From Sporohalobacter salinus (GTDB lineage: Bacteria; Bacillota; Halanaerobiia; Halobacteroidales; Acetohalobiaceae), in contig NZ_JAFBEG010000006.1 in NCBI RefSeq assembly GCF_016908635.1, forward strand, positions 1 to 64,000: DNA of 64,000 bases, written 5' to 3'. The first letter of the stretch is position 1. The number at the start of each line of letters is the position of its first letter. Under the pieces are notes generated by a model. It did no database searches, was not told where the DNA came from, and was given only the letters and a program-made list of their open reading frames with translations. Made by a program: the position numbers and the translations under genes. This document shows positions 1 to 64,000 of this stretch, one piece after another.

Positions 1-114
1 AGTTAAAACTAATCTCAAAATCAAAGTTAGACTTATTAAATGGGTTAAAAACTATGATTTTTTAAGCTCAATTTTCATATCTGCTTAACAGGTTCAATCT
101 AACAAACTAACCTA

Positions 115-534
115 TTAATCTAAATCTTTTCCTGTAGAAGTAATCGTCAACTTACCATGTTTAACTCCTTTAACCCCAATTAATCTCTCAGCTATATTTC
201 TTACTTTTTCTACTTTACCTTTAACTACTAATACCTCTAAACAGTTGTGATGATCTAAATGTATATGAGTAGTTGACAAAAAAAGGTGATGAACATTATG
301 TTGAATAGAATTTAATTTATCACTTAAACCAGAAGTATGGTGATCATAAACTAAAGTAACAGTTCCAGCAACCTCTTTTTCTTCATCTTCCCATTCATTC
401 TCCACTAATCTATTTCTAATTAAATCTCTAATAGCTTCAGAACGATTGGAATAGCCTTTATTTACAATTGAATCATCGAACTTTTCAAGTAAACTTTCCT
501 TCATTGATATTCCAAATCTAACTAACTCATCCAT
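115..534 (-). CDS. nikR: Nickel-responsive transcriptional regulator NikR
   Basis: Ribbon-helix-helix DNA-binding domain at the N-terminus (VRFGISM..., [13 protein letters not shown]) followed by an ACT-like metal-binding domain. The domain shows the [18 protein letters not shown] signature that supplies the His, His and Cys nickel ligands of the NikR family. Length (about 140 aa) is usual. In the family, nickel binding lets the tetramer repress uptake genes. An in-frame GTG lies 12 bases upstream, but the ATG at 534, with AGGTGA about 8 bases before it, gives the family-like N-terminus MDELVRFG. No nickel transporter lies beside it here, so its target is not visible. It stands near the cobalamin operon, but any link to cobalt is only a guess. 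Confidence 0.93.
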
Positions 535-649
535 ATTAAATCTCACCTAACCTTCTTTTTATTAAAAAAATTAACTGCTACTTTCTTAAAACCTCAAACT
601 TACTTATATGGTTCAAGAAACTAAAAAAAGATTCCTGTATTAAATCAAA

Positions 650-919
650 TTATTTTACTTCAGCAATGTCTCCATCAAAATTAACAAATTCATCTAAATT
701 AACTAAGATTACATCTTCCCCTATCTTCTGAATCTGATCCCAATTAATAACCAAATCATTTGGGCTTGACAAAACTCCAAAAAACTTTCTTTCCCCTGGA
801 ACTACTACTGATTTTATCTTTCCTCTTGATAGGTCTAGCTCTATATCTTTAATTAAACCTAATCTTTCACCATTAACACTAATTACTTCTTTTTTCTTCA
901 ATTCAGAAGTTTTAATCAC
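650..919 (-). CDS. ymxH: YlmC/YmxH-type PRC-barrel protein
   Basis: A protein of 89 aa with a single PRC-barrel fold. It opens with a segment that follows the pattern (MIKTSELKKKEVISVNGERLG) and has an internal GLIKDIELDLSRGKI core and a hydrophobic C-terminal strand (DVILVNLDEFV). This is the family annotated as sporulation protein YlmC/YmxH in clostridia and bacilli; its biochemical role is not established. The GTG start at 919 has GGGGGA 6 bases upstream. It lies downstream of spoIIR on the same strand, but the terminator at 1009-1037 separates them, so it probably has its own promoter. Confidence 0.8.
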   Translation of the reverse strand: MIKTSELKKKEVISVNGERLGLIKDIELDLSRGKIKSVVVPGERKFFGVLSSPNDLVINWDQIQKIGEDVILVNLDEFVNFDGDIAEVK

Positions 920-1008
920 TATTATTCCCCCTTTAGTTCCCTAGTTCATTATATATGTATTAAATCTCAATTATATATATATGAATTTTACTTCTAATAT
1001 GTTATTAA

Positions 1009-1037
1009 AAATAATAAAAGCTCCCAAAAAGGGAGCC
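1009..1037 (-). terminator. Rho-independent terminator after spoIIR
   Basis: On the minus strand, GGCTCCC, a five-T loop and GGGAGC are followed by TTTTATT. It lies about 20 bases past the spoIIR stop codon and would end the sigG-spoIIR transcript. Confidence 0.85.
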
Positions 1038-1056
1038 TATAACCAGATTAATATTA

Positions 1057-1743
1057 TTAATCACCACTTAAACTACTAATTAGGTTATTTAAATTAGTAA
1101 CCGAAGTTCTTAATAATTTCTTTATTTTTTCCTTCTTCTGAGCTAATTGAGGATTGTCTCTTACATATTCCATAAATTTCGATTTAACTTTGATATCCAC
1201 TTCTTTCTTCTTCAAAGTTTCAAAATTCTTTCTAACTTCTTGTTTATTTACCGAATCTATATAACAGAAAGGAGGAAATAAAACACACCACCAATTCTGT
1301 CCTTGACCTTGTCCAATAATTATTCTTAAAGCATTGTAGTTTCCAGCTGGCAAAGTCTGATTACCATAAGTTCGTTTTGGAAAATGAAATTTTCCTAGCT
1401 TAACTTTAACCGAATAGTTACTATCAAGCTTGTCTAATTCTGCTTTAGCAACACTCTTAATATAATTTAAATTTTCTCTTACTATTTTCTGAGCTTCTTT
1501 AGCATTAGAAACCTCAGTAAATAAATCCTTCGTTTGAATCATAATTCTATTCCTAACCTTACGCTTTAATTTTTGATCAGTTAAAGAATTACTATTAGCT
1601 ATCACATGTAACCGCAGTAAATTCTTATGTTTATAGGCAGTTATATCTTTTTCAGGTGTAAATACCACTGCTGAAGAAGTACCAAACCCAACTAATATAA
1701 CCAATGCTGCTACCGTAATAGTTATTAATCTAATTTTTTTCAT
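1057..1743 (-). CDS. spoIIR: Stage II sporulation protein R
   Basis: SpoIIR is made in the forespore and secreted into the intermembrane space, where it activates the SpoIIGA protease and so mother-cell sigma-E. The protein starts with a signal peptide/membrane anchor (MKKIRLITITVAALVILVGFG). The family core follows: LLRLHVIANSNSLTDQ about 40 residues in, then LPAGNYNALRIIIGQGQGQNWWCVLFPPFCYID. The ATG at 1743 is preceded by GAGGAAGAATAAT, part of the end of sigG, so only one base separates the two genes and translation is probably coupled. An in-frame GTG at 1758 is an unlikely start. C-terminal tail of about 60 residues is basic and charged. Confidence 0.93.
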   Translation of the reverse strand: MKKIRLITITVAALVILVGFGTSSAVVFTPEKDITAYKHKNLLRLHVIANSNSLTDQKLKRKVRNRIMIQTKDLFTEVSNAKEAQKIVRENLNYIKSVAKAELDKLDSNYSVKVKLGKFHFPKRTYGNQTLPAGNYNALRIIIGQGQGQNWWCVLFPPFCYIDSVNKQEVRKNFETLKKKEVDIKVKSKFMEYVRDNPQLAQKKEKIKKLLRTSVTNLNNLISSLSGD

Positions 1744-1744
1744 A

Positions 1745-2527
1745 TTATTCTTCCTCACTTACATGCTTTTCAAGATTTTCTAAAGCTGCTTTCTCTAAAC
1801 GAGACACTTGAGCCTGGGAAATACCGATATTATCTGCAACTTCCATCTGCGTCTTTCCTTTATAAAAACGCATACTTAGAATTAACTTTTCTCTCTCTTC
1901 TAACTGGCGTAGAGCTTCTCTAACAGCAATTCCTTCTAGCCAGGTTTCATCTTCACTATCATCATCACTAACTTGATCCATTACATAGATAGGATCACCG
2001 CCGTCCTGATAGATAGGTTCAAAGAGTGAAATAGGATCCTGAATTGCATCTAGTGCTTGTACTATCTCTTCTCGAGGGACACCTAACTCTTGAGCAATTT
2101 CAGTCAAAGTTGGTTCTTCAGAAGTCTGATTTTCTATATTCTCTTTAATCTGTAAAGCTTTATAAGCGGTATCCCGCAGTGAACGACTGACTCTAATAGG
2201 ATTATGATCTCTAAGATGACGTCTAATCTCACCAATAATCATTGGAACAGCATAAGTAGAAAATTTAACATTCCTGCTGAGATCAAAATTATCAATTGCT
2301 TTCATCAGTCCAATACATCCAACCTGAAATAAATCATCAATAGGCTCACCGCGGTTATTAAATCGTTGTAATACACTGAGTACTAATCTTAAATTACCGC
2401 CTACTATCGTTTGGCGTGCTTGCCTATCTCCATTCTGCATCTTTTTAAATAACTTTCTCATTTCTTCATTAGATAGAACAGGTAATTCTGAAGTATTTAC
2501 CCCAGAAATATCTACTTTATTTCCCAA
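1745..2527 (-). CDS. sigG: RNA polymerase sporulation sigma factor SigG (TTG start)
   Basis: Sigma-70 family factor of late forespore development. Region 2 (LRLVLSVLQRFNNRGEPIDD, LFQVGCIGLMKAIDNFDL), the DHNPIRVSRSLRD segment, region 3 and a region 4 helix-turn-helix (KTQMEVADNIGISQAQVSRLEK) are all present and near-identical in pattern to SigG rather than SigF or SigB. Several starts are possible. The TTG at 2527 has GGGAGG 6 bases upstream and gives a protein of 260 aa opening with NKVDISGVNTSELPVL, matching the classic SigG N-terminus, so I prefer it to the ATGs at 2542 and 2572. Unlike Bacillus, sigE/spoIIGA are not adjacent; spoIIR follows instead. Confidence 0.94.
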   Translation of the reverse strand: MGNKVDISGVNTSELPVLSNEEMRKLFKKMQNGDRQARQTIVGGNLRLVLSVLQRFNNRGEPIDDLFQVGCIGLMKAIDNFDLSRNVKFSTYAVPMIIGEIRRHLRDHNPIRVSRSLRDTAYKALQIKENIENQTSEEPTLTEIAQELGVPREEIVQALDAIQDPISLFEPIYQDGGDPIYVMDQVSDDDSEDETWLEGIAVREALRQLEEREKLILSMRFYKGKTQMEVADNIGISQAQVSRLEKAALENLEKHVSEEE

Positions 2528-2660
2528 GGCTGACCCTCCCATTTTTTGCCAGTTAATACCTTCTATTATCATTATTGCCCTGTGATTCAGGATTTATACA
2601 TGTAATTTTTGCAATAATTCATAATTAGATTAGTCTTCTAATTGTAAGAAAAAATCTAGA

Positions 2661-2698
2661 AAATAAAAAAACATCAGTATCATCTTAGATACTGATGT
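2661..2698 (-). terminator. Terminator closing the cobalamin operon
   Basis: Perfect 11-bp stem (ACATCAGTATC / GATACTGATGT) with a 6-base loop, followed on the minus strand by a T-rich run. It lies about 100 bases beyond cobC and before sigG, so the cobalamin transcript should stop here. Confidence 0.88.
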
Positions 2699-2796
2699 TA
2701 ATATCACTTTCCTATATATAATTTAACCATTTCCCTGTTAATTTATTCGATAATCTCTAAAATACCTCTATCCATAATTAAAAATTAGCATTCATA

Positions 2797-3408
2797 CTAT
2801 TTCTTTAGATGTCGTGTGCAGTTAATTAAAGATACAATCGGATCTTCATCATAAAATTTAACTACATTCACTGCCGTATTATCCTGTTGAATACGCCAAA
2901 AATTATTAAGTGGCATTCCCAATAAATCAACTAATAAAGCCCGAATTGTACCACCATGAGCTACAATTAAAATCTGTTCATCTTCATGTTTAGCTTTAAT
3001 CTCATTCAATCGGTTTTTAGCTCTCTTCTGAACCTCCTCAAACGTCTCACCTTCAGGAGTCTGAACTGTTACAGGATCCTTAAGCCAAGCATCTAACTTA
3101 TCTCCATCTTGCTCTTTGATTTCCTCAAAGGTTAAACCTTCCCAAACACCAAAATCTGCTTCTCTAAATTTAGTTTCTTCATTGGTATGTAGTCCATGAT
3201 GTTTTGCTACTATCTCTGCTGTTTTTGATGCCCGCTGTAAATCACTAGTATAAATCACATCCAATTCAGAACCAACAAATCTTTCAGCTAATTTTTCAGT
3301 CTGTTCAATCCCTTCTGAACTCAACTCTATATCAGTTAAACCTTGAAAACGTGATTCTCTATTCCAAAGTGTCTCTCCATGTCGAACTAAAATAATTTCA
3401 GTAGCCAT
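2797..3408 (-). CDS. cobC: Alpha-ribazole phosphatase (histidine phosphatase family)
   Basis: 203-aa histidine phosphatase. The catalytic RHG motif is at residues 9-11 (ILVRHGETLWNRESRFQG), with a second active-site histidine in ILIVAHGGTIRALL. In cobalamin synthesis CobC removes the 5'-phosphate from alpha-ribazole phosphate or from adenosylcobalamin phosphate. The sequence alone would also fit a general phosphoglycerate-mutase-like phosphatase. The assignment rests on its place as last gene of the cobalamin operon, next to cobD. The ribosome site GGGAGG overlaps the end of cobD, so the two are probably translated together. Confidence 0.82.
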   Translation of the reverse strand: MATEIILVRHGETLWNRESRFQGLTDIELSSEGIEQTEKLAERFVGSELDVIYTSDLQRASKTAEIVAKHHGLHTNEETKFREADFGVWEGLTFEEIKEQDGDKLDAWLKDPVTVQTPEGETFEEVQKRAKNRLNEIKAKHEDEQILIVAHGGTIRALLVDLLGMPLNNFWRIQQDNTAVNVVKFYDEDPIVSLINCTRHLKK

Positions 3409-3411
3409 CTT

Positions 3412-4518
3412 TTATCTGCCTCCCAATTTTAACAATGATTTTAAAGCCGTAATTAATTGTTGATTATCTTCTCGATTTTTAACCGCTACTCGAATAAAAT
3501 CGCTTCCTAATAAATGATAACTGCTACAATCTCTAATTAGAATACCTTTTTGAGCTAATCTATCTTTTAATGCTGTTGAAGTATACTCCGTTGCAGAAAT
3601 ATCAATTAAAATATAATTAGCTGCTGGCTGGTAAGGCTTAAGTCCTGTTATTTTCTGTAAAGCTTGATATAAAAATTCTTTTTCTCGATTAATAGCTTCT
3701 TTAGCTTCTTGAATATATTCATCTTCTGCTAAAACCTCAGCTCCTACTCTTTGAGCAAATAAATTTACATTCCATGGATCTTTGTCTGCTTCTAATTTAG
3801 TTACCAATTTACAATTAGTAACAGCATAACCTATCCTTAATCCCGGAATAGCAAAAAACTTAGTCATAGATCGTAATACCATTAAGTTATCACTCTCTAT
3901 TGTTTTAGGAATCAACGTATAATCATCTTCTCTCCATAAAAAGTCCAAAAAGGCTTCATCTACTACCATAAATATATCATTTTTTTCGGCTAGACTTAAT
4001 ACCTTTAATAAATCATCTCTATTTATTAAATCTCCTGTTGGATTATTTGGATTACATAAAAATAATAGATCCAATTGAGATTTATCTATTGTATCAATTA
4101 ATTTATTAACATCTAAACTAAAATTATTTGCTCGACTAAGTTCGAATAAATTAACCTTCCCTCCCATACTTTCAACAGCCGCTTCATATTCAGAGAAAGT
4201 TGGTGCCAATACCATTGCTCGCTTAGGAGAAATGATCTTAGTAATTAGATATATAAGTTCTACTGCCCCATTCCCAATAATTAGATTTCCTGCTTCTACT
4301 CCATGATACTCAGCCAAAACAGAAGATAATGTTGTAGCATTCGGTTCTGGATAATTAATTATATCAGGCAAATTATTCTTAATTATTTCTCCTACTATGT
4401 CTGGAGGTCCTAAAAAATTTATATTAGCACTAAAATCAATAATCTCTCTGCTATCTATACCATACTTATCGGCTGCTGCCTTAATATTACCACCATGAAC
4501 TCGCTTATTATTAGCCAT
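3412..4518 (-). CDS. cobD: Threonine-phosphate decarboxylase
   Basis: PLP-dependent fold-type I enzyme that converts L-threonine-O-3-phosphate to (R)-1-amino-2-propanol phosphate, the linker of the nucleotide loop. Family hallmarks: HGGNIKAAADKYG near the N-terminus, the FSANINFLGPP motif, LFLCNPNNPTGDLI, VVDEAFLDF, and the PLP lysine in LRSMTKFFAIPGLRIGYA. About 368 aa, a normal length. The start chosen is the ATG at 4518 (MANNKRVHGG), preceded by AGGAGAGG; an upstream in-frame start adds only unrelated residues. Its first bases overlap the stop of the upstream kinase gene by 8 bases. Confidence 0.92.
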   Translation of the reverse strand: MANNKRVHGGNIKAAADKYGIDSREIIDFSANINFLGPPDIVGEIIKNNLPDIINYPEPNATTLSSVLAEYHGVEAGNLIIGNGAVELIYLITKIISPKRAMVLAPTFSEYEAAVESMGGKVNLFELSRANNFSLDVNKLIDTIDKSQLDLLFLCNPNNPTGDLINRDDLLKVLSLAEKNDIFMVVDEAFLDFLWREDDYTLIPKTIESDNLMVLRSMTKFFAIPGLRIGYAVTNCKLVTKLEADKDPWNVNLFAQRVGAEVLAEDEYIQEAKEAINREKEFLYQALQKITGLKPYQPAANYILIDISATEYTSTALKDRLAQKGILIRDCSSYHLLGSDFIRVAVKNREDNQQLITALKSLLKLGGR

Positions 4519-5419
4519 ATAGATACTTCCTCTCCTGATTAAAACTACTATCAATCACCTCTAAGCCGCCATTAATAAATTGTACATTATAACTAGATAA
4601 ACTTCCAACTCTCTGTTTAACTTTTAATCTCAAATCCTTAACTGCAATTTCTTGCGCATCATATAATATTCCAGTTAGAGTACCACTGTGAGCTACGTTA
4701 ATACCCCAAACTCCATCTAATTCAGTCAATTGCAATAATTTATTAAAATGAGGTTTAGCTAAAATCTTTTGATTAGACTGACTGCTTAAAGTAGCAGCCT
4801 CTCCAATTAGTTCCGGTTTCTGCTGTTTAATACCTTTTACCGCTAGTTCTAATGCCTGATTAGTCTTTGGTTCATTTCTTTGATTTAATCTATCTAAATC
4901 CCCTCGCTTATTAAAGCTTAATGTATCAACTTTACCTCCTAAATCCAACATTAAAATATCCATTTCTACCACTTCACCTAAATATCTATAACGAGTACCT
5001 TTTACATGATCAAAGAGAACAATCCCATCATAAAAAAGCCCATCTGTTGGTTCAATACTAAGAGCTAATTTTGCTATTTCATCAGAGGTAATTTTCTTTC
5101 CTAAAGCAACGGTTGTAGCTAAGATTGCTGCCGTAATATCAGCCGTACTACTGGCCATTCCTTTTTCAGATATTAAATTAGAATCAACTTCAATGCTAGC
5201 TTCTAGATTATGCTTACCTAGATAATCTAAAGTTGTTTCAACAGCTTTAATCGTTTTCTCCAAAGTGCAGTTACAAACACTTCTTTCTAGCTCTGTAGTT
5301 AATTCTACTGTTACATAAGAATAACAGTTAATAGGACAGGTAACATGAAAATTATCCCCGGCAACTGTTCCCTGGACTAATTCACCACAGGTTCCTGGAG
5401 CTCTAACCGTTGCTTTCAC
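4511..5419 (-). CDS. pduX: L-threonine kinase, PduX-type GHMP kinase
   Basis: GHMP-superfamily kinase of 302 aa. It has the PduX-like opening RAPGTCGELVQG and the glycine/serine-rich ATP loop EKGMASSTADITAAI. PduX makes L-threonine-O-3-phosphate, the substrate of CobD, which is encoded directly downstream with an 8-base overlap. Together they give the aminopropanol-phosphate arm used by CbiB. The C-terminal GHMP segment includes WGINVAHSGTLTGILYD. The distinction from other GHMP kinases rests on the N-terminal motif and the neighbourhood. Confidence 0.88.
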   Translation of the reverse strand: MKATVRAPGTCGELVQGTVAGDNFHVTCPINCYSYVTVELTTELERSVCNCTLEKTIKAVETTLDYLGKHNLEASIEVDSNLISEKGMASSTADITAAILATTVALGKKITSDEIAKLALSIEPTDGLFYDGIVLFDHVKGTRYRYLGEVVEMDILMLDLGGKVDTLSFNKRGDLDRLNQRNEPKTNQALELAVKGIKQQKPELIGEAATLSSQSNQKILAKPHFNKLLQLTELDGVWGINVAHSGTLTGILYDAQEIAVKDLRLKVKQRVGSLSSYNVQFINGGLEVIDSSFNQERKYLYG

Positions 5420-5437
5420 TTATCTCACCTCTTTATA

Positions 5438-6196
5438 CTAATGGAGTAATGTTAATACCAATAATGAAAATACCTCTATTAATTCATTAATCGCTCCATA
5501 ACTATCGCCTGTTAAACCATCAATCCGCTTAGTAATAACTCTAATGATTATTACTGTCATAATCCAGACTAAAACAAAAGCTACCAAGCCATAAACTCCT
5601 AATAATAAGCCAGCCAAAATCGCTGTCCACAATGAAGCAATTGAAAGCTCTTTAGTTTCAACAAACTTAGCTCCTGCTGCCCCTAACCCCTCTTCTTCTT
5701 CTCGGGCATAAGGATAGAAAGCAGCAGCATAAACTATAGCCCACCTACTTAAGGTAGGCATTAATACCAAAGCCTCTAACTCAATCTGAGTAGTAATTTC
5801 AGTTAAAAAAGCAAATTTTAATAATAATAGTGATATAAGCCCTGTTACTCCGTGGGCCCCTACTCGACTATCACGCATAATATCTAACATACGCTGTTTA
5901 GATCGTCCACTAAAGATACCGTCAATAGTGTCAATATAACCATCCAGATGCAAACCACCAGTAATCATAATTAAAATAACTAAGATCAAAGCCTTAACCA
6001 CTAAATTAGACCATACAACCCCAAAAACTGTATTCAGCCCAACTAATATTCCTCCAATTAAACTTCCAATCATCGGATAAAATACCATAGATTTGCCCAG
6101 ACGTCGGGAAGTAAATCTTACATTAGCTCTAATCGGAATTCTAGTCAAAAACTGCAGGGCAGTAATTAAACGAATAATTAATCTTCTTATCAGCAT
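5438..6196 (-). CDS. cobS: Adenosylcobinamide-GDP ribazoletransferase (cobalamin synthase)
   Basis: Integral-membrane enzyme that joins adenosylcobinamide-GDP to alpha-ribazole (phosphate). The family motifs are clear: ALQFLTRIPI at the N-terminus, GGLHLDGYIDTIDGIFSG with its metal-binding aspartates, and MLDIMRDSRVGAHG. There are about six hydrophobic segments. 252 aa is usual for CobS. AAGGAAG precedes the ATG. It lies between the adenosyltransferase gene (25 bases upstream) and pduX. Confidence 0.93.
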   Translation of the reverse strand: MLIRRLIIRLITALQFLTRIPIRANVRFTSRRLGKSMVFYPMIGSLIGGILVGLNTVFGVVWSNLVVKALILVILIMITGGLHLDGYIDTIDGIFSGRSKQRMLDIMRDSRVGAHGVTGLISLLLLKFAFLTEITTQIELEALVLMPTLSRWAIVYAAAFYPYAREEEEGLGAAGAKFVETKELSIASLWTAILAGLLLGVYGLVAFVLVWIMTVIIIRVITKRIDGLTGDSYGAINELIEVFSLLVLTLLH

Positions 6197-6221
6197 TGGA
6201 TTTTCACTTCCTTAATATTCA

Positions 6222-6821
6222 TCAATATTCAATTCCTCTTCTACTACTGATCCCCTGGTCTGCAAAAGGATGTTTTCTAGCTTTCATCTCTGTTACCAGA
6301 TCAGCTGCTTCCAAAATTTCATCATCAAAGCCGCGTCCTGTCATAATTAATTCTGTCTTCTCCCCCTGGATCGAAATTAAATCTAAGACATCTTCTACTG
6401 TCAATAAATCATATCGCAAAGCATTATTAATTTCATCTAAAATAACAATATCTATTTCTGACTCCTCTAAGACAGACCGAGCATAATCATAAGCTTCATC
6501 AACATATTCTTGAAATTCTTCTCTATCCTCATCATCTTTACCTTTTAGAAAACATTCTCCACAGCCATCACATTTACGTAAACCTTCTCTGATTAAAGAA
6601 GCATAAGGACATCCACGTCCAAACTGTTTAATACTTAAATTAGGCAGCCGTTCTGTTGAAAAGAGTTCCCCTGAATAGGCACTTCCTTTCATGAATTGAA
6701 TCACTGCTACCTTAAACCCATGACCAACGGCTCGCAGTGCCAATCCTAAAGATGCTGTAGTCTTTCCTTTTCCCTTTCCAGTATAAATCTGAACTAATCC
6801 CTGCTCTAATTCTGAATTCAT
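6222..6821 (-). CDS. cobO: Cob(I)yrinic acid a,c-diamide adenosyltransferase (CobA/BtuR type) with extra Cys cluster
   Basis: P-loop ATP:corrinoid adenosyltransferase that attaches the upper axial adenosyl ligand. Walker A is at residues 14-22 (TGKGKGKTT), with IQFMKG and DIVILDEINNAL characteristic of the family. The ATG at 6821 is preceded by AAAGGAG; the GTG at 6842 would overlap that ribosome site and is rejected. An insertion at residues 71-91 carries four cysteines (C71, C84, C87, C90: GRGC...CDGCGECF), absent from the classic BtuR/CobA proteins I know and able in principle to bind a metal or iron-sulfur centre. About 200 aa. Confidence 0.9.
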   Translation of the reverse strand: MNSELEQGLVQIYTGKGKGKTTASLGLALRAVGHGFKVAVIQFMKGSAYSGELFSTERLPNLSIKQFGRGCPYASLIREGLRKCDGCGECFLKGKDDEDREEFQEYVDEAYDYARSVLEESEIDIVILDEINNALRYDLLTVEDVLDLISIQGEKTELIMTGRGFDDEILEAADLVTEMKARKHPFADQGISSRRGIEY

Positions 6822-6822
6822 T

Positions 6823-8211
6823 TTAGCAACTACTCCTTTCACTAAATTTTAAACAACTATTAATAAAGTTATCAATTATAACCGGATTACCAGCAAAATG
6901 AAGGTGAAGATAAGAAGCCAAAAGATTATCTTTAAGAATACCTCCCAATCGATTGTCCTTCCCTTTACCTCCTGTTAATTGATAAGCATATGTAGTATCA
7001 TCAGGCAGACCTACTAATTCGGAATAATGAAATTCATGCCCTCGTACACTGTCACCCTGATTCAATAAAATGTTATTCTCTCTAACTTCGGCCTCTGTAT
7101 ATCCCATTGCCTGCAGTCTATTTTTCATTTTTATTTGACCTGGAATTTTACCAATCATTGAATAAGTTTCTCCATCAAAATTAGTAATGGCTTCTGTTAA
7201 ATACATTAAACCACCACATTCAGCATAAGTCGGCATTCCAGCAGTAATGGCTTCTTTAATACTCTCTTGCATCGATTGATTATTACTTAACTCTTCAAGA
7301 AAGCTTTCAGGAAAACCGCCTCCAATATAAAGTCCTGCTGCACCTTTAGGAAGAGTAGTATCAGAAACAGGACTGAAATATTCTAACTCAACACCACTCT
7401 GTTTCAACAAATCGAGATTATCTTCATAATAAAAATTAAATGCCTCATCTCTAGCCACTGCCAATTTTATTCCTGATACTGATTTAGTCTGTAAAAATAA
7501 GGAGTTTTCTTTTGGTTCCAACTCTTCAGTTTCAGCAGCCAAATTATATAATTGGTTTAAATCCAAGTTCTGCAAAATAATCTCTGCTAAGTTATCTATA
7601 TATTCATTCATTTGCGGAGTTTCAACTGTAGGTACTAAACCTAAATGACGTTCTGGCAGTTCTAAACTCTCCTGATGAGGAATATAACCAAGCACTGAAA
7701 CCCCCAACTCTTTAATCGGTTCTTTTAATATCTGATAATGACTTTCACTGCTAACCCGATTCAATATTACACCAGCTAAGTTCAATTTAGAATCATAATT
7801 CTTATAACCATAAGCTAAAGCTGCACCACTTTGTGCCATCTTGCCAGCATCAATAATTAAAACTACAGGTGCTGATAGGATTTTAGCTACTTCCGCAGTA
7901 CTTCCACTTCTCTTATCAGTTCGATGGCCATCAAATAAACCCATTACTCCTTCGATAATTGATATTCCTGCTTCTTGACTATTACGACAGAAAATCTCTA
8001 TTAACTTATCTGAAGATACCATCCAACTATCGAGATTCCGCGAAATCCGTTCGGTAGCTGCAGTATGAAAGCCTGGATCTATATAATCAGGTCCTACTTT
8101 ATAAGGCTGTACTTCATAACCTTTCCTGGTCATAGCTGCCATTAATCCGGTAGCCAAAGTTGTCTTACCTACACCGCTTTGAGTCCCGGCAATTACAACT
8201 CTTGGTTGCAT
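6823..8211 (-). CDS. cbiA: Cobyrinate a,c-diamide synthase
   Basis: Glutamine-dependent amidotransferase that amidates the a and c side chains of (cobalt-)cobyrinate. N-terminal P-loop ATPase domain (IAGTQSGVGKTTLATGL) with YKVGPDYIDPGFH and LFDGHRT. C-terminal class I glutaminase domain has its nucleophile Cys in TYAECGGLMYLTEAI and the His in HLHFAGNP. The start at 8211 (MQPRVVIAG) is preceded by AAAGGAG. The stop lies one base from the start of the adenosyltransferase gene. Confidence 0.94.
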   Translation of the reverse strand: MQPRVVIAGTQSGVGKTTLATGLMAAMTRKGYEVQPYKVGPDYIDPGFHTAATERISRNLDSWMVSSDKLIEIFCRNSQEAGISIIEGVMGLFDGHRTDKRSGSTAEVAKILSAPVVLIIDAGKMAQSGAALAYGYKNYDSKLNLAGVILNRVSSESHYQILKEPIKELGVSVLGYIPHQESLELPERHLGLVPTVETPQMNEYIDNLAEIILQNLDLNQLYNLAAETEELEPKENSLFLQTKSVSGIKLAVARDEAFNFYYEDNLDLLKQSGVELEYFSPVSDTTLPKGAAGLYIGGGFPESFLEELSNNQSMQESIKEAITAGMPTYAECGGLMYLTEAITNFDGETYSMIGKIPGQIKMKNRLQAMGYTEAEVRENNILLNQGDSVRGHEFHYSELVGLPDDTTYAYQLTGGKGKDNRLGGILKDNLLASYLHLHFAGNPVIIDNFINSCLKFSERSSC

Positions 8212-8294
8212 TTTATTAGCTCCTTTCATAACTTCTAACATTGAATATAATCAACAAATTTCTTACGTCTGTCATTCATTATTGATAGCTGCAA

Positions 8295-9251
8295 TTAAAT
8301 ATTTATCACAAATAATATCTCACTAATTAAAAATAGTCCTGTAGTTAAATACATCAAATAAATTGCTGTCTTAATATCAGAAGCTTTCAATTTTCTAGTT
8401 TCATCTCCTAAATACTCTCGAAAACTGGGCTCTCCTTGATAATAATTAAGCCCACCTAATCTTACCCCTAAAGCTCCTGCCATTGCCGCTTCTGAATAAC
8501 CACCATTAGGGCTAGGATGTTTACGAGCATCACGCAGTACCATTTTAAATGACTGAAAGCCATTCTTTCCCAATAAAAAAGCTGCTATAGGAAATAGTAA
8601 ACCGCTAATTCTAGCCGGAATTATATTAGCCACATCATCTATACGAGCCGAAGCCCAACCAAAAAAATGATAACATTCATTTTTATAACCTAACATTGAA
8701 TCTAAAGTATTAACCGCCTTATAAGCCATAGCTAAGGGCACTCCACCTAAAAAAACATAAAAAAGCGGAGATAATATTCCATCAACTGTATTCTCAGCTA
8801 CTGTTTCTACCGTAGCTCTTACTATCTCACTTTCAGATAAATCTTCAGTATCCCGTCCTACAATCCAATTCAATCGCCTACAAGCTTGAGTAAAATCCCC
8901 ATTTAATAAAGGTTGATGAATACCTTTAGCAGCTTGGGCTAAACCATTAATAGATAAAGTAGTAGATAATAATAATATTTTAATTATCAATCCAAAAGTA
9001 CTATTTAATTTAACAGTAGTCATAACCAATAAATAAGTCATAAACCAGGTTAGACCAATAGTTGTTATAGCTAAAAACAAACCAGCAATTCGTTCTCCTA
9101 AACTAGTATCAACAACCTGTCTTAACCTATTTTCTCCCCAATCAATAAAATTACCAATAATAACTACTGGATGAGTAATTCTTTCTAAATCACCTATAAT
9201 CAGATCTAACACTACTGCTATTGTAACTATAGTAATAATTTGTTCAAACAT
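8295..9251 (-). CDS. cbiB: Adenosylcobinamide-phosphate synthase
   Basis: Membrane amide synthase that couples aminopropanol phosphate to the f side chain of adenosylcobyrate. Family motifs: DLIIGDLERITHPVVIIGNFI at the start, RDTEDLSESEIVRATVETVAENTVDG, and RDARKHPSPNGGYSEAAMAGALGVRLGG. Four to five hydrophobic stretches; 318 aa is typical. It sits between cbiP (upstream) and cbiA. The 83-base gap before cbiA is the largest inside the operon, and I see no hairpin in it. Confidence 0.94.
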   Translation of the reverse strand: MFEQIITIVTIAVVLDLIIGDLERITHPVVIIGNFIDWGENRLRQVVDTSLGERIAGLFLAITTIGLTWFMTYLLVMTTVKLNSTFGLIIKILLLSTTLSINGLAQAAKGIHQPLLNGDFTQACRRLNWIVGRDTEDLSESEIVRATVETVAENTVDGILSPLFYVFLGGVPLAMAYKAVNTLDSMLGYKNECYHFFGWASARIDDVANIIPARISGLLFPIAAFLLGKNGFQSFKMVLRDARKHPSPNGGYSEAAMAGALGVRLGGLNYYQGEPSFREYLGDETRKLKASDIKTAIYLMYLTTGLFLISEILFVINI

Positions 9252-9269
9252 AGCTTTAATTCCTCTTCC

Positions 9270-10793
9270 TTAAGTATTTAAATTTAGAATTTGATATATT
9301 TGTTCCATATCTACATTCTCTCTTACTAACTTTGCTAACTGTTCATAGGCTGTTTCTATTTTTTTAGCAGTTGAAATATCCTCAGCAGAGTCTAATTCGT
9401 CCAGCCCTTTGCGCCGGCGTAAATAATTAATAAAACTGCGACACAAAAGATCATTATCAAAAATACCATGCAAGTAAGTTCCAAATACTGAACCATCTTT
9501 ATTAATCGCGCCATCTAATCTAGTATTATTTTCTCCCTTAGCCGAAACTTCAAATAATGGTTCAACCTCTTTACCTAACTTACTTTCCCCCATATGTATT
9601 TCATATCCAGTTACAGATTTATCAGTTAACTCACTAAATAAATTATTATTTATGATTTTTCCTGTTACTTGTTTTGTTACTTTATTAGGATTAAAAATAG
9701 TCTCAACATTTAATAATTCTAAACCTGTAATCTCTTTACCATCAGTCTCCATCTGATGCGGATCAGTTATTTTAGTACCTAACATCTGATAGCCACCACA
9801 GATACCTGTTATTGGAACTCCTTTTTTAGCTAATTTCTTTATTTCCTCAGCATATCCCATCTTTTTTAAATATTCGAGATCTTCAATAGTATTCTTACTA
9901 CCTGGAATAATAACTGCATCCGGGTCTCCTAAGGCTTCTCCTTCTTTAATATAACATACTTTAGTATCAATTTTATCTTCTAATGGAGTAAAATCAGTAA
10001 AATTCGAAATCCGGGGCAAATATAGAATAGCAACTTCTATATCTCCCTGCTGATTACTTTCCATTCTATCAGCTGGTAGAGAATCTTCTTCTGGTATTTT
10101 AAAATCAGTAAAGTAAGGAATCACGCCTAAAACTGGAACTCCAGTATACTCTTCTATAAACTCTAACCCCGGTTCTAATCTACTGACATCTCCTCTAAAT
10201 TTATTGATAATAATTCCTTTGATTCTAGCTACTTCACTTTCATTCAATAACTTAAAAGTCCCAACAATTGAAGCAAAGACTCCTCCTCGTTCAATACTGG
10301 CTACTAAAATCACCGGTGCTTCTGCCAATTCAGCTGCTTTCATATTTACCAAATCATACTCTCTTAAATTAACTTCAGCAGGACTGCCGGCACCTTCTAA
10401 AATTACTACTTGATAATTATTCTTTAATCTATTCAATGATTCTTGAATGTAAGTTAATCCTTCCTCACGATGGTCAAAGTATTCCTTAGCCTCCATATTC
10501 CGGTAGGGACGCCCCTGAATAATCACTTGTGAAGCAGTATCAGCTTTAGGCTTCAACAAAATTGGATTCATATCTACCGTAGCATCCACTTGAGCTGCTT
10601 CAGCCTGTACCGCCTGAGCCCGACCTATCTCTCCTCCTTCTTTAGTTACGTACGAATTTAAAGCCATATTCTGTGATTTAAAGGGAGCTATCTGATAACC
10701 ATCCTGAGCAAGAATTCTACAGAAAGCTGCAGTCAATACACTTTTACCAACATCAGATCCGGTTCCCTGAAACATAAGTGTTTTAGCTGTCAT
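9270..10793 (-). CDS. cbiP: Cobyric acid synthase, canonical copy
   Basis: Glutamine-dependent amidotransferase that amidates side chains b, d, e and g. Of the two tandem copies this one keeps the family consensus: P-loop QGTGSDVGKS (9-18), PFKSQNMALNSYVT (37-50), EIGRAQAVQAEAA (55-67) and MNPILLKP (75-82). The glutaminase domain has its nucleophile Cys in TGICGGYQMLG and histidines in GYEIHMGES and GTYLHGIFDND. 507 aa is usual. AGAGGTGG precedes the ATG. The next copy upstream ends 26 bases before this start. Confidence 0.94.
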   Translation of the reverse strand: MTAKTLMFQGTGSDVGKSVLTAAFCRILAQDGYQIAPFKSQNMALNSYVTKEGGEIGRAQAVQAEAAQVDATVDMNPILLKPKADTASQVIIQGRPYRNMEAKEYFDHREEGLTYIQESLNRLKNNYQVVILEGAGSPAEVNLREYDLVNMKAAELAEAPVILVASIERGGVFASIVGTFKLLNESEVARIKGIIINKFRGDVSRLEPGLEFIEEYTGVPVLGVIPYFTDFKIPEEDSLPADRMESNQQGDIEVAILYLPRISNFTDFTPLEDKIDTKVCYIKEGEALGDPDAVIIPGSKNTIEDLEYLKKMGYAEEIKKLAKKGVPITGICGGYQMLGTKITDPHQMETDGKEITGLELLNVETIFNPNKVTKQVTGKIINNNLFSELTDKSVTGYEIHMGESKLGKEVEPLFEVSAKGENNTRLDGAINKDGSVFGTYLHGIFDNDLLCRSFINYLRRRKGLDELDSAEDISTAKKIETAYEQLAKLVRENVDMEQIYQILNLNT

Positions 10794-10819
10794 TCATTCC
10801 ACCTCTCTTGTTAAATTAA

Positions 10820-12337
10820 TTACTCCATAATCTCATAGATTCGATCTAAGTCCAAATTTTCTCTAACAATAGTAGCTAATTGTTCATAACTTTCCTCTAA
10901 TTTATCTTTACGTGAAATAGTATCAGTCCTTAAGGAATCCAACCCTTTTCTCTGCCGCAGTTTATTAATTAAGTTTCGGCGAAACTGGTCATTATCAAAA
11001 ATACCATGTAAATAAGTTCCAAAAACTAAACCATTCTGACTGACAGTCCCATCAGCAACATCGACCTCTTTTTGACCTCGCTTTTTAATTCTAAACGCCG
11101 GAGAAGCATCATTGATTAATTGACTGGTGCCCATATGAATCTCATAACCTTCTACTTCACTCTCAGTTATATCAGTAAAGAATTCACCCCCGCCTTCAAC
11201 TACAGCTTCCGCTTGAAAAGTCAGCTTATCGGAACTAAAGGTTGTAGTAATTGGCAGTAGATTTAACCCTTCAAGTTCCTGCCAGTTAGATTCAGTTTCC
11301 TCTGGATCATAGACTTTCTGTCCCAACATCTGATAGCCACCGCAAATTCCTATAACTGGTATATCTTCCTGAAACGCAGACTTAATTTCAGCAGCCAATC
11401 CAGTCTCCTGTAAATATAATAAGTCATCAATGGTATTTTTGGTACCGGGAATAATAATTAAATCAGGATTATCCAATTGATCATTTTGATCAATAAATTT
11501 TAAGCTAGTCTTCGGCTCCTGCTCAAAAGGCTCTAGATCAGTAAAATTAGAAATGTGGGGCAGCTTAATTACTGCAATTTCTATCTCTACCTCTTGCTTT
11601 TGAAGATCAGTCAAAGCTACTGAATCCTCAGCTGGAATTCTAAATCCATGAAAATGAGGGATAACTCCTACTACTGGAATTCCTGTCTCCTCCTCTACAA
11701 TCTTAATTCCAGGTTCCAGCAATTCTCGATCTCCTCTAAACTTATTAAGAATAATACCCGTTACTAATTCTTTCTCCTCTGCTTCCAAAAGTTCAATAGT
11801 TCCCACTACCGAAGCTAGAGCTCCACCCCGATCTACATCTGCCACTAACAAAACTGGTGTCTGCTTTAATTTAGCTACATTCATATTTGCTAAATCCTGT
11901 TCTTTAATATTTATCTCTGCTGGACTGCCTGCCCCCTCCATAACTACTATCTCAAACTTCTGGCATAAATTATCTAAAGACTTTTCAATTTCTTTTAAAG
12001 CAAACTGACGATACTGACTGTCCTGCTCTTTAATCCCTAAATCAGCCAACGGACGTCCATGTTTAATAACCTGTGACTCTCCTTTACCTTTAGGCTTTAA
12101 AAGAAACGGCTGCATATCTACAGTAATATCTATTCCTGCTGCCTGAGCTTGAATTGCCTGAGCTATACCAACTTCACCACCATCCTTAGTTACATAAGAA
12201 TTTAAGGCCATATTCCAGCCTTTAAAAGGAGCAGTCCGATACTCATCTTCGGCAAATATACGACATAAAGCAGTAGTTAAGATGCTTTTTCCTACATTAG
12301 AGGCAGTTCCTTGTAGCATAATTGTCTTAGCCGTCAT
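10820..12337 (-). CDS. Second cobyric acid synthase-like amidotransferase, diverged paralogue
   Basis: Full-length paralogue of the neighbouring cbiP (about 505 aa, collinear throughout). The P-loop (QGTASNVGKS) and the glutaminase residues (GICGGYQMLG, GYEIHMGTS, GTYLHGIFDND) are intact, so it should be an active ATP- and glutamine-dependent amidase. Four positions that are nearly invariant in CobQ/CbiP differ: W41 in place of Gln (FKGWNM), I58 in place of Arg (EVGIAQ), Q65 in place of Glu, and Q76 in place of Asn (MQPFLLKP). The loop after LLKP also differs (KGKGESQ). These lie in the synthetase domain near the substrate and ATP site. It may divide the amidations with the other copy or act on another substrate. 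Start at 12337 preceded by GGAGG; it overlaps cobU by 11 bases. Confidence 0.88.
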   Translation of the reverse strand: MTAKTIMLQGTASNVGKSILTTALCRIFAEDEYRTAPFKGWNMALNSYVTKDGGEVGIAQAIQAQAAGIDITVDMQPFLLKPKGKGESQVIKHGRPLADLGIKEQDSQYRQFALKEIEKSLDNLCQKFEIVVMEGAGSPAEINIKEQDLANMNVAKLKQTPVLLVADVDRGGALASVVGTIELLEAEEKELVTGIILNKFRGDRELLEPGIKIVEEETGIPVVGVIPHFHGFRIPAEDSVALTDLQKQEVEIEIAVIKLPHISNFTDLEPFEQEPKTSLKFIDQNDQLDNPDLIIIPGTKNTIDDLLYLQETGLAAEIKSAFQEDIPVIGICGGYQMLGQKVYDPEETESNWQELEGLNLLPITTTFSSDKLTFQAEAVVEGGGEFFTDITESEVEGYEIHMGTSQLINDASPAFRIKKRGQKEVDVADGTVSQNGLVFGTYLHGIFDNDQFRRNLINKLRQRKGLDSLRTDTISRKDKLEESYEQLATIVRENLDLDRIYEIME

Positions 12338-12950
12338 TGCTGTAACCTCCAAACTTCATCTTAGTTCTTTCTCCCAATTCTTTAATTTCTACTGGTAATC
12401 CAGCATAGGTAATATATACCTTTTTGACTGCCTTAGCTAGAAGTTGATTAGCCCGTCCTACAGTATCACGATAAACACGACTTAAAGGATAAGGAGGTAC
12501 TAATCCTTGACCTATTTCATTAGATACTACAATTATATTTGTTCCAGCCTCTTCAATAGCCGTAGCTAACTCTTCAAGTTCAGCTAAAGTCTCCTGAGAT
12601 TTACGTTCTCTCTCACTGAAATGATAATCTTCTCTATCTAGCTCTTCTCCCTGCAATAATAAATTAGAAACTAAAACTGTTAAACAGTCCAGTAAAATAA
12701 CCTCAGTTTCATCAGCTAATTCAATTATTTTCTCGGCTACATCTTTTGATTCTTCAACCGTCGCCCAACTATCAGGACGCTGTTGTCTGTGATGTTTTAT
12801 CCGTTTCGCCATCTCTTCATCATAAGGTTCGGCAGTTGCAATATAAGTTACATCTTTCTTACCTAAAGTATAAGCTATATCCTCAGCAAAAGAACTTTTG
12901 CCACTCCGCGCTCCTCCTAAAATTAATACCTTTTTTAATTCGTCAACCAT
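12327..12950 (-). CDS. cobU: Adenosylcobinamide kinase / guanylyltransferase
   Basis: Bifunctional enzyme that phosphorylates adenosylcobinamide and then transfers GMP, giving the substrate of CobS. P-loop LILGGARSGKSSFAE at residues 9-23, then YIATAEPYDEEMAKRIKHHRQQRP with the guanylylated histidine region, the ILLDCLTVLVSNLLL segment, and IIVVSNEIGQGLVPPYPLSR. 207 aa is close to the usual length. AAGGAGG lies before the ATG. Confidence 0.94.
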   Translation of the reverse strand: MVDELKKVLILGGARSGKSSFAEDIAYTLGKKDVTYIATAEPYDEEMAKRIKHHRQQRPDSWATVEESKDVAEKIIELADETEVILLDCLTVLVSNLLLQGEELDREDYHFSERERKSQETLAELEELATAIEEAGTNIIVVSNEIGQGLVPPYPLSRVYRDTVGRANQLLAKAVKKVYITYAGLPVEIKELGERTKMKFGGYSNDG

Positions 12951-12967
12951 TACTTGCGCCTCCTTAC

Positions 12968-13726
12968 CTAATTTAGCTGAGACAATAATTCCTGGATGTT
13001 AGTAACTAATTGAGGATAATCAACCTCTGGACGTCTAATAACTAAAACTGGAATCTCCAATTCCAACGCTGCTTTCAGTTTAGTATTCAGTCCACCGGTT
13101 CTACCGCTGGCTTTAGTTACCAATAGATCTATATCATAATCAATTAATAGCTGTTTATTCAGTTCTCGACTGAAAGGCCCTTGAATAGCAATCAAATTAG
13201 CCGGAGAAATCCCTAATTCCTTCTGACATTTCTTTAACACTCCAGCAGTTGGTAATACTCTGGATATTACTCGCTGATTAAAATCAGAAATTTCGGTTAC
13301 AAATTGAGACAACTCTTTACTACCGATAGTCAGTAATATTCTACCGGAAGTCTGATTAAGATAATCTAAAGCTGACTCAAAACCTGCCCTTTCAATTATC
13401 AAATCACTCTCTGGTAGCTCAACTGATACTCTTTCAAATCTAAGATAATTTATTTCTTTCTCTTCAGCTGCTTTCATTGCCGTTTGTGATACTAAAGTAG
13501 CAAAGGGATGAGTGGCATCAATTACTCTTTCCACATTATATTTTTCAATTACCTCTTCCATTTCAGTTTGATTTAATCTATTAGCAATCACTTCGACCCC
13601 TTTTAGATCACTTAATAATTCTTTTCCATACTGCGTGGCTACTGAAACTACTATTTGATAATTGAAATCAAGCAACTTTTTAATTAATTTACGACTATCT
13701 TTAGTCCCTCCTAGCAGATAAATCAT
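12968..13726 (-). CDS. cbiJ: Precorrin-6A / cobalt-precorrin-6A reductase
   Basis: NAD(P)H-dependent reductase of the corrin macrocycle. Family features: opening MIYLLGGTKDSRKLIKKLL, RVIDATHPFATLVS in the middle, LLTIGSKELSQF, and the C-terminal LVTKASGRTGGLNTKLKAALE. 252 aa fits. Its ATG overlaps the stop of cbiH by 4 bases (ATGA arrangement), so translation is coupled. Confidence 0.92.
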   Translation of the reverse strand: MIYLLGGTKDSRKLIKKLLDFNYQIVVSVATQYGKELLSDLKGVEVIANRLNQTEMEEVIEKYNVERVIDATHPFATLVSQTAMKAAEEKEINYLRFERVSVELPESDLIIERAGFESALDYLNQTSGRILLTIGSKELSQFVTEISDFNQRVISRVLPTAGVLKKCQKELGISPANLIAIQGPFSRELNKQLLIDYDIDLLVTKASGRTGGLNTKLKAALELEIPVLVIRRPEVDYPQLVTNIQELLSQLN

Positions 13727-14544
13727 ACCTCATACCCTCTGGGTGTTATCATAAAATTAGTAAAGCTAAATGTTTCTGAATTTCCGATAATTACTGTAGT
13801 AACCATATTTATTTCTTCTTCTAACATATGCTGCAAATCAGTAATTACCATCTCTTCACTCCCGCGCTTAGCACTTCTTACAATTCCTACAGGTGTTGTC
13901 GGTTCTTTATGCTGTAAGAAGATATCTCTCGCTTCTACTATCTGCTGTTGGCGCTGTCTACTTTTGGGATTATAAAGAGCAACAACAAAGTCTCCACTAG
14001 CTGCTTTCTTAAGTCTATCTACAATTACTTCCCAAGGAGTTAAAAGATCACTAAGGCTAATTACCGCATAATCATGCATTAAGGGAGCCCCTAACGTTGA
14101 CGCTGCAGCATTAGCAGCAGTAATTCCTGGTATTATTTCAACTTCTAAATCTAGTTCTTGTTTACTTACTGTTTCTAATACCAATCCAGCCATACCATAT
14201 ACTCCAGCATCACCACTACTGACTATTGCTACCTGCTTACCTTTTTGGGCTTCTTTTAATGCTAACTCTACTCTATCTATTTCTTTAGTCATTCCTGTAG
14301 AAATTACTTTCTGTTTATCACTAATTAATTCATCTAACAGATCAATATAAGTATTATAACCAACTACTACCTCTACATCTTTAATTATCTGAAAAGCCTT
14401 AATACTTAAATACTCTAAATCTCCAGGTCCAATACCTACTATATAGACTTCTCCTCTGCTATTGCTACTGTCACTCCGTTTAACTTCGTCTTCTTTAAGA
14501 GTAATTCCATCTTTCTGCCACTTAATAATGCTGCTGGTTCGCAT
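13723..14544 (-). CDS. cbiH: Cobalt-precorrin-3B C17-methyltransferase (start uncertain)
   Basis: SAM-dependent tetrapyrrole methylase that contracts the ring at C17. Motifs: VYIVGIGPGDLEYLSIKA, VVGYNTYIDLL, IVSSGDAGVYGMAGLVLE, PGITAANAAASTLGAPLMHDYAVISLSDLLTPW. The only ordinary start codon, the ATG at 14544, adds about 33 residues absent from the family and makes a 106-base overlap with cbiG. The usual N-terminus corresponds to about 14445, where AGAGGAG is present but no ATG, GTG or TTG follows. The real start is therefore either the long overlap or a rare start codon. Confidence 0.88.
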   Translation of the reverse strand: MRTSSIIKWQKDGITLKEDEVKRSDSSNSRGEVYIVGIGPGDLEYLSIKAFQIIKDVEVVVGYNTYIDLLDELISDKQKVISTGMTKEIDRVELALKEAQKGKQVAIVSSGDAGVYGMAGLVLETVSKQELDLEVEIIPGITAANAAASTLGAPLMHDYAVISLSDLLTPWEVIVDRLKKAASGDFVVALYNPKSRQRQQQIVEARDIFLQHKEPTTPVGIVRSAKRGSEEMVITDLQHMLEEEINMVTTVIIGNSETFSFTNFMITPRGYEV

Positions 14545-15506
14545 ACTCCACCAACTCCTATCGTCTGTTTGACAAATTTTGAAGCCGTAAAATCTAAGTC
14601 TGTATTCTTAATCTCATCACGAGCAATAATCTTTAACTTTAAATCCTTATCTTCTGCATATTCAATTAAACCTTTTTCATCAGCCTTTAAATCAATGGTA
14701 GCTAGTAACTTAACCTGACTTAAATCCTTATCTATCTTAGCCAAAGCTTTCTCCACTGCCGAAGCAATCCTTTCCTTGCTAACACCTCTCCGACAACCGA
14801 TACCAACAATTAAATTCCTCGGACGTAAATAAAGATGAGGTTTTGAAGCTAGGTTTTTTGGTAACTTTAGTAGTCGATTAGAAATAATTACTGTCGGAGC
14901 TGGAACTATTTGATCTAACTCCTCCAGTGAATAAAGTCTAAAACTATCATCTACTTCTAAATTCAATTCATAATCTGTAAGAATATTAATTTGCTTATCA
15001 TTAACAATAGCTGAATTAATATGCTTCAAATTAGAAAAAGGCTCTATTTTACAATCCAACTCCTTAGCCAACATATCAATAGCTAATTTACCTTGTCGGT
15101 CAGTAGCTGTTGTAATCACCGGAGTTGCTTTAAGACACTTAGCCAGCTGAGTAGTCAGCTCATTAGCACCTCCAAGATGACCAGACAGAGTACTAATTAC
15201 AAATTCTTTTGTTTCATCAATAGTAACTACTGCCGGATCATACCGTTTATCAGTCAATAAATCAGCTGTTACTCTGACTACAATACCTAAAGCCATAATA
15301 AAGATTAATCCATCATAGCTAGTAAAGATTTTACTGATTAACTCTTTCAAGCTGCCGGTATAAAAGTTTGCCTCTTCTATCTCGTGAACGCTGCTATCTT
15401 TAAACTTATCAGGCAAGTAAATATCAGGCTCAACCTCTAATACTTCTCCTATCTCAACAGCTGTCCTAACTCCATTATCAGTAATTGCTATTACTGCTAA
15501 ATCCAT
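14439..15506 (-). CDS. cbiG: Cobalt-precorrin-5A hydrolase
   Basis: Opens the delta-lactone of cobalt-precorrin-5A with loss of acetaldehyde. Three parts are visible: N-terminal domain with FIMALGIVVRVTADLLTDKRYDPAVV and STLSGHLGGANELTTQLA, a linker, and the C-terminal domain VGIGCRRGVSKERI through VGGVCEPAALLSG. 355 aa is typical. The gene follows cbiF by 3 bases. Its last 106 bases overlap the longest cbiH reading frame. Confidence 0.93.
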   Translation of the reverse strand: MDLAVIAITDNGVRTAVEIGEVLEVEPDIYLPDKFKDSSVHEIEEANFYTGSLKELISKIFTSYDGLIFIMALGIVVRVTADLLTDKRYDPAVVTIDETKEFVISTLSGHLGGANELTTQLAKCLKATPVITTATDRQGKLAIDMLAKELDCKIEPFSNLKHINSAIVNDKQINILTDYELNLEVDDSFRLYSLEELDQIVPAPTVIISNRLLKLPKNLASKPHLYLRPRNLIVGIGCRRGVSKERIASAVEKALAKIDKDLSQVKLLATIDLKADEKGLIEYAEDKDLKLKIIARDEIKNTDLDFTASKFVKQTIGVGGVCEPAALLSGRKMELLLKKTKLNGVTVAIAEEKSI

Positions 15507-15509
15507 TCC

Positions 15510-16274
15510 TTACTGGCTCCCGGTTTTACTTGTCCGGTATTCATGACTAAAGTCTTTATCATATAATTTAGACCGCGAATATTCTGTATCCAGAAAGTCT
15601 CCAACTACAATCATAGCTGTTTTATCAATCTCAGCCTTCTTTACCTTAGCAGCAATTGTTTCTAGAGTACCGATAACTTTCTTCTCATCAGGCCACGAAG
15701 CCTTTTGGACTACTGCTATAGGTGTATCTGCTGGATACTCTACGGCTAATTCTTTAACTACATCTTCTATCATATGTACACTTAAAAAGATAGCCATAGA
15801 CGCATTATGCTGAGCTAATTTATGAAGTTTTTCTTTATCTGGTACACTAGTTCTACCTTCTAGTCTTGTTACAATCATTGTCTGGCTTACATCTGGTAAT
15901 GTGTACTCCCGCTTTAAGCTAGCTGCTGTAGCTAAAAAAGAACTAACCCCTGGTATTATCTTAAAATCAATCCCTTTCTCCACTAAAGCATCAATCTGTT
16001 CCTGAATTGCTCCATATAGACTTGGATCACCAGTATGAACTCTAGCTACTAATTTATCTTCAGCAACTGCTGATTCTATAATCTCTAAAACCTCTTCTAA
16101 AGTCATCGAAGCACTATTATGTATTTCAGCTCCATCTTGAGCTACATTTAAAACATCAGGATTAACTAATGAGCCAGCATAAATAATTACATCAGCTTTT
16201 TTGATAATCTTTTGTCCCTTAACGGTAATTAATTCTGGATCACCTGGCCCCGCACCAATAAAATAGACCTGCAT
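15510..16274 (-). CDS. cbiF: Cobalt-precorrin-4 C11-methyltransferase
   Basis: SAM-dependent uroporphyrinogen-III C-methyltransferase superfamily. VYFIGAGPGDPELITVKG at the N-terminus, IIYAGSLVNPDVL, ARVHTGDPSLYGAIQEQID, and IIPGVSSFLATAASLKREYTLPDVSQTMIVTR are the CbiF/CobM signature. 255 aa. The ATG at 16274 is preceded by AGAGGAGAGGA; the in-frame codon at 16304 is not needed. Confidence 0.94.
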   Translation of the reverse strand: MQVYFIGAGPGDPELITVKGQKIIKKADVIIYAGSLVNPDVLNVAQDGAEIHNSASMTLEEVLEIIESAVAEDKLVARVHTGDPSLYGAIQEQIDALVEKGIDFKIIPGVSSFLATAASLKREYTLPDVSQTMIVTRLEGRTSVPDKEKLHKLAQHNASMAIFLSVHMIEDVVKELAVEYPADTPIAVVQKASWPDEKKVIGTLETIAAKVKKAEIDKTAMIVVGDFLDTEYSRSKLYDKDFSHEYRTSKTGSQ

Positions 16275-16278
16275 AACT

Positions 16279-16992
16279 TTATTCCTCTCCTCTCTGCTTA
16301 GCAATTATTAATGATAGGTAGTCCAACTCATCTCCTAATAAACTATCCAAATCTTTTGTCAGCAATTCTTCATCACGACCGCATTTGCTGACATAAAAAG
16401 AATTTTCCTTCATCTCTAGCTTTTCTAATTTAGCTACTACTTCATCAAAGTTACGAGCCACCTTCATTAAAACTGTATTATCAAAAGTATCTAAAATCTC
16501 ATCTAAATTATCATAATCATAAGCAGCAGGAATAATAGATAATGTTTCATTCTTTTCTGCTAGAGGTTGATTCATAGCAGCAGCACAGGCTGAAAAAGAA
16601 TTTACCCCTGGTACTGTTTTAATTTTTACTGCTGATGATCTATTCTTTAATCTTTTTAAGACATAAATATAAGTACTATATAACAATGGATCTCCTAGAG
16701 TAATAAATGCTACTTCCTGTCCCTCTTTCAACTCAGCTTGAATCCCATCAACTGCTTCATTCCAAAATTTATCCAATCTGTCTTGGTTATGAGTCATTGG
16801 AAAGATTAACTCCTTTATCTTTCCCTCAGTTGAAACTACTTCATCTACTATCGATAAGGCAATGCTATCTTTTCCTGCTTTTGATTTGGGAGCACATATA
16901 ATATCAACTTTGTCCAAAATACGCTTGGCCTTCAGCGTCATTAATTCTGGATCACCTGGCCCTACTCCTACGCCATAGAATCTTCCTGCCAT
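16279..16992 (-). CDS. cbiL: Cobalt-precorrin-2 C20-methyltransferase
   Basis: SAM-dependent methylase adding the C20 methyl. FYGVGVGPGDPELMTLKAKRIL at the start, CAPKSKAGKDSIALSI, VAFITLGDPLLYSTYIYVLKRL, and TVPGVNSFSACAAAMNQPLAEKNETLSIIPA match CbiL/CobI. 238 aa from the ATG at 16992 (AGAGGAGAAG upstream). Followed after 4 bases by cbiF. Confidence 0.93.
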   Translation of the reverse strand: MAGRFYGVGVGPGDPELMTLKAKRILDKVDIICAPKSKAGKDSIALSIVDEVVSTEGKIKELIFPMTHNQDRLDKFWNEAVDGIQAELKEGQEVAFITLGDPLLYSTYIYVLKRLKNRSSAVKIKTVPGVNSFSACAAAMNQPLAEKNETLSIIPAAYDYDNLDEILDTFDNTVLMKVARNFDEVVAKLEKLEMKENSFYVSKCGRDEELLTKDLDSLLGDELDYLSLIIAKQRGEE

Positions 16993-16993
16993 C

Positions 16994-17587
16994 TTATCTT
17001 CTCCTCTCTCCAACAATAATATAGATAGGATTCTGTGCCTTAAACATATGATAATTACCTACTTCTCTTGTTCGGGTAATACTGACCGTTATTATACTAA
17101 AATTATAATCTAATTTGCTTAAAGCTTCTTTAGCTGTTGATAATGTTTCTAAAGTAATAGCATTAATAACTATTCTACCATCAACTGTCATCTTTTCATC
17201 AAGTACAGATAATATTTCCGGCAGATGACCGCCGCTGCCGCCAATGATAACTCTATCTACAACTGGAATTTCTTCCAAAGCAGCTGGAGCCTCACCATTA
17301 ATAACTTCAATATTATCCACTTCAAATTCTTCACAATTTCGATTGATTAATTCTATTCCTTCACTCTCTCTCTCGATAGACCACACTCTACCTTGATCAG
17401 CAATCAGCCCCGCTTCAATGCTTAAAGATCCAGTTCCAGCACCGATATCACAGACAATACTATCCCGCTTCAGGCGAAGTTTAGAAATGGTTACTGCCCT
17501 AACCTCTTCTTTAGTCATAGGCACCTCATCCCTAATGAAAATTTCATCAGGGATTCCCGGTGTCTGAAAGTTCCACCTACTCATCAT
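16994..17587 (-). CDS. cbiT: Cobalt-precorrin-6B C15-methyltransferase (decarboxylating)
   Basis: Class I Rossmann SAM methyltransferase. GIPDEIFIRDEVPMTKEEVRAV is the CbiT opening. SAM motif I is CDIGAGTGSLSIEAG, then VWSIERESEGIELINRNCEEF and VDRVIIGGSGGHLPEIL. It works with CbiE, encoded just upstream with an 11-base overlap; in some bacteria the two are fused as CobL. 197 aa. Confidence 0.94.
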   Translation of the reverse strand: MMSRWNFQTPGIPDEIFIRDEVPMTKEEVRAVTISKLRLKRDSIVCDIGAGTGSLSIEAGLIADQGRVWSIERESEGIELINRNCEEFEVDNIEVINGEAPAALEEIPVVDRVIIGGSGGHLPEILSVLDEKMTVDGRIVINAITLETLSTAKEALSKLDYNFSIITVSITRTREVGNYHMFKAQNPIYIIVGERRR

Positions 17588-18203
17588 AAATCACCATTAC
17601 TGACATACCGAAGTTATCATAGGTAGTAATTTCCTCTAAACTCCCATCTATTATTCGTTCATCTTCATAAGTCAAGCATTCACCTACAAAGGCCTGCCGA
17701 TCTTGAATGCCATTATCCAATAAATACTGAGCAATCTCATCAGGAGGAAACTTATGGTCAGTAAAGAAACCAACTTTCTTTTCCTGTTCAATCAATGTCA
17801 GCAGTTCTGATCTATCTCTACCATGCAGACTAGTAATCTCAGCATCCTGCCAAACTAACTTTGCTTTAGCAAAGCCTAACTGCAGCGAACTTACCCCAGG
17901 CACTACCTTTAATTTATCTTTACTGAAATATTTCGACAGATAATTCAACATACTGTAAAGCCCTGGGTCTCCTGAAACTAAGACAGCTATCTGTTTTGTC
18001 TGGTAATTATCTTGAATATAACTTAAAATCCGTCCTAAATCAGCCTTAATTACTATCTCTTCTTTATCTAACTGCGAAAATAATTTTAAAGCCCGCTTAC
18101 CGCCGATTAAGACATCGGCCTTCGCTGCTAATCGTTCAGTAATCGGTAATAGATATTCCTTACTGCCAGGTCCAATACCTAGGATATAGATTTGATTTTC
18201 CAT
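17577..18203 (-). CDS. cbiE: Cobalt-precorrin-7 C5-methyltransferase
   Basis: Tetrapyrrole methylase family. IYILGIGPGSKEYLLPITERLAAKADVLIGGKRAL at the start, VLVSGDPGLYSMLNYLSKYF, VVPGVSSLQLGFAKAKLVWQDAEITSLHGRD in the middle. 208 aa equals the free-standing CbiE subunit. AAAGGAG lies before the ATG. The gene overlaps the end of cbiD by 25 bases. Confidence 0.93.
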   Translation of the reverse strand: MENQIYILGIGPGSKEYLLPITERLAAKADVLIGGKRALKLFSQLDKEEIVIKADLGRILSYIQDNYQTKQIAVLVSGDPGLYSMLNYLSKYFSKDKLKVVPGVSSLQLGFAKAKLVWQDAEITSLHGRDRSELLTLIEQEKKVGFFTDHKFPPDEIAQYLLDNGIQDRQAFVGECLTYEDERIIDGSLEEITTYDNFGMSVMVIYDE

Positions 18204-19309
18204 CCTTTAGCTCCTTTCTCTAACGGTACTCCACAGCTACCTACAATCTCCTGCTTCATTGAAAATAAAACAGCTCCAAATTCAATCTTATGATCTACTT
18301 TCTCTTCGGCTCTAGCAACTACCCGTTTAGCCAATAGTCTAAATACATCTTCAGCTAAATTAGCTTTTCGCAGAATCTGAATCGTATCTTCGGCAGTATT
18401 GGCGGATAGAATCTCCTGAATTAACTGTTGGCTACCGCCTAAACTAGCAGTATAAGCTGCCACTATCTCCAGTCTAGCATCAGCTACACTGCTGTGCGTA
18501 TTAAAGATACCAGCACCTACTTTAATTAATTTACCAACATGTCCCAAAAGAATAATTTGCTCAATTCCTTTTTGAGCTGCTTGGTCTAACATATAACCGA
18601 CAAAGTTACTCATCTTAACCCACTGGTTAGTAGGCACTCCCATTCTTTCAGCCATTCTTTTACCATAATTGCCAAAAATAAAGACTAACTGACGATTATC
18701 TTCAGCTAGAGCTTGATCAATAGCAACTACCAATGATTCACGATAAGCTTCCTTTGACATCGGCTCAACAATACCAGTAGTTCCTAAAATTGAAATCCCG
18801 CCTTCTATTCCCAAACGGGGATTAAGTGTATTATCGGCTAATTCTTTTCCTTCCGGTACTTTAATTTCAACTTTGGCTCCGGTTTCTGGCGGCAAGACCT
18901 TCTGAACTGAATTAATAATCATCTCCTTTGGCACAGGATTGATAGCCGGCTCTCCTACTTCCACAGCCAAACCTGGTTTAGTGACTTTACCCACTCCACT
19001 ACCACCTTCAATCTCAACTCCGCTATCTATTTTACTAACTTCTGCTACTATTTCTATTCCATCAGTAATGTCAGGATCATCACCACCGTCTTTAATCACA
19101 GTACAGCTAACTCTATCTTCTTTTATTTTAGTTTCACTTATCTTCAGATCAACTACTATCTCTGCTGGAGTATCTACTTTAACTACATCTACAGCCTGGT
19201 CGGAATATAAAATCTTAGCAGCAGCCATAGCCGCTCCGGCAGCAGCAGTTCCAGTAGTATATCCTCGTCTCATTTTTTTACCGCCACGTTCTATGTAGGA
19301 TTCAAACAT
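18179..19309 (-). CDS. cbiD: Cobalt-precorrin-5B C1-methyltransferase
   Basis: CbiD family, specific to the anaerobic pathway, so its presence marks early cobalt insertion. The RRGYTTGTAAAGAAMAAAKIL motif, DGGDDPDITDGIEIVA, LGTTGIVEPMSKEAYRESL and LLGHVGKLIKVGAGIFNTHSSVADAR are typical. Two starts are plausible: ATG 19309 with AGAGGTG 6 bases upstream (chosen) and ATG 19273, directly before RRGYTTGT but with a weaker ribosome site. About 376 aa. Confidence 0.94.
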   Translation of the reverse strand: MFESYIERGGKKMRRGYTTGTAAAGAAMAAAKILYSDQAVDVVKVDTPAEIVVDLKISETKIKEDRVSCTVIKDGGDDPDITDGIEIVAEVSKIDSGVEIEGGSGVGKVTKPGLAVEVGEPAINPVPKEMIINSVQKVLPPETGAKVEIKVPEGKELADNTLNPRLGIEGGISILGTTGIVEPMSKEAYRESLVVAIDQALAEDNRQLVFIFGNYGKRMAERMGVPTNQWVKMSNFVGYMLDQAAQKGIEQIILLGHVGKLIKVGAGIFNTHSSVADARLEIVAAYTASLGGSQQLIQEILSANTAEDTIQILRKANLAEDVFRLLAKRVVARAEEKVDHKIEFGAVLFSMKQEIVGSCGVPLEKGAKGWKIKSIS

Positions 19310-19330
19310 TACTTTCACCTCTGTTGGGTA

Positions 19331-19948
19331 TTACTTCATATATAATAAAGCATTAGTAATAGAAGCTGCTACACTACTTCCTCCTTTGCGTCCCCGTACT
19401 GTAATAAAAGGTAGATCCATTTTTTCTAATTCTGCTTTAGACTCTTTGGCTCCAACAAATCCTACTGGAGTTCCAATAATTAATTCTGGATCAGCTTCAC
19501 CTGCTTTTATCAGTTTCATTAACTCAAACAGAGCAGTTGGAGCATTTCCGATAGCAAAAATCTTATTATTAGAATTCTGTACTGCTTTTCGCATAGACAT
19601 CATCGAACGAGTAATATCCTGCTCTTGAGCTTCTTTAGCCACCTCTTCATTACCGATAAAACATTTCAGTTCCCCTCCAAAGGAGCCTAGCTTACGGCTA
19701 TTAATTCCAGCCCGCAGCATATTCACATCTGTTACAATATTAGAACCAGATTCTAGAGCTTGAAGTCCTGCTTCAACAGCACCATCAGAAATAATTACTA
19801 AATCTTTGAATTCAAAATCAGCTGTAGCATGAATTACCCGTTTGATTACTTTCTTTTCTTGATGACTACATTCTAAATCAGCAACTTCTTTTTCAATAAT
19901 ATCCATACTCTTATCTTCAATTGCCTGTGGATTATGAATAATTTCCAA
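19331..19948 (-). CDS. cbiC: Cobalt-precorrin-8 methylmutase (TTG start)
   Basis: Moves the C11 methyl to C12, giving the cobyrinate skeleton. NPQAIEDKSMDIIEKEV at the start, the active-site histidine in RVIHATADFEF, DVNMLRAGIN, FAIGNAPTALFELMKLI and IGTPVGFVGAKESKAEL match CbiC/CobH. The start is TTG at 19948, with AAGGAGGT 8 bases upstream. First gene of the operon, just downstream of the riboswitch terminator. Confidence 0.94.
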   Translation of the reverse strand: MEIIHNPQAIEDKSMDIIEKEVADLECSHQEKKVIKRVIHATADFEFKDLVIISDGAVEAGLQALESGSNIVTDVNMLRAGINSRKLGSFGGELKCFIGNEEVAKEAQEQDITRSMMSMRKAVQNSNNKIFAIGNAPTALFELMKLIKAGEADPELIIGTPVGFVGAKESKAELEKMDLPFITVRGRKGGSSVAASITNALLYMK

Positions 19949-20000
19949 ATTAAACTACCTCCTTAATTTCAACAACTAAATCTCTATAATCATATTAAAA

Positions 20001-20035
20001 ATAAAAAATCCTCAATCTTAAAATCAAGATTGAGG
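20001..20035 (-). terminator. Riboswitch-controlled terminator
   Basis: Ten-base stem CCTCAATCTT / AAGATTGAGG followed on the minus strand by ATTTTTTATTTTT. It lies between the cobalamin aptamer and cbiC, about 50 bases before the gene, as expected for an expression platform that stops transcription when cobalamin is bound. Confidence 0.9.
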
Positions 20036-20101
20036 AAGGGACAAAAAATCAATCTACCGTTTAACCTTCCTACTAATCTTTATTCCGAAGATTATGTAGG
20101 A

Positions 20102-20283
20102 TCCTAACTAGGCAGGTTTCCTGACTTCTAGTCTATTTGTTAGACTCTACCTTCCTTAGTAGTATACCTAAGTGGCATTTTAAGCCTAACTAACTAGTTA
20201 CAGTGGCGGATCCGTTCAGGATTTACACCTGATTCCCTATTACCCTTTTGCAACTACAAAAGGCACCTAGTTACTCGCATTAT
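20102..20283 (-). promoter_or_regulatory. Cobalamin (adenosylcobalamin-type) riboswitch
   Basis: The minus strand carries the B12 box AGTCAGGAAACCTGCC at 20111-20126 and the GCCACTG element at 20201-20207. The outer helix is CCTAGTT near 20104 pairing with AACTAGG near 20272. With the terminator at 20001-20035 it should repress the whole cbi-cob operon when cobalamin is plentiful. The region between malQ and cbiC holds nothing else; a possible promoter (TTGCAT, then TATATC) lies just upstream, near 20335-20310. Confidence 0.95.
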
Positions 20284-20357
20284 CTATTTAATTAAATTGT
20301 ACTACACTTAAGATATAAAGTTCTATATATAATGCAAAACTCCTTCCTTATACTTTA

Positions 20358-21842
20358 CTATCTATGATATATTTCAGTTAATCTCTTAAGTTTTTCACTT
20401 ATATTAACATCTAACATTTCTTCTCTATATCTCCATTTCCAATTCCCCTTAACAGTACCAGGAGTATTCATTCTGGCTTCACTGTTTAAGGAAAGAATAT
20501 CTTGCAAAGGAGCAATAGCAAGTTTTGATACGGAAGCCCAGGCTGCTTGGATAAAGTCCCAACAAATATTTTCTTCACTACCCTTCAGATATTCTTTGAC
20601 ATACTCCTTAGCTTCATCATCCGCATTATTATACCAACCTAAAACAGTATTATTATCATGAGTTCCAGTATAAACTACTGAATTCTGTCTATAATTATGA
20701 GGAAGATGGTCATTGTCCTCTTGAGAGTTAAAACCAAATTGTAAAACTCCCATACCTGGAAGATCAAAATGATCCCTCAATTCTACAACTTCATCAGTAA
20801 TTACACCTAAGTCTTCTGCAATAATAGGTAATCCTTTCAACTCCTCTTTGACTTTTCTAAAAAAGTCCTTTCCTGGTCCCTGTTTCCACTTGCCATTGAC
20901 AGCGGTTTTTTCGCCATAAGGTACTGCCCAATAAGCAGCAAAACCTCTAAAGTGATCCAGACGAACAATGTCAACTAATTCTAATGTTGTCTTAAATCTA
21001 TCTATCCACCACTTATAATTCGTCTCTTTTAATTTCTGCCAATCATATAATGGATTTCCCCATAATTGCCCTGTTTCGCTAAAATAGTCAGGCGGTACTC
21101 CAGCTACATTAATCGGCTTCTTATCTTCATCTAAAGTAAAAAGTTCAGGATTAGCCCAAACATCAGCGCTATCATAAGCTACAAAAATAGGAATATCCCC
21201 AATTATTTTGATATAATTATGATTAGCATATGCCTTTAATTTATTCCACTGCTTAAAGAAAATATATTGGATAAATTTATGAAAATCGATTCTATTCTTT
21301 AACCTTTCTTGATACTCTTTTATAGCTTCTGGTCTTCTCAACTTTATATCTTCATTCCATTTATACCATGGCTTACCATTAAAATGTTCTTTTAGTGCCT
21401 TAAAAAGAGCATAATCTTCTAACCATTTTTCATTTTCATTACAAAATCTTTGAAACTTATCATTAATTGATTTTGAGACATTACTTTTGAAGTTTTTAAA
21501 TGCTTTCTCGAACAGTGAATACTTAAAGTCACTCACTTGATTATAATCTACATAATCTAAGGGAAATTCTCTATCTGTATTTAAATCTTTTTCATCCAGT
21601 AGCGCATCCTTTCTTAATCTCTCTAAACTAATTAAAAGAGGATTACCGGCAAAAGCAGAAAAAGATTGATATGGAGAATTGCCATACCCAGTAGGACCTA
21701 GAGGAAGTATTTGCCATATTTTTTGGTCTGAAGCAACAAGAAAGTCTACAAATTTATAAGCTTCTTCTCCTAAAGAACCAATTCCGTATTCTCCAGGAAG
21801 AGAAGTTGGATGTAATAAGATACCACTTTGTCGTTTAAACAA
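20358..21842 (-). CDS. malQ: 4-alpha-glucanotransferase (amylomaltase)
   Basis: GH77 enzyme that transfers maltooligosaccharide units between alpha-1,4-glucans in the cytoplasm. SGILLHPTSLPGEYGIGSLG opens the protein. The catalytic segments IVRLDHFRGFAAYWAVP (nucleophile Asp), IIAEDLGVI (acid/base Glu) and YTGTHDNNTVLGW are intact. 494 aa is typical. Start is TTG at 21842 with AAAGGGG upstream. It follows the GH13 gene by 14 bases, so the two form an operon for glycogen or maltodextrin use. Confidence 0.94.
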   Translation of the reverse strand: MFKRQSGILLHPTSLPGEYGIGSLGEEAYKFVDFLVASDQKIWQILPLGPTGYGNSPYQSFSAFAGNPLLISLERLRKDALLDEKDLNTDREFPLDYVDYNQVSDFKYSLFEKAFKNFKSNVSKSINDKFQRFCNENEKWLEDYALFKALKEHFNGKPWYKWNEDIKLRRPEAIKEYQERLKNRIDFHKFIQYIFFKQWNKLKAYANHNYIKIIGDIPIFVAYDSADVWANPELFTLDEDKKPINVAGVPPDYFSETGQLWGNPLYDWQKLKETNYKWWIDRFKTTLELVDIVRLDHFRGFAAYWAVPYGEKTAVNGKWKQGPGKDFFRKVKEELKGLPIIAEDLGVITDEVVELRDHFDLPGMGVLQFGFNSQEDNDHLPHNYRQNSVVYTGTHDNNTVLGWYNNADDEAKEYVKEYLKGSEENICWDFIQAAWASVSKLAIAPLQDILSLNSEARMNTPGTVKGNWKWRYREEMLDVNISEKLKRLTEIYHR

Positions 21843-21856
21843 TATTCTACCCCTTT

Positions 21857-24100
21857 CTAGCTTAATTTAATTATCGCTCCTGTTATTCCTTCGAGTTCAA
21901 GATGTAGTTTTCCATCATTAACTAAAACCTCTTTATCCTGATATAATTCTTTATACTTACCATCAGCTACATCAACTTCTATTTCTAAATCAACTGTCTT
22001 TTTACCTGCATTCAATAATACCAATATCTGTTCTTCTTCATAACTCCTTTTGAAACTACCAACCTGATCATAATTAATATCCACTCCACGAATATTACCT
22101 CGTCGCAATGCTGGTTCTTGTTTTCTAATTTTAATTAACCGTTGATAATGATTAAATAAATCATAGTCTGGTTTAGTATATCCTCTATCCTTCCAAATCA
22201 TAGTTCTTCTGCAATCCGGTCCATCTTCACCTTTCATACCGATTTCATCACCATAATAAATCATCGGTGCTCCCAGATAAGTCATCTGGAAAAGGACAGT
22301 CAACTTCATTCTTTCTTTATTACCATCAACTACAGTTAAATAACGACTAGTATCATGGCTGCCGATTAAATTTAACATAGCATAGTTAGCTTGTTCTGGA
22401 TATTGAAAATACATTTTATTCAATTCTGATGCAAATTCATCAGCTTTTATTTCATTCAAACCAATAAATCTAAGTGCTGCATCACGAAAACGATAATTCA
22501 TTACAGCATCAAACTCATCTCCCTGTAAATATTCAGAAGCGTCATCCCAAACTTCTCCTACAATATAGGCTTCTGGGTTAATCTCCATTACGAGTTCACG
22601 CCAATCCCGCCAAAAATCAGGCACTGATTCTTTTACCTCATTAGGAACATCCAATCTCCAGCCGTCAATCCCAGCACACAGATTCCCATTACCTTCAGGG
22701 TCCATCCATTTCTCTGTAACTTGAAAAATATAATCTTTAACTTCGGGATTCTTAACATTTAATTCTGGCAAGTGGCCAAATCCCCACCAGCAATCATAAT
22801 TAGGCGGATTCTCTTTATCTTGTTTACAAAGCGGTACTATCGGAAAACTATGGATATTATACCAATCTATATATTTAGAGTCTTCTCCATTTTCTACAAT
22901 ATCCTGAAAAGCCCAATGTTCATAACCAGTATGATTAAAGACAGCATCAAAGATAACTTTAATGCCATAACGATGTAGATGCTTAATTAATTCAATTACA
23001 TACTCTTCTGAAGCTTCAAGATCTCCTTTAATAGCTAGCGTATCATCAACTAATTCATATCCTGCCGTATTATATCTATGATTAGCAGTCCCTTTAAATA
23101 TAGGATTAAGATAAATAGCATTAATTCCTAATCGTTTAAGGTAAGGAATCTTCTGTTTAATCCCCTGCAAGTCTCCACCGTAAAAGACATAATATCCTGC
23201 CTTAGGATGTATTTCGTTCTTATTATCATAAAATTCTGTCTCTTCAGTTAGTACGGGAGGGTTAGGCGGTAATCCTTTTTCCCAGTCAGGAATTACGGCA
23301 TCATGCAGAGTATCTTCATCCTTATATATTTCAATCTTTTCTGGATCATTTTCTTTGCACCCATTATAAAATCGATCAGGAAAGATTTGATAAAAAATAG
23401 CATCCTTAACCCAATCCGGAGTTTTATAGATATCTACCTGTGATAAATCATACTGAAAAGGAGTTAAATTGATGGAAGTTTCTTTATTATTAGTTTCCTT
23501 TCCCCCTTGTTGATCATACCAAATAACTTTATCCCCATCATTAATTTCAAAATAATACTCAAACTCAGGATTTTCTAAATCAATAATTGCTTTATAAAAA
23601 TCAAAATAATCATAAGTAGCAAAATTCTCAAGCTTCACTTTCTGTGGCCTGCTGTCATTATAATGCAAAATCACCTTCTCAACATCATTTTTCCTTGTTC
23701 TAAAACGAATAGAAATTCTCTTTCTAGCTAATGGATTAGCAAACTTAACTTCTTCATTATTATGAGATAAAATCTCTAAATCAATTATGCCATCTCCCTT
23801 AACCGCAGCTTTAACCTCTGGTTCATCCCCTACTACAATCACACCATTCTTCCCACCAAATCCGTCATCAACATAATAATCAGCTTCCGAAGGCTTTTGC
23901 CAATTATCATCATTGATCACAAACTTATATTGATATTCTCCAGGTTCTAATCTTAATGTCACCTCATAAGTTCCGTCTCCATTTTCATCAGCCATCGGTG
24001 TTCTATCTAGATCCCAATTATTGAAGTCACCAATTAAATTGACACTATCCACCGAAATCACTGGTTTATAAGTAAAAGTAACTTCAAATTTATCTTCCAC
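21857..24100 (-). CDS. GH13 alpha-glucan hydrolase (neopullulanase/cyclomaltodextrinase-like) with N-terminal CBM48
   Basis: About 747 aa. Order: an AMPK-type glycogen-binding domain (VNLIGDFNNWDLDRTPM ... GEYQYKFVIND), a second beta-sandwich N-domain of CBM34 type (ISIRFRTRKNDVEKVILHYND), then a GH13 barrel. The barrel shows region I VIFDAVFNHTG, region II GWRLDVPNEV (nucleophile Asp), region III VGEVWDDA (acid/base Glu) and region IV LIGSHDTSR. The C-terminal beta domain ends LELEGITGAIIKL. No signal peptide, so cytoplasmic action on imported maltodextrins or glycogen fits, as does malQ next door. GTG at 24100 is preceded by GGGGGA; the TTG at 24115 overlaps that site. Confidence 0.9.
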   Translation of the reverse strand: MEDKFEVTFTYKPVISVDSVNLIGDFNNWDLDRTPMADENGDGTYEVTLRLEPGEYQYKFVINDDNWQKPSEADYYVDDGFGGKNGVIVVGDEPEVKAAVKGDGIIDLEILSHNNEEVKFANPLARKRISIRFRTRKNDVEKVILHYNDSRPQKVKLENFATYDYFDFYKAIIDLENPEFEYYFEINDGDKVIWYDQQGGKETNNKETSINLTPFQYDLSQVDIYKTPDWVKDAIFYQIFPDRFYNGCKENDPEKIEIYKDEDTLHDAVIPDWEKGLPPNPPVLTEETEFYDNKNEIHPKAGYYVFYGGDLQGIKQKIPYLKRLGINAIYLNPIFKGTANHRYNTAGYELVDDTLAIKGDLEASEEYVIELIKHLHRYGIKVIFDAVFNHTGYEHWAFQDIVENGEDSKYIDWYNIHSFPIVPLCKQDKENPPNYDCWWGFGHLPELNVKNPEVKDYIFQVTEKWMDPEGNGNLCAGIDGWRLDVPNEVKESVPDFWRDWRELVMEINPEAYIVGEVWDDASEYLQGDEFDAVMNYRFRDAALRFIGLNEIKADEFASELNKMYFQYPEQANYAMLNLIGSHDTSRYLTVVDGNKERMKLTVLFQMTYLGAPMIYYGDEIGMKGEDGPDCRRTMIWKDRGYTKPDYDLFNHYQRLIKIRKQEPALRRGNIRGVDINYDQVGSFKRSYEEEQILVLLNAGKKTVDLEIEVDVADGKYKELYQDKEVLVNDGKLHLELEGITGAIIKLS

Positions 24101-24331
24101 ACTATATTCCCCCAATATCTTTTTTAACTTTCTTTCCCAATAATTATACTCTTATAATATAAATGGTAGTTATAGTTTATAATAAATTTTGGAACTAAAA
24201 TCAGATTATTTCTATTTATACTTTTTAATATTATCTTATAATAAATATGTTATTTTTATACATTATATCCTTTAAGGTTTTGCTAATTCATTTCAACGCT
24301 ACTATTAATTCCTCCTGCTTTTTTAGCAAAT

Positions 24332-24360
24332 GAAAATCCCTGATCATAATAACCAGGGAT
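24332..24360 (-). terminator. Hairpin after the 61-aa membrane protein gene
   Basis: ATCCCTG / CAGGGAT stem, 11-base loop, then TTTCATTT on the minus strand. Terminator-like but with a short U tract. Confidence 0.5.
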
Positions 24361-24367
24361 AAAATGT

Positions 24368-24553
24368 TTATTTATCTTCCTTTATACCGTCAAACATATT
24401 CTCGCGAACTACTTCTATATCATCAGTCTGATCTACTTTATCATCTGATTTTATTTCTACTTCTTTATTATTTTTTAATTTTCTTTTTAAAATTCTCATA
24501 AAGAATAGAACACCAATCCCAAACAGAACTATAAATCCAATGATCCATTTCAT
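24368..24553 (-). CDS. Small single-pass membrane protein, unknown function
   Basis: 61 aa: a hydrophobic helix at residues 3-20 (WIIGFIVLFGIGVLFFM), a basic stop-transfer stretch (RILKRKLKNNK), then an acidic tail. AGAGGT lies 8 bases before the ATG and a hairpin follows the stop, which supports a real gene. I recognise no family. It stands alone between the GH13 operon and the GGDEF protein gene. Confidence 0.55.
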   Translation of the reverse strand: MKWIIGFIVLFGIGVLFFMRILKRKLKNNKEVEIKSDDKVDQTDDIEVVRENMFDGIKEDK

Positions 24554-24703
24554 CTTTTTCTACCTCTTATAACCTCCTTTTTAAGCAGAATCATCTTTCG
24601 ATTTATATATAATTTATTCTCTTTTAAGTCATATCGGAACCTATTTTTAGTAATTATATTTCTTTAAATAAATAATTTATATATATAAGATTTTAATCTT
24701 TCA

Positions 24704-24743
24704 TAAAAAAATAGCTAACCCCCTCTTAATAAAGAAGTTAGCT
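24704..24743 (-). terminator. Terminator after the GGDEF gene
   Basis: On the minus strand AGCTAAC ... GGTTAGCT is followed by ATTTTTTT, 48 bases past the stop codon. Confidence 0.85.
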
Positions 24744-24790
24744 TAAAAACTTAAATCTTTTATTAACTTTGTGATTAACTCTTAACGAAA

Positions 24791-26701
24791 TTACTTATCT
24801 TTATACATTTCTTGATCTGCTTTATTAAAAATTTCATATAAATCCTGACTTTTCTCTTCCTTAACAGCACTACCTAAAGATATTTCCAACGTTTCAGGTA
24901 ATTCTTCTTTCTTATTATATTCTTTAATTTTATCTTGAATACGGTTACATATTTTTTGAGCTATATCAGAATCTGTTTCCGGAAGTAGTACAGCAAATTC
25001 ATCTCCACCTATACGAGCTGCAACATCTTCATTTCTTGTAGCTTCATCAAAGATTTCACTAATTTTCTTTAAAAATTTATCGCCAACATTATGACCATAA
25101 TTATCATTAATAAGCTTTAACTTATCCATATCACCAATAATTATGCTTATAGGTAATTTTACTGAATTATTTAACCTTTTAATTTCTTTTTCAAAATACC
25201 TTCTATTATAAATCCCAGTTAACTCATCATGAAAAGATAAATACCTGATTTTTTCTTCTCTTCTTTTTCTATTATCAATATCCTGCTGAACACCTACAGC
25301 CCGTATTGGATTTCCTTTTTTATTTCTTTTGAAGACTTTACCAGTATCTTTTATCCATTTGTAATTACCGTTCTTAGTTTTAACTCTATATTCGGCTTGA
25401 TAATATGGAGTACAACTATTTAAATGTTTATCTAATTTTTTTAATACTCCCTTTTTATCATCTTCATGAATTAATTCTTTCCAACCATTAACTGAAATAT
25501 TTATCTCTTCAGGCTCATATCCTAACATTTCTGTCCATTTATTATTAAATTCAATCTTAGAAGTTTTCATATTCCAATCCCATACACTTAGATTTGCTCC
25601 CTCGACTGCTAATTCTAATCTCTCTTTAGCTGCTTTTAATTTCTGTTTGTTTCTTCTTCTTTCGGTAATATCTTCTGCTGAACAGATTACATATTCCACT
25701 TTATTATCTTCATTTATCTTAGGAGTTTTAGTAATAGAAAGTAATCTCTTCTCATCATTTTTATCTCTAATCCACTCTTTTGTTTTAATTTCACTCTTTT
25801 TTATAAAAGGAACTTTATTCTTCTTAACCCAAGTTTCAGCTTCTTCATTGTTAATAAAATCATAAATACTTCTATTTTCAACTTCCTCTCTAGTTTTTCC
25901 TAAAAAGCTAAGATGAGCTAAGTTAACAGTACCATATGTTTCTGGATCTTTAAGATACCAAATCTGAGTTTGAACATTATTTAACAATAAGTTCTGTTTT
26001 TCATTCTGAATTTCTAATTGTAATTTACTAAAATTTAGCTTTTTCTGATATATATATAATAATATACTACTAATTATTAAAGCAAGAATAAATCCAAAAA
26101 ATAATAAACCAACCATAATATTATTTAAAATATAATTAATCAACTCAATTATCTTAAAACTCGCTATACCAATCGTGTCATTAACTTTACCTGGAGTCGG
26201 AATAACAAAGTAACTCCATTTTGATATATCTCCTTTCTTTCTTCCCCAAGATACATTTTCTTTTTGAATAGGAAAAGTAAATTCATCGATTATTTTATTC
26301 CCTTCAGGATTAGTTAATATTAAAGCTTCCCCATTACCAGATAACTTAAAACTAGTATGCAAAGGGCCTTCATCAGTCTCATCATCTGCCCAGATAATCA
26401 AATATTCTCCTGGTTTAATAAGTGTTTTATTATTATTGTTCTTCGGAAATTGCCATTTTTTAATATTACTAGGATTATCAGATAAATAATATCCTGTCAA
26501 ATCAACCGCTTTGTCTCCTTTATTATGAATCTCCAGCCAATCATCATAGTCTCCATCATTATCACTTACAACTGAACGATTTATTGGCATTAATTCACTA
26601 ATATAAAGGTCTTGAGCTTTTATAGAATAACTAAAAGATAATAATATAAAAAAAATAAATAAGATCACCAAAAAACGCTTCTTTTTTAATAATCTTTCCA
26701 T
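24791..26701 (-). CDS. Membrane diguanylate cyclase with extracytoplasmic lamin-tail domain and two PAS domains
   Basis: 636 aa. A signal/anchor helix (FLVILFIFFILLSFSYSIKA) is followed by a lamin-tail-like (LTD) domain at about 30-145 (ISELMPINRSVVSDNDGDYDDWLEIHN...VDLTGYYLSD). A transmembrane helix lies near 190-215, then two PAS/PAC domains (about 235-345 and 355-475) and a GGDEF domain to the end. The active-site motif is intact (RIGGDEFAVLL) and is preceded by RNED, an RxxD inhibitory site five residues before it. It should make cyclic di-GMP with product feedback. An LTD outside the membrane coupled to a cyclase is an unusual sensor. No partner is encoded nearby. Confidence 0.9.
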   Translation of the reverse strand: MERLLKKKRFLVILFIFFILLSFSYSIKAQDLYISELMPINRSVVSDNDGDYDDWLEIHNKGDKAVDLTGYYLSDNPSNIKKWQFPKNNNNKTLIKPGEYLIIWADDETDEGPLHTSFKLSGNGEALILTNPEGNKIIDEFTFPIQKENVSWGRKKGDISKWSYFVIPTPGKVNDTIGIASFKIIELINYILNNIMVGLLFFGFILALIISSILLYIYQKKLNFSKLQLEIQNEKQNLLLNNVQTQIWYLKDPETYGTVNLAHLSFLGKTREEVENRSIYDFINNEEAETWVKKNKVPFIKKSEIKTKEWIRDKNDEKRLLSITKTPKINEDNKVEYVICSAEDITERRRNKQKLKAAKERLELAVEGANLSVWDWNMKTSKIEFNNKWTEMLGYEPEEINISVNGWKELIHEDDKKGVLKKLDKHLNSCTPYYQAEYRVKTKNGNYKWIKDTGKVFKRNKKGNPIRAVGVQQDIDNRKRREEKIRYLSFHDELTGIYNRRYFEKEIKRLNNSVKLPISIIIGDMDKLKLINDNYGHNVGDKFLKKISEIFDEATRNEDVAARIGGDEFAVLLPETDSDIAQKICNRIQDKIKEYNKKEELPETLEISLGSAVKEEKSQDLYEIFNKADQEMYKDK

Positions 26702-26930
26702 ATCTATCAGCCTCCAAATAATAAAACCTAGCTAAGTCTATTTATTGCCTAAAATTCATTTCATATCTTACTGAATTCTTTATTATTATCTTTAGCTATA
26801 TTAAGAAAAATTCTATCTTTAATAGTAATAACCTTATCTTCGAGCTACTTTTTTTATTTGAACATTTGTACTACTAATCCCTTTTTAAAATATACAATAT
26901 AATAATATAAAATCAGAATATAATTATAAC

Positions 26931-26977
26931 AATTTAAAAAGCCTATCTTTCTAGTAAATTTACTAGAAAGATAGGCT
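26931..26977 (-). terminator. Terminator after the rubrerythrin-like gene
   Basis: Perfect 38-base palindrome at 26940-26977 (arms AGCCTATCTTTCTAGTAAA), followed on the minus strand by TTTTTAAATT. Confidence 0.9.
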
Positions 26978-26991
26978 AAAACAAAAATATT

Positions 26992-27477
26992 TTAGTAATT
27001 ATTTTTAATATTTCTTAATTGAACCAAATGACGTTTTTCTTCTAAAATTAATTTTTTTAATGCTTCTATTGTATCATCATCTTCTTCAACTTCAATTAGC
27101 TCTTGATAAAGTAACAATGAATTTTTTTCAGCATCAATTCCCATTTCAACAGCTTCTTCTAAGTTATGGGCAATATCATTTGTAGCCTCTTCGGTACTAG
27201 GAAAAACTTTAGTATCGACTAGAGATTTAAGATAACCATTAACTTGTTGATTATATAAATAATCTCTAGTTGTAGACTTATCTGCTTCATCAAATTGAGC
27301 TAATAAATCTTTAAAATATTGATAATGTTCTTTTTCATCATCACGAAGCTGAGCAAAAATTTCTTTTACTTTTGGTTCAGTATTAACCTCTACACATTTC
27401 TGATAAAACTTTTTACCTTGTTCTTCAATATTCATAGCCATTTTTAAAACTTCTAGTGAATTAAATTGTATATCCAT
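26992..27477 (-). CDS. Rubrerythrin-like ferritin-family protein
   Basis: 161-aa four-helix-bundle protein with paired diiron-type motifs: MNIEEQGKKFYQKC and DDEKEHYQYFKDLL in the first half, then EEAVEMGIDAEKNSLLLYQEL and LILEEKRHLVQL in the second. There is no C-terminal rubredoxin domain. Members of the family act in peroxide reduction or iron handling in anaerobes. AGGAGG lies before the ATG. The next gene upstream encodes a flavin/rubredoxin fusion that could donate electrons; direct partnership is inference. Confidence 0.85.
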   Translation of the reverse strand: MDIQFNSLEVLKMAMNIEEQGKKFYQKCVEVNTEPKVKEIFAQLRDDEKEHYQYFKDLLAQFDEADKSTTRDYLYNQQVNGYLKSLVDTKVFPSTEEATNDIAHNLEEAVEMGIDAEKNSLLLYQELIEVEEDDDTIEALKKLILEEKRHLVQLRNIKNNY

Positions 27478-27609
27478 ACTACTCCTCCTTTATATGTATA
27501 TGTGTTATTATTATAATACTATTAAATAGTTTGATTATCAATTTGAAATTTAATATTATATCAAATATTCATCTAGCCATAACTTTATTTATTTTTAATC
27601 AGATAATAA

Positions 27610-28296
27610 TTATTCTACTGCTTCAAACTGCTCTTTGCCTACACCACAAATAGGACATTGCCAATCTTCTGGTAAATCTTCAAAATCAGTTCCTGGTTTA
27701 ACATCATTATCTGGATCTCCATTGTCTGGATTATAGATATATCCACAGACTTCACATTCATATTTACCGCTTTCTTTACTATTTGCTGTGCTTTCCTCAA
27801 CATAACTTGGAGCTGACTTAGGAGTTTTCCCATTCTTAACTTGATGATAATAAGCATAAGTCATCGGTTCTTGTTTATTAAAGTTTTCAGTATTAACTAT
27901 ATTACAGATAAAGAGGGTATGAGTTTCGACTTCTACAATGTTTATTACTTCCGCTTCTACATAACCCAAACTATGTTCTAATAAAACAGGCGCTCCTGTT
28001 TGACCTAATTTATAATCAACATCTTCGAACTTATTGATATCTCTACCACTATTGAAACCAAAGTTACCTATTAACTTTAAAGGAGTTTCTTTTTCTAAAA
28101 TGGAGATACTTAACACTTTACTTTCTTTCACTAGCTGATTAGTATAACTATCTTTATTCAAACAAACAGAAATGGTAGGAGGATCAGCACTAGTCTGTAC
28201 TACAGCATTAGCCATTAAACCATTAATCTCATCGTCACTTTTAGAACTAATAACATACAACCCATAACTAATATTTTTCATAACATCTAAATCCAT
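27610..28296 (-). CDS. Flavin reductase-rubredoxin fusion (high-molecular-weight rubredoxin type)
   Basis: 228 aa. Residues 1-150 form an FMN-binding flavin-reductase-like domain ([42 protein letters not shown]). A rubredoxin domain ends the protein, with both CxxC pairs ([19 protein letters not shown] and [13 protein letters not shown]). In acetogens and clostridia this fusion passes electrons from NAD(P)H-linked reductases to oxygen- or NO-reducing flavodiiron proteins or rubrerythrins. AAAGGAGG precedes the ATG. Confidence 0.93.
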
Positions 28297-28332
28297 TTAC
28301 TTGCCTCCTTTAATAATTATCCAAATCATTAT

Positions 28333-28896
28333 TTAAAGCTTAATAGAAGTAATAACTTTTTCATCAGGATCTAAAGTAGGCTTCCAAATTTCTATCGCCT
28401 TCGTCTGAGTGTAAATAGATTGAGGAAAACCATCTAAAGCAACACAGAGATTATTTAAATTTGATTTAGGAATAGGATTCTTAGCAAATAAATTACTTAT
28501 TAACGTAATATGAAACTGCCATTCATCATAATTATCGATTGTGGAAATACCCTTCTTGGTTAATTTTTCATTTAATTTATCAGCTAATTTTACTAAAGAC
28601 TCTGTTTTATTAACTTCTAATACTAAAAAATCATCTTTCACATTAAAACATTTGAAGTTTTCAATCGATATCCTAACTTCTTCTGTTAAGTTTGCTAAAT
28701 TATTCACAATTTCTATTCCAGTATCAACTGAGTCATCCTTAATTCTATTTAAAGTTATATGCAATTCTGGATAATTACCATCAGGATATAAATTATATTT
28801 TTTAGCTATTTTTCGCCGAAATTTCAATAAAGGTTTTAAGCTCTTTTTAGGCAAAGTCAAGACTACAAATACTTCTTCCAATTCATCTAATTCCAT
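28333..28896 (-). CDS. 2H phosphoesterase / 2'-5' RNA ligase-like protein
   Basis: 187 aa with the two H-x-T motifs that define the superfamily: ELHITLNRI about residue 47 and QFHITLISN about residue 128. Members act on cyclic phosphodiesters or RNA ends; the substrate here cannot be told from sequence. The start has AGGAGG 8 bases upstream, and the gene lies 37 bases upstream of the flavoredoxin gene, so they may share a transcript. Confidence 0.8.
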   Translation of the reverse strand: MELDELEEVFVVLTLPKKSLKPLLKFRRKIAKKYNLYPDGNYPELHITLNRIKDDSVDTGIEIVNNLANLTEEVRISIENFKCFNVKDDFLVLEVNKTESLVKLADKLNEKLTKKGISTIDNYDEWQFHITLISNLFAKNPIPKSNLNNLCVALDGFPQSIYTQTKAIEIWKPTLDPDEKVITSIKL

Positions 28897-29012
28897 AGCT
28901 TAATCCTCCTAATCAACAAGCATAATTACCTACCATATCAATGTGCTTAAACAAACATTTGCAAATTCCTTACTAATTTACACCATCTATTACTATAATA
29001 ATTTTCTTTTGC

Positions 29013-29438
29013 TTAATTATTCAATTTCATAGCAAAATTGTCATCTAATTCTCCAGCTACTTTAACTCCTATATCTCGTTCCGGATATACAATTTCATCA
29101 ACTCCTACTTCCTTTAATAATTCTCCCTGCAATTTATCTTTAGCTTTAGCAATTATATAAAAAACATTAAATTTATTTAAAATAAAGGTAGCTGCAAGAT
29201 TATCATATAAGTTTTTTCCTATTCCTACAATACCTACATCAAACTTATCTATTTCAAATTTTCCCCAATTTTCCTCATTTATAAAGTCTGCCTGAACAGC
29301 ATAAGTTGAATAATCAACTGCCTTTTGTACTCTTTTTTTATCCTTATCTATTGCTAATATTTCATGTCCTTTTTCGAATAGTTCTTTAGCTAAAATTAAG
29401 CCGAATCTTCCAACTCCAATTATTATTATATCTTTCAT
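29013..29438 (-). CDS. TrkA-N (RCK_N) only protein
   Basis: 141-aa Rossmann domain with the NAD-binding loop IIIGVGRFGLILAKEL followed by an acidic end-of-strand residue (LAIDKDKKRV), then VGIGKNLYDNLAATFILNKF and GVDEIVYPERDIG. This is the N-domain of KtrA/TrkA regulators of potassium channels, but the usual C-terminal RCK_C (TrkA-C) domain is absent and no channel subunit lies nearby. It may regulate a channel encoded elsewhere or be a shortened derivative. ATG at 29438 has GGGAGG upstream. Confidence 0.82.
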   Translation of the reverse strand: MKDIIIIGVGRFGLILAKELFEKGHEILAIDKDKKRVQKAVDYSTYAVQADFINEENWGKFEIDKFDVGIVGIGKNLYDNLAATFILNKFNVFYIIAKAKDKLQGELLKEVGVDEIVYPERDIGVKVAGELDDNFAMKLNN

Positions 29439-29463
29439 GAATTTTCCTCCCGTCATTTAATCC

Positions 29464-30057
29464 TTAACAGGACATAGTAACAGCTAGATCTTCACCAGCC
29501 TGATAGGCTTCCCTCAAAATATTTTCTCTTTTACTCACATGCACTTCATCACTATTGGATATGACTATTTTCCCTTTCCAATTAGTATTAGTTACTTTAA
29601 AAAACATCTCCATAACTTTATAGACACCCACAAATTGATCTTCATAGACTTCTGCTCCACCCGAAGCAAGTAAGAAGCCTAATCTTTTTTTATCTCTATC
29701 GATAATTGGATCTTTAGCCACATATTTGCTCCCCCAAATTGCCTGACACCTATCAATTATTTTCTTCAACTGAGCGGAAACTCCATTAAAGAATATAGGG
29801 GTTGAAATTAAAATTATATCGGCTTTATCAATTTCTTTATATATTTGCTGCATCTCGTCTTTGATAATACACTCTCCTTTTTCATCACAATGAAAACACC
29901 CCCGACAAGGACTAATATCTTCCTGAGCAGCATAAAGTACCTTTACTTTTAAATCTTCTTTAACATCATCCTCAATCCCTTCTAAAACTTTATCTAACAT
30001 TAAATTACTATTGCTTTTTTCTCTAGGGCTTCCTTTAATTACCAATACATTAATCAC
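29464..30057 (-). CDS. NADPH-dependent FMN reductase / iron-sulfur flavoprotein family
   Basis: 197-aa flavodoxin-fold protein. FMN loop VLVIKGSPREKSNSNLML, then a compact cysteine motif CRGCFHCDEKGEC as in iron-sulfur flavoproteins, and ILISTPIFFNGVSAQLKKIIDRC. Such proteins shuttle electrons or reduce quinones and oxygen species in anaerobes. GTG start with GAGGTG upstream. It is followed after 25 bases by the TrkA-N gene. Confidence 0.85.
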   Translation of the reverse strand: MINVLVIKGSPREKSNSNLMLDKVLEGIEDDVKEDLKVKVLYAAQEDISPCRGCFHCDEKGECIIKDEMQQIYKEIDKADIILISTPIFFNGVSAQLKKIIDRCQAIWGSKYVAKDPIIDRDKKRLGFLLASGGAEVYEDQFVGVYKVMEMFFKVTNTNWKGKIVISNSDEVHVSKRENILREAYQAGEDLAVTMSC

Positions 30058-30118
30058 TACCTAATCACCTCTTTTATGTTCACTGGCTTATAATTTAATA
30101 TAAATTAAAATAATTATA

Positions 30119-30144
30119 GGCCCTATTACATATATAATAGGCCC
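30119..30144 (-). terminator. Hairpin, possible weak terminator
   Basis: GGCCTATTA ... TAATAGGGCC stem on the minus strand, followed by only an AT-rich run (TATAATTATTTT). It lies past the stop of the gene ending at 30191. Confidence 0.4.
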
Positions 30145-30190
30145 CAGACAAAATCATAAATCACTAGTTATTCAAGTTCAATTTGCTGTT

Positions 30191-30586
30191 CTAATTATTT
30201 TTCAATCTTAATCTCCAATATATCCATAAAAAGTTAAAAGCAATGAACACTACCAATATCGCCCATAACAATAAAGGGTTACCTTGATCTTTCTGGACTA
30301 GAGAAATAATCATCCCTACTATAGCAGCCAAAGACCAAATAATTTTTAGATTTAACATGGCTTTAAAAGAATTTTTATCAGCATTTCTACCTAACAGAGA
30401 TTCAATTCCAATCCCAAATAATGCTGCCGCTACTAGCCGAGTAGCAATAGGATCAACTGTTTGCCAACCAAACCATTTCAAAAATGTTCTAGGAATCAAA
30501 AACAAAGGAAGAGCAAAAATAATATCTACAATAAAGTGAAGCACAAAGAAGTTACGCAACCATTGAGAAAACCAGTCTTTTTTCAT
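30191..30586 (-). CDS. Four-helix membrane protein, unknown function
   Basis: 131 aa with four hydrophobic segments (FFVLHFIVDIIFALPLFLIP, ATRLVAAALFGIGIESLL, IIWSLAAIVGMIISLV, LLWAILVVFIAFNFLWIYW). A related pattern is common in small bacterial integral-membrane proteins of unknown role. ATG 30586 has AAGGAGAG at good distance; a longer frame to 30640 overlaps the gene upstream and is less likely. Confidence 0.7.
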   Translation of the reverse strand: MKKDWFSQWLRNFFVLHFIVDIIFALPLFLIPRTFLKWFGWQTVDPIATRLVAAALFGIGIESLLGRNADKNSFKAMLNLKIIWSLAAIVGMIISLVQKDQGNPLLLWAILVVFIAFNFLWIYWRLRLKNN

Positions 30587-30632
30587 GAAAATCAACTCTC
30601 CTTCATTTAGCAAGGATATTTTAAAATTTATA

Positions 30633-31409
30633 TTATTCAATCTCTACCTTAGCTTTTGGATTAAAAGGATTAGTTCTAATTGCCAATGAAAATAAATAGG
30701 GATAATCTTCTTTTAGATGTTCCATATAAAATAACCACTCTTCTACAAGTTGAACATATACGCGCTTTATATCCTCTTCTAAATGTTCTCGATCTTCCTC
30801 AGACATATTTTTAAAATTTTCTCTATACATAAGTTCTTCTGTTAAATGGAATACAGCCCATAATAAATCTGTAAATGTATCATGTTCTAAAAGATTAGGA
30901 TTTTTTAAAAGATTTAATAGAAAGGATTTTTCTGTAGTTAAAAATTCTTTTAAATTTCTAAGTTGTTCTTTATCAACTACTATTGAATATTGATAGTCAT
31001 GCATTTCTTGTTGAATTTTATTAAAGTCTTCATTGGTCCAAGAATCATCTAATTGTAGTTTATTTTCAATCTTATTTGATTCAGGATCTAATGAAGATAA
31101 TTTTCTAATTAATTCATTACCAACTTCACTATAGAAAGCTCCAATTACCATATTTAATTTTTTAAGCATTCTCTGTTTATCCCTAGCTTCTAATAATCTA
31201 TGAATAATTAAAGTTACAATTAAAACTTCAATCGGTATAAAAGCAATGTCTTCTACGAAAAAAATTAATATATGATGTAAGTCTTCAAATACTTGATAAT
31301 GAATAAAATAAAGCAATAGCGAAATTAAAACTAAGCCTAAAGCAAAACCTGTACGCCAATTAAAAATATAATCTGATAAAGATTTATTCTTCTTATCTTT
31401 AAGCTGCAT
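30633..31409 (-). CDS. Membrane-anchored protein of unknown function
   Basis: 258 aa: two transmembrane helices near the N-terminus (TGFALGLVLISLLLYFIHY and IAFIPIEVLIVTLIIHRLL), then about 180 largely helical, charged cytoplasmic residues rich in Glu, Lys and Leu. I recognise no domain. AAGGAG lies before the ATG. Upstream of, and probably cotranscribed with, the four-helix membrane protein gene. Confidence 0.7.
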   Translation of the reverse strand: MQLKDKKNKSLSDYIFNWRTGFALGLVLISLLLYFIHYQVFEDLHHILIFFVEDIAFIPIEVLIVTLIIHRLLEARDKQRMLKKLNMVIGAFYSEVGNELIRKLSSLDPESNKIENKLQLDDSWTNEDFNKIQQEMHDYQYSIVVDKEQLRNLKEFLTTEKSFLLNLLKNPNLLEHDTFTDLLWAVFHLTEELMYRENFKNMSEEDREHLEEDIKRVYVQLVEEWLFYMEHLKEDYPYLFSLAIRTNPFNPKAKVEIE

Positions 31410-31469
31410 ATATAATATTCCAACTCCTTATTCTACATTTAACAAACCTAAACATATTAATATTTTAAA

Positions 31470-31527
31470 AATATAGGAGACCGTGTTGCCTTTAAGAAAC
31501 TTGCTTCTTCTCTTAAAAACAACACGG
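31470..31527 (-). terminator. Long hairpin terminator
   Basis: Outer stem CCGTGTTG / CAACACGG (31481-31488 with 31520-31527) and inner stem TTTAAGA / TCTTAAA; the minus strand continues TCTCCTATATTTTT. Lies just past the stop of the rubrerythrin-like gene. Confidence 0.75.
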
Positions 31528-31554
31528 CATTCAAAGATTATCCTGCTATAAAAA

Positions 31555-32061
31555 CTACATATTCATCCAGTTCCAAACTTTACTCTCTTCTTGGGCAAAC
31601 CAGTCACCAGGACGAGTAAAATAGTAATATACATTTTGTAGAGATTCATAATGTTTATCTTCTTCTTCCATTAGTGCTTCGAAAAATTCTTTTTCTTTAG
31701 GATCATCAGTTTCTTCAGCTAATCTTTCATAAACCTGATAAATATCTTTTTCAAGCTCCATAGCATGTTCATAAACATCTACATTTTCTTCTTTCCATCC
31801 TTCTCTTTCCTTATCTGAAAATTCTTCAAAAACTTCTTTAACTTCAGACTCAATATCGCTCGGTTCATAATCTTCTTCAATTTCTTTCCCTTCAGCTATC
31901 TGCTTAATCTTTTCAACATGATCTAACTCTTGTGCTCCCAAACTCTTCAATACTTTTTTAACTAAAGGATTCACTGCATTCTCAGCATGCTTTTCATAAT
32001 AAGCATGTCCCTTTTCTTCCAAGCTGATTGCTAACTCTAAAGATTCGTTTTTAATTCCCAT
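31555..32061 (-). CDS. Rubrerythrin-like ferritin-family protein (second)
   Basis: 168 aa, two helix pairs with metal-ligand patterns: SLEEKGHAYYEKHA and GAQELDHVEKIKQIA, then MELEKDIYQVYERLAEE and LMEEEDKHYESLQNVYYYF. No rubredoxin domain. Only distantly similar to the family member at 26992-27477 and transcribed separately, ahead of a terminator. Probably an oxidative-stress or iron-handling protein. AGGGGGA before the ATG. Confidence 0.82.
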   Translation of the reverse strand: MGIKNESLELAISLEEKGHAYYEKHAENAVNPLVKKVLKSLGAQELDHVEKIKQIAEGKEIEEDYEPSDIESEVKEVFEEFSDKEREGWKEENVDVYEHAMELEKDIYQVYERLAEETDDPKEKEFFEALMEEEDKHYESLQNVYYYFTRPGDWFAQEESKVWNWMNM

Positions 32062-32311
32062 ATTAATTCCCCCTAAAAATTATTTTATTTCTAAACTTCA
32101 CATATAACCTATAAAACATAAAGCTATGAATTTTAATAGTTTTGAACTATCGATAACTATTACTATTATTAATTTTATCATTCCTGTTTATATTTGTCAA
32201 ATTTAATTTTTATACAATCCCTCCATACACTGTGATAATAATATGATCTCATCATTTTTTGAAGGAAATAAAATAATTTTATAGAATTTTAAGTTTGAGG
32301 AGGTGATCATA

Positions 32312-32572
32312 GTGGCTCCTTCAAATATTATGGCAGTTTTAATTGATAAAAGAAGGAATGTAGCTCCTAAAGTACAGCAGATCCTTACTAAATATGGTTG
32401 TATAATAGAAACAAGATTAGGAATGCATGAAGGTGTAGGCCAAGAATGTTCTGAAGAAGGAATTATTATTTTAAGACTGTCTAATAAACAGAAAGCAAAT
32501 GAACTTAAAGAAAAACTAGAAGCTATTGAACGAGTACAAGCTAAAATGATTGAATTAAAATTTGATGATTAA
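32312..32572 (+). CDS. Small ACT-like ferredoxin-fold protein (TM1266-like)
   Basis: 87 aa, predicted beta-alpha-beta-beta-alpha-beta: MAVLIDKRRNVAPKVQQILTKYGC, IIETRLGMHEG, IIILRLSNKQKANELKEKLE, VQAKMIEL. The pattern resembles the TM1266 family annotated as iron-only-hydrogenase-system regulators, but no hydrogenase gene lies here, so function is open. Start: GTG 32312 with AGGAGGTG 6 bases upstream; the GTG at 32303 lies inside that ribosome site. Ends at a strong terminator, so it is monocistronic. Confidence 0.72.
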   Translation: MAPSNIMAVLIDKRRNVAPKVQQILTKYGCIIETRLGMHEGVGQECSEEGIIILRLSNKQKANELKEKLEAIERVQAKMIELKFDD

Positions 32573-32587
32573 AAATAAACCACCATT

Positions 32588-32616
32588 TTGCAGCTGTGAA
32601 GCTGCAATTTTTTTTA
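32588..32616 (+). terminator. Terminator after the ACT-like gene
   Basis: TTGCAGCT / AGCTGCAA stem with a short loop, followed by eight or more T. Confidence 0.92.
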
Positions 32617-32672
32617 TATCTCTATTTGACTAAAATTAAAAAACTCATAACCAATAAAGGTTTTGAGAAAAA

Positions 32673-32885
32673 TTATAACTCTCCATCACGCTTTTTCTTA
32701 TATTTTTCTACTTCACGACGAGAAAATAAAGTTACATTTCTAGATTGTTTTAATGGGTTAAGATTGCCTTCCTTAACATGATAACTAATATTCTGTCTGC
32801 CGCAGTCAAGTAAATCTGCAGCTTCTTCGGCAGTCAGTATATTTTCTGCTAAAAATAACTCATATTCTTCGTCAGTTTTAAACAT
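32673..32885 (-). CDS. Small helix-turn-helix DNA-binding protein (MerR/excisionase-like)
   Basis: 70 aa with one winged-helix HTH_17-type domain: ILTAEEAADLLDCGRQNISYHVKEGNLNPLKQSRNVTLFSRREVEKY. It lacks any effector domain, like excisionase-type or accessory regulators. GGGAGGGG precedes the ATG. It stands alone, with about 250 AT-rich bases upstream in which I see no gene; the target is unknown. Confidence 0.7.
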   Translation of the reverse strand: MFKTDEEYELFLAENILTAEEAADLLDCGRQNISYHVKEGNLNPLKQSRNVTLFSRREVEKYKKKRDGEL

Positions 32886-33139
32886 ATTACCCCTCCCTAA
32901 TAAATCTAAATATAATAATAAATAAGGAATTAACTATAAACAATAAAAGTGATATTACTTATTGTATCATATAACTTTACTGCTGTCAAGCATAGTTGTG
33001 TATAATTATACTGCTAATTCATTTATATGCATAATCTAATGTTATTAATCACATATTCAATTATTATATCTGCTGCTTGACATTTTTTGACTTTATATTC
33101 TTTTATAATTTTTTAAATTCAATTACTGTAAAATTAATC

Positions 33140-34215
33140 CTATCTAGAAATACTCATTAATGTTTTATCTAACTTATCTATTAATACATTTATAGGATCA
33201 TCACCATCGTCTTTTTTCTTTAACATTTTACATAAATCATTTTCAGTTAAATGCATAATTAATTTACCATTTTCTTTTAATGCTCCATAACTAGCAATCA
33301 ATGCATTTTCATCGGGACCTTTTCTTGATATAATAAAGCCAACAGAACGTAAAGCAGTTGTAAATAGATATTTTTCTACAGTGTAAATTTGACCTTGCTT
33401 TATTTCATTCTTATAATTTTTAAATTCAAATAATACATATCTAGTATTAAAATCTTTAGAAAGATTAACCCAAAAATCATGTTGAGAAGTGACTCTACAT
33501 ATAAGATCAAACCTATTAAGACCATCATTTGTTCTTTGTTGTTTATTCCATCCAGTTAAATCCTCTTTAAATAATTTTTTTAAATTTTATAACAAACCTC
33601 TTCAAAATCTCTCCATCCCTCTCTGCCAGGAGGTATCTTTTTTAATTCAGAATAATATTCTATATTTGTTGTAGACTTTAGGATTCTCTTGGAAATATTG
33701 CTCTGCCAAATTTCTTCTATAACTGTATCATTTTTTCTAAATAGCTGTTGAGTCCTTCCAGGTATCTGATTAGACTTTCTCAATAATTCAAGTAACCGTT
33801 CATGCAATTCTACAAAATTCTTTGTCAACGCATGTAAATCATGTTTATCCCAAATTATAACACCATATTCTTGTTCTAATTTATCAATTACTTCTTTAGA
33901 AAGAGAATTAGATACTATTAAAACGAACCCATCTGCTTTAATTTTTTCCGATAGAGATTGTAAATGAATTATACCTTTTTTTACTAAATCTAAGGATATA
34001 TTTTTACTTCTATATAATTTCAGTTCAATAATAGCTTTTTTCATATTTTGATTATCTTTAACTAATAAATCTATATCTATTCTTTCAGGAGTTTTCCCGT
34101 TAATACTAGAGACATCAAGACTTTTTTGAACCTCATAATTATAAGCTTTAAAAATATCATAACATAAATCTTCAAATTGATTTGCAAGTTGTATAGATTC
34201 AGATACAACTTTCAC
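33140..34215 (-). pseudogene. Two-domain Mrr-like nuclease gene broken by a one-base frameshift
   Basis: The first frame (34215 to 33580, 211 aa) has a PD-(D/E)xK-type site, ERIDIDLLV followed by KKAIIELKLYRS, like Mrr/restriction-type nucleases. It ends abruptly after GREGWRDFEEVCYKI at an in-frame TAA. Reading continues in the next frame to a stop at 33140 (about 148 residues): LKKLFKEDLTGWNKQ, then a second site, RFDLICRV and YVLFEFKNY. One extra T in the ATTTAAAAAAATT run near 33580 would restore a single protein of about 358 aa. So this is a recent frameshift, a base-calling error in a homopolymer, or two fragments. GTG start with AAGGAGG. No methylase is nearby. Confidence 0.72.
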
Positions 34216-34530
34216 TACACATACCTCCTTAACTTAGATTGAAAATGGATGCTTTTATCATTTCACCCTTACCTCCTATTTTGTCGAAGAAATCATTAGA
34301 TAGTATAGTCCCTTAATTTTGTAAGTCAGCTCCAATTTCTGTTTACTTATACAGTGTTGTAAACATTCATTATCTATAAAACTACTTCAAACTTATCCTA
34401 TTATATTATTACAATAAAAGGAACTCTTTTCTTCTAAAGGATATTTCATTAATGCAAGTTTAAGCTAAAATCAATAAATCTAGCCAATTTTTATATTCTT
34501 CGTCTTCCGCAATATTAAAAATGACATCTA
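34216..34530. other. Intergenic AT-rich region
   Basis: About 315 bases between the divergent nuclease-like and abrB genes. I see no supported gene or RNA; the abrB promoter begins at its right end. Confidence 0.5.
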
Positions 34531-34559
34531 TTGATATTAGATGGAAATTATAGTATAAT
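34531..34559 (+). promoter_or_regulatory. Sigma-A-type promoter of the abrB-like gene
   Basis: TTGATA, 17-base spacer, TATAAT, ending 47 bases before the ATG. Confidence 0.82.
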
Positions 34560-34606
34560 TTATTCAAAGATGGTTGTCGAAAGATAAATAAAAGGGGGCA
34601 ATATTA

Positions 34607-34852
34607 ATGAAATCTACAGGAATTGTTAGAAAAGTTGATGATCTTGGAAGAATAGTAATCCCTAGTGAATTAAGAAGAACATTCAAGATTAATGAAAAAG
34701 ATCCTCTAGAAATTTATGTAGATGATGAACATATTATTCTAAAAAAATACGAACCAGCTTGTACTTTCTGTAATAATGCTGGAAATACTACTATTTTTAA
34801 GGGTAAAACAATTTGCAAAGACTGCTTAACTGAAATGACTGATAGTGCTTAA
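34607..34852 (+). CDS. AbrB-family transition-state regulator
   Basis: 81 aa. Residues 1-50 are the swapped-hairpin SpoVT/AbrB DNA-binding domain (STGIVRKVDDLGRIVIPSELRRTFKINEKDPLEIYVDDEHIIL). The C-terminal part has two CxxC pairs (CTFCNN...CKDC), a zinc-ribbon-like tail seen in some clostridial AbrB proteins. AAAGGGGG before the ATG, own promoter and own terminator: a single-gene unit. The family controls entry into stationary phase and sporulation. Confidence 0.92.
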   Translation: MKSTGIVRKVDDLGRIVIPSELRRTFKINEKDPLEIYVDDEHIILKKYEPACTFCNNAGNTTIFKGKTICKDCLTEMTDSA

Positions 34853-34886
34853 TTTATATTAAATACATAACTTATATAAGTTACTA

Positions 34887-34923
34887 AAAGCAGATAGCTT
34901 GCAAGCTATCTGCTTTCTTTATT
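34887..34923 (+). terminator. Terminator after abrB
   Basis: AAAGCAGATAGCTT / AAGCTATCTGCTTT near-perfect hairpin followed by CTTTATT; it may also serve the converging minus-strand gene. Confidence 0.88.
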
Positions 34924-34982
34924 ATCTTTCTAGCTACAAACAATTTTTCTTTACTTAAATTTTAAGAAAACAGTCAAATTAA

Positions 34983-36440
34983 TTATTTAATATTCTCTAA
35001 AATACTACATAAATAATTCCATATTCTTCGAGTTGAAGAAATACTTAATTTTTCATCAGGCGTATGAACCCCACTCATATTAGGCCCTAGTGAAATCATA
35101 TCTAAGTCATCAAAAATTTCTTTGAACAAGCCGCATTCAAGCCCCATATGAACTGCACTAATTTCTGGCTTTTCACCATACATCTCTTTATATGTATCCA
35201 CACATACTTCTCGTATATAAGACTCTTTAGCAAACTCCCACTCGGGATAATCTCCCTCATTCTTAACTTCAGCTTGAACTAGCTCTGCAATTAACTCAAT
35301 CCTTTTTATAATATCTTTTTTTAAACTATTGACAGAACTACGAACTGTGCTATTAACATGGATATTATCTTCATCAGTATAAACTACTCCTGGATTATTA
35401 GAGCTTTCAACAAGCCCATCAATATCCATGCTCATAGTATTAATTCCATAAGGAATTAATCGTAATAAAGTCACTATATCTTTGGATGTTTTATCTGAAA
35501 AAACTTTATCTATATTCTTATCTAACTCTTCTACCTCGACAAATATATCCGGATCTGAAGAAGCAAATTCATTTTTCAGTACTTGATCCCATCTTTCTAA
35601 AGAATCTTTTATCTTTTTTTCATCTTCGGCTTTTATCATTATTTCAGCATCTGCTTCTCTTGGAATTGCATTAGCCTTAGCTCCGCCATTTATATTAGCA
35701 ATATTAAAATTAATTTCCGAATCTAAATCATCTAAAATTCTAGCAATAATTTTATTGGCATTACCTCGCCCTTTATCTATATCACCACCAGAATGTCCTC
35801 CTTTAAGTCCTCTAACTTTCAGCAAATAAGGTACATTATTCTCTGAAGCTTCTTTCCATTCAATAGGAAGACTCACTTTATTTCTAATTCCTCCGGAACA
35901 ACCTGCCAGGAGAACTCCTTCTTCTTCTGAATCTAAGTTTATTAATATATCTCCCTCTAAATCGGAAGCAGAAAGATTGTTAGCTCCTCCCATTCCGGTT
36001 TCTTCTTCGGTGGTAATAAGAACTTCAAGAGGTGGATGATTAATATCATTTGAAGATAAAACAGCTAAGCTATAGGCAATAGCGATCCCATTATCAGCAC
36101 CAAGTGTAGTTCCTTTTGCCATTATAGAATCATCTTTAACCTGCAGCTTAATAGAATCTTCTGAAAAATTATGATCTACATCCCTATTCTTTTCACAGAC
36201 CATATCCATATGTCCCTGTAAAATCACACCTGCTGAGTTTTCATAACCATTAGAAGCTGGCTTTTTGATGATTACATTTAGTGCTTCATCCTGAATAACT
36301 TCTAAATCATGCTGCTTTGCAAAATCTACTAAATAATCACTTATTTCTTTTTCATTCCCCGAGCCTCTTGGTATTCTACTTATCTCTTCAAAATATTTGA
36401 ATACTTTTTCAGGTGCCAAATCCTTTAAAACACGTTCCAT
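34983..36440 (-). CDS. pepD: Aminoacyl-histidine dipeptidase (Xaa-His dipeptidase, M20)
   Basis: Cytosolic zinc metallopeptidase of about 485 aa. M20 sites are visible: VILQGHMDMVCEKN (His/Asp ligand), TTLGADNGIAIAYS (bridging Asp), TTEEETGMGGA (catalytic Glu then ligand Glu), NLDSEEEG, and the C-terminal VHMGLECGLF histidine. The opening LAPEKVFKYFEEISRIPRGSGNEKEISDYL is the PepD hallmark. ATG 36440 has AAAGGGGG upstream; the frame to 36476 is longer without support. It lies just downstream of a DUF819 transporter-like gene, which could supply substrate (inference). Confidence 0.93.
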   Translation of the reverse strand: MERVLKDLAPEKVFKYFEEISRIPRGSGNEKEISDYLVDFAKQHDLEVIQDEALNVIIKKPASNGYENSAGVILQGHMDMVCEKNRDVDHNFSEDSIKLQVKDDSIMAKGTTLGADNGIAIAYSLAVLSSNDINHPPLEVLITTEEETGMGGANNLSASDLEGDILINLDSEEEGVLLAGCSGGIRNKVSLPIEWKEASENNVPYLLKVRGLKGGHSGGDIDKGRGNANKIIARILDDLDSEINFNIANINGGAKANAIPREADAEIMIKAEDEKKIKDSLERWDQVLKNEFASSDPDIFVEVEELDKNIDKVFSDKTSKDIVTLLRLIPYGINTMSMDIDGLVESSNNPGVVYTDEDNIHVNSTVRSSVNSLKKDIIKRIELIAELVQAEVKNEGDYPEWEFAKESYIREVCVDTYKEMYGEKPEISAVHMGLECGLFKEIFDDLDMISLGPNMSGVHTPDEKLSISSTRRIWNYLCSILENIK

Positions 36441-36495
36441 TTTTCTTCCCCCTTTCAATAGTCTCCTAATATACATTTATTGATATTATTCACTT

Positions 36496-36525
36496 AGAAA
36501 ACCCAGCAGAAAATTTCTACTGGGT
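36496..36525 (-). terminator. Hairpin between DUF819 and pepD genes
   Basis: ACCCAGTAGAAA / TTTCTGCTGGGT on the minus strand, followed by TTTCT. Moderate terminator that may let part of the transcription through into pepD. Confidence 0.6.
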
Positions 36526-36537
36526 AAATATCAAAAA

Positions 36538-37701
36538 CTAAATCATTTGAAGAATTGTTGCTAAGCTTATTCCGATACCTGAACCAAGTATTACACCTAA
36601 AAGAGCCATTAGTATTGCAACTGGTACCAATGATTGACTGTAAGCTGCTGCAAGTACTGGAGCAGAAGCAACACCACCTATATTAGCTAATGAAGCTATT
36701 CCACAAGTAAATAAATCTAATTTAAATATTTTAGCAATAGTTGTTAATATTATACCATGAATGGCAAGGATAACAAATCCTGATATAATATATATAGGAG
36801 CTTGTGTAAGCTCAGCAAAGTTAGCATTGGCTGCAATCAAAGCAATTAAAGTGTATAACAATACATTAGATATCTCTGGTGAACCTGGAATCTTTCCTAG
36901 AGGTGTCATAGCACCAATTACTCCGGCTATGGTAACGAGTAAAATAGTCCAGGTAGTATTGGTTAAAACTGCATTCTGGGGAAGAAAATCAGCTGCAAAC
37001 ATTGCTAGAGCAGAAAGCCCAAAACCAATTCCAAGCAAAATCATCATATCAGGGAATTTAATGACATCTCTAATTTCATCATTTTTAACATTTAACTTTT
37101 CATTAAGCTCATCAACTTTAGAAGTATCTGCATTTGTCCATTCATTAAACTTATGGGCAATAGGTACAAGAGCTAAAAGGAACATAATCCATGTGGAATA
37201 ATCAATGGAATCTATCAAAAGAGTATAACCCATTCCTGCCTCCTTCAAACCAAGAGCCTGTTGAACAGCAACCATATTCTGAGTTCCGCCAGACCAACTT
37301 CCTGCAAGTGCTCCAAAAGTCAAGGCCGCATTTTCAGCAAGAAAATCTTTAAATATCATAAAGGAAATAATAAAACCAATTATGATACTTATAGATGAAG
37401 CAGCAAAAGTTCCTAATAATCTCGGACCAAGTTTAAAAATATCCCTAAGATCTGCCCTTAAAAGCATCAAAAATATCATTGCTGGCAGAATTGCACTTTT
37501 CACAGCACTTCTAGCTCCACTAACCGATTCTGTCATCTCCCATACATTGAAAGTTGACATAAGCATTGCGACAAAATAAATAATAACTAAAGCAGGAACA
37601 TACTTGAAAATCCCCTGATCTTCATACTTATTTTCAAGCCAAACTACTATTCCTGCAAATAAAATAAGAAAAGCTATAAAAGAAAATCCATTCTGTATCA
37701 T
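36538..37701 (-). CDS. DUF819-family integral membrane protein (YjcL-like)
   Basis: 387 aa with about ten hydrophobic helices. Motifs of the family: GTFAASSISIIIGF, FGALAGSWSGGTQNMVAVQQALG, and the C-terminal CGIASLANIGGVASAPVLAAAYSQSLVPVAILMALLGVILGSGIG. The family is transporter-like with an internal two-fold repeat, substrate unknown. AAGGAGGG before the ATG. Confidence 0.88.
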   Translation of the reverse strand: MIQNGFSFIAFLILFAGIVVWLENKYEDQGIFKYVPALVIIYFVAMLMSTFNVWEMTESVSGARSAVKSAILPAMIFLMLLRADLRDIFKLGPRLLGTFAASSISIIIGFIISFMIFKDFLAENAALTFGALAGSWSGGTQNMVAVQQALGLKEAGMGYTLLIDSIDYSTWIMFLLALVPIAHKFNEWTNADTSKVDELNEKLNVKNDEIRDVIKFPDMMILLGIGFGLSALAMFAADFLPQNAVLTNTTWTILLVTIAGVIGAMTPLGKIPGSPEISNVLLYTLIALIAANANFAELTQAPIYIISGFVILAIHGIILTTIAKIFKLDLFTCGIASLANIGGVASAPVLAAAYSQSLVPVAILMALLGVILGSGIGISLATILQMI

Positions 37702-38028
37702 TTTGTTTCCCTCCTTGTAGTAGTATAAGTTCTGTTAAGTTATATGAAACTTGAATTTCTCTCCTTTCAAGGAATACAATAATTTCAACTCATTAAACAA
37801 TCCCTCCAAAAAAGGAGAGAAAAATTAATTACGTATAATATTTTATGTGAAAAAACAACAAACAACTCCTAAACTACTACTCAGCTACTCTCCTCCCAGC
37901 TAGGTTAAATAACTTAAATTTCATTATATTCAAATTATACTATTTATATCTTTATTTATCAAATTTTTTATTATTCTGAAAATATTATATTATTCTTGCA
38001 TTTTTTAATTTTTAGATTTATATAAAAT
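37702..38028. other. Intergenic region left of the tail locus
   Basis: About 330 bases holding the leader of the DUF819 gene (minus). A short CTCTCC-TTTTTT-GGAGGG hairpin occurs near 37800-37820. No gene, tRNA or attachment-site repeat is recognisable. Confidence 0.5.
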
Positions 38029-38060
38029 AAAAAAATCGCCGCCCAGAAGGCGACGATTTA
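38029..38060 (-). terminator. Terminator of the tail/lysis operon
   Basis: AAATCGTCGCC / GGGCGGCGATTT hairpin on the minus strand followed by TTTTTATT, past the holin gene. Confidence 0.9.
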
Positions 38061-38116
38061 AAATCTATAATTATATTCAAGATATATACTTTTATCCTCT
38101 AAATTTATATCAATAT

Positions 38117-38434
38117 CTAATTCTGATTTTGTAGGTTTCCCACTTTAGCCTTCACTCTATTTTCTATCTTCTTCTTATCATATTTGTCTAAGTTGTATCC
38201 AGCTTCCTCTAACTCGCTAACTACCTTATTCATTATTTCATCTACCGTCTGTAAGCTATCAACTTCGGGAAATTCAACAACTGCAACATCAATTAGATCA
38301 TCTACCTCAGCTAAGATCGGGGCAGTTTTTTGGAAATAAGGATCTATTCCTGGTTTCAGCTTAGTAATCACTCCAATAGCAATTGATAAGAAACCTACAA
38401 CCTGTACAATAGTGTTAATGTCTAATCCTTTCAT
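38117..38434 (-). CDS. Probable phage holin (LLH-type)
   Basis: 105 aa: one transmembrane helix near the N-terminus (INTIVQVVGFLSIAIGVITKL) and a long amphipathic, charged C-terminal half (LAEVDDLIDVAVVEFPEVDSLQTVDEIMNKV...). This layout and its place beside the endolysin match Gram-positive phage holins of the LL-H class. Start ATG 38434 with AAGGAGATG; the longer frame lacks a ribosome site. Last gene of the operon. Confidence 0.68.
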   Translation of the reverse strand: MKGLDINTIVQVVGFLSIAIGVITKLKPGIDPYFQKTAPILAEVDDLIDVAVVEFPEVDSLQTVDEIMNKVVSELEEAGYNLDKYDKKKIENRVKAKVGNLQNQN

Positions 38435-38450
38435 ATTATCATCTCCTTGA

Positions 38451-38864
38451 TTAGTTTTGATTGTCCCAACGTGCTGGTGCTTCATCGCCAATTAACCCTC
38501 TAACATCAACATGAACAAAAGTATTATACTTTCCTATACCTAAGTTATCTTCACCAATATTCAACTTCTCAGATTGATTTTTAACTACCTCAGCTAATTT
38601 ATCAGCATCTAAGTCTAGATTACTAAAACTAATATCTGCCGCTGTACCTTTGCGGTGCTGACTATCATCTACACCGCCTACTTTGCGATTGTGTTCTTCT
38701 GTGCGGTAAGCTGAATTAATAATGAGCGCACTATCTAATTTGTTTCTAATTGCTTGTAGTAATTGCAATAACTTAGGGTGAACTTTGACTTCGTGCGTAT
38801 CTGGAGATTCAAATTCCTTCAATTTGAAGTTACTAGTTATGTTGAAATCGTTAATATCAGACAA
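38451..38864 (-). CDS. Peptidase M15 endolysin (TTG start)
   Basis: About 137-aa D-Ala-D-Ala-type peptidase: INSAYRTEEHNRKVGG, the Zn ligands in DSQHRKGTAADI, and FVHVDVRG with the last His ligand. It cuts peptidoglycan cross-links to release particles. The start is TTG at 38864 with AAAGGAGGTGG upstream; the longer frame to 38921 runs through the hairpin at 38887-38911 and is rejected. Confidence 0.88.
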   Translation of the reverse strand: MSDINDFNITSNFKLKEFESPDTHEVKVHPKLLQLLQAIRNKLDSALIINSAYRTEEHNRKVGGVDDSQHRKGTAADISFSNLDLDADKLAEVVKNQSEKLNIGEDNLGIGKYNTFVHVDVRGLIGDEAPARWDNQN

Positions 38865-38886
38865 TCTACCACCTCCTTTCTGCATT

Positions 38887-38911
38887 AAAAAAAGACACCC
38901 TACTGGGAGTC
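38887..38911 (-). terminator. Intra-operon terminator-like hairpin (YvrJ/endolysin)
   Basis: GACTCCC AGTA GGGTGTC (one mismatch) followed by seven T on the minus strand; begins at the YvrJ-like stop codon. Confidence 0.65.
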
Positions 38912-39102
38912 TAATTATCATTACTATTAAGTTGTTCGGATAGTTCAGCGCCGTCTACTTCGCTTAAGTTAGAAATTACTACTGCTAATTTGTTGATAGC
39001 TTCTGTATTGCTTTGTATGAGAGGCTCCAACCTCACAAGTACATACAATGCTACAAAAGCCGGAAAACCTACCTGTTGTATGAAACCAACTATATCTTTC
39101 AT
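38911..39102 (-). CDS. YvrJ-family small membrane protein, holin-like
   Basis: 63 aa: one hydrophobic segment (FIQQVGFPAFVALYVLVRLEPLI) with the VGFP...LYVLVRLE pattern of the YvrJ family, then a hydrophilic tail. In phages such proteins sit in the lysis module and are presumed holins or holin partners. Here it is between the fibre genes and the endolysin. Confidence 0.7.
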   Translation of the reverse strand: MKDIVGFIQQVGFPAFVALYVLVRLEPLIQSNTEAINKLAVVISNLSEVDGAELSEQLNSNDN

Positions 39103-39123
39103 TAGTCACATCCTTTCTGCGTA

Positions 39124-39149
39124 ATAAAAAATACTACCATTGCTGGTAG
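39124..39149 (-). terminator. Intra-operon terminator-like hairpin
   Basis: CTACCA GCAA TGGTAG followed by TATTTTTT on the minus strand, just at the end of the 121-aa gene. Confidence 0.65.
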
Positions 39150-39150
39150 A

Positions 39151-39516
39151 CTATAAGTCAAAATCTTCTGCTGTTAAGCCCCATCCAGCTAGCTCAAGTA
39201 ATCTACTTGTACTTACTGTAACATTATCAATCGTATCCATTGTAGCGTCAGCTATTTCTTGTTCTATAGTGTTGCTAGCCTGTTTCATATTAATAATAAG
39301 ATTATCTACATCAGTTTTGGTCAATGAAGTTCCGGTTATGTCATCCTCTATAGTATCAACGCGTCCGCTATCTATGTTCCTTTGTTTGAAATCAGATACT
39401 CTAGCTAGGATTAACTTGCCTGCTAGGTCTCTAACTTGCTTCAGCTTCCTATCCTGCTCTGCTTCAAACTCTTCTTGGGCTATCTCAGTTGCTGTTTTCT
39501 GAGTTATAACTGCCAC
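39151..39516 (-). CDS. Tail-fibre-associated protein, unknown
   Basis: 121 aa, mostly helical and charged (EEFEAEQDRKLKQVRDLAGKLILARVSDFKQR). No known domain recognised. Position directly after the fibre genes and before the lysis module suggests a fibre chaperone or attachment factor (inference). GTG start with GGGAGG upstream. Confidence 0.6.
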   Translation of the reverse strand: MAVITQKTATEIAQEEFEAEQDRKLKQVRDLAGKLILARVSDFKQRNIDSGRVDTIEDDITGTSLTKTDVDNLIINMKQASNTIEQEIADATMDTIDNVTVSTSRLLELAGWGLTAEDFDL

Positions 39517-39822
39517 TTATACCACCTCCCAGTCTGTCACTACAGGATTACCTTCGCTATCTACAAACTCGTCAGGATTGCTGTAGTACCAATCTAGCTT
39601 AACTTTTAGCTCTCCGTTTTCGCGCTTAACTTCTCGAAAAGGATTAATGTCTAGTTTGTCTACTTGAACGTCAAATACGCCGTCTGTTGTTATCTGTGAG
39701 AAGTCAAACTCTTCTTCTGTTCCTCTGAATTCAACTAATATAACGTCAGTTCTGTCGTTAGGTTCAAAAGTGTAGAATAGTTGTTCTCGTGGATTGAATT
39801 GCGGGACTTTTTTTATTTGCAT
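39517..39822 (-). CDS. Small protein after the large fibre, unknown
   Basis: 101 aa, beta-rich (MQIKKVPQFNPREQLFYTFEPNDRTDVILVEFRG ... KVKLDWYYSNPDEFVD). ATG 39822 with GGAAGG; it overlaps the stop of the large fibre by one base, so translation is coupled. Possibly a fibre assembly protein or a small structural part. No homologue recognised. Confidence 0.58.
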   Translation of the reverse strand: MQIKKVPQFNPREQLFYTFEPNDRTDVILVEFRGTEEEFDFSQITTDGVFDVQVDKLDINPFREVKRENGELKVKLDWYYSNPDEFVDSEGNPVVTDWEVV

Positions 39823-42422
39823 TAGTACCACCTTCCTATTGCTTTAATTCGAGAGTTTAAGGTTTGAGTTGATAGCGAAGTGCTACCGTGATAATCATAG
39901 CTTATATTGACAGATGACGTTTCAGTTTCATCTTGCAACCCCCATACCATTCCAGCTGATACTACATTACTTGAAGTAGTAACATCTGTAATAACTTTGA
40001 CATCAAATAATTCAATCATTATTATAGGGTAATTCCATACATGATGCGTAGGCAAATCGGATGAAACATCACTTGTTATGGTAATTTCTTTGCTATAACA
40101 CTCTGCCCTACCATCAGGATATAAATACGCTACTCCATTCTCATTCTCAACCCTAACAACATTATCCATCTGCCATAAGCGGTCAAAAAGCTCACCATAG
40201 CTACCACTTGCCTTTGGGTCTGCTAGTTTACTATCGTGGTGCTGTTCGTAGCTGTCAAGTTCTGCTACAGGTGATAGGTTTCGAGTGTCAGTTAGGAATA
40301 GTGGTCTGTGAATTTCGAAAGCGTCGATCCATACCCATGTACCGGATGAACTAGCATTTTTAGTTCCTGTTACTCTTGCTTTGATAGTATGTTTTCCGAA
40401 TGATAGACTTGTATCTTCAAAAATTACTTGCTGATATAAAGTACTTAAATTATATAAGTCAACTGTTGTAACAACAGTTCCATCAATACTAATTTCAACT
40501 TCCCCATGTGAGTCTTTTAATCCAGAGATAAGTCTTATACCATCTCCGACGAATGTTTTTTCTACATAGTCATCAGTAGTATTACTTTCGTATCTATAAC
40601 CTGATGATGATGGCGTGTTTTCTTTTCCTATCCAACCACTACCAACGTACCTACAACCTTCATCACTTTCTACTTTAACCCAACCTTTCTCCTCACTACT
40701 ACTAGGTCGACTAGGTATCGTGCTCATTGTAGCAGGAGACGGCATTGGAATAGCTCGTGCTAGCTCTTGGCTATCCGTAGGTAAGCTAGGTGCTTCTGGA
40801 ATGTAGACGTCGAACGCGTCGATAGAAGTATAATAATTACTTGAATTGGAATTTTTTGTTCCTGTATTCCGAATTTTGACTTCATGGTATCCGAAATCAA
40901 GATTATTTGCTATTGTTGTTCTTGATTGAGAAATTAAATTTGGAGAATACATATCATAAGTTTGTTCTGTGCCACCATCTATTGAAACGCCTATAATTCC
41001 CCAATTATCACTTTTTTGTGCGATTAAATCTAATCTTGTCCCAATAAATCCAATATAAAATGTTTCATCTGATACATTTGTATTCATTCGTGTTGTTCCG
41101 GATTTATCCGATTTTCGATCAATTACCCATCCTGTAGTACCATCACCTGTAATTCCACTATTCCAAACATTAACCTTATCCTGCAACCACTCCGGAACTT
41201 CATCTACATACTCTCGACTAATCGTCCCATCTTCTTCAACACGGAAAGCCTTCTCTTCTGCTCCATCTGTACCTTCGACTATATTAACCACTCCGTCTTG
41301 GTCTACTGTAACTAAGTCTTGTCTACCGCTTATTGGGGTAGTGAATGACTGGTTATTTGCTGAAATATCTTCTTTTATACTGTCGATAAATGATGTTCCG
41401 CTGTCATTTCGTGACGTTCCTCCTATAGATTGAATTATTTCAAAATAATCAATGAAAAAATGGGAAGTTGCAGTACAAGTAATAGTAACTGTATGTTCTC
41501 CAAAAGATAATCCACTAGCTAATACAATTCTATCTATTGAACCTACTGTATCTGAATTTGTATGAGAATAACTTTTTGTAACCCCATTGTCTATTGAATA
41601 ATCTATACTACGTGTGTTCAGGTCTGCTAAATATAATATGGCTAATCCCGTACCTTTAAAGTTTAAAGTTATTTCCCCACCATTTAGTATAGTCAATCTT
41701 TTATTATCAATATAATAATCATTATTTTCAATATAAGCTCTATCTAATACTACATCACTAAATTTATCTTCTAATTCATTAAGATATACTTTTTCTACTC
41801 CACCGTGTACTTTAGCTCCTTCTAGAAAGTCGTTAAAGCCTGTTTTAAGTATAGAATTTTTCGCTTCTGCTTTACCGTCAAGCTCATCTAATGCTGCTTT
41901 AATATCAGTTGCACTTAGTGATGAGTCTGTATTGCTATATGCGATATTAACCGCTGATGAAAGCGCATCTAAGGCAGTTTTGATATTTGTTTCATTTAGG
42001 TTTCCATCCGTATTATCATAAGTTATATTAATTGCATTAGAAAGCAACTCTAATGCTGTATTAACATCACTAGCAGTAATATTAGCATTAGAATCATCAA
42101 AACTAATATCTACCGCATCTTTAAAAGTTGTTTGGGTCCATGATGAGCCGTCACTTCTATACCAGATACCTTCATCAGTAGCATAATAAAGATGATTATT
42201 GTTATCTGATGAAGCTGTTGGTCTATCTGCTTTCGTTCCAAATTGAACAGACTGATCTAAATCTTTCAATGCTTTTAACGTATAGTAGAAAAAAGCATCA
42301 AAGGTTCCAGCATCCGGATGTTCTCCTGCTTGAAAGTCTCGATTACCTGTATCTCGATATGTTCCTGATGATTCCCAAAGTTCTAATATATTATCTGTTC
42401 TAATTCCATTTTGAGTACTCAA
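39822..42422 (-). CDS. Large tail fibre / receptor-binding protein with repeated modules
   Basis: 866 aa. The N-terminal 100 residues probably attach to the baseplate. Residues 105-186 hold three 27-residue helical repeats (pattern I-x-Y/F-D/S-x-T/S ... A-L-x-x-L-x-x-A-V/I-N). Three copies of a beta-sandwich module follow at about 222-332, 416-543 and 577-706, each ending in FGxHTVxI ... TGTKNxxSSxxxxxIDAFEV-like strands. This module resembles carbohydrate-binding adhesin domains. Such fibres choose the target cell. Start TTG with AGGAGGG upstream. Cysteine-poor and Ser/Thr/Asp-rich. Confidence 0.85.
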   Translation of the reverse strand: MSTQNGIRTDNILELWESSGTYRDTGNRDFQAGEHPDAGTFDAFFYYTLKALKDLDQSVQFGTKADRPTASSDNNNHLYYATDEGIWYRSDGSSWTQTTFKDAVDISFDDSNANITASDVNTALELLSNAINITYDNTDGNLNETNIKTALDALSSAVNIAYSNTDSSLSATDIKAALDELDGKAEAKNSILKTGFNDFLEGAKVHGGVEKVYLNELEDKFSDVVLDRAYIENNDYYIDNKRLTILNGGEITLNFKGTGLAILYLADLNTRSIDYSIDNGVTKSYSHTNSDTVGSIDRIVLASGLSFGEHTVTITCTATSHFFIDYFEIIQSIGGTSRNDSGTSFIDSIKEDISANNQSFTTPISGRQDLVTVDQDGVVNIVEGTDGAEEKAFRVEEDGTISREYVDEVPEWLQDKVNVWNSGITGDGTTGWVIDRKSDKSGTTRMNTNVSDETFYIGFIGTRLDLIAQKSDNWGIIGVSIDGGTEQTYDMYSPNLISQSRTTIANNLDFGYHEVKIRNTGTKNSNSSNYYTSIDAFDVYIPEAPSLPTDSQELARAIPMPSPATMSTIPSRPSSSEEKGWVKVESDEGCRYVGSGWIGKENTPSSSGYRYESNTTDDYVEKTFVGDGIRLISGLKDSHGEVEISIDGTVVTTVDLYNLSTLYQQVIFEDTSLSFGKHTIKARVTGTKNASSSGTWVWIDAFEIHRPLFLTDTRNLSPVAELDSYEQHHDSKLADPKASGSYGELFDRLWQMDNVVRVENENGVAYLYPDGRAECYSKEITITSDVSSDLPTHHVWNYPIIMIELFDVKVITDVTTSSNVVSAGMVWGLQDETETSSVNISYDYHGSTSLSTQTLNSRIKAIGRWY

Positions 42423-42433
42423 CTGTATCCCTC

Positions 42434-43135
42434 CTATTTTAATGGTAATGGTGTCTGTGTCGGTGGATCATAATAAGCACCAAGTGTACCCTTTCCAAAG
42501 CCTGTATCCTGATCATATTCAGGATTATCATAAGTATCACTGAATTTAAATGTACCTTTCCAACCTAGCTGTATATCTACACCACAAGCTACTATCTCAT
42601 CAAGTAATTCTATAAACCACTGCCGTGAAAATCCTATACTATTCAAAGCATCTACCGGCATATAAATTAATATTCGGGCGCAATCTTGCAGTTTAGTACG
42701 CCAAGTTCCACCGTCGAATCCGAAGTTACTATTATACTTTGGCTTATCGTAGTCGTTACTAAAGCGAAAAGTACCCCAATGTGGTTCTTCGACTTTAATC
42801 TCATCTGCATTAGATTGGAAGATGGAAGATAGAATTTCAATTATTTCATTGATAGTACCAGATGATAAATTAATCTTCATTCTAGCTTTAAGCAGAATAC
42901 GATAAATATCATCGTCTAAATGCCCTCTAGGCTGACCTACATTCTCTCCAATTCTATCTAAGTGTTTACCATAAGTTTTATCAATAACACGCGTATCTTG
43001 AATTGAATTTATTTCATTTTTTATGTCGTCTAACTCATCACCATTTAGCTTAAGTAGTTTATAATTGTTACTATCTTCATCCTGTTTATAGTTGCTAGTC
43101 AGTCGCTTAACTAAATTATTGGTTGTCTCAGACAA
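42434..43135 (-). CDS. Baseplate-distal tail protein (tail protein I / DUF2313-DUF2612-like)
   Basis: 233 aa. The helical core DTRVIDKTYGKHLDRIGENVGQPRGHLDDDIYRILLKARMKINLSSGTINEIIEIL is typical of XkdU / tail-protein-I proteins linking baseplate to fibre. A 24-residue motif, GTFRFSNDYDKPKYN..GFDGGT, is repeated near the C-terminus as GTFKFSDTYDNPEYD..GFGKGT. Start TTG; its first bases overlap the baseplate J gene by 8. Confidence 0.78.
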   Translation of the reverse strand: MSETTNNLVKRLTSNYKQDEDSNNYKLLKLNGDELDDIKNEINSIQDTRVIDKTYGKHLDRIGENVGQPRGHLDDDIYRILLKARMKINLSSGTINEIIEILSSIFQSNADEIKVEEPHWGTFRFSNDYDKPKYNSNFGFDGGTWRTKLQDCARILIYMPVDALNSIGFSRQWFIELLDEIVACGVDIQLGWKGTFKFSDTYDNPEYDQDTGFGKGTLGAYYDPPTQTPLPLK

Positions 43136-44327
43136 TGCTAACCACCACCTTGTCTGTATCTATTCGCGCCACTTCCCTAGTATTAAATGTTAGGTTAGAA
43201 GTACCGCTTGGAGATGAAGTTTTACCAATTTTTATAGATGCATCCTGTACACCATCAACACTCATTACAGCATCTATAATCTTGTTATAGACTACATCAT
43301 CTCCTAGGCTAAGTCCAAGCAACTTCTCGCCGTCTGAATTAGTACCGCCAATATAATCAATTATCTCATTCTTAACTTGAATTTCACCATCACTAGGAAA
43401 TTCGGAATCATTAGTAGTTAAACTAACATAAACATATACCGGTACTTCGACAGCTCTAGAGAACTTAATTATCTTATCTTCTCCGGAATTATCTTGCAGG
43501 ATATAAGTCTCATTTGTGCCGTAAGCCTGTATACCCCCAGCTTTTTTATCCATAATAGCATTAGCTATATCTTTGCCTATGCCGCCTAACACAACAGTTT
43601 CGAATGATTTTGGCGGTATTCCATCTACTTCCTGGAATGTATCATTCTCTATTACGATAGCAGCACGAACTCCGTCGACTTCGAATACATTAGCTAAAAT
43701 CGCATTAGTAGTAGAACCACCAGCCTTTGAGACTGAATCAAAGTATCTATCTCTAAGTTCCATATCCGACTCTCTATCCTGACCGCCTTTTGTCTTTTTG
43801 TTGTTGGTTACTCTATCTAATCCAGGCAACGGATTAGTAATTGTTGTAATAGTATCAGCAGGCACGTTAGTATGTTGTCCTTTCTCTTTAGCTACAATAT
43901 CAAGCATTATGCTGCCGCTTGAATCAATTATACCTGCTTGAGTAGTCTTAAATTGGATCGAATCTTCAGTATCAGTCTCAATTAAGAAGCCAGTTGGGAT
44001 CTCTATGCCTTCATCACCAAAAAATATCACCTTTCCTTGTGCAGCTGTTGCTTCTTTCCGAGTAATACCTACTCTAACTACGATATTATCCAATTGCTGA
44101 CCGCTAGCTGAGAATACATAAGCTGAATTATACACATTTTCAGCTTCATTCCAAGCAATTGCTGTCTCAAAGGCGTTGAGCTTAATGAATTTCCCTAGCG
44201 GACTATCATCTTCGAGATTAACTTCATTACCAAAAAGATCTCTAGCCCTAGCCTGCATATCAGCTAATACCTCTGGGTATGTTTTCTTACAAAACCCTTG
44301 CTCAGTTACTCCGTATTCGACTACCAA
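43128..44327 (-). CDS. Baseplate J-like protein (TTG start)
   Basis: About 399 aa, gp47/XkdT family. The opening YPEVLADMQARARDLFGNEVNLEDDSPLGKFIKLNAFETAIAWNEAENVYNSA is typical, followed by GQQLDNIVVRVGITRKEATAAQGKV and the beta-rich middle (GGQDRESDMELRDRYFDSVSKAGGST). It forms part of the wedge/iris that opens on contact. The start is TTG 44327, 8 bases after AGGAGG; GTG 44336 lies too close to that site. Confidence 0.88.
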   Translation of the reverse strand: MVVEYGVTEQGFCKKTYPEVLADMQARARDLFGNEVNLEDDSPLGKFIKLNAFETAIAWNEAENVYNSAYVFSASGQQLDNIVVRVGITRKEATAAQGKVIFFGDEGIEIPTGFLIETDTEDSIQFKTTQAGIIDSSGSIMLDIVAKEKGQHTNVPADTITTITNPLPGLDRVTNNKKTKGGQDRESDMELRDRYFDSVSKAGGSTTNAILANVFEVDGVRAAIVIENDTFQEVDGIPPKSFETVVLGGIGKDIANAIMDKKAGGIQAYGTNETYILQDNSGEDKIIKFSRAVEVPVYVYVSLTTNDSEFPSDGEIQVKNEIIDYIGGTNSDGEKLLGLSLGDDVVYNKIIDAVMSVDGVQDASIKIGKTSSPSGTSNLTFNTREVARIDTDKVVVSIV

Positions 44328-44345
44328 AAATATCACCTCCTAAAT

Positions 44346-44369
44346 ACAAAAATCACCTTAAAGGTGATT
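44346..44369 (-). terminator. Intra-operon terminator-like hairpin
   Basis: AATCACC TTTAA GGTGATT then TTTG on the minus strand, overlapping the stop codon of the gp25-like gene. Confidence 0.55.
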
Positions 44370-44730
44370 ATATTGCGTTATCTATTGTTTGTTGAAAGTA
44401 CCGACCATTTTCTAATATACCTTCCAGTTTAATTTCTAGCTCTCTGTTATCCTTATCAAAGTCTAATTCTACTGAATCTATACTTTCGACTGCATCATCT
44501 GTCTCTATAGTTTTAATAATCTCTTGTTTAATTTCTTCGACAGTACCCTGCTTACCAAGTAGATCAAACCAAGGAATACCAAAATTCAAATTTAAAAACC
44601 ATTCTTCTTCACGAGTAGCTAAAGTCAGTTTATTCCTTTGCCTTACTTCTTCATCTCCCTCGATAATTTTCAAACTATAAAGATTATTAAATTCTATATC
44701 GCCATTATCATTAAGATATAATGTTTTCAA
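44368..44730 (-). CDS. gp25-like baseplate wedge protein (XkdS/DUF2634-type)
   Basis: 120 aa. LYSLKIIEGDEEVRQRNKLTLATREEEWFLNLNFGIPWFDLLGKQGTVEEIKQEIIKTIETDD is the conserved wedge pattern, with the EEW..N...G.PW segment. Acts as wedge core with baseplate J. Start TTG with GGGGTG upstream. Confidence 0.85.
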   Translation of the reverse strand: MKTLYLNDNGDIEFNNLYSLKIIEGDEEVRQRNKLTLATREEEWFLNLNFGIPWFDLLGKQGTVEEIKQEIIKTIETDDAVESIDSVELDFDKDNRELEIKLEGILENGRYFQQTIDNAI

Positions 44731-44743
44731 GCTATCACCCCAC

Positions 44744-45226
44744 TTATATGTCCTGTTTAAGTCTGCTTATAACTTCTTGCCCTACTTCAGAGATGACTTC
44801 TTGCAGTCTATTTTGAATAGTATCTGCAGCCGATCTATCGTAAGTTACAAAATTGACTTGAGAGACATGTCTATTACTGCCGTTGCTTTCAAGATAAGTT
44901 ATATTTTCACTATAAGAAAGAACTCCTAAGATGTTTTGTGGCGCACTGTCATCTTCTGATTGTACTGTAATTGTGTTTTCATCGCTGTCCTCCGGCTGCA
45001 TATCCCAACTAAGCGTAATTGATTCGGTAGTTCCTGGCTCAAACTCTGCTGTTTCAGTCGAAGGATACAAAGTTACCGAGTCAACCACTACATTATCGAA
45101 ATCTAACAGTTCAATAACTACATCTTGCTGAGCAGTATCATAATTATTAGTAACATCTACATCAACGGTTAATCCTTCGCCTTCTAAGACTATCTTATTT
45201 ATGCTCGTTATTGTTACAGTTATCAT
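44744..45226 (-). CDS. Baseplate-region protein with Ig-like (CARDB-type) domain
   Basis: 160 aa. Residues 1-90 look like an all-beta CARDB/Ig-like domain (LEGEGLTVDVDVTNNYDTAQQDVVIELLDFDNVVVDSVTLYP ... TESITLSWDM). The last 60 are mixed and end in a helix (ADTIQNRLQEVISEVGQEVISRLKQDI). Lies between spike and wedge genes, so a structural baseplate role is likely but the exact part is not known. Confidence 0.6.
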   Translation of the reverse strand: MITVTITSINKIVLEGEGLTVDVDVTNNYDTAQQDVVIELLDFDNVVVDSVTLYPSTETAEFEPGTTESITLSWDMQPEDSDENTITVQSEDDSAPQNILGVLSYSENITYLESNGSNRHVSQVNFVTYDRSAADTIQNRLQEVISEVGQEVISRLKQDI

Positions 45227-45236
45227 CTAATCACCT

Positions 45237-45914
45237 CTATCCTGACGTTGACCTTCCACTACCAGCTACTATTTGACCTGAATGAGCTCCGGCAGAAGAT
45301 CCACCGCTTACATAAGTTACAATAGAATCTCCTACCCGTGCGATCGGTGGACCACCACTTGCTAGATCCACGTCTCCATTAACGGTAGTTTTTGGTGCAT
45401 TAACTGTCACATCTGAAGTGGAATTAACAGTAGTTTCTCCGTTAGTTTCAATTAATAAGTCGCCACCTTCTTTCATCACTATTCTGCTGTCGGCTTTTCT
45501 GTTCTCTAGTAATAGATCAGAAGTATAGTTACTATTCAAGTCTGGTTCCTGTTCAGTTTTAAGTCCCTGCATCACTATAGCATCATCTAAACTGTGCCGC
45601 CTTTCTAAGTCCGGTGACTCCGGTTCTCCGGTAATCAAAAGTTTATCTAATGCTTTCTGACTAAATACTACATTAACTACATCATCTTTTTGGTACGGTG
45701 GTCTAATAATGAATGGCCCAGCATCAAAATAACTTACTGGACATTCTAGAATTGGCGGAATTACCACTTCCTCAGATTCATCTAATCCAGTCTTAAGCTC
45801 TCTTTTTGCTAACAATGTAACATCTGCCCGCATCTTCTCAGGATAATACTTTTCAATCTGAGCTGGAAGTGATACATTAATATCTCCTATTTCTTCTTCA
45901 AGTAATCCTTTCAC
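45237..45914 (-). CDS. Baseplate spike protein (Gp138-N/gpV-like)
   Basis: 225 aa. The N-terminal OB-like domain (LPAQIEKYYPEKMRADVTLLAKREL...VVIPPILECPVSYFDAGPFIIRPPYQKDDVVNVVFSQ) matches Gp138/baseplate assembly V proteins. A repetitive stretch follows (GGDLLIETNGETTVNSTSDVTVNAPKTTVNGDVDLA) that would form the beta-helix needle, then GGPPIARVGDSI and a Gly/Ser-rich tail. It punctures the target envelope. GTG start; no strong ribosome site, probably coupled to the hub gene. Confidence 0.85.
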   Translation of the reverse strand: MKGLLEEEIGDINVSLPAQIEKYYPEKMRADVTLLAKRELKTGLDESEEVVIPPILECPVSYFDAGPFIIRPPYQKDDVVNVVFSQKALDKLLITGEPESPDLERRHSLDDAIVMQGLKTEQEPDLNSNYTSDLLLENRKADSRIVMKEGGDLLIETNGETTVNSTSDVTVNAPKTTVNGDVDLASGGPPIARVGDSIVTYVSGGSSAGAHSGQIVAGSGRSTSG

Positions 45915-45921
45915 GAGTTTA

Positions 45922-46713
45922 TTAAGCTGAATAAGGCTTCACCTCCATTTCTGTAATCCAGTCTCCAGTATGTTTACCTTCGGTTATTCTATATTTGCCT
46001 TCTATAGTGTCAGATTCAATACTGAGTATAGCATCTGATTCAAACTTGTAATTAAGTAAGCTCTGTACCTTCCATCGTTTATCATTATTATCTACCCGTT
46101 GGGGGCTAGCAATAAGCCCAGTATCGGGAGTTAACTTATATGCAATCTGACTAGGTTTATCAGATGGACGAAGATAGACTTTACCTTTGCTGATATGCAA
46201 CTTAGACTTAGTATCCTTAGCTATCTCCTCTAACGCTCTCTTAGCTGTGGTAGAAAAAGTTTTACCTTTATGATAAGTCTTCTCTTCTGCTACGCTAATT
46301 TCACCAATATTAAGCGGGATTTTATTAATTATTTGCTCTGCTACTTGTGAGGCTTTAATCTTAAGCCTCCAAGTCTTGTTAATCTTTGTGTTAACCCACT
46401 TCTGCGTGTTATCATTAATAACTATCTTAGTAAGCTTATCTCCCTGCTCAAATTTAGTTGTACTACTTTCTATTTGCCCCATAGTTAAGATACCCAGATC
46501 ATTCTTATAACCTGCTTTAAATACAAAAGACTGCCCTTTTTTGAGCAGTTTAATAGTTTCATCTGATAAGTTGTAGACTTCTATATTGCCGACATTACCA
46601 TCTGACCCAGTATCAAATGATACTTCAAAGTTCATCTCTAAATCAGGATAGATTATTTCCTTATCATCTACAGTTAATCGTGCTGTTCTCCCGAATTTAG
46701 CAAAATCAACCAT
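45922..46713 (-). CDS. Tail hub protein (gp27/XkdQ-like)
   Basis: About 264 aa. Opens VDFAKFGRTARLTVDDKEIIYPDLEMNFEVSFDTGSDGNVGNIEVYNLS, the usual hub start, with AGYKNDLGILTMGQIESS and TAKRALEEIAKDTKSKLHISKGKVYLRP in the middle. This trimeric adaptor joins the tube to the spike. ATG 46713; overlaps the plug gene by 8 bases. Confidence 0.82.
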   Translation of the reverse strand: MVDFAKFGRTARLTVDDKEIIYPDLEMNFEVSFDTGSDGNVGNIEVYNLSDETIKLLKKGQSFVFKAGYKNDLGILTMGQIESSTTKFEQGDKLTKIVINDNTQKWVNTKINKTWRLKIKASQVAEQIINKIPLNIGEISVAEEKTYHKGKTFSTTAKRALEEIAKDTKSKLHISKGKVYLRPSDKPSQIAYKLTPDTGLIASPQRVDNNDKRWKVQSLLNYKFESDAILSIESDTIEGKYRITEGKHTGDWITEMEVKPYSA

Positions 46714-47038
46714 CAATTATCACCGGCTTTACTGATTCTATGAAATTATAAAATGTAATTCCTGTTTTCTCTGCATCCCCAGTCTTATCAACCGGTATTA
46801 TCTTTAAATTAGGTATTCTTTCATCAATTACATTCCTCAACATATCTACTCCATAAATTATTTTACGACCCATAATTAGGGCTTCCTCATTTTCATCATA
46901 CATATTAAAACTAAAGAATTCTCCGATAGGATTCCAGAAGACTTCAAAAATATAGGTATTGCCGTCTAAATCAATAGCAAATCTGTCATTACTTTTATCG
47001 ATATCTTCAGTATCAATTGGTAATATATTAACTTGCAT
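46706..47038 (-). CDS. Baseplate plug protein (DUF6983-like)
   Basis: 110 aa. MQVNILPIDTEDIDKSNDRFAIDLDGNTYIFEVFWNPIGEFFSFNMYDENEEALIMGRKIIYGVDML is the small-plug pattern found between Dit-like and hub genes in simple contractile phages. ATG 47038 with AGGTG 6 bases before; overlaps the Dit-like gene by 11 bases. Confidence 0.75.
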   Translation of the reverse strand: MQVNILPIDTEDIDKSNDRFAIDLDGNTYIFEVFWNPIGEFFSFNMYDENEEALIMGRKIIYGVDMLRNVIDERIPNLKIIPVDKTGDAEKTGITFYNFIESVKPVIIDG

Positions 47039-47540
47039 TATTATCACCTACCACACCATGATAGCCTGTAGCAGTATTTTCATCAGTAGTTTCAGCTTGG
47101 GCTGTCCTCTGAGGCGTTTTCTCATTTTTCTTTTGAGCTTGTACTCCGGTAACCGAATCTTCACCTAAGCTAATCTCCTGAGTTTCCTGCTCGATAATTT
47201 GCACCTGCTGGAGATTGATTGAACCACTAAATCCATCTTTAATATCAGCGTTCTTAGGTATCGACAGCGATTTAATAGCCATATTCTCGTAAGTCTTACC
47301 ATCTACCGAGTGATAATCGTATACTTGCTTAGAATCACGTAGCTTTCTTAACTCATCAGCTTCTGATCTGCCGTTTTCTGTAACTACTATTGACAATGAT
47401 ATTTGCACTGGTTGATTTTCCAGGTGATCACTAATGCTTTGATCACCTTCGATCGGCTTATCAGTTACTTTGTTTTGGAAGTCGAAACTTTCATCGGTAA
47501 CGAACAATGACTTACTTCCTAATGTTGCGTTGCTTTTCAT
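47028..47540 (-). CDS. Dit-like baseplate protein
   Basis: 170 aa. The N-terminal part (TDESFDFQNKVTDKPIEGDQSISDHLENQPVQISLSIVVT) and IPKNADIKDGFSGSINLQQVQIIEQ follow the Dit-like/DUF6046-type fold seen at the tube-baseplate junction. The last 40 residues are polar and low-complexity (QKKNEKTPQRTAQAETTDENTATG). It begins the baseplate gene run after the gap that holds the type I toxin-like locus. Confidence 0.72.
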   Translation of the reverse strand: MKSNATLGSKSLFVTDESFDFQNKVTDKPIEGDQSISDHLENQPVQISLSIVVTENGRSEADELRKLRDSKQVYDYHSVDGKTYENMAIKSLSIPKNADIKDGFSGSINLQQVQIIEQETQEISLGEDSVTGVQAQKKNEKTPQRTAQAETTDENTATGYHGVVGDNNAS

Positions 47541-47567
47541 TTCACCACCTACCTTCTACCTTAAATA

Positions 47568-47589
47568 GAAAAACCACCCGTTAAGGTGG
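47568..47589 (-). terminator. Minus-strand terminator, possible antisense RNA end
   Basis: CCACC TTAACG GGTGG then TTTTTC on the minus strand. It lies downstream of the minus promoter at 47929-47957 and could end a roughly 350-base RNA running antisense to the small peptide gene. Confidence 0.65.
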
Positions 47590-47602
47590 CGAAAGTTAAT
47601 TA

Positions 47603-47632
47603 TTGACTTATTTTCCAAACATATGTTACACT
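47603..47632 (+). promoter_or_regulatory. Promoter of the small hydrophobic peptide RNA
   Basis: TTGACT, 18-base spacer, TACACT with TG just upstream (TGTTACACT). Points right, against the surrounding tail genes. Confidence 0.7.
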
Positions 47633-47712
47633 AAATACGAAAGGTCACCGCTGGTATGCGCACCCGGTGACCTCAGGAGCACTCCTAAAATTGAATAAGG
47701 AGGTGATGCTAA

Positions 47713-47787
47713 TATGCCATGGCTTAAAATTATCGAGTTAATATTAGCACTCCTCGAGCTAATCGTGGAGCTAATAGACAGGCTATA
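47713..47787 (+). CDS. 24-residue hydrophobic peptide, candidate type I toxin
   Basis: Codes for MPWLKIIELILALLELIVEL plus IDRL: a short leader, one long run of Leu/Ile/Ala with regularly spaced Glu, then a charged end. AAGGAGGTGATG lies 6 to 7 bases upstream, an ideal ribosome site. Two hairpins flank it: GGTCACC/GGTGACC at about 47642-47672 in the leader, and the 12-bp stem at 47834-47869 after the stop. The ORF is on the strand opposite every neighbouring tail gene. Size and composition resemble TxpA/BsrG/Fst-like or holin-like type I toxins; not matched to a named family. It could also be a small holin or tail-locus peptide. Confidence 0.68.
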
Positions 47788-47833
47788 AAAGGTAATGTCG
47801 ATTAGTCCACATAGCTTATAGGAGTTGCTCCGG

Positions 47834-47869
47834 CCGGTAGTGATTATTGTAGAGGGTAATCACTACCGG
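47834..47869. terminator. Strong 12-bp hairpin after the peptide gene
   Basis: CCGGTAGTGATT / AATCACTACCGG, perfect stem, 12-base loop. Followed on the plus strand by CTTATCTATATTGTATTTG, a poor U tract, so it may stabilise the RNA as well as end it. Confidence 0.7.
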
Positions 47870-47928
47870 CTTATCTATATTGTATTTGTTTCTCACTTAA
47901 ATTATACTTCTATCCCGAACTCACTTAG

Positions 47929-47957
47929 ATTATATCATCTATATTGAACGTTGTAAA
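47929..47957 (-). promoter_or_regulatory. Minus-strand promoter facing the peptide gene
   Basis: TTTACA, 17-base spacer, TATAAT on the minus strand. A transcript from about 47922 would be antisense to the whole peptide mRNA down to the terminator at 47568-47589, or would read into the baseplate genes. Confidence 0.72.
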
Positions 47958-48089
47958 GTATAAGTGATATTTCTGCTTTGTATATCATTAGTTCCACAGT
48001 CTGGACACTTCGTGAACCTCTCCTCTGCTAATTATATCATATTTTTGCAAAGAAGATAATAAAAAGTACTCAATGAAAGCTTTAAATCT

Positions 48090-48644
48090 CTATTCATTCG
48101 ATTGTTCTTTTATAATTTCTTTGACTTTTTTTAGCTTTGATTCTAGCACTTGATCTTCAAATTCTTCATATTGTTTTTGTCTATCAATTTGCCAATTGAT
48201 CCTATTAATTTCATTGAAATATTTAGCAGTAATCCTCTTCCATATATCTAGCTCTTTAATTGCTTGAATCCTATAACTTCTATCTTTTAATTCATCCAGC
48301 TGATTTTGAGTTGTTTCTTTTGGGGGCTCCTCCTTTATGGATTTTTCTATATCAATAATATTCTTACCATGTTCTCTTATGCTCTTTTCAAAAAGCTCAG
48401 TAATAAAATTAACTACTCCCATTACCAAAAAATCTTCGCTTATTCCACAATTTTTCATTAAATATTTAATTCTTAACTTAATTAAATTTAGACAATCACT
48501 TTCTGGAATGTTAGCTGGATCATAAATATCTCCTAACTGACATAAAGTTAAACCAATACAATGTTCAAAACTATTAACTTTATCTTCCCCAGCTTCTTCA
48601 TTCCACTCTTTTAGTACTTTTATTAAAGTTTCAGTTTGCCCCAT
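48090..48644 (-). CDS. Protein of unknown function between tape measure and baseplate genes
   Basis: 184 aa, helical, charged, no membrane segment. HCIGLTLCQLGDIYDPANIPESDCLNLIKLRIKYLMKNCGISEDFLVMGVV in the first half; a Glu/Lys-rich coiled-coil-like tail (NRINWQIDRQKQYEEFEDQVLESKLKKVKEIIKEQ). No family recognised. AAGGAGGAGG before the ATG. Not a standard tail gene; could be a cargo (moron) gene or a particle-specific regulator. Confidence 0.6.
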   Translation of the reverse strand: MGQTETLIKVLKEWNEEAGEDKVNSFEHCIGLTLCQLGDIYDPANIPESDCLNLIKLRIKYLMKNCGISEDFLVMGVVNFITELFEKSIREHGKNIIDIEKSIKEEPPKETTQNQLDELKDRSYRIQAIKELDIWKRITAKYFNEINRINWQIDRQKQYEEFEDQVLESKLKKVKEIIKEQSNE

Positions 48645-48729
48645 TTCGCCTCCTCCTTCCTTTTTCTTTTACCACATTATATCATACCTTAGTAATTATG
48701 GTATTACAGAGAAAGCTAAATTTTTCCTG

Positions 48730-50745
48730 CTAAACTCCAGCTGCACTAGCCTCTTGTTTAAAGTAATTTTCTATTATTTCTTTAACATTCATTCCAGCTT
48801 CCCTTGGATTTACTGCTTCTGATATTTCTATAGTTATATTATTTACCTGTCTATTTTGTGTTTGAGGTTTTCTTATTGACTGTTTTGTAGTTTCAATTGA
48901 TTTTTGATCATTTATAGTACTTAATTCTTCTTTGTTAGATATTGGTTGATTTTTTAATTGATTTGTATCACCACTAATAAATTCAGTTACTTTTTTGCTA
49001 GCCCCTTGTATCCACGAAGGCATATTTTTAAATGAAGGCAGTAAAAAATCTGCAATACCATTCTCTGGCCATAATCCAAATAACCAATCTTTGAATGCAA
49101 CTAACTTAGATTTAATACTTTTTATACCATTAGCTATAAACTTTTCAACACCAAGTGATGGAAATAAAATTCCTAATAAGCCCTTCTTACCTATTGTTGA
49201 TATTATCCAATTTTTAACCGAAGCTATTTTCTGCATAGCAGTATCTACAAAACTTATCACTTTTCCTTTAACGAAATCCCAATTTGTTGCTAACTCATAT
49301 AACCCATAGGTTAAAGCGGCAACTCCAGCTACTATCCAAGTAATCGGACTAGTAAGTAACGCAGTACTAAAACTTAATACAGCTGAAGCAGCAGTGCTTA
49401 AGCCGCTAACTAACATTGAAATAGTTGTTGTAGCAAAAGATAATAAACTAGAAGCAAACATAGAAATAGAAGTAGTCAACCAAGGTAGAGCTACATTACC
49501 AAACCATGATAATGCTGTATAAATAGGACCACCAGAAGTAAACAAGTTAACAAATGTACTTATAGGACCATAAAGAGAACCAATAATAGCCCCTACTTTC
49601 GCTAAACCAATGGCTAATGTTGTTGTCATTACAATAGTTTCTTTTGCATAATCTGGTAAGCTCACAAACCAGCTGGTTAACCTTATAAGTCCACTAGCTA
49701 CAAAATTAATTGCTGGTGCTAACTCATTTCCAAATACAATTTTTACCGCATTAACAGCTCCTTTTAACCTCTGCATAGATCCTGACAATGTATCTGACTG
49801 TTTATTAGTTATGGCTTCAACTGTACCACCAGAATCTAATAATTTCTGTTCATATTTAGTTAACTGACTTGCTCCTTGCTCTAATAAAGCATTAACGCCT
49901 TTTATCTCTTTGCGGTCAAATAGTTTTTCTAAAGCCTGTGATCTTGCTTGTGAATCTAATCCAGCAAGAGCATCATTTGTTTGTCCTAATATCTTACTCA
50001 TTGATAGAAAACTACCCTGTGCATCCATTACCCGTATTTTTGTACCATTAAGACTCACCTTTCCATTCTCTGCTTCTTTATTCAAATCAGTCAACATATT
50101 TTTTAAGATGTTTCCTGCTTTAGCACCTGTAATTCCGGCATTTCCTAACTTTCCTATAATGCTAGCGGTTTCTTCAATACTCATTCCTACATTAGTCGCT
50201 ATTGAATCCACTTCTTTAAAAGAACTACCCAAGGAACTAAAATTAGCACCAGAGGTATTGGCGGTTTTGGTTAGCACATCAACTACTCTTCTAGTTTCGC
50301 TTGCTTTCATCTCCATTGAATCTAATGTATTTGAAACAACCGAAGTGGAAGTAGTCATCTTTACTTGATTAGCACTTGAAGCTTTTAAGACTGGTTGTAA
50401 AGCACTCATAGATTCTTTTGCAGTAAACCCTTTTTTAGCTAGTATCCCCATAGCTTTAGCTGAAGCTTCGGCAGTCTTAGCAGTTTCAATCCCTGCTTTT
50501 AATGCTGTTTGTTTCATTTTTTCTTGTTCTTGTGCTGTAGCATCTGCTAAAGTTCCTGCCCGAGTCATCTTTTGATTAAAATCAGCTGCCGACTTTAATG
50601 ATGATCCGATAAATAAAGTTCCAGCTGCCGCAAACTTAGATAACTTTTCTTTATTTCGGTCTAATGTTTTTCCTGCATTTTTCATTCTATCAGTAAAAGT
50701 ACCTGTTTTATCGTTAATTTTATTTAATCCAGTAAGTGCTTCCAT
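48730..50745 (-). CDS. Tail tape measure protein (TP901 type)
   Basis: 671 aa. The N-terminal half shows the TP901 core (FTDRMKNAGKTLDRNKEKLSKFAAAGTLFIGSSLKSAADFNQKMTRAGTLADAT ... IGKLGNAGITGAKAGNILKNML). Then come hydrophobic helices (TIVMTTTLAIGLAKVGAIIGSL, LLTSPITWIVAGVAALTYGL) and a polar C-terminus. Family knowledge (about 0.15 nm per residue) suggests a tail near 100 nm, in the range of contractile tailocins. The ATG follows at once on the stop of the frameshifted chaperone extension, with AAAGGAGG. Confidence 0.93.
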   Translation of the reverse strand: MEALTGLNKINDKTGTFTDRMKNAGKTLDRNKEKLSKFAAAGTLFIGSSLKSAADFNQKMTRAGTLADATAQEQEKMKQTALKAGIETAKTAEASAKAMGILAKKGFTAKESMSALQPVLKASSANQVKMTTSTSVVSNTLDSMEMKASETRRVVDVLTKTANTSGANFSSLGSSFKEVDSIATNVGMSIEETASIIGKLGNAGITGAKAGNILKNMLTDLNKEAENGKVSLNGTKIRVMDAQGSFLSMSKILGQTNDALAGLDSQARSQALEKLFDRKEIKGVNALLEQGASQLTKYEQKLLDSGGTVEAITNKQSDTLSGSMQRLKGAVNAVKIVFGNELAPAINFVASGLIRLTSWFVSLPDYAKETIVMTTTLAIGLAKVGAIIGSLYGPISTFVNLFTSGGPIYTALSWFGNVALPWLTTSISMFASSLLSFATTTISMLVSGLSTAASAVLSFSTALLTSPITWIVAGVAALTYGLYELATNWDFVKGKVISFVDTAMQKIASVKNWIISTIGKKGLLGILFPSLGVEKFIANGIKSIKSKLVAFKDWLFGLWPENGIADFLLPSFKNMPSWIQGASKKVTEFISGDTNQLKNQPISNKEELSTINDQKSIETTKQSIRKPQTQNRQVNNITIEISEAVNPREAGMNVKEIIENYFKQEASAAGV

Positions 50746-50985
50746 TCAATCACCTCCTTTCTGTCCAGATTCTAGATTTTCATATCTTAATTCAGCAGCT
50801 TTACAGCCCAGAATCATTTCATCTATGTCTTTGGGGGCTTCGCTATATTCTGATTTATAAGCATACAACATTTGAAGTTTTGGCTTTCTTTGTAACTCTT
50901 TTTTGTAACTTTTATAATCAATAACAGAAAAAGGACCTTTTCCTTCTTCAATATATTTAGGAGTTAAGAAATGACTCTGTTTCTT
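50746..50985 (-). CDS. Tail assembly chaperone frameshift extension (gpT-like)
   Basis: In the +1 frame relative to the chaperone gene there is an open run of about 79 codons with no start codon of its own at the right place. It reads TPKYIEEGKGPFSVIDYKSY and later MLYAYKSEYSEAPKDIDEMILG to a TGA directly touching the tape measure ATG. Tail chaperones of most long-tailed phages are made as a short form and a frameshifted long form, with the extension just before the tape measure gene, as here. The shift must occur between 50985 and the 0-frame TAA at 50959-50957, for instance at AAC TCC TAA. Confidence 0.75.
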   Translation of the reverse strand, partial: KKQSHFLTPKYIEEGKGPFSVIDYKSYKKELQRKPKLQMLYAYKSEYSEAPKDIDEMILGCKAAELRYENLESGQKGGD

Positions 50986-51226
50986 CTATCAACTTCCCTA
51001 AAGTATCAGTATCATAATTACCGTCTGGACCAAAGCTATCTAATGATTTAATATCATCTGGTTTAACTACTACATGTGATAAAAGTTCATCATTATACTT
51101 TTCTTTTAACAAAACACCAAATTGATTACTTCTGCATCTGTCAGTTAGATTTATATACCACCGAACTCCTGGATGTTGCAAAGTAAATTTAGTCCCATTA
51201 ATTTCAATCTGCTTTTGTTTTGCCAC
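50957..51226 (-). CDS. Tail assembly chaperone, short form (gpG-like)
   Basis: About 89 aa (KQKQIEINGTKFTLQHPGVRWYINLTDRCRSNQFGVLLKEKYNDELLSHVVVKPDDI...LGKLIEETESFLNS). Lies between the tube gene and the tape measure gene, the usual chaperone position. GTG 51226 has GGGAG 8 bases upstream. The gene is probably the 0-frame product of a programmed frameshift pair. Confidence 0.8.
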   Translation of the reverse strand: MAKQKQIEINGTKFTLQHPGVRWYINLTDRCRSNQFGVLLKEKYNDELLSHVVVKPDDIKSLDSFGPDGNYDTDTLGKLIEETESFLNS

Positions 51227-51255
51227 AATAATCACTCCCTAGTTAATTTTTTATT

Positions 51256-51651
51256 TTATTCTTCGGTATAATCAGCAACTAAGATTTCCCACTCATTTTC
51301 TCCTACTTCTGTTCCGTTATTCTTACCAGGAGTATTCATCACATAAGCCTCAGAACCACCGGCATCAGCTGTATTAGGATTGTTGTCAGCTACATTAATA
51401 TCAAAGGATTTTCCTGATTTATAAAGTCTTCTAAGTTCTTTATTAGTAGGTGAAGTCTGTTGCAAACTCACTGTTATCTTTCCAGTATCATCATTAGATT
51501 CATTTACAACTACTGTTCCATCAGCACCAACTGAAAAACTTCTTTTCTCCGTGTTGCGTTCGCAAGTTACAAAATCATCATCAACTAAACCTGTCATGAC
51601 TAAACCTTCATTGAAAGTAATAGTTACATTTTTTGAACTATATTTAGGCAT
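51256..51651 (-). CDS. Tail tube protein (DUF3277-like)
   Basis: 131 aa. YSSKNVTITFNEGLVMTGLVDDDFVTCERNTEKRSFSVGADGTVVVNESNDDTGKITVSLQQTSPTNKELRRLY is the tube-family pattern that pairs with DUF3383 sheaths. It polymerises into the inner tube. GGGGGA upstream of ATG; 16 bases after the sheath gene. Confidence 0.88.
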   Translation of the reverse strand: MPKYSSKNVTITFNEGLVMTGLVDDDFVTCERNTEKRSFSVGADGTVVVNESNDDTGKITVSLQQTSPTNKELRRLYKSGKSFDINVADNNPNTADAGGSEAYVMNTPGKNNGTEVGENEWEILVADYTEE

Positions 51652-51667
51652 TTATATCCCCCTTTTT

Positions 51668-52693
51668 TTAGATTGTTAAGTAGAAGTCAACAGTTACTTC
51701 ATGAATTGCGCCGCCCAGGACTACATTAGATTCAATCTGACTTAATGTACGATTAGCAATATCATTATCAGGTATATCTTCTCTAAGCGGTCTTGTCGTG
51801 CTCATCATTGGATTACCGTTTTCATCTCGCGCTACAATCCGTTTAGCATCACCTTGTTTATTTACAGATTTAAGCGCTCCTTCAATCTGGGCTATTCCAA
51901 TGTCATCGTAACTAATCTTGTCATGAACCTTCAAAATTCGGAAGATTTCTTCTCGATACCTAGCACTAAACCAGTCTTTTGCTACCTGAGTATCAATAAA
52001 ATCTCCATTGGTCATAACACCAGGACTAACATAATTTTTACCTAAATTGCTTACATAGGTATTACAGTTAGCACCTGTAATAGTTGAAATCTCACCAGGT
52101 TTAAATTTAGTAGCTGTAACAGTATTAATCGTCTTAAATTTCGCCGTATATTCTGCAGCTTCTAAAGCAGCTAACCTTCCTACAAGTCCAGCAGCTAAGT
52201 ATTGATCTGTACTATTTACTCCACCATCATGGGCACAGATAAACATTCGCTGATTCTCTATCCCATCCATGAAAGTAGAAATTCCATCAAGAGTAGTACT
52301 CATATCTAACTGAGCTGCCCCTATTTTCATTTTTGATGCAATCCAGTCAGAAAAATCATTAATATCAGATTCTGTTCTGCTTGCTACAATACCCCAGTAC
52401 CAATCATTATGTTCTGTAATAAGATCATCTAATTCATCTGCAATAGTAGTCCCTGCTGTGGCTACATCTACACCATACATAGCAACTTTATCCGGTGCTG
52501 GCTCCTGAGTAAACATAATATTAGCCTGTTCATAAGCTAAATTACCATTAGTCCAACCCGAAATACCGTCTGTCCCTTCTACTTCTTCATAAGCAGCATC
52601 AGTTGTTGGATCAAATATAAGCGGCAATCCAAAACCTTTCTGCTGTATAGCTCCAGTCTGATCATGAACTATAACATCAACTTCTTCTGGCAT
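51668..52693 (-). CDS. Contractile tail sheath protein (DUF3383-like)
   Basis: 341 aa. PEEVDVIVHDQTGAIQQKGFGLPLIFDPTTD, YEQANIMFTQEPAPDKVAMYGVD, WYWGIVASRTESDINDFSDWI and the C-terminal DIANRTLSQIESNVVLGGAIHEVTVDFYLTI match compact DUF3383-type sheaths. It contracts to drive the tube. Its presence shows the tail is of the contractile (myovirus/R-type) kind. GAGGAG precedes the ATG. Confidence 0.9.
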   Translation of the reverse strand: MPEEVDVIVHDQTGAIQQKGFGLPLIFDPTTDAAYEEVEGTDGISGWTNGNLAYEQANIMFTQEPAPDKVAMYGVDVATAGTTIADELDDLITEHNDWYWGIVASRTESDINDFSDWIASKMKIGAAQLDMSTTLDGISTFMDGIENQRMFICAHDGGVNSTDQYLAAGLVGRLAALEAAEYTAKFKTINTVTATKFKPGEISTITGANCNTYVSNLGKNYVSPGVMTNGDFIDTQVAKDWFSARYREEIFRILKVHDKISYDDIGIAQIEGALKSVNKQGDAKRIVARDENGNPMMSTTRPLREDIPDNDIANRTLSQIESNVVLGGAIHEVTVDFYLTI

Positions 52694-52713
52694 TTGTCAT
52701 CACTCCTCATTTA

Positions 52714-52740
52714 AATAAAAATAACACCCTTTCAGGTGTT
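52714..52740 (-). terminator. Intra-operon hairpin before the sheath gene
   Basis: AACACCT GAAA GGGTGTT then ATTTTTA on the minus strand, between the tail terminator gene and the sheath gene. Confidence 0.65.
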
Positions 52741-53309
52741 TACACATCAATAGTTTCAATATGATCATTTTTGTCCAGTTTAATAACTTCAATTGTCTTC
52801 TCTCTAACTGAAATTTCCTCTTCTAATTCTACATCACAATCAAAACTAAATCTTTTTTGATAACTAGTTTCTACCATTGTAGTTCTATCATCTACTTCGG
52901 TTAATGTATTCTGTTTTACAACTCCATTATGGTTTTCTTTAAAGAACCTATTGCCTAACTTGTCTATCTCAAACCACTCTCTTAATTGTAAAGCAATCTT
53001 TCTGGCATCACCCTGAGAATCACTATAAACATTAACGCTAATCGTAATACGAGGCGCTAATAAATAATGATAGATCACATCATTTTTAAAATTATCATCT
53101 GTACTTGGTACAACTTCTCTTGACTCTACAGTTTGAGTATTAGTCTCGTAAGGTGTACTAACATTATACATAACTCTTTCAGATTCAAGTTGATCTTCTG
53201 GTATATCCTGATTAGCTAGCAATATCTGCGGCGCACTTCCTAATTTATCTGCTAAATAATTATTCCATGCATCATATAGCCCCTCCTCAATAGCAACTAT
53301 ATCTATCAC
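52740..53309 (-). CDS. Tail terminator / neck protein (GTG start)
   Basis: About 189 aa. VAIEEGLYDAWNNYLADKLG, PRITISVNVYSDSQGDARKIALQLREWFEID and SYQKRFSFDCDVELEEEI fit the phage neck/tail terminator family that caps the tube end. In tailocins this protein is kept to close the tail where the head would join. GTG 53309 is 7 bases after AGGAGG; the frame to 53339 runs over that site. Confidence 0.75.
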   Translation of the reverse strand: MIDIVAIEEGLYDAWNNYLADKLGSAPQILLANQDIPEDQLESERVMYNVSTPYETNTQTVESREVVPSTDDNFKNDVIYHYLLAPRITISVNVYSDSQGDARKIALQLREWFEIDKLGNRFFKENHNGVVKQNTLTEVDDRTTMVETSYQKRFSFDCDVELEEEISVREKTIEVIKLDKNDHIETIDV

Positions 53310-53383
53310 CCTATCACCTCCTGGATGATTATATAACATTACAAGATGCAGAGAAATTATTTCTCTGAATCTTGTTAGTTTTA

Positions 53384-54751
53384 TTAACCTATATTAATTT
53401 TAACCTCGTTAGGAGAGCCTATAGGAGCATTATTAACAGTTAATTCTAATAGATCATTACTTAACTTATAAGTATAATCAGTACCCGGAATCATTAACTC
53501 ATAACTACCTTCTTTATCGGTTTGAATATCTAAATTATCAAGTGAATCTCCATCATGTAATAGATATCCAAATCTAATACTTTCCTGACCTCCCATAGCA
53601 ACTAAATCATCTATCTCAGTATTTAAATTGTTAAATGTCCCTATGCTCATTCCATTACTTTCTATCTCGTTTATTTGAGTAGGAGTAGCATTGGCTCCAT
53701 CCACTAATCCAGCTAAAGAGGTAATTTCCTGCCAATTACCATCATAAGTATACCAATTAGCTCCACTGTTAGGACTTGCTATTATTACGGGATTACCGGT
53801 AGCAGTAAGAATAATTGAATTTGTTTTATTTATATTAGCAAAATCAATATCTCCATTTGCAAGTAATAATTGTGATTTTGGAGTTCCAATTAATTTTCCA
53901 TTTAAAGTTACTGCATCATCATCAACATAGGTCAGGATTTTATATTCACTAAATGCTTCTAAATCTACTGTTGATAAATATTCTACTCCATTAGAAGTAG
54001 CTTCAGTTTCTATTTCATCATTAGTCGCAGTTGATAATGTTAATTCTGTATCTTGCATAGAACTACCATCCCAATAATAAATACTGTCATTATTTTCAAA
54101 GAGATGATAAAATCTAAATAAATCAACTTCACCAGGAACATAAGTAGCACCATTGATTGTTCCATGATTATTATTCTCTGTAGCATCAATTAATGTAGAA
54201 GTATCAGAATTATCATCACATCTGTAATAAGCAACTAATCCTGTTTCCTGAGATGGAATCAGATATTTATTCATTTTATTCTGTATTTCTTCTTGAGTTA
54301 AAGCTCTATTCCAAATGCTAATCTCATCATAAATAGTATTTATTTGCATAATTGTATCCATACTACTTGTAATAGTAGCATCTACTCTTTTTATTTTATC
54401 AAATAATTTTCCATCAATATAAAGCTTTAAATATTCAAAATCATAAGTAAGAGTTACATAATGATTACCAGAATAATTACGTGTATCAATGTTTTTTGTC
54501 AATACATCTTTGTGAACTTGTGCATGTATTTCTGGATAACCTCGTTCAAATACTCCTCTAATACCTACTCCACGATAATAAGGATATTTTGTATTTTGAC
54601 CTAAATAATATTGATAATCTGAACCTGTTATATTATCAAAATTAATTAATAAATTATAAGTTATCCCTGAATAACCTGAATAATCAAAATTCTCGAAATT
54701 TATATAATCATCAGACTCTATTTTTAACGCATATGAATTATTAACTGCCAT
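53384..54751 (-). CDS. LamG-domain fibre protein
   Basis: 455 aa. Residues 1-165 form a LamG/concanavalin-like jelly roll (YALKIESDDYINFENFDYSGYSGITYNLLINFDN ... LKLYIDGKLFD ... DEISIWNRALTQEEI), followed by AYYRCDDNSDTSTLIDATENNNHGTINGATY, a second LamG-like signature, and a long beta-rich, Asn/Thr-rich part. Likely carbohydrate-binding adhesin on the particle. It lies where capsid genes would be expected. Shares a one-base junction with the fibre gene upstream. Confidence 0.75.
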   Translation of the reverse strand: MAVNNSYALKIESDDYINFENFDYSGYSGITYNLLINFDNITGSDYQYYLGQNTKYPYYRGVGIRGVFERGYPEIHAQVHKDVLTKNIDTRNYSGNHYVTLTYDFEYLKLYIDGKLFDKIKRVDATITSSMDTIMQINTIYDEISIWNRALTQEEIQNKMNKYLIPSQETGLVAYYRCDDNSDTSTLIDATENNNHGTINGATYVPGEVDLFRFYHLFENNDSIYYWDGSSMQDTELTLSTATNDEIETEATSNGVEYLSTVDLEAFSEYKILTYVDDDAVTLNGKLIGTPKSQLLLANGDIDFANINKTNSIILTATGNPVIIASPNSGANWYTYDGNWQEITSLAGLVDGANATPTQINEIESNGMSIGTFNNLNTEIDDLVAMGGQESIRFGYLLHDGDSLDNLDIQTDKEGSYELMIPGTDYTYKLSNDLLELTVNNAPIGSPNEVKINIG

Positions 54752-55950
54752 TATTCAATCACCGCCCTATCTATACTTTGATATTCTGAAATGTCTATCA
54801 TATCGCTTATCCAAATCTGACCATTCGTACTTGTACCTTTATCATTCATATTTAAATTACTCTTCTTATCTAATTGTACTGTATCAGCTCCAAATTCAAT
54901 TAGATCATTATCATAATTAAAATCTGTACTATCGGAATCATCAAAGGTATTAACAGTAGTTACCGTATCACTCTGATCTGCTACAAATTTTTCCGCAGTT
55001 ACTACTACTTCTATGCCAGAATCAAGATCAATTTGAATTAAATCACCATCTTTTACTCCCTGTTTATATACACTTGAAGCATTTCCACTGGCAACAGTAG
55101 AACTTGAGATAGATTGATAGGAACTATCATTCCAGAAGTAAACTATCCCTGTATCCTCAGCTATATATAGCTTATTATTATCACCAGTTGTAGGAAAATT
55201 AGACTTATCTGAATATCTTTCTATCTTATCTACACCGGCAATTAATGATTCAATCTTATTACTTGAATAAGTTGTAGTACTACTAGCAGTAGTATCATCA
55301 ATATTAGCTCCAGCTTCGCTATTACTATCAACCTCTACTCCTTGATAAGTAAGATTACCATTAGTATCACCTAGAGCATTTAAAATTGTCTGATTAGAAT
55401 GAGTATGTGACTTATTCACTGAACTTAATATCTCTGATTTTGATTTGCCGGCTACACTCTCAACAGTAGGATTTAGAGCAGTACCGCCTAAATCTCCATT
55501 AAGTCTAATTGCTCCCTTAACTGTATCAGTAGCTGGATTAACAATATCGTAACTAGCTGCAAATATCCACTTATCTTTACTTCCAGAATAGATATAATAA
55601 CTACGACTATTATCATTATTTTCATCTGCAGTTACTATAGCTGTCCATCCATTATTACCGGATCCATCTGGAATTGCCTCCTGTAAGCTGGCATAATCAG
55701 CATATTCTCCTTGAAAAGTTAATTTCCCATTAACACTATCAATTATGGTCTTAATTTCATTAATAGCAGCAACTAAGTTAGATTTATCGGTAGTCTCTAA
55801 ATTAGTTAATAAACCTGTTATATTCTTTACAAAATCCTTCGTAGCTTGATCAGAAGTTGTACATCCATCTTCATTGGAAGGATAGATATTCTGCGTTATG
55901 AAAGTTTTTACGGATGAGTCTTTTCTGTCATTATCATTGATCTCATTCAT
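54751..55950 (-). CDS. Tail fibre protein
   Basis: About 399 aa, Ser/Thr/Asp/Asn-rich. NLETTDKSNLVAAINEIKTIIDSVNG and ATDTVKGAIRLNGDLGGTALNPTV are common fibre-shaft motifs; a YIAEDTGIVYFWNDSSYQ insert also occurs in fibres. First gene of the structural operon. ATG 55950 follows AAAGGAG. The C-terminus stops abruptly (EYQSIDRAVIE), and the next ORF may supply the tip. Confidence 0.78.
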   Translation of the reverse strand: MNEINDNDRKDSSVKTFITQNIYPSNEDGCTTSDQATKDFVKNITGLLTNLETTDKSNLVAAINEIKTIIDSVNGKLTFQGEYADYASLQEAIPDGSGNNGWTAIVTADENNDNSRSYYIYSGSKDKWIFAASYDIVNPATDTVKGAIRLNGDLGGTALNPTVESVAGKSKSEILSSVNKSHTHSNQTILNALGDTNGNLTYQGVEVDSNSEAGANIDDTTASSTTTYSSNKIESLIAGVDKIERYSDKSNFPTTGDNNKLYIAEDTGIVYFWNDSSYQSISSSTVASGNASSVYKQGVKDGDLIQIDLDSGIEVVVTAEKFVADQSDTVTTVNTFDDSDSTDFNYDNDLIEFGADTVQLDKKSNLNMNDKGTSTNGQIWISDMIDISEYQSIDRAVIE

Positions 55951-56044
55951 GATTTTCACTCCTTTATAAAATAGTTAATTTTAAAATCATCTGTTTTCCT
56001 ATGAGCCCTAAAAGCGAATTTTAATCCCTCCTTTATTTAGTAAA

Positions 56045-56068
56045 ATAAAAAACACCCTCTCGGGTGTT
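56045..56068 (-). terminator. Terminator between regulatory and structural operons
   Basis: AACACCC GAGA GGGTGTT then TTTTATTTT on the minus strand, past the ArpU-like gene. Reading from the early promoter would stop here unless anti-terminated. Confidence 0.82.
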
Positions 56069-56212
56069 TAATTACTCTTTTTGTAACTTTTTTTATTTTA
56101 AATCATTAAATATATGTGGCTGAGTCCCGCTTTTGATACTTACTTCTCATTATATATATTAACATAGATATAGAGAAAATGTATCAAGCCTTTTACATAT
56201 AAATTGCATATT

Positions 56213-56659
56213 TTATACATATCCCAGTATTCTCGCTATTTTAGCAATAGCTTCATCTTTCACATCATAATATTTCTGTCTGCTATATCCAAAATCAAGG
56301 TCAGAGTATATTTCTACATCACTTATATTTCTACCAGTTATGTATTTTCTCTTAATAACATATTCCTCTAAAGAATCCAAACCATTCAATGCTATATCTA
56401 TCATGTTAACTATATCAGATTTTTCTCTAAATTCTTTAGCCTCATCACTCTCAAGCCTATCTATTACTTTCTCAAATGTAGAATCAAATATGTCATTAGT
56501 CTTAGATGAACCTCCAGGAGAACAACTATAAGCAGATGTCTCCAATTTATTATCCAGCTTATATTTAAGTATTTCTATCCTCTGCTTATACTCTTGATAA
56601 TTCAATAAGTGATTTACTACTTTGCTATACCAATCAGATTTTCTTTTTGTATTTGCCAT
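56213..56659 (-). CDS. ArpU/RinA-like late transcription regulator
   Basis: About 148 aa. The C-terminal third (GLDSLEEYVIKRKYITGRNISDVEIYSDLDFGYSRQKYYDVKDEAIAKIARILG) is the sigma-region-4-like helix-turn-helix of ArpU-family phage regulators. The N-terminal part is helical (WYSKVVNHLLNYQEYKQRIEILKYKLDN). Such proteins switch on packaging/structural genes; here it sits just before the tail operon and probably activates it. Overlaps the zinc-ribbon gene by one base. Confidence 0.82.
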   Translation of the reverse strand: MANTKRKSDWYSKVVNHLLNYQEYKQRIEILKYKLDNKLETSAYSCSPGGSSKTNDIFDSTFEKVIDRLESDEAKEFREKSDIVNMIDIALNGLDSLEEYVIKRKYITGRNISDVEIYSDLDFGYSRQKYYDVKDEAIAKIARILGYV

Positions 56660-56910
56660 TATCCACATACCCCCGTAGTATTATTCATGATATTTAATGT
56701 GTCTTGATGCTTATAATTATATTCCCGCTCTACTAAACGGAAAATTTCATCTAGATGTTTCTCTTTTTTGCATTTAATACACCAACACCGGTTACGATTA
56801 ACTTCTATTATCATTTGACGTTGACCGCAGAAAGGACAAACTATCTTAATTTCTACATTCATACGTATATCTTGAAGTCTACATATTTGCTTAATTATTT
56901 TCATGCTCAC
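56659..56910 (-). CDS. Small zinc-ribbon protein
   Basis: About 83 aa with CPFCGQRQ ... CWCIKCK, a four-cysteine zinc ribbon after a basic N-terminal helix. The GTG at 56910, 6 bases after GGAGGTG, is the likeliest start. Part of the early operon between DnaC and ArpU; role unknown, perhaps nucleic-acid binding. Confidence 0.65.
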   Translation of the reverse strand: MSMKIIKQICRLQDIRMNVEIKIVCPFCGQRQMIIEVNRNRCWCIKCKKEKHLDEIFRLVEREYNYKHQDTLNIMNNTTGVCG

Positions 56911-56966
56911 TATTATCACCTCCAATAATCAACTCTAATCAGTTATTTTTGTTTTTTTCTGATCAA

Positions 56967-57821
56967 CTAGCCCATCAAAAGTTCTTCGAGTAATTCATCA
57001 TTCTCCTGCTCAGATAAGTTCTCTCTGACACTCTCTTCCGGAGCATGAACAGGTATAGCCATTTTTTTAATTCTGTCTTTGATTCTAAAATTGTAAGGTA
57101 ACTCTTCAATTTTGCAATTGCTACTGAAAATAGTCACTACCAAATTATTAAGACGATGATTGAGAATATCAAAAAGATGATCATTAGTATCTGATTTGAT
57201 TGACTGTTGCCCCATATCATCCAAAATTAATACTTCAACCTTTTTAGCCGCATCCATTAGTTCATGAGTAGAAACTTCGGAATTACAGCTATAAGTAGAA
57301 CGAATTGCATTAAGTAAATCTCCGACTGTAGCAAATTTAACCTTTGCTTTATGCTGATGTATTAACTCATTTCCAATTGCTGATATCAACATTGTCTTAC
57401 CAGATCCAGCAGTATCTGAGTAAAAGTATAAACCTTTCTTTTTATTTTTCATTTCTTTAAACTTAGCCACATATTTCTTAGCAGCCTCTTTACATACTGA
57501 GGCAGACTTCCTTGAATTTGACTGCTTATAATGATTATTATCAACTACGAAATCATCTATCATTGTCTCTTGAAACTCTTCTAGAATAGTAGCAAATTCT
57601 AATTTCTTATTAATCACTCTCTCTTCCCGACATTCACATTCAATAGCTACTTTCCGCCCATTCTGCTCTATAATCCGAAACCCACTCCCGTTACATTGAT
57701 CATAAGGACAATTATCCTTCTTTGAATCCCATGAGTTCGAAGGCTTTTTCTTGAAGTCTTGCCCCTTCATCTTTGGTGCCTTTTTTATTATTTCGTTGAT
57801 TCTTTCCTTTATTTTGTCCAC
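56967..57821 (-). CDS. DnaC/IstB-like helicase loader ATPase
   Basis: 284 aa. An N-terminal zinc-binding-like stretch (CPYDQCNGSGFRIIEQNGRKVAIECECRE), then an AAA+ domain with Walker A SDTAGSGKTML and Walker B VLILDDMGQQ, sensor-like TIFSSNCKIEELPYNFRIKDRI. Loads replicative helicase at the origin chosen by RepO. Start GTG 57821 with GGGAGG; overlaps repO by 110 bases. Confidence 0.88.
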   Translation of the reverse strand: MDKIKERINEIIKKAPKMKGQDFKKKPSNSWDSKKDNCPYDQCNGSGFRIIEQNGRKVAIECECREERVINKKLEFATILEEFQETMIDDFVVDNNHYKQSNSRKSASVCKEAAKKYVAKFKEMKNKKKGLYFYSDTAGSGKTMLISAIGNELIHQHKAKVKFATVGDLLNAIRSTYSCNSEVSTHELMDAAKKVEVLILDDMGQQSIKSDTNDHLFDILNHRLNNLVVTIFSSNCKIEELPYNFRIKDRIKKMAIPVHAPEESVRENLSEQENDELLEELLMG

Positions 57822-58626
57822 CTTTATTACCTCCCTTTAATTCATCTTTAGCCTGGTCTATAAAACATTGAATAAAACGCCAACTTCCAATATCTACACC
57901 GTTCTTTGGATCTCCTCGTTTAAAATTCTTCTTCTTTTTCTCTTGAGCTACAGCTAAATCAATTGCTTTCTTAAGAGCCTTTTTCCCGTGCTTTTTTACG
58001 TCAGCTCTGATTAAACTCTCATAAGCTAACTGATTAGTAATTATTTTCTCTCGAGCATAATTAAGAATTTCTTCAACATCTGATACTGATTCGTTTTCCT
58101 GCCTATTATGTAAATTGATATTTATAACGTCTTTATTACGTACATTAGATTTTTTATTATTCTTAACGTTTTCTTTAATTCTTTCTTTAGCCCTCTGGCT
58201 AACTGTAGTATCATCAGGACTTGAAGTCTGTTCAGGGGTTGTATATTTGTACAACCCTTGAGTTTTGTTCTTCCTTAATCCTTGTGTATCTATACAACCC
58301 TTATGCCACTGTTCAACTCTTGTATTAAATGTATAGCTAGAAGTCTTTCCTGCTTCATGACTAGTTCGAAAAATCACCTGTTTATTAACCAACTTCTTTA
58401 ATTGCTTGGAAACATATGACTTAGAAGAATTAGTAGCTTGAGCAAATTCTTTAAGACTTATTTCATCTTCTTTCTTACCCCAGCCATAAGTACGTCTAAA
58501 TAAGAACATACATAATCCTTTTTGAACTCCTGTTAATTTAGCCATAGCTAAAGATTCTAATATTAAATTTGAAATCTTAGTATAACCATCTTCTATATTA
58601 GCGTTCAAGTCATTATCTTTAACCAA
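57712..58626 (-). CDS. Phage replication initiator (RepO-like, winged helix)
   Basis: 304 aa. The N-terminal DNA-binding domain (DGYTKISNLILESLAMAKLTGVQKGLCMFLFRRTYGWGKKEDEISLKEFAQATNSSKSYVSKQLKKL) is the Phage_rep_O type. The middle is long and basic; the C-terminal part (RGDPKNGVDIGSWRFIQCFIDQAKDEL) is DnaD-like. First gene of the leftward early operon. Start TTG with AGAGGTG upstream. Its presence shows descent from a replicating phage. Confidence 0.85.
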   Translation of the reverse strand: MVKDNDLNANIEDGYTKISNLILESLAMAKLTGVQKGLCMFLFRRTYGWGKKEDEISLKEFAQATNSSKSYVSKQLKKLVNKQVIFRTSHEAGKTSSYTFNTRVEQWHKGCIDTQGLRKNKTQGLYKYTTPEQTSSPDDTTVSQRAKERIKENVKNNKKSNVRNKDVININLHNRQENESVSDVEEILNYAREKIITNQLAYESLIRADVKKHGKKALKKAIDLAVAQEKKKKNFKRGDPKNGVDIGSWRFIQCFIDQAKDELKGGNKGGQNKGKNQRNNKKGTKDEGARLQEKAFELMGFKEG

Positions 58627-58861
58627 TTATCTCACCTCTTTAAGTAATCAATAGCTGATATAAGTTATTTAAATAGTCATTTTTCTTCTTTAATTGTTTT
58701 TTAATATTGTTTTGTGAGCATTATATCCAAAAAAATATTTCTTATAGCTAACAGTTGAAATTTTTATTCTTTCCACTACTAAGTTATCATCTCCAATCTG
58801 GGACGTAGTAATTAAATTACTTTTTTTAGTTTAGATAATGATATTATACCCATAGCTCCAT
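58627..58861 (-). other. Untranslated leader of the early operon
   Basis: About 235 bases between the leftward promoter and repO. It holds a 28-codon open frame (GTG start) without a convincing ribosome site; I see no other gene or clear RNA fold. Confidence 0.45.
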
Positions 58862-58979
58862 TCACTTAATGTGAGCAGTTCTTGTTACATATTATAATCA
58901 CAAAACGTGAGTTTGTCAAGGCTCTTACGATAAAATATCTCTTTTTGTGAGTTTTATTGTTATTACTCACTATATGTGA
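58862..58979. promoter_or_regulatory. Operator cluster, four TCAC-N5-GTGA sites
   Basis: Three perfect inverted repeats, TCACTTAATGTGA (58862-58874), TCACAAAACGTGA (58898-58910) and TCACTATATGTGA (58967-58979), and one imperfect, TCTCTTTTTGTGA (58938-58950). The second lies in the spacer of the leftward promoter and the fourth in the spacer of the repressor promoter. Most likely bound by the XRE repressor encoded at 59016. Confidence 0.88.
58891..58919 (-). promoter_or_regulatory. Leftward early promoter, perfect consensus
   Basis: TTGACA, 17-base spacer, TATAAT on the minus strand. An operator fills most of the spacer, so bound repressor would block RNA polymerase directly. Drives repO-dnaC-zinc ribbon-arpU. 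Confidence 0.93.
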
Positions 58980-58985
58980 TATTTT
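58957..58985 (+). promoter_or_regulatory. Repressor promoter
   Basis: TTGTTA, 17-base spacer, TATTTT, 30 bases before the repressor ATG. The operator in the spacer suggests autorepression. Confidence 0.72.
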
Positions 58986-59015
58986 ATTAATAGAGTATCA
59001 TTAAGGTGGGATAAA

Positions 59016-59429
59016 ATGAAAAAAGAAAGAATTAAAAAATTACGCAAAGAAAAAAATATAAGTCAAAGAAAATTAGCTAAAATACTTGGACTATCTCCCA
59101 GCACTATAGCAATGTATGAAACTGAAAAACGCAAACCGGATTCGGAGACATTACAAAAAATAGCTGACTTCTTTGATGTATCTGTAGATTACCTGCTTGG
59201 ACGCACTGATCAACGTCAATCAAATAATGAAAATAAAAAAGCCGATAAAATTAAACAAGCCCTTTCTGATGATCCAGAACTTATTGAGTTTTGGGAACAG
59301 TTATCTACCCGAGAAGATCTGAAACTGATGTTTAAGCAAACCAAAGACCTTAGCCCAGAATCAATTCACCGCATTATAGAAATAGTGAAAATTATTGAAG
59401 ATGAAGAGCGTGAGAGACATGGCGGATAA
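59016..59429 (+). CDS. Cro/CI-type (XRE) repressor, ImmR-like
   Basis: 137 aa. An N-terminal helix-turn-helix (RIKKLRKEKNISQRKLAKILGLSPSTIAMYETEKRKPDSETLQKIADFFDVSVDYLLG) and a C-terminal helical part without a LexA-type self-cleaving Ser/Lys site. It is paired with a metallopeptidase, the ImmR/ImmA arrangement. Divergent from the early operon across the operator cluster. AAGGTGGG before the ATG. Should hold the tail locus silent. Confidence 0.92.
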   Translation: MKKERIKKLRKEKNISQRKLAKILGLSPSTIAMYETEKRKPDSETLQKIADFFDVSVDYLLGRTDQRQSNNENKKADKIKQALSDDPELIEFWEQLSTREDLKLMFKQTKDLSPESIHRIIEIVKIIEDEERERHGG

Positions 59430-59763
59430 AGAAAAAATTAGACGCCAAGTACTTAACGCTCTTAATGATACTTATATAAATTTCCAAGAATGGGCTAAGG
59501 AACATAATATCTATCATCAGTTAGCTAAACTTCCTAAGGAAGTCTGGGGCTTTGTGTATCAGTCTCAATATTGTAATTACTTTGTAATAATTAATAAGAA
59601 TCTAGGATATGAAATGCAAAGGGAAGTATTTATGCATGAAGTAGAACATATCCTCTATCATTTTCCAGAACATAACTACATAATCGGATTGGATATGCAT
59701 CATACTTCCTTAGAAGATGATGCTGATGACTTTGCTCTTGAAATGATGGCTAATATTAAGTAG
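59419..59763 (+). CDS. ImmA/IrrE-type metallopeptidase (anti-repressor)
   Basis: About 114 aa with the zinc motif HEVEH in MHEVEHILYHFPEHNY and a downstream acidic stretch (SLEDDADDFALEMMA) holding the third ligand. ImmA proteins cut the XRE repressor encoded beside them, relieving repression after DNA damage or another signal. It overlaps the repressor gene by about 11 bases. Start not certain; ATG 59419 and ATG 59401 are both possible. Confidence 0.88.
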   Translation: MADKEKIRRQVLNALNDTYINFQEWAKEHNIYHQLAKLPKEVWGFVYQSQYCNYFVIINKNLGYEMQREVFMHEVEHILYHFPEHNYIIGLDMHHTSLEDDADDFALEMMANIK

Positions 59764-59842
59764 TCTTTTATTTTTGTCTAATTCAGAAATATTTAACTAT
59801 AATGATAATCTAGACCATTAAAAAGAGAAGGAGGAATTTAAA

Positions 59843-60220
59843 ATGGGGTTATTTAGCGGACTTATGGGTAATGCTTCAGAAATGGATATGGAAGAGTTAG
59901 AAAAAGAATTAGCAGAAATATTAATTGAAGAAGAAGAAATTGAAAATGGATATAAACTAGTAAGAGATTACTTTGTATTTACAAATAAACGTCTTTTACT
60001 CGTAGACAAACAAGGATTAACAGGATCTAAAAAAGAATTTCACTCAATTCCTTATAGTAGTATTAGACATTTTAGTATAGAAACTGCTGGATCTTTTGAT
60101 AGAGATTCGGAGCTGAAACTCTGGGTAGCTGGAATGCCACAGCCTATCACAAAAGAGTTTAGTAAAAAAAGCAGTAGCATTCTTGATGTGCAAAAAACAT
60201 TATCTAAATATTCATTATAA
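59843..60220 (+). CDS. Bacterial PH-domain protein (PF08000/DUF1696-like)
   Basis: 125 aa: a helical acidic lead (MEELEKELAEILIEEEEIENGYKLV), then a PH-like beta domain (RDYFVFTNKRLLLVDKQGLTGSKKEFHSIPYSSIRHFSIETAG...SELKLWVAG) and a final helix. Common in Firmicutes, function unknown. GGAGG before ATG. It follows the ImmA-like gene by 79 bases; more likely host than element. Confidence 0.82.
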   Translation: MGLFSGLMGNASEMDMEELEKELAEILIEEEEIENGYKLVRDYFVFTNKRLLLVDKQGLTGSKKEFHSIPYSSIRHFSIETAGSFDRDSELKLWVAGMPQPITKEFSKKSSSILDVQKTLSKYSL

Positions 60221-60982
60221 ACTATTACTTTGTCATCTAAAGATATAAAAGAATATAACTAAAATAATAAACCATATTCTATCTTGATATCATTGAGATT
60301 ACATGGCTTTCTAATCTTCCAGAATAAAATCAGTTTAACTCTTTTTGGAGCAACCACTCGAAACATGTGCTCCCAGTACATTATAATATGCCTATAAATC
60401 CCCAAACCAAAATTCTTTGATGAATTTTTATCCCCATGATCTTCCATCTACCCTTTACTATTTTAGCTCCTAACAAATCTTCCATAGTTCCTAGTATTCC
60501 CAACTCTAATATTCCCATAAGATAAGGATGACTATTTGTAGCATAAACAAATTTTCCCCTAGTACTTACTAGGAAGATAAAGCGCACCAATAACTATAAT
60601 AAGATTTAATAGCCAAATAATGGTTATAATATTATCTTTATTTAAACTTAACTTCTTTTCTTATATAATTAAATACCTTTTTCATAGAAATCCCCTCTAT
60701 ATTTAAGTAAATACTTCGTATCTATAAAACTGCTTTAAATCTACCCCATTACACAATTACGACAAAACCACCAACTCACCTCTAAAAATATCATATTATT
60801 ACAATTATCTCAACTTATCTTTTTATACAAAGCCAATATTATTTCATATAATTAGTGAATTAGTCCTTAGGAGTTGTTTTTGTTAAAGTAAGAGAGAATT
60901 CATAAGTTTTCTATAAATCTAAGAACATATCCTAAATATACAACATATAATATCAAAAAAACCTACGAAAGGAATGATTAGC
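60221..60982. other. Mostly non-coding interval
   Basis: About 760 AT-rich bases. Apart from the decayed ORF at 60381-60590 and its partner frame I see only leader sequence for the cupin gene. No tRNA or attachment-site repeat noticed. Confidence 0.5.
60381..60590 (-). pseudogene. Possible remnant of a membrane-protein gene
   Basis: A 69-codon frame with protein-like text (SHPYLMGILELGILGTMEDLLGAK, KIMGIKIHQRILVWGFIGI) ends at a stop mid-helix. An overlapping frame continues to 60259. No ribosome site is convincing. Either a decayed gene or chance; low confidence. Confidence 0.3.
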
Positions 60983-61417
60983 ATGAATGATGATTATATA
61001 AGTGTTCCTCCAAAGGATTATGGCCCATGTCCCTTTGTAATTAATATTGAAGAGGCTACTAAGCAAAATAATTATTATCGTATTGCTTTGTGGACAGGGA
61101 AATATTTACAACTCACTTTAATGAGTATTAATGCTGGTGATGAAATAGGTTTAGAAAGGCATACTGATCTTGATCAATTCATTCGCATTGAAAAAGGACA
61201 GGGAATTGTTAGAATGGGGGATAGAAAAAATCAATTGGATTTTCAGGCAAAAGTCTATGATGACTATGCAATATTTATCCCTGCTGGTAAATGGCACAAT
61301 CTGATCAATACAGGTCGTACAACACTTAAATTGTATTCTATTTATGCTCCACCTGAACACCCACGTGATACAATTCATAAAACGAAAGAAGATGCTGAAG
61401 AGCACAACGGCCATTAA
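60983..61417 (+). CDS. Cupin-domain protein
   Basis: 144 aa single-domain cupin: LTLMSINAGDEIGLERHTDLDQFIRIEKGQGIVRMG gives motif 1 (with H-x-D-x-D-Q), and IFIPAGKWHNLINTG motif 2 with its His. Resembles small cupins of unknown function related to mannose-6-phosphate isomerase. The C-terminus HPRDTIHKTKEDAEEH is typical of this subgroup. AAAGGA 10 bases before ATG 60983. Followed by a terminator. Confidence 0.88.
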   Translation: MNDDYISVPPKDYGPCPFVINIEEATKQNNYYRIALWTGKYLQLTLMSINAGDEIGLERHTDLDQFIRIEKGQGIVRMGDRKNQLDFQAKVYDDYAIFIPAGKWHNLINTGRTTLKLYSIYAPPEHPRDTIHKTKEDAEEHNGH

Positions 61418-61467
61418 AAGACATTAAAATTTATTACTAATACGAGAATATCTAAAAGGTTGACTTG

Positions 61468-61507
61468 AAAATCACTACATGGAACACTTCCTGTAGTGAT
61501 TTTTTAA
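61468..61507 (+). terminator. Terminator after the cupin gene
   Basis: AAATCACTACA / TGTAGTGATTT hairpin then TTTAATT; the A-run on the left may let it serve the converging gene as well. Confidence 0.88.
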
Positions 61508-61557
61508 TTGGTAATTATTAATTACAAGCTGATTTAGATGAAGTACTACCCCCTATG

Positions 61558-62166
61558 TTAAAATAACATATCTAAAAAACTACTTAATATTAATCCTATT
61601 CCATAGTATTTTAAAACCTGTCCTCTTGTTTTTCTCTCTCTCCATCTTATAACTAAATTAGGCTTAATTAATCCAACTATTAATCCTAATATGAAAAATA
61701 AACATGAAAAATTAAGTAAAGCTTCTAATAATCCATGTTCCTTAAAAAACTTAATATAAGCCCTCACTATCCCATATAAAAAAGAATATAATAATAATCC
61801 TAATCCATAATATTTCAAAACTTCTTTCCTAGTTTTTTCTTCAGTTCCCCATCTTATCACTAATTTAGGCTTAATTAATCCAATAATTAGTCCCAAAATA
61901 AAAAATAGAAATAAAAAACTAATTGAACCACTTAAAAATCCCTCTCTCCTAATCAAATTAAAATATACACCTACTATAATAAAAATAAATAGAAATAATA
62001 ATATTCCCAGTCCATAATATTTTATAACTTTACTCCTAGTTTTTTTCTGTCCCCCCCATATAACTAAATCAGGTTTTATTAACCCCATAAGAAAAATTAA
62101 ACAAAAAATTCCTATTAAAAAAATTCCTATTAATATATAAAATAGCATAAGACTTGATACATTCAT
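61558..62166 (-). CDS. Membrane protein built from three copies of one module
   Basis: 202 aa, six or more hydrophobic segments. The unit GLIKPxLVIRWGxxxKTRxxVLKYYGxGL occurs at residues 28, 96 and 165 (period 68-69), each copy followed by hydrophobic segments. Copy 1 has diverged (VIWGGQKKTRSKVIKYYG), copies 2 and 3 are closer. I know the GLIKPxLV...KTRxxVLxYY pattern as a single-copy motif in small Firmicute membrane proteins of unknown role. AAAGGAG before ATG. Confidence 0.75.
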   Translation of the reverse strand: MNVSSLMLFYILIGIFLIGIFCLIFLMGLIKPDLVIWGGQKKTRSKVIKYYGLGILLFLFIFIIVGVYFNLIRREGFLSGSISFLFLFFILGLIIGLIKPKLVIRWGTEEKTRKEVLKYYGLGLLLYSFLYGIVRAYIKFFKEHGLLEALLNFSCLFFILGLIVGLIKPNLVIRWRERKTRGQVLKYYGIGLILSSFLDMLF

Positions 62167-62355
62167 AATAACTATCTCCTTTACTTTTGTCTATTCTCCT
62201 GAATTTCATAAGTTACTGTGTAACCTTGCCCTCCCTTTACAACTAGATATCGCTAAGATGCTGTCATCTAATTGATTGCTTGTCCCTTCCTATTTCATAT
62301 ACTACTATCATCTAAATACTTAAATCATTTCTTTAGTTTATAGTATAAATGATTC

Positions 62356-63330
62356 TTAAATCCCATTCTCATGATACCAAGGAAGAATTATTTGTTCTAT
62401 AATATAATTTATTTTATTATTTCCATCTTTATCAGTAAAACTATGATTAAGTCCAGGTAGAATTTCAAACCTAAAATTATCTTTATTTCCTAATTTTTTA
62501 GCCAAATACTCTACTGGTTGATAAGGAACCATTTTATCTTCCTTACCTATTATAAATAATACAGGTATGTCTAAACTCGTTATATATTCTTCTGGGCTAT
62601 AGTCAAGATAACTATTCCACCTCTTATAATTACCTCCGAACCAAAACTTATCAGGAGAAGGGTTATTTCTAATTTCATCAAATTTATTCTGTAAATCTTC
62701 TTCGTTTCTAATTCCTACCTTTTCGAATAGTCCTTCTTCTTCACTACTAATTTCCTGTTCCAATAAAATCTCTAATTCTCTCGCTTGAGAATACCCACCT
62801 GCTCCCATAACAACCATATGTGTTATTTCTTCTAAATCGCTTGCTATTTCAGGAACAATCACTCCTCCTTCACTTCCACCAAGCAACACAACATTTTCTA
62901 AGTTATTATTGTAAATATTATCTAAAACATATTTAACAACAAATTCTATATCTTGAATTCTTTTTTGACGACAATTCGTTTTATTATACAGTTTCTTATT
63001 GTCAAAAGCATATTTTTCTTTGAAAGGACCACTTCCAACAAGTATTATTTTTTTAACAAGTGAAGGATAATTGGCAGCAAAGATAAAGCTTAACCATGTT
63101 CCCCATGAATAACCAATTAGCATTACAGGAATCTCTCCATGTTTTTCTAATACAGTCTTTAATTCTTCAACCTGCTCCTCAATAGACGTTTCTGTTTGTA
63201 ATGGCTCTAAAATACCAACTTCAAAAGATAATTTTTTTGCCACTGGAGCCATCTCACCAGGAGCACCCGGACCTCCGTGTATAACAGCTACCCTAAAAGG
63301 GCTTTCTCCATATTTTCTTAAATTTTTCAT
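62356..63330 (-). CDS. Alpha/beta hydrolase
   Basis: 324 aa. HGGPGAPGEM oxyanion loop at the start, nucleophile elbow GYSWGTW, VPYQPVEYLAKKLG acid region and final LNHSFTD histidine. The order fits proline-iminopeptidase/esterase-like hydrolases; a second GGSEGGV motif in the middle is an oddity. No signal peptide. Substrate unknown. Confidence 0.85.
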   Translation of the reverse strand: MKNLRKYGESPFRVAVIHGGPGAPGEMAPVAKKLSFEVGILEPLQTETSIEEQVEELKTVLEKHGEIPVMLIGYSWGTWLSFIFAANYPSLVKKIILVGSGPFKEKYAFDNKKLYNKTNCRQKRIQDIEFVVKYVLDNIYNNNLENVVLLGGSEGGVIVPEIASDLEEITHMVVMGAGGYSQARELEILLEQEISSEEEGLFEKVGIRNEEDLQNKFDEIRNNPSPDKFWFGGNYKRWNSYLDYSPEEYITSLDIPVLFIIGKEDKMVPYQPVEYLAKKLGNKDNFRFEILPGLNHSFTDKDGNNKINYIIEQIILPWYHENGI

Positions 63331-63667
63331 GTTTAATACCTCTTTTTCTGCTTTCAGATTTTTTAATTATTTAAGTTCTAAAGAGTTTCAACGGTTTTAT
63401 AGTGGCATTTTACCTGTAGAATCGAAGTCTGGTGCCTTAACTTAGACTGATGTTTGTTTTCGCCGTTTACTCACCCTTTCGTCTGTGAGTACCACAATAT
63501 CTCATCCTTATCAGGTTCCCAGCCTTCGCCTCATCAAACCGTACATACGGTTCTCCCATACAGCTTTCCTATTAACTTCTTCTCAAACTCTATAAGCATA
63601 ATCCTTTACTAATTTATGTTGTAAAACATCTTTAAAGATTATTTCTGCTTTTCCTTTACTCCTTTCC
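63331..63667. other. Non-coding stretch with mobile-element-like hairpin
   Basis: About 335 bases. Minus strand has a perfect hairpin AACCGTA-TG-TACGGTT at 63537-63552 within GGGAGAACCGTATGTACGG, a type of sequence often seen at the ends of group II introns or insertion sequences. A 28-codon minus ORF fragment lies at about 63580-63666. I cannot assign the element. Confidence 0.4.
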
Positions 63668-64000
63668 ATCCCAAGAGTTGGTAAACTGACAGCAGCTACT
63701 ATTATCGGTGAAATTGGTGACGTTAAGAGATTCCCAACAACTAAACAATTAACTGCTTATGCTGGTTTAGATCCTACTGTCTATCAGTCAGGTAGATTTA
63801 AAGCATCTAATAATAAAATCTCTAAACGAGGTTCTACATACTTGCGTAAGTCTTTATATCAGGCTACTACTGCTGCAATTAAAAAAGTAAAAGGTGAACT
63901 TAATAATCCAACTTTATACGACTATTATACCAAAAAATGTAATGAAGGGAAACCTTATAAAGTTCCGTCATAGCAACTGCTAATAAGCTTTTGCATATTA
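63668..64000 (+). pseudogene. IS110-family transposase, C-terminal fragment, frameshifted
   Basis: Reads IPRVGKLTAATIIGEIGDVKRFPTTKQLTAYAGLDP then SKRGSTYLRKSLYQATTAAI and YDYYTKKCNEGKPYK: the C-terminal Transposase_20 domain of IS110/IS116/IS902 enzymes. The N-terminal RuvC-like domain is missing at 63668. Near 63965 the frame meets a TAG; one extra base there would restore VIATANKLLHI, so it also carries a one-base deletion. It continues past the window edge. Confidence 0.88.

Follow-up and report, generated by a model that had tools for sequence, protein, structure and literature searches.

A headless contractile-tail locus in Sporohalobacter salinus, a candidate R-type tailocin of the DUF3383-sheath myophage lineage

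Does the contractile-tail locus of Sporohalobacter salinus, a salt-loving anaerobe of the class Halanaerobiia (Bacillota), encode a tailocin, or is it what remains of a prophage that lost its head? The locus spans 38,033–59,763 of contig NZ_JAFBEG010000006.1, within the 64-kb stretch of DNA that was analyzed (the window). A first-pass annotation had proposed intact genes for sheath, tube, chaperone, tape measure, Dit-like protein, plug, hub, spike, wedge, baseplate J, fibres, holins, and endolysin, plus a repressor switch. Profile searches with PHROG and Pfam recovered the tail, lysis, and switch gene classes inside 38,117–59,763 (Table 1), and all genes of the locus are uninterrupted ORFs. 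Hence, the proposed gene content stands, including the Xre and ImmA-type proteins of the switch, except that only the endolysin of the lysis genes has a family match, the holins being called from size and position. The locus thus carries a full contractile tail set (sheath, tube, tape measure, baseplate, spike, and fibre), a lysis cassette (M15 endolysin and a holin-like protein, the latter by position), and an Xre/ImmA pair with an operator-like cluster.

Table 1. Features of the contractile-tail locus, with coordinates as positions in the window.
Feature	Coordinates	Strand	Evidence
Strong intrinsic terminator, left edge of locus	38033..38059	-	12-pair stem, then T run
124 aa conserved small lysis-region protein, holin-like by position	38117..38491	-	no family match; 46% identical in L124, 44% in prophage P2
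Endolysin, M15 peptidase	38451..38921	-	PF08291 3.5e-22, phrog_894 8.7e-34
63 aa holin-like protein	38911..39102	-	size and position; 90% identical in prophage P2
121 aa small protein behind fibre	39151..39516	-	28-31% identical in headed relatives G007, L124
104 aa small protein behind fibre	39517..39831	-	position only, no family
Main tail fibre, 866 aa	39822..42422	-	phrog_15881 tail protein 1e-15; CE2_N 1.4e-9
Baseplate I-like wedge protein (DUF2612)	42434..43135	-	phrog_1160 2.8e-40, PF11041 4.1e-9
Baseplate J-like wedge protein	43128..44336	-	PF04865 7.8e-31, phrog_6 1.3e-73
gp25 / sheath initiator	44368..44730	-	PF10934 3.8e-8, phrog_120 3.5e-28
160 aa baseplate-region protein	44744..45226	-	no family; 52% identical in headed relative L050
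Central spike	45237..45914	-	PF18352 3.2e-14; 51-53% identical in G007, G045
Baseplate hub	45922..46716	-	phrog_196 8.9e-59; matches solved phage hubs including Pam3 gp19
Plug, Pam3 gp18-like	46706..47047	-	PF22479 1.4e-19
Dit-like protein	47028..47540	-	PF21821 2.1e-25
Tape measure, 671 aa	48730..50745	-	phrog_1533 3.4e-92
Tail assembly chaperone	50957..51235	-	phrog_1778 1.4e-15; 57% identical in G007
Tail tube	51256..51651	-	phrog_280 3.3e-33, PF11681 7.6e-13
Contractile sheath, DUF3383 lineage, 341 aa	51668..52693	-	phrog_205 2.6e-58, PF11863 4.6e-16; Pam3 sheath 1.2e-7
Tail terminator	52740..53339	-	PF23961 1.1e-11, phrog_1232 2.5e-13
455 aa LamG/fibre-like protein, head-module position	53384..54751	-	phrog_15809 2.6e-21; Laminin_G_3 2.2e-4, below cut-off
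402 aa fibre-like protein, head-module position	54751..55959	-	phrog_4757 8.4e-8, phrog_2952 minor tail 8.9e-6
Terminator separating early from late genes	56050..56069	-	terminator search
ArpU-like late regulator	56213..56668	-	phrog_36 8.6e-16, phrog_248 1.7e-15
88 aa zinc-ribbon-like early protein	56659..56925	-	37% identical in G007, there upstream of head module
DnaC-like helicase loader	56967..57821	-	phrog_50 1.4e-46; 80% identical in prophage P2
RepO-like replication initiator	57712..58626	-	PF04492 6.5e-25
Three operator-like palindromes TCACNNNNNGTGA (58,862; 58,898; 58,967)	58862..58979	.	pattern TCAC-N5-GTGA
Xre/CI-type repressor	59016..59429	+	PF01381 2.3e-20
ImmA/IrrE-type metallopeptidase, putative anti-repressor	59395..59763	+	phrog_87 2.7e-6; PF06114 0.0013, below cut-off; HEVEH motif; 96% identical in prophage P2

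Compared with its counterparts in the relatives G007 (866 aa) and L055 (940 aa), the tape measure is short, yet both its ends are kept, and the gene is thus not broken. A 184 aa ORF without assignment follows it, and between the tape measure and Dit genes (47,541–48,729) lie an orphan ORF and some noncoding sequence; the stretch 47,560–48,090 has no repeat elsewhere in the genome and no Rfam family above cut-off. The RepO protein, DnaC-like helicase loader, and ArpU-like regulator had not been listed in the first-pass annotation. As a possible ArpU homologue in G007, the 145 aa gene behind p88 was ruled out by BLASTP. The three palindromes in the xre–repO gap are the only ones of their pattern in the 64 kb, where 0.41 would be expected.

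As had been claimed, neither terminase, portal, protease, capsid, head–tail adaptor, nor integrase was recognized at the locus. Profiles for head, neck, and terminase proteins that had been built from relatives gave zero matches in the window, with positive controls scoring down to 1e-204, and a portal alignment search that detects G007 and G045 did not find the portal type accompanying this tail in relatives. Integrase or excision functions were not recognized among the searched ORFs of the locus, a repeat search around it found no convincing flanking att repeats, and the flanking genes were sought in relatives for an empty site without result. In G007 and G045, the terminase, portal, protease, capsid, and neck genes occupy the position of the head module; at this locus, two intact fibre-like genes (53,384–55,959) stand there instead. 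Structure prediction of the two encoded proteins (455 aa and 402 aa) gave mean pLDDT values of 31 and 37, too low for a fold to be assigned; the smaller protein has further weak tail-fibre matches, and scans of viral contigs with both found no relatives. The locus therefore has neither the head/packaging module that accompanies the tail in a complete temperate phage nor the capsid and terminase retained in a PBSX-type defective phage.

The genome as a whole is not head-free, because the same contig carries a complete siphovirus-like prophage (prophage P2) at about 104–135 kb, starting ~44 kb from the tail locus. This prophage came to light by reading the rest of the contig, after whole-genome searches with PF03237, PF04466, phrog_146, and phrog_264 had come back empty; having missed it, these insensitive searches are not used here as evidence for a genome without heads. 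The locus itself is headless, but this separate prophage encodes a complete head module together with a neck and a non-contractile tail of its own (phrog_290, Sipho_tail Dit). Early and lysis genes of the tail locus are 79–87% identical in DNA to those of prophage P2. The Xre proteins are identical at 59 of 62 positions in the C-terminal half and at 42 of 66 in the DNA-binding half, and this divergence, together with the shared ImmA, predicts that the two elements would be co-induced via separate operators. That the shared protease co-induces them as two separate particles is possible, at somewhat less than an even chance. In principle, prophage P2 could interact with the tail locus, which was counted against the tailocin reading. 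CRISPR spacers on the contig showed no convincing targeting of either element.

Seventy related loci that extend 3 kb or more upstream of the sheath, some of them copies of one phage, were available for comparison. Head or neck genes are present in 68, the exceptions being the window and the metagenomic contig G199 (IMGVR_UViG_3300037502_004045), which has a contractile tail of the same family and no detected head gene, and whose baseplate J groups with that of the window (support 99/97). Unlike the window, G199 is a metagenomic fragment with a divergent flexible-tail module, a ParM-like gene, a LexA-like repressor, and duplicated baseplate J/I. The sheath is 60% identical to that of G007, 48% to that of Halanaerobium saccharolyticum, and 33.5% to that of phage D6E; one other genome of the same genus was examined and lacks it. 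Across eleven tail proteins, window-only versus G007-only changes numbered 256:271, 231:313, 241:259, 306:257, and 252:338 (five outgroups, one ratio each, about 1,900–2,100 columns apiece). By this measure, the tail proteins change at no higher rate than their counterparts in a relative with a head, an argument against decay.

Taken together, the intact contractile tail, the lysis genes, the repressor switch with its operator cluster, the lack of head, neck, and integrase genes at the locus, and the lack of any sign of relaxed evolution best support an R-type tailocin, and we consider it probable that the locus was domesticated as such from a Pam3/KPP10/B054-type myophage in the class Halanaerobiia. 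Alternatively, the locus could be a recently beheaded defective prophage, in which recombination removed or replaced the head module and the remainder is intact by inertia, without a selected function. Retention of RepO and DnaC, superfluous for a tailocin, speaks for this alternative and against the tailocin reading, as do the orphan ORF and noncoding sequence between the tape measure and Dit genes. The locus was found in one genome only, and the similarity of its early and lysis genes to the resident prophage indicates that recombination continues here. Against this, all tail ORFs are intact and evolve no faster than in the headed relative (a very recent loss would look alike), the head slot holds two intact genes and no scar, and G199 provides another headless element whose baseplate J is related. 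We therefore regard a recent beheading as unlikely, though still deserving consideration.

The resident prophage could also supply heads to tails made by the locus. It has a complete head module and has ImmA, DnaC, a holin-like protein, and the C-terminal half of Xre in common with the locus, so that joint induction of the two is plausible; but it has its own neck and non-contractile tail, and the window has neither of the neck proteins that connect a tail of this type to its head in relatives. Such a division of labor, with heads from this or another prophage, is very improbable. We give just as little credence to a functional pair in which the shared ImmA induces both elements and P2 heads accept the contractile tail, so that one phage would have two alternative tails from separate loci. 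An extracellular contractile injection system, delivering protein cargo instead of killing by a channel, would likewise have a headless contractile tail, and the unassigned 184 aa ORF could be accommodated in it. However, neither an AAA+ ATPase of that type nor a recognized cargo gene was found among the profile-searched ORFs (the sole ATPase is the DnaC-type loader), the tail proteins belong to phage lineages (a DUF3383 sheath, and a plug and hub like those of Pam3), and the repressor switch and lysis genes are prophage-like, which makes this explanation highly unlikely.

If the locus is a tailocin, its most likely use would be as a tail-shaped weapon against related bacteria. By analogy with known tailocins, we infer how it may be induced, assembled, and released, and how it may kill. 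Xre bound to the three palindromes between repO and xre would keep early and late genes silent until DNA damage activates ImmA, which would cleave Xre, and the ArpU-like protein would then switch on the late operon. Sheath and tube would polymerize from the baseplate, the tape measure determining their length and the tail terminator serving as cap; at 0.15 nm per residue, 671 aa would give a tail estimated at about 100 nm. The holin-like protein and M15 endolysin would lyse the producer. A released particle would dock on a related cell via the 866 aa fibre, perhaps aided by the two fibre-like proteins from the former head position, and its contraction would open a lethal channel in the target cell.

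A working tailocin at this locus would represent an independent domestication from the DUF3383-sheath, Pam3/KPP10-type myophage lineage, from which we know of no derived tailocin. Halanaerobiia are Bacillota with an outer membrane, and our literature search found no tailocin report for this class. Tailocin prophages of Gram-positive bacteria tend to retain capsid genes (PMC10538166), which makes a Bacillota tailocin without a head unusual. The two Xre proteins with a shared C-terminal half and divergent DNA-binding halves, next to near-identical ImmA proteins, offer a testable case of two prophage-derived elements responding to one alarm.

Among the closest known systems are myophages and prophages whose sheaths are of the DUF3383 type (D6E, Listeria B054, Pam3, KPP10, and the prophages of G007 and H. 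saccharolyticum); their tail proteins are homologous and identically ordered. In the last two prophages, a full head/neck module, as is usual in tailed phages, separates the early genes from the tail terminator, and the window lacks it. The likeness to R-type pyocins, diffocin, and monocin noted in the first-pass annotation holds in outline but not in detail, since the sheath belongs to another lineage than the PBSX sheath and the early module keeps replication genes. Monocin is a flexible tailocin, the diffocin sheath is of the Phage_sheath_1/XkdK lineage, and PBSX has a repressor with an ImmA-type protease and RepO/DnaC-like early genes. Diffocin, the R-type bacteriocin of Clostridioides difficile, is an SOS-inducible contractile-tail cluster of about 20 kb in Bacillota, and it has been expressed in Bacillus subtilis (PMC4453579). 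The present locus, known from its genes, is a similar cluster in Bacillota, but differs in its Halanaerobiia host, the retained RepO/DnaC, the fibre-like genes in the head position, and its DUF3383/Pam3-lineage sheath (PF11863); PF04984 is absent from this genome and was detected in the Bacillus subtilis control, setting the sheath apart from that of PBSX as well. PBSX and the clostridial R-type tailocin prophages resemble the locus in their repressor and ImmA-type protease, RepO/DnaC-like genes, contractile tail, and lysis genes. They retain capsid and terminase genes (PMC10538166, PMC9406221), which the locus lacks. The R-type pyocin of Pseudomonas aeruginosa has no RepO/DnaC and different regulators. 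Its tail is of the P2-like lineage, and it shares with the locus, as judged from genes, a headless contractile tail accompanied by regulators and lysis genes.

Profile searches of the tail locus bore out the contractile-tail gene set proposed in the first-pass annotation, and all ORFs run without interruption. The genes, read leftward, encode tail terminator, sheath, tube, chaperone, tape measure, Dit-like protein, plug, hub, and spike, followed by gp25/sheath initiator, baseplate J, baseplate I, and an 866 aa fiber. Behind the fiber lie two small proteins, a holin-like protein (holins were assigned by context), an M15 endolysin, matching the endolysin named earlier, and a 124 aa conserved protein, and the set ends at a strong terminator. 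RepO, DnaC, an 88 aa zinc-ribbon-like protein, and an ArpU-like regulator precede the tail genes. Divergent to these early genes is the repressor switch that had been noticed, consisting of Xre and an ImmA-like metallopeptidase called from weak profile scores, an HEVEH motif, and its position behind xre.

Coordinates of features in the window and on contig C6 (155,837 bp; the window is its first 64,000 bases)
Feature	Position	Remark
Cobalamin riboswitch	window 20094-20285	102.9 bits
Strong terminator	window 38,059-38,033	end of leftward tail genes
Tape measure–Dit gap	window 47541-48729	single copy in genome
Hairpin in this gap	window ~47,832-47,871	folding far above shuffles (z -7.2)
Orphan ORF in this gap	window 48,090-48,644	184 aa
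Tube	window 51256-51651	
Terminator-like hairpin	window 52,740-52,723	
Tail terminator	window 52740-53339	
Terminator-like hairpin	window 56,069-56,050	
Dispersed repeat	window 60707-60813	~83-108 bases; several more C6 copies, 71-76% identical
Four CRISPR-like arrays	C6 81,353-81,718; 103,449-103,738; 135,120-135,666; 140,353-140,811	
Prophage P2	C6 ~104.2-134.9 kb	
WD40-repeat protein	L144 (piece of C6) 6035-7309	424 aa
Cas1	L145 (piece of C6) 12139-13131	adjoining P2

Sheath relatives were drawn from related genomes (six besides the window's own), named genomes, and IMG/VR. G007 and G045, two related genomes with headed prophages of the same tail type, encode terminase, portal, head morphogenesis protein, protease, major head protein, and neck proteins between the early genes and the tail terminator. 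Searching every locus with head and neck profiles trained on these families turned up such genes in 68 of the 70 whose sequence extends 3 kb or more beyond the sheath on its upstream side (window counted; some are copies of one phage), the exceptions being the window and the metagenomic contig G199 (IMGVR_UViG_3300037502_004045). None of the profiles matched in the tail locus, which upholds the claim that it lacks head genes. Its head slot holds two fiber-like proteins of 402 and 455 aa, for which structure prediction gave no usable fold, and a terminator-like hairpin lies on the far side of each neighbor of this pair.

The rest of the contig, which belongs to a 2.68 Mb draft genome, contains a complete siphovirus-like prophage, P2, with terminase, portal (phrog_12), protease, a phrog_1623 structural protein in the capsid position, and a neck protein, and, on the tail side, a phrog_290 tail protein, a 644 aa tape measure, a Sipho_tail Dit, and Gp37-like proteins. 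Given P2, the simple statement that the genome lacks heads does not hold, and the whole-genome family searches that missed this prophage lacked the sensitivity to back it. The proposed check of the flanking genome leaves the tail locus itself headless, with head genes of another element on the same contig. The P2 tail module also includes a WD40-repeat protein, unusual for a phage tail gene. Among the spacers of the C6 arrays, no convincing self-targeting spacer was found.

P2 and the tail locus have in common ImmA (96% identity), DnaC (80%), and RepO (66% over 160 aa). The 63 aa holin-like protein is also shared, at 90% identity, as is the 124 aa protein, at 44%. The two Xre proteins are identical at 59 of the last 62 residues and at 42 of 66 in the DNA-binding half. 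Three copies of the palindrome TCACNNNNNGTGA are present in the 64 kb (0.41 expected), each of them in the 389-base repO–xre gap, and these copies are likely Xre operators. The motif is absent from the remainder of C6, and repeated GTTAC/GTAAC motifs occur instead upstream of the P2 xre. The sequences predict that one inducing protease activity would act on two repressors with separate operators.

The headlessness is confirmed, and we retain an R-type tailocin, the reading of the first-pass annotation, as the best and a probable explanation of the tail locus. The main rival, a recently beheaded prophage under no selection, appears unlikely to us. A relative-rate count over eleven tail proteins gave window-only versus G007-only changes of 256:271, 231:313, 241:259, 306:257, and 252:338 with five outgroups; by this measure, the headless lineage overall has evolved no faster than headed G007. 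Tail terminator (29:19, 32:16, 31:17, 28:19, and 27:12) and tube (22:5, 19:4, 14:9, 23:8, and 26:8, limited to 90 residues because the G007 tube is split over two sequence pieces) may be exceptions. This faster change is a lead only, since the five comparisons are not independent and the window tube shares 73% identity with its counterpart in L055, a related locus of unestablished head status. The tape measure has 671 aa, versus 866 and 940 aa in relatives, and keeps both ends. Between its gene and that of Dit, the orphan ORF is accompanied by ~550 noncoding bases.

The related loci yielded one more headless set, on a metagenomic fragment, against 68 loci with head or neck genes. No head gene was detected in this element, G199 (43.5 kb), whose contractile tail, of the same family as that of the window, is accompanied by a lysis cassette and a LexA-like repressor. 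On its other strand, RepO-like, DnaC, and ArpU-like genes lead straight into a flexible-tail module (phrog_290, tape measure, and a 516 aa hub-like gene), again without head genes; a ParM-like partition gene is also present. The G199 baseplate J groups with that of the window (99/97) and the sheaths do not, so these elements are mosaic.

R and F pyocin genes lie side by side, and G199, a metagenomic fragment, resembles these loci in its adjacent contractile and flexible tail modules. Diffocin is the recognized R-type bacteriocin cluster of clostridia. The window sheath belongs to PF11863/phrog_205, with Pam3 and phi92 among solved relatives, whereas the B. subtilis sheath belongs to a different family, PF04984, which has no match in this genome. 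Gram-positive R-type tailocin prophages tend to retain capsid genes (PMC10538166). A search of the open-licence literature found no report of a tailocin in Halanaerobium or with a DUF3383 sheath. As a tailocin, the locus would differ from the known ones in phage lineage and in host class, here Halanaerobiia.
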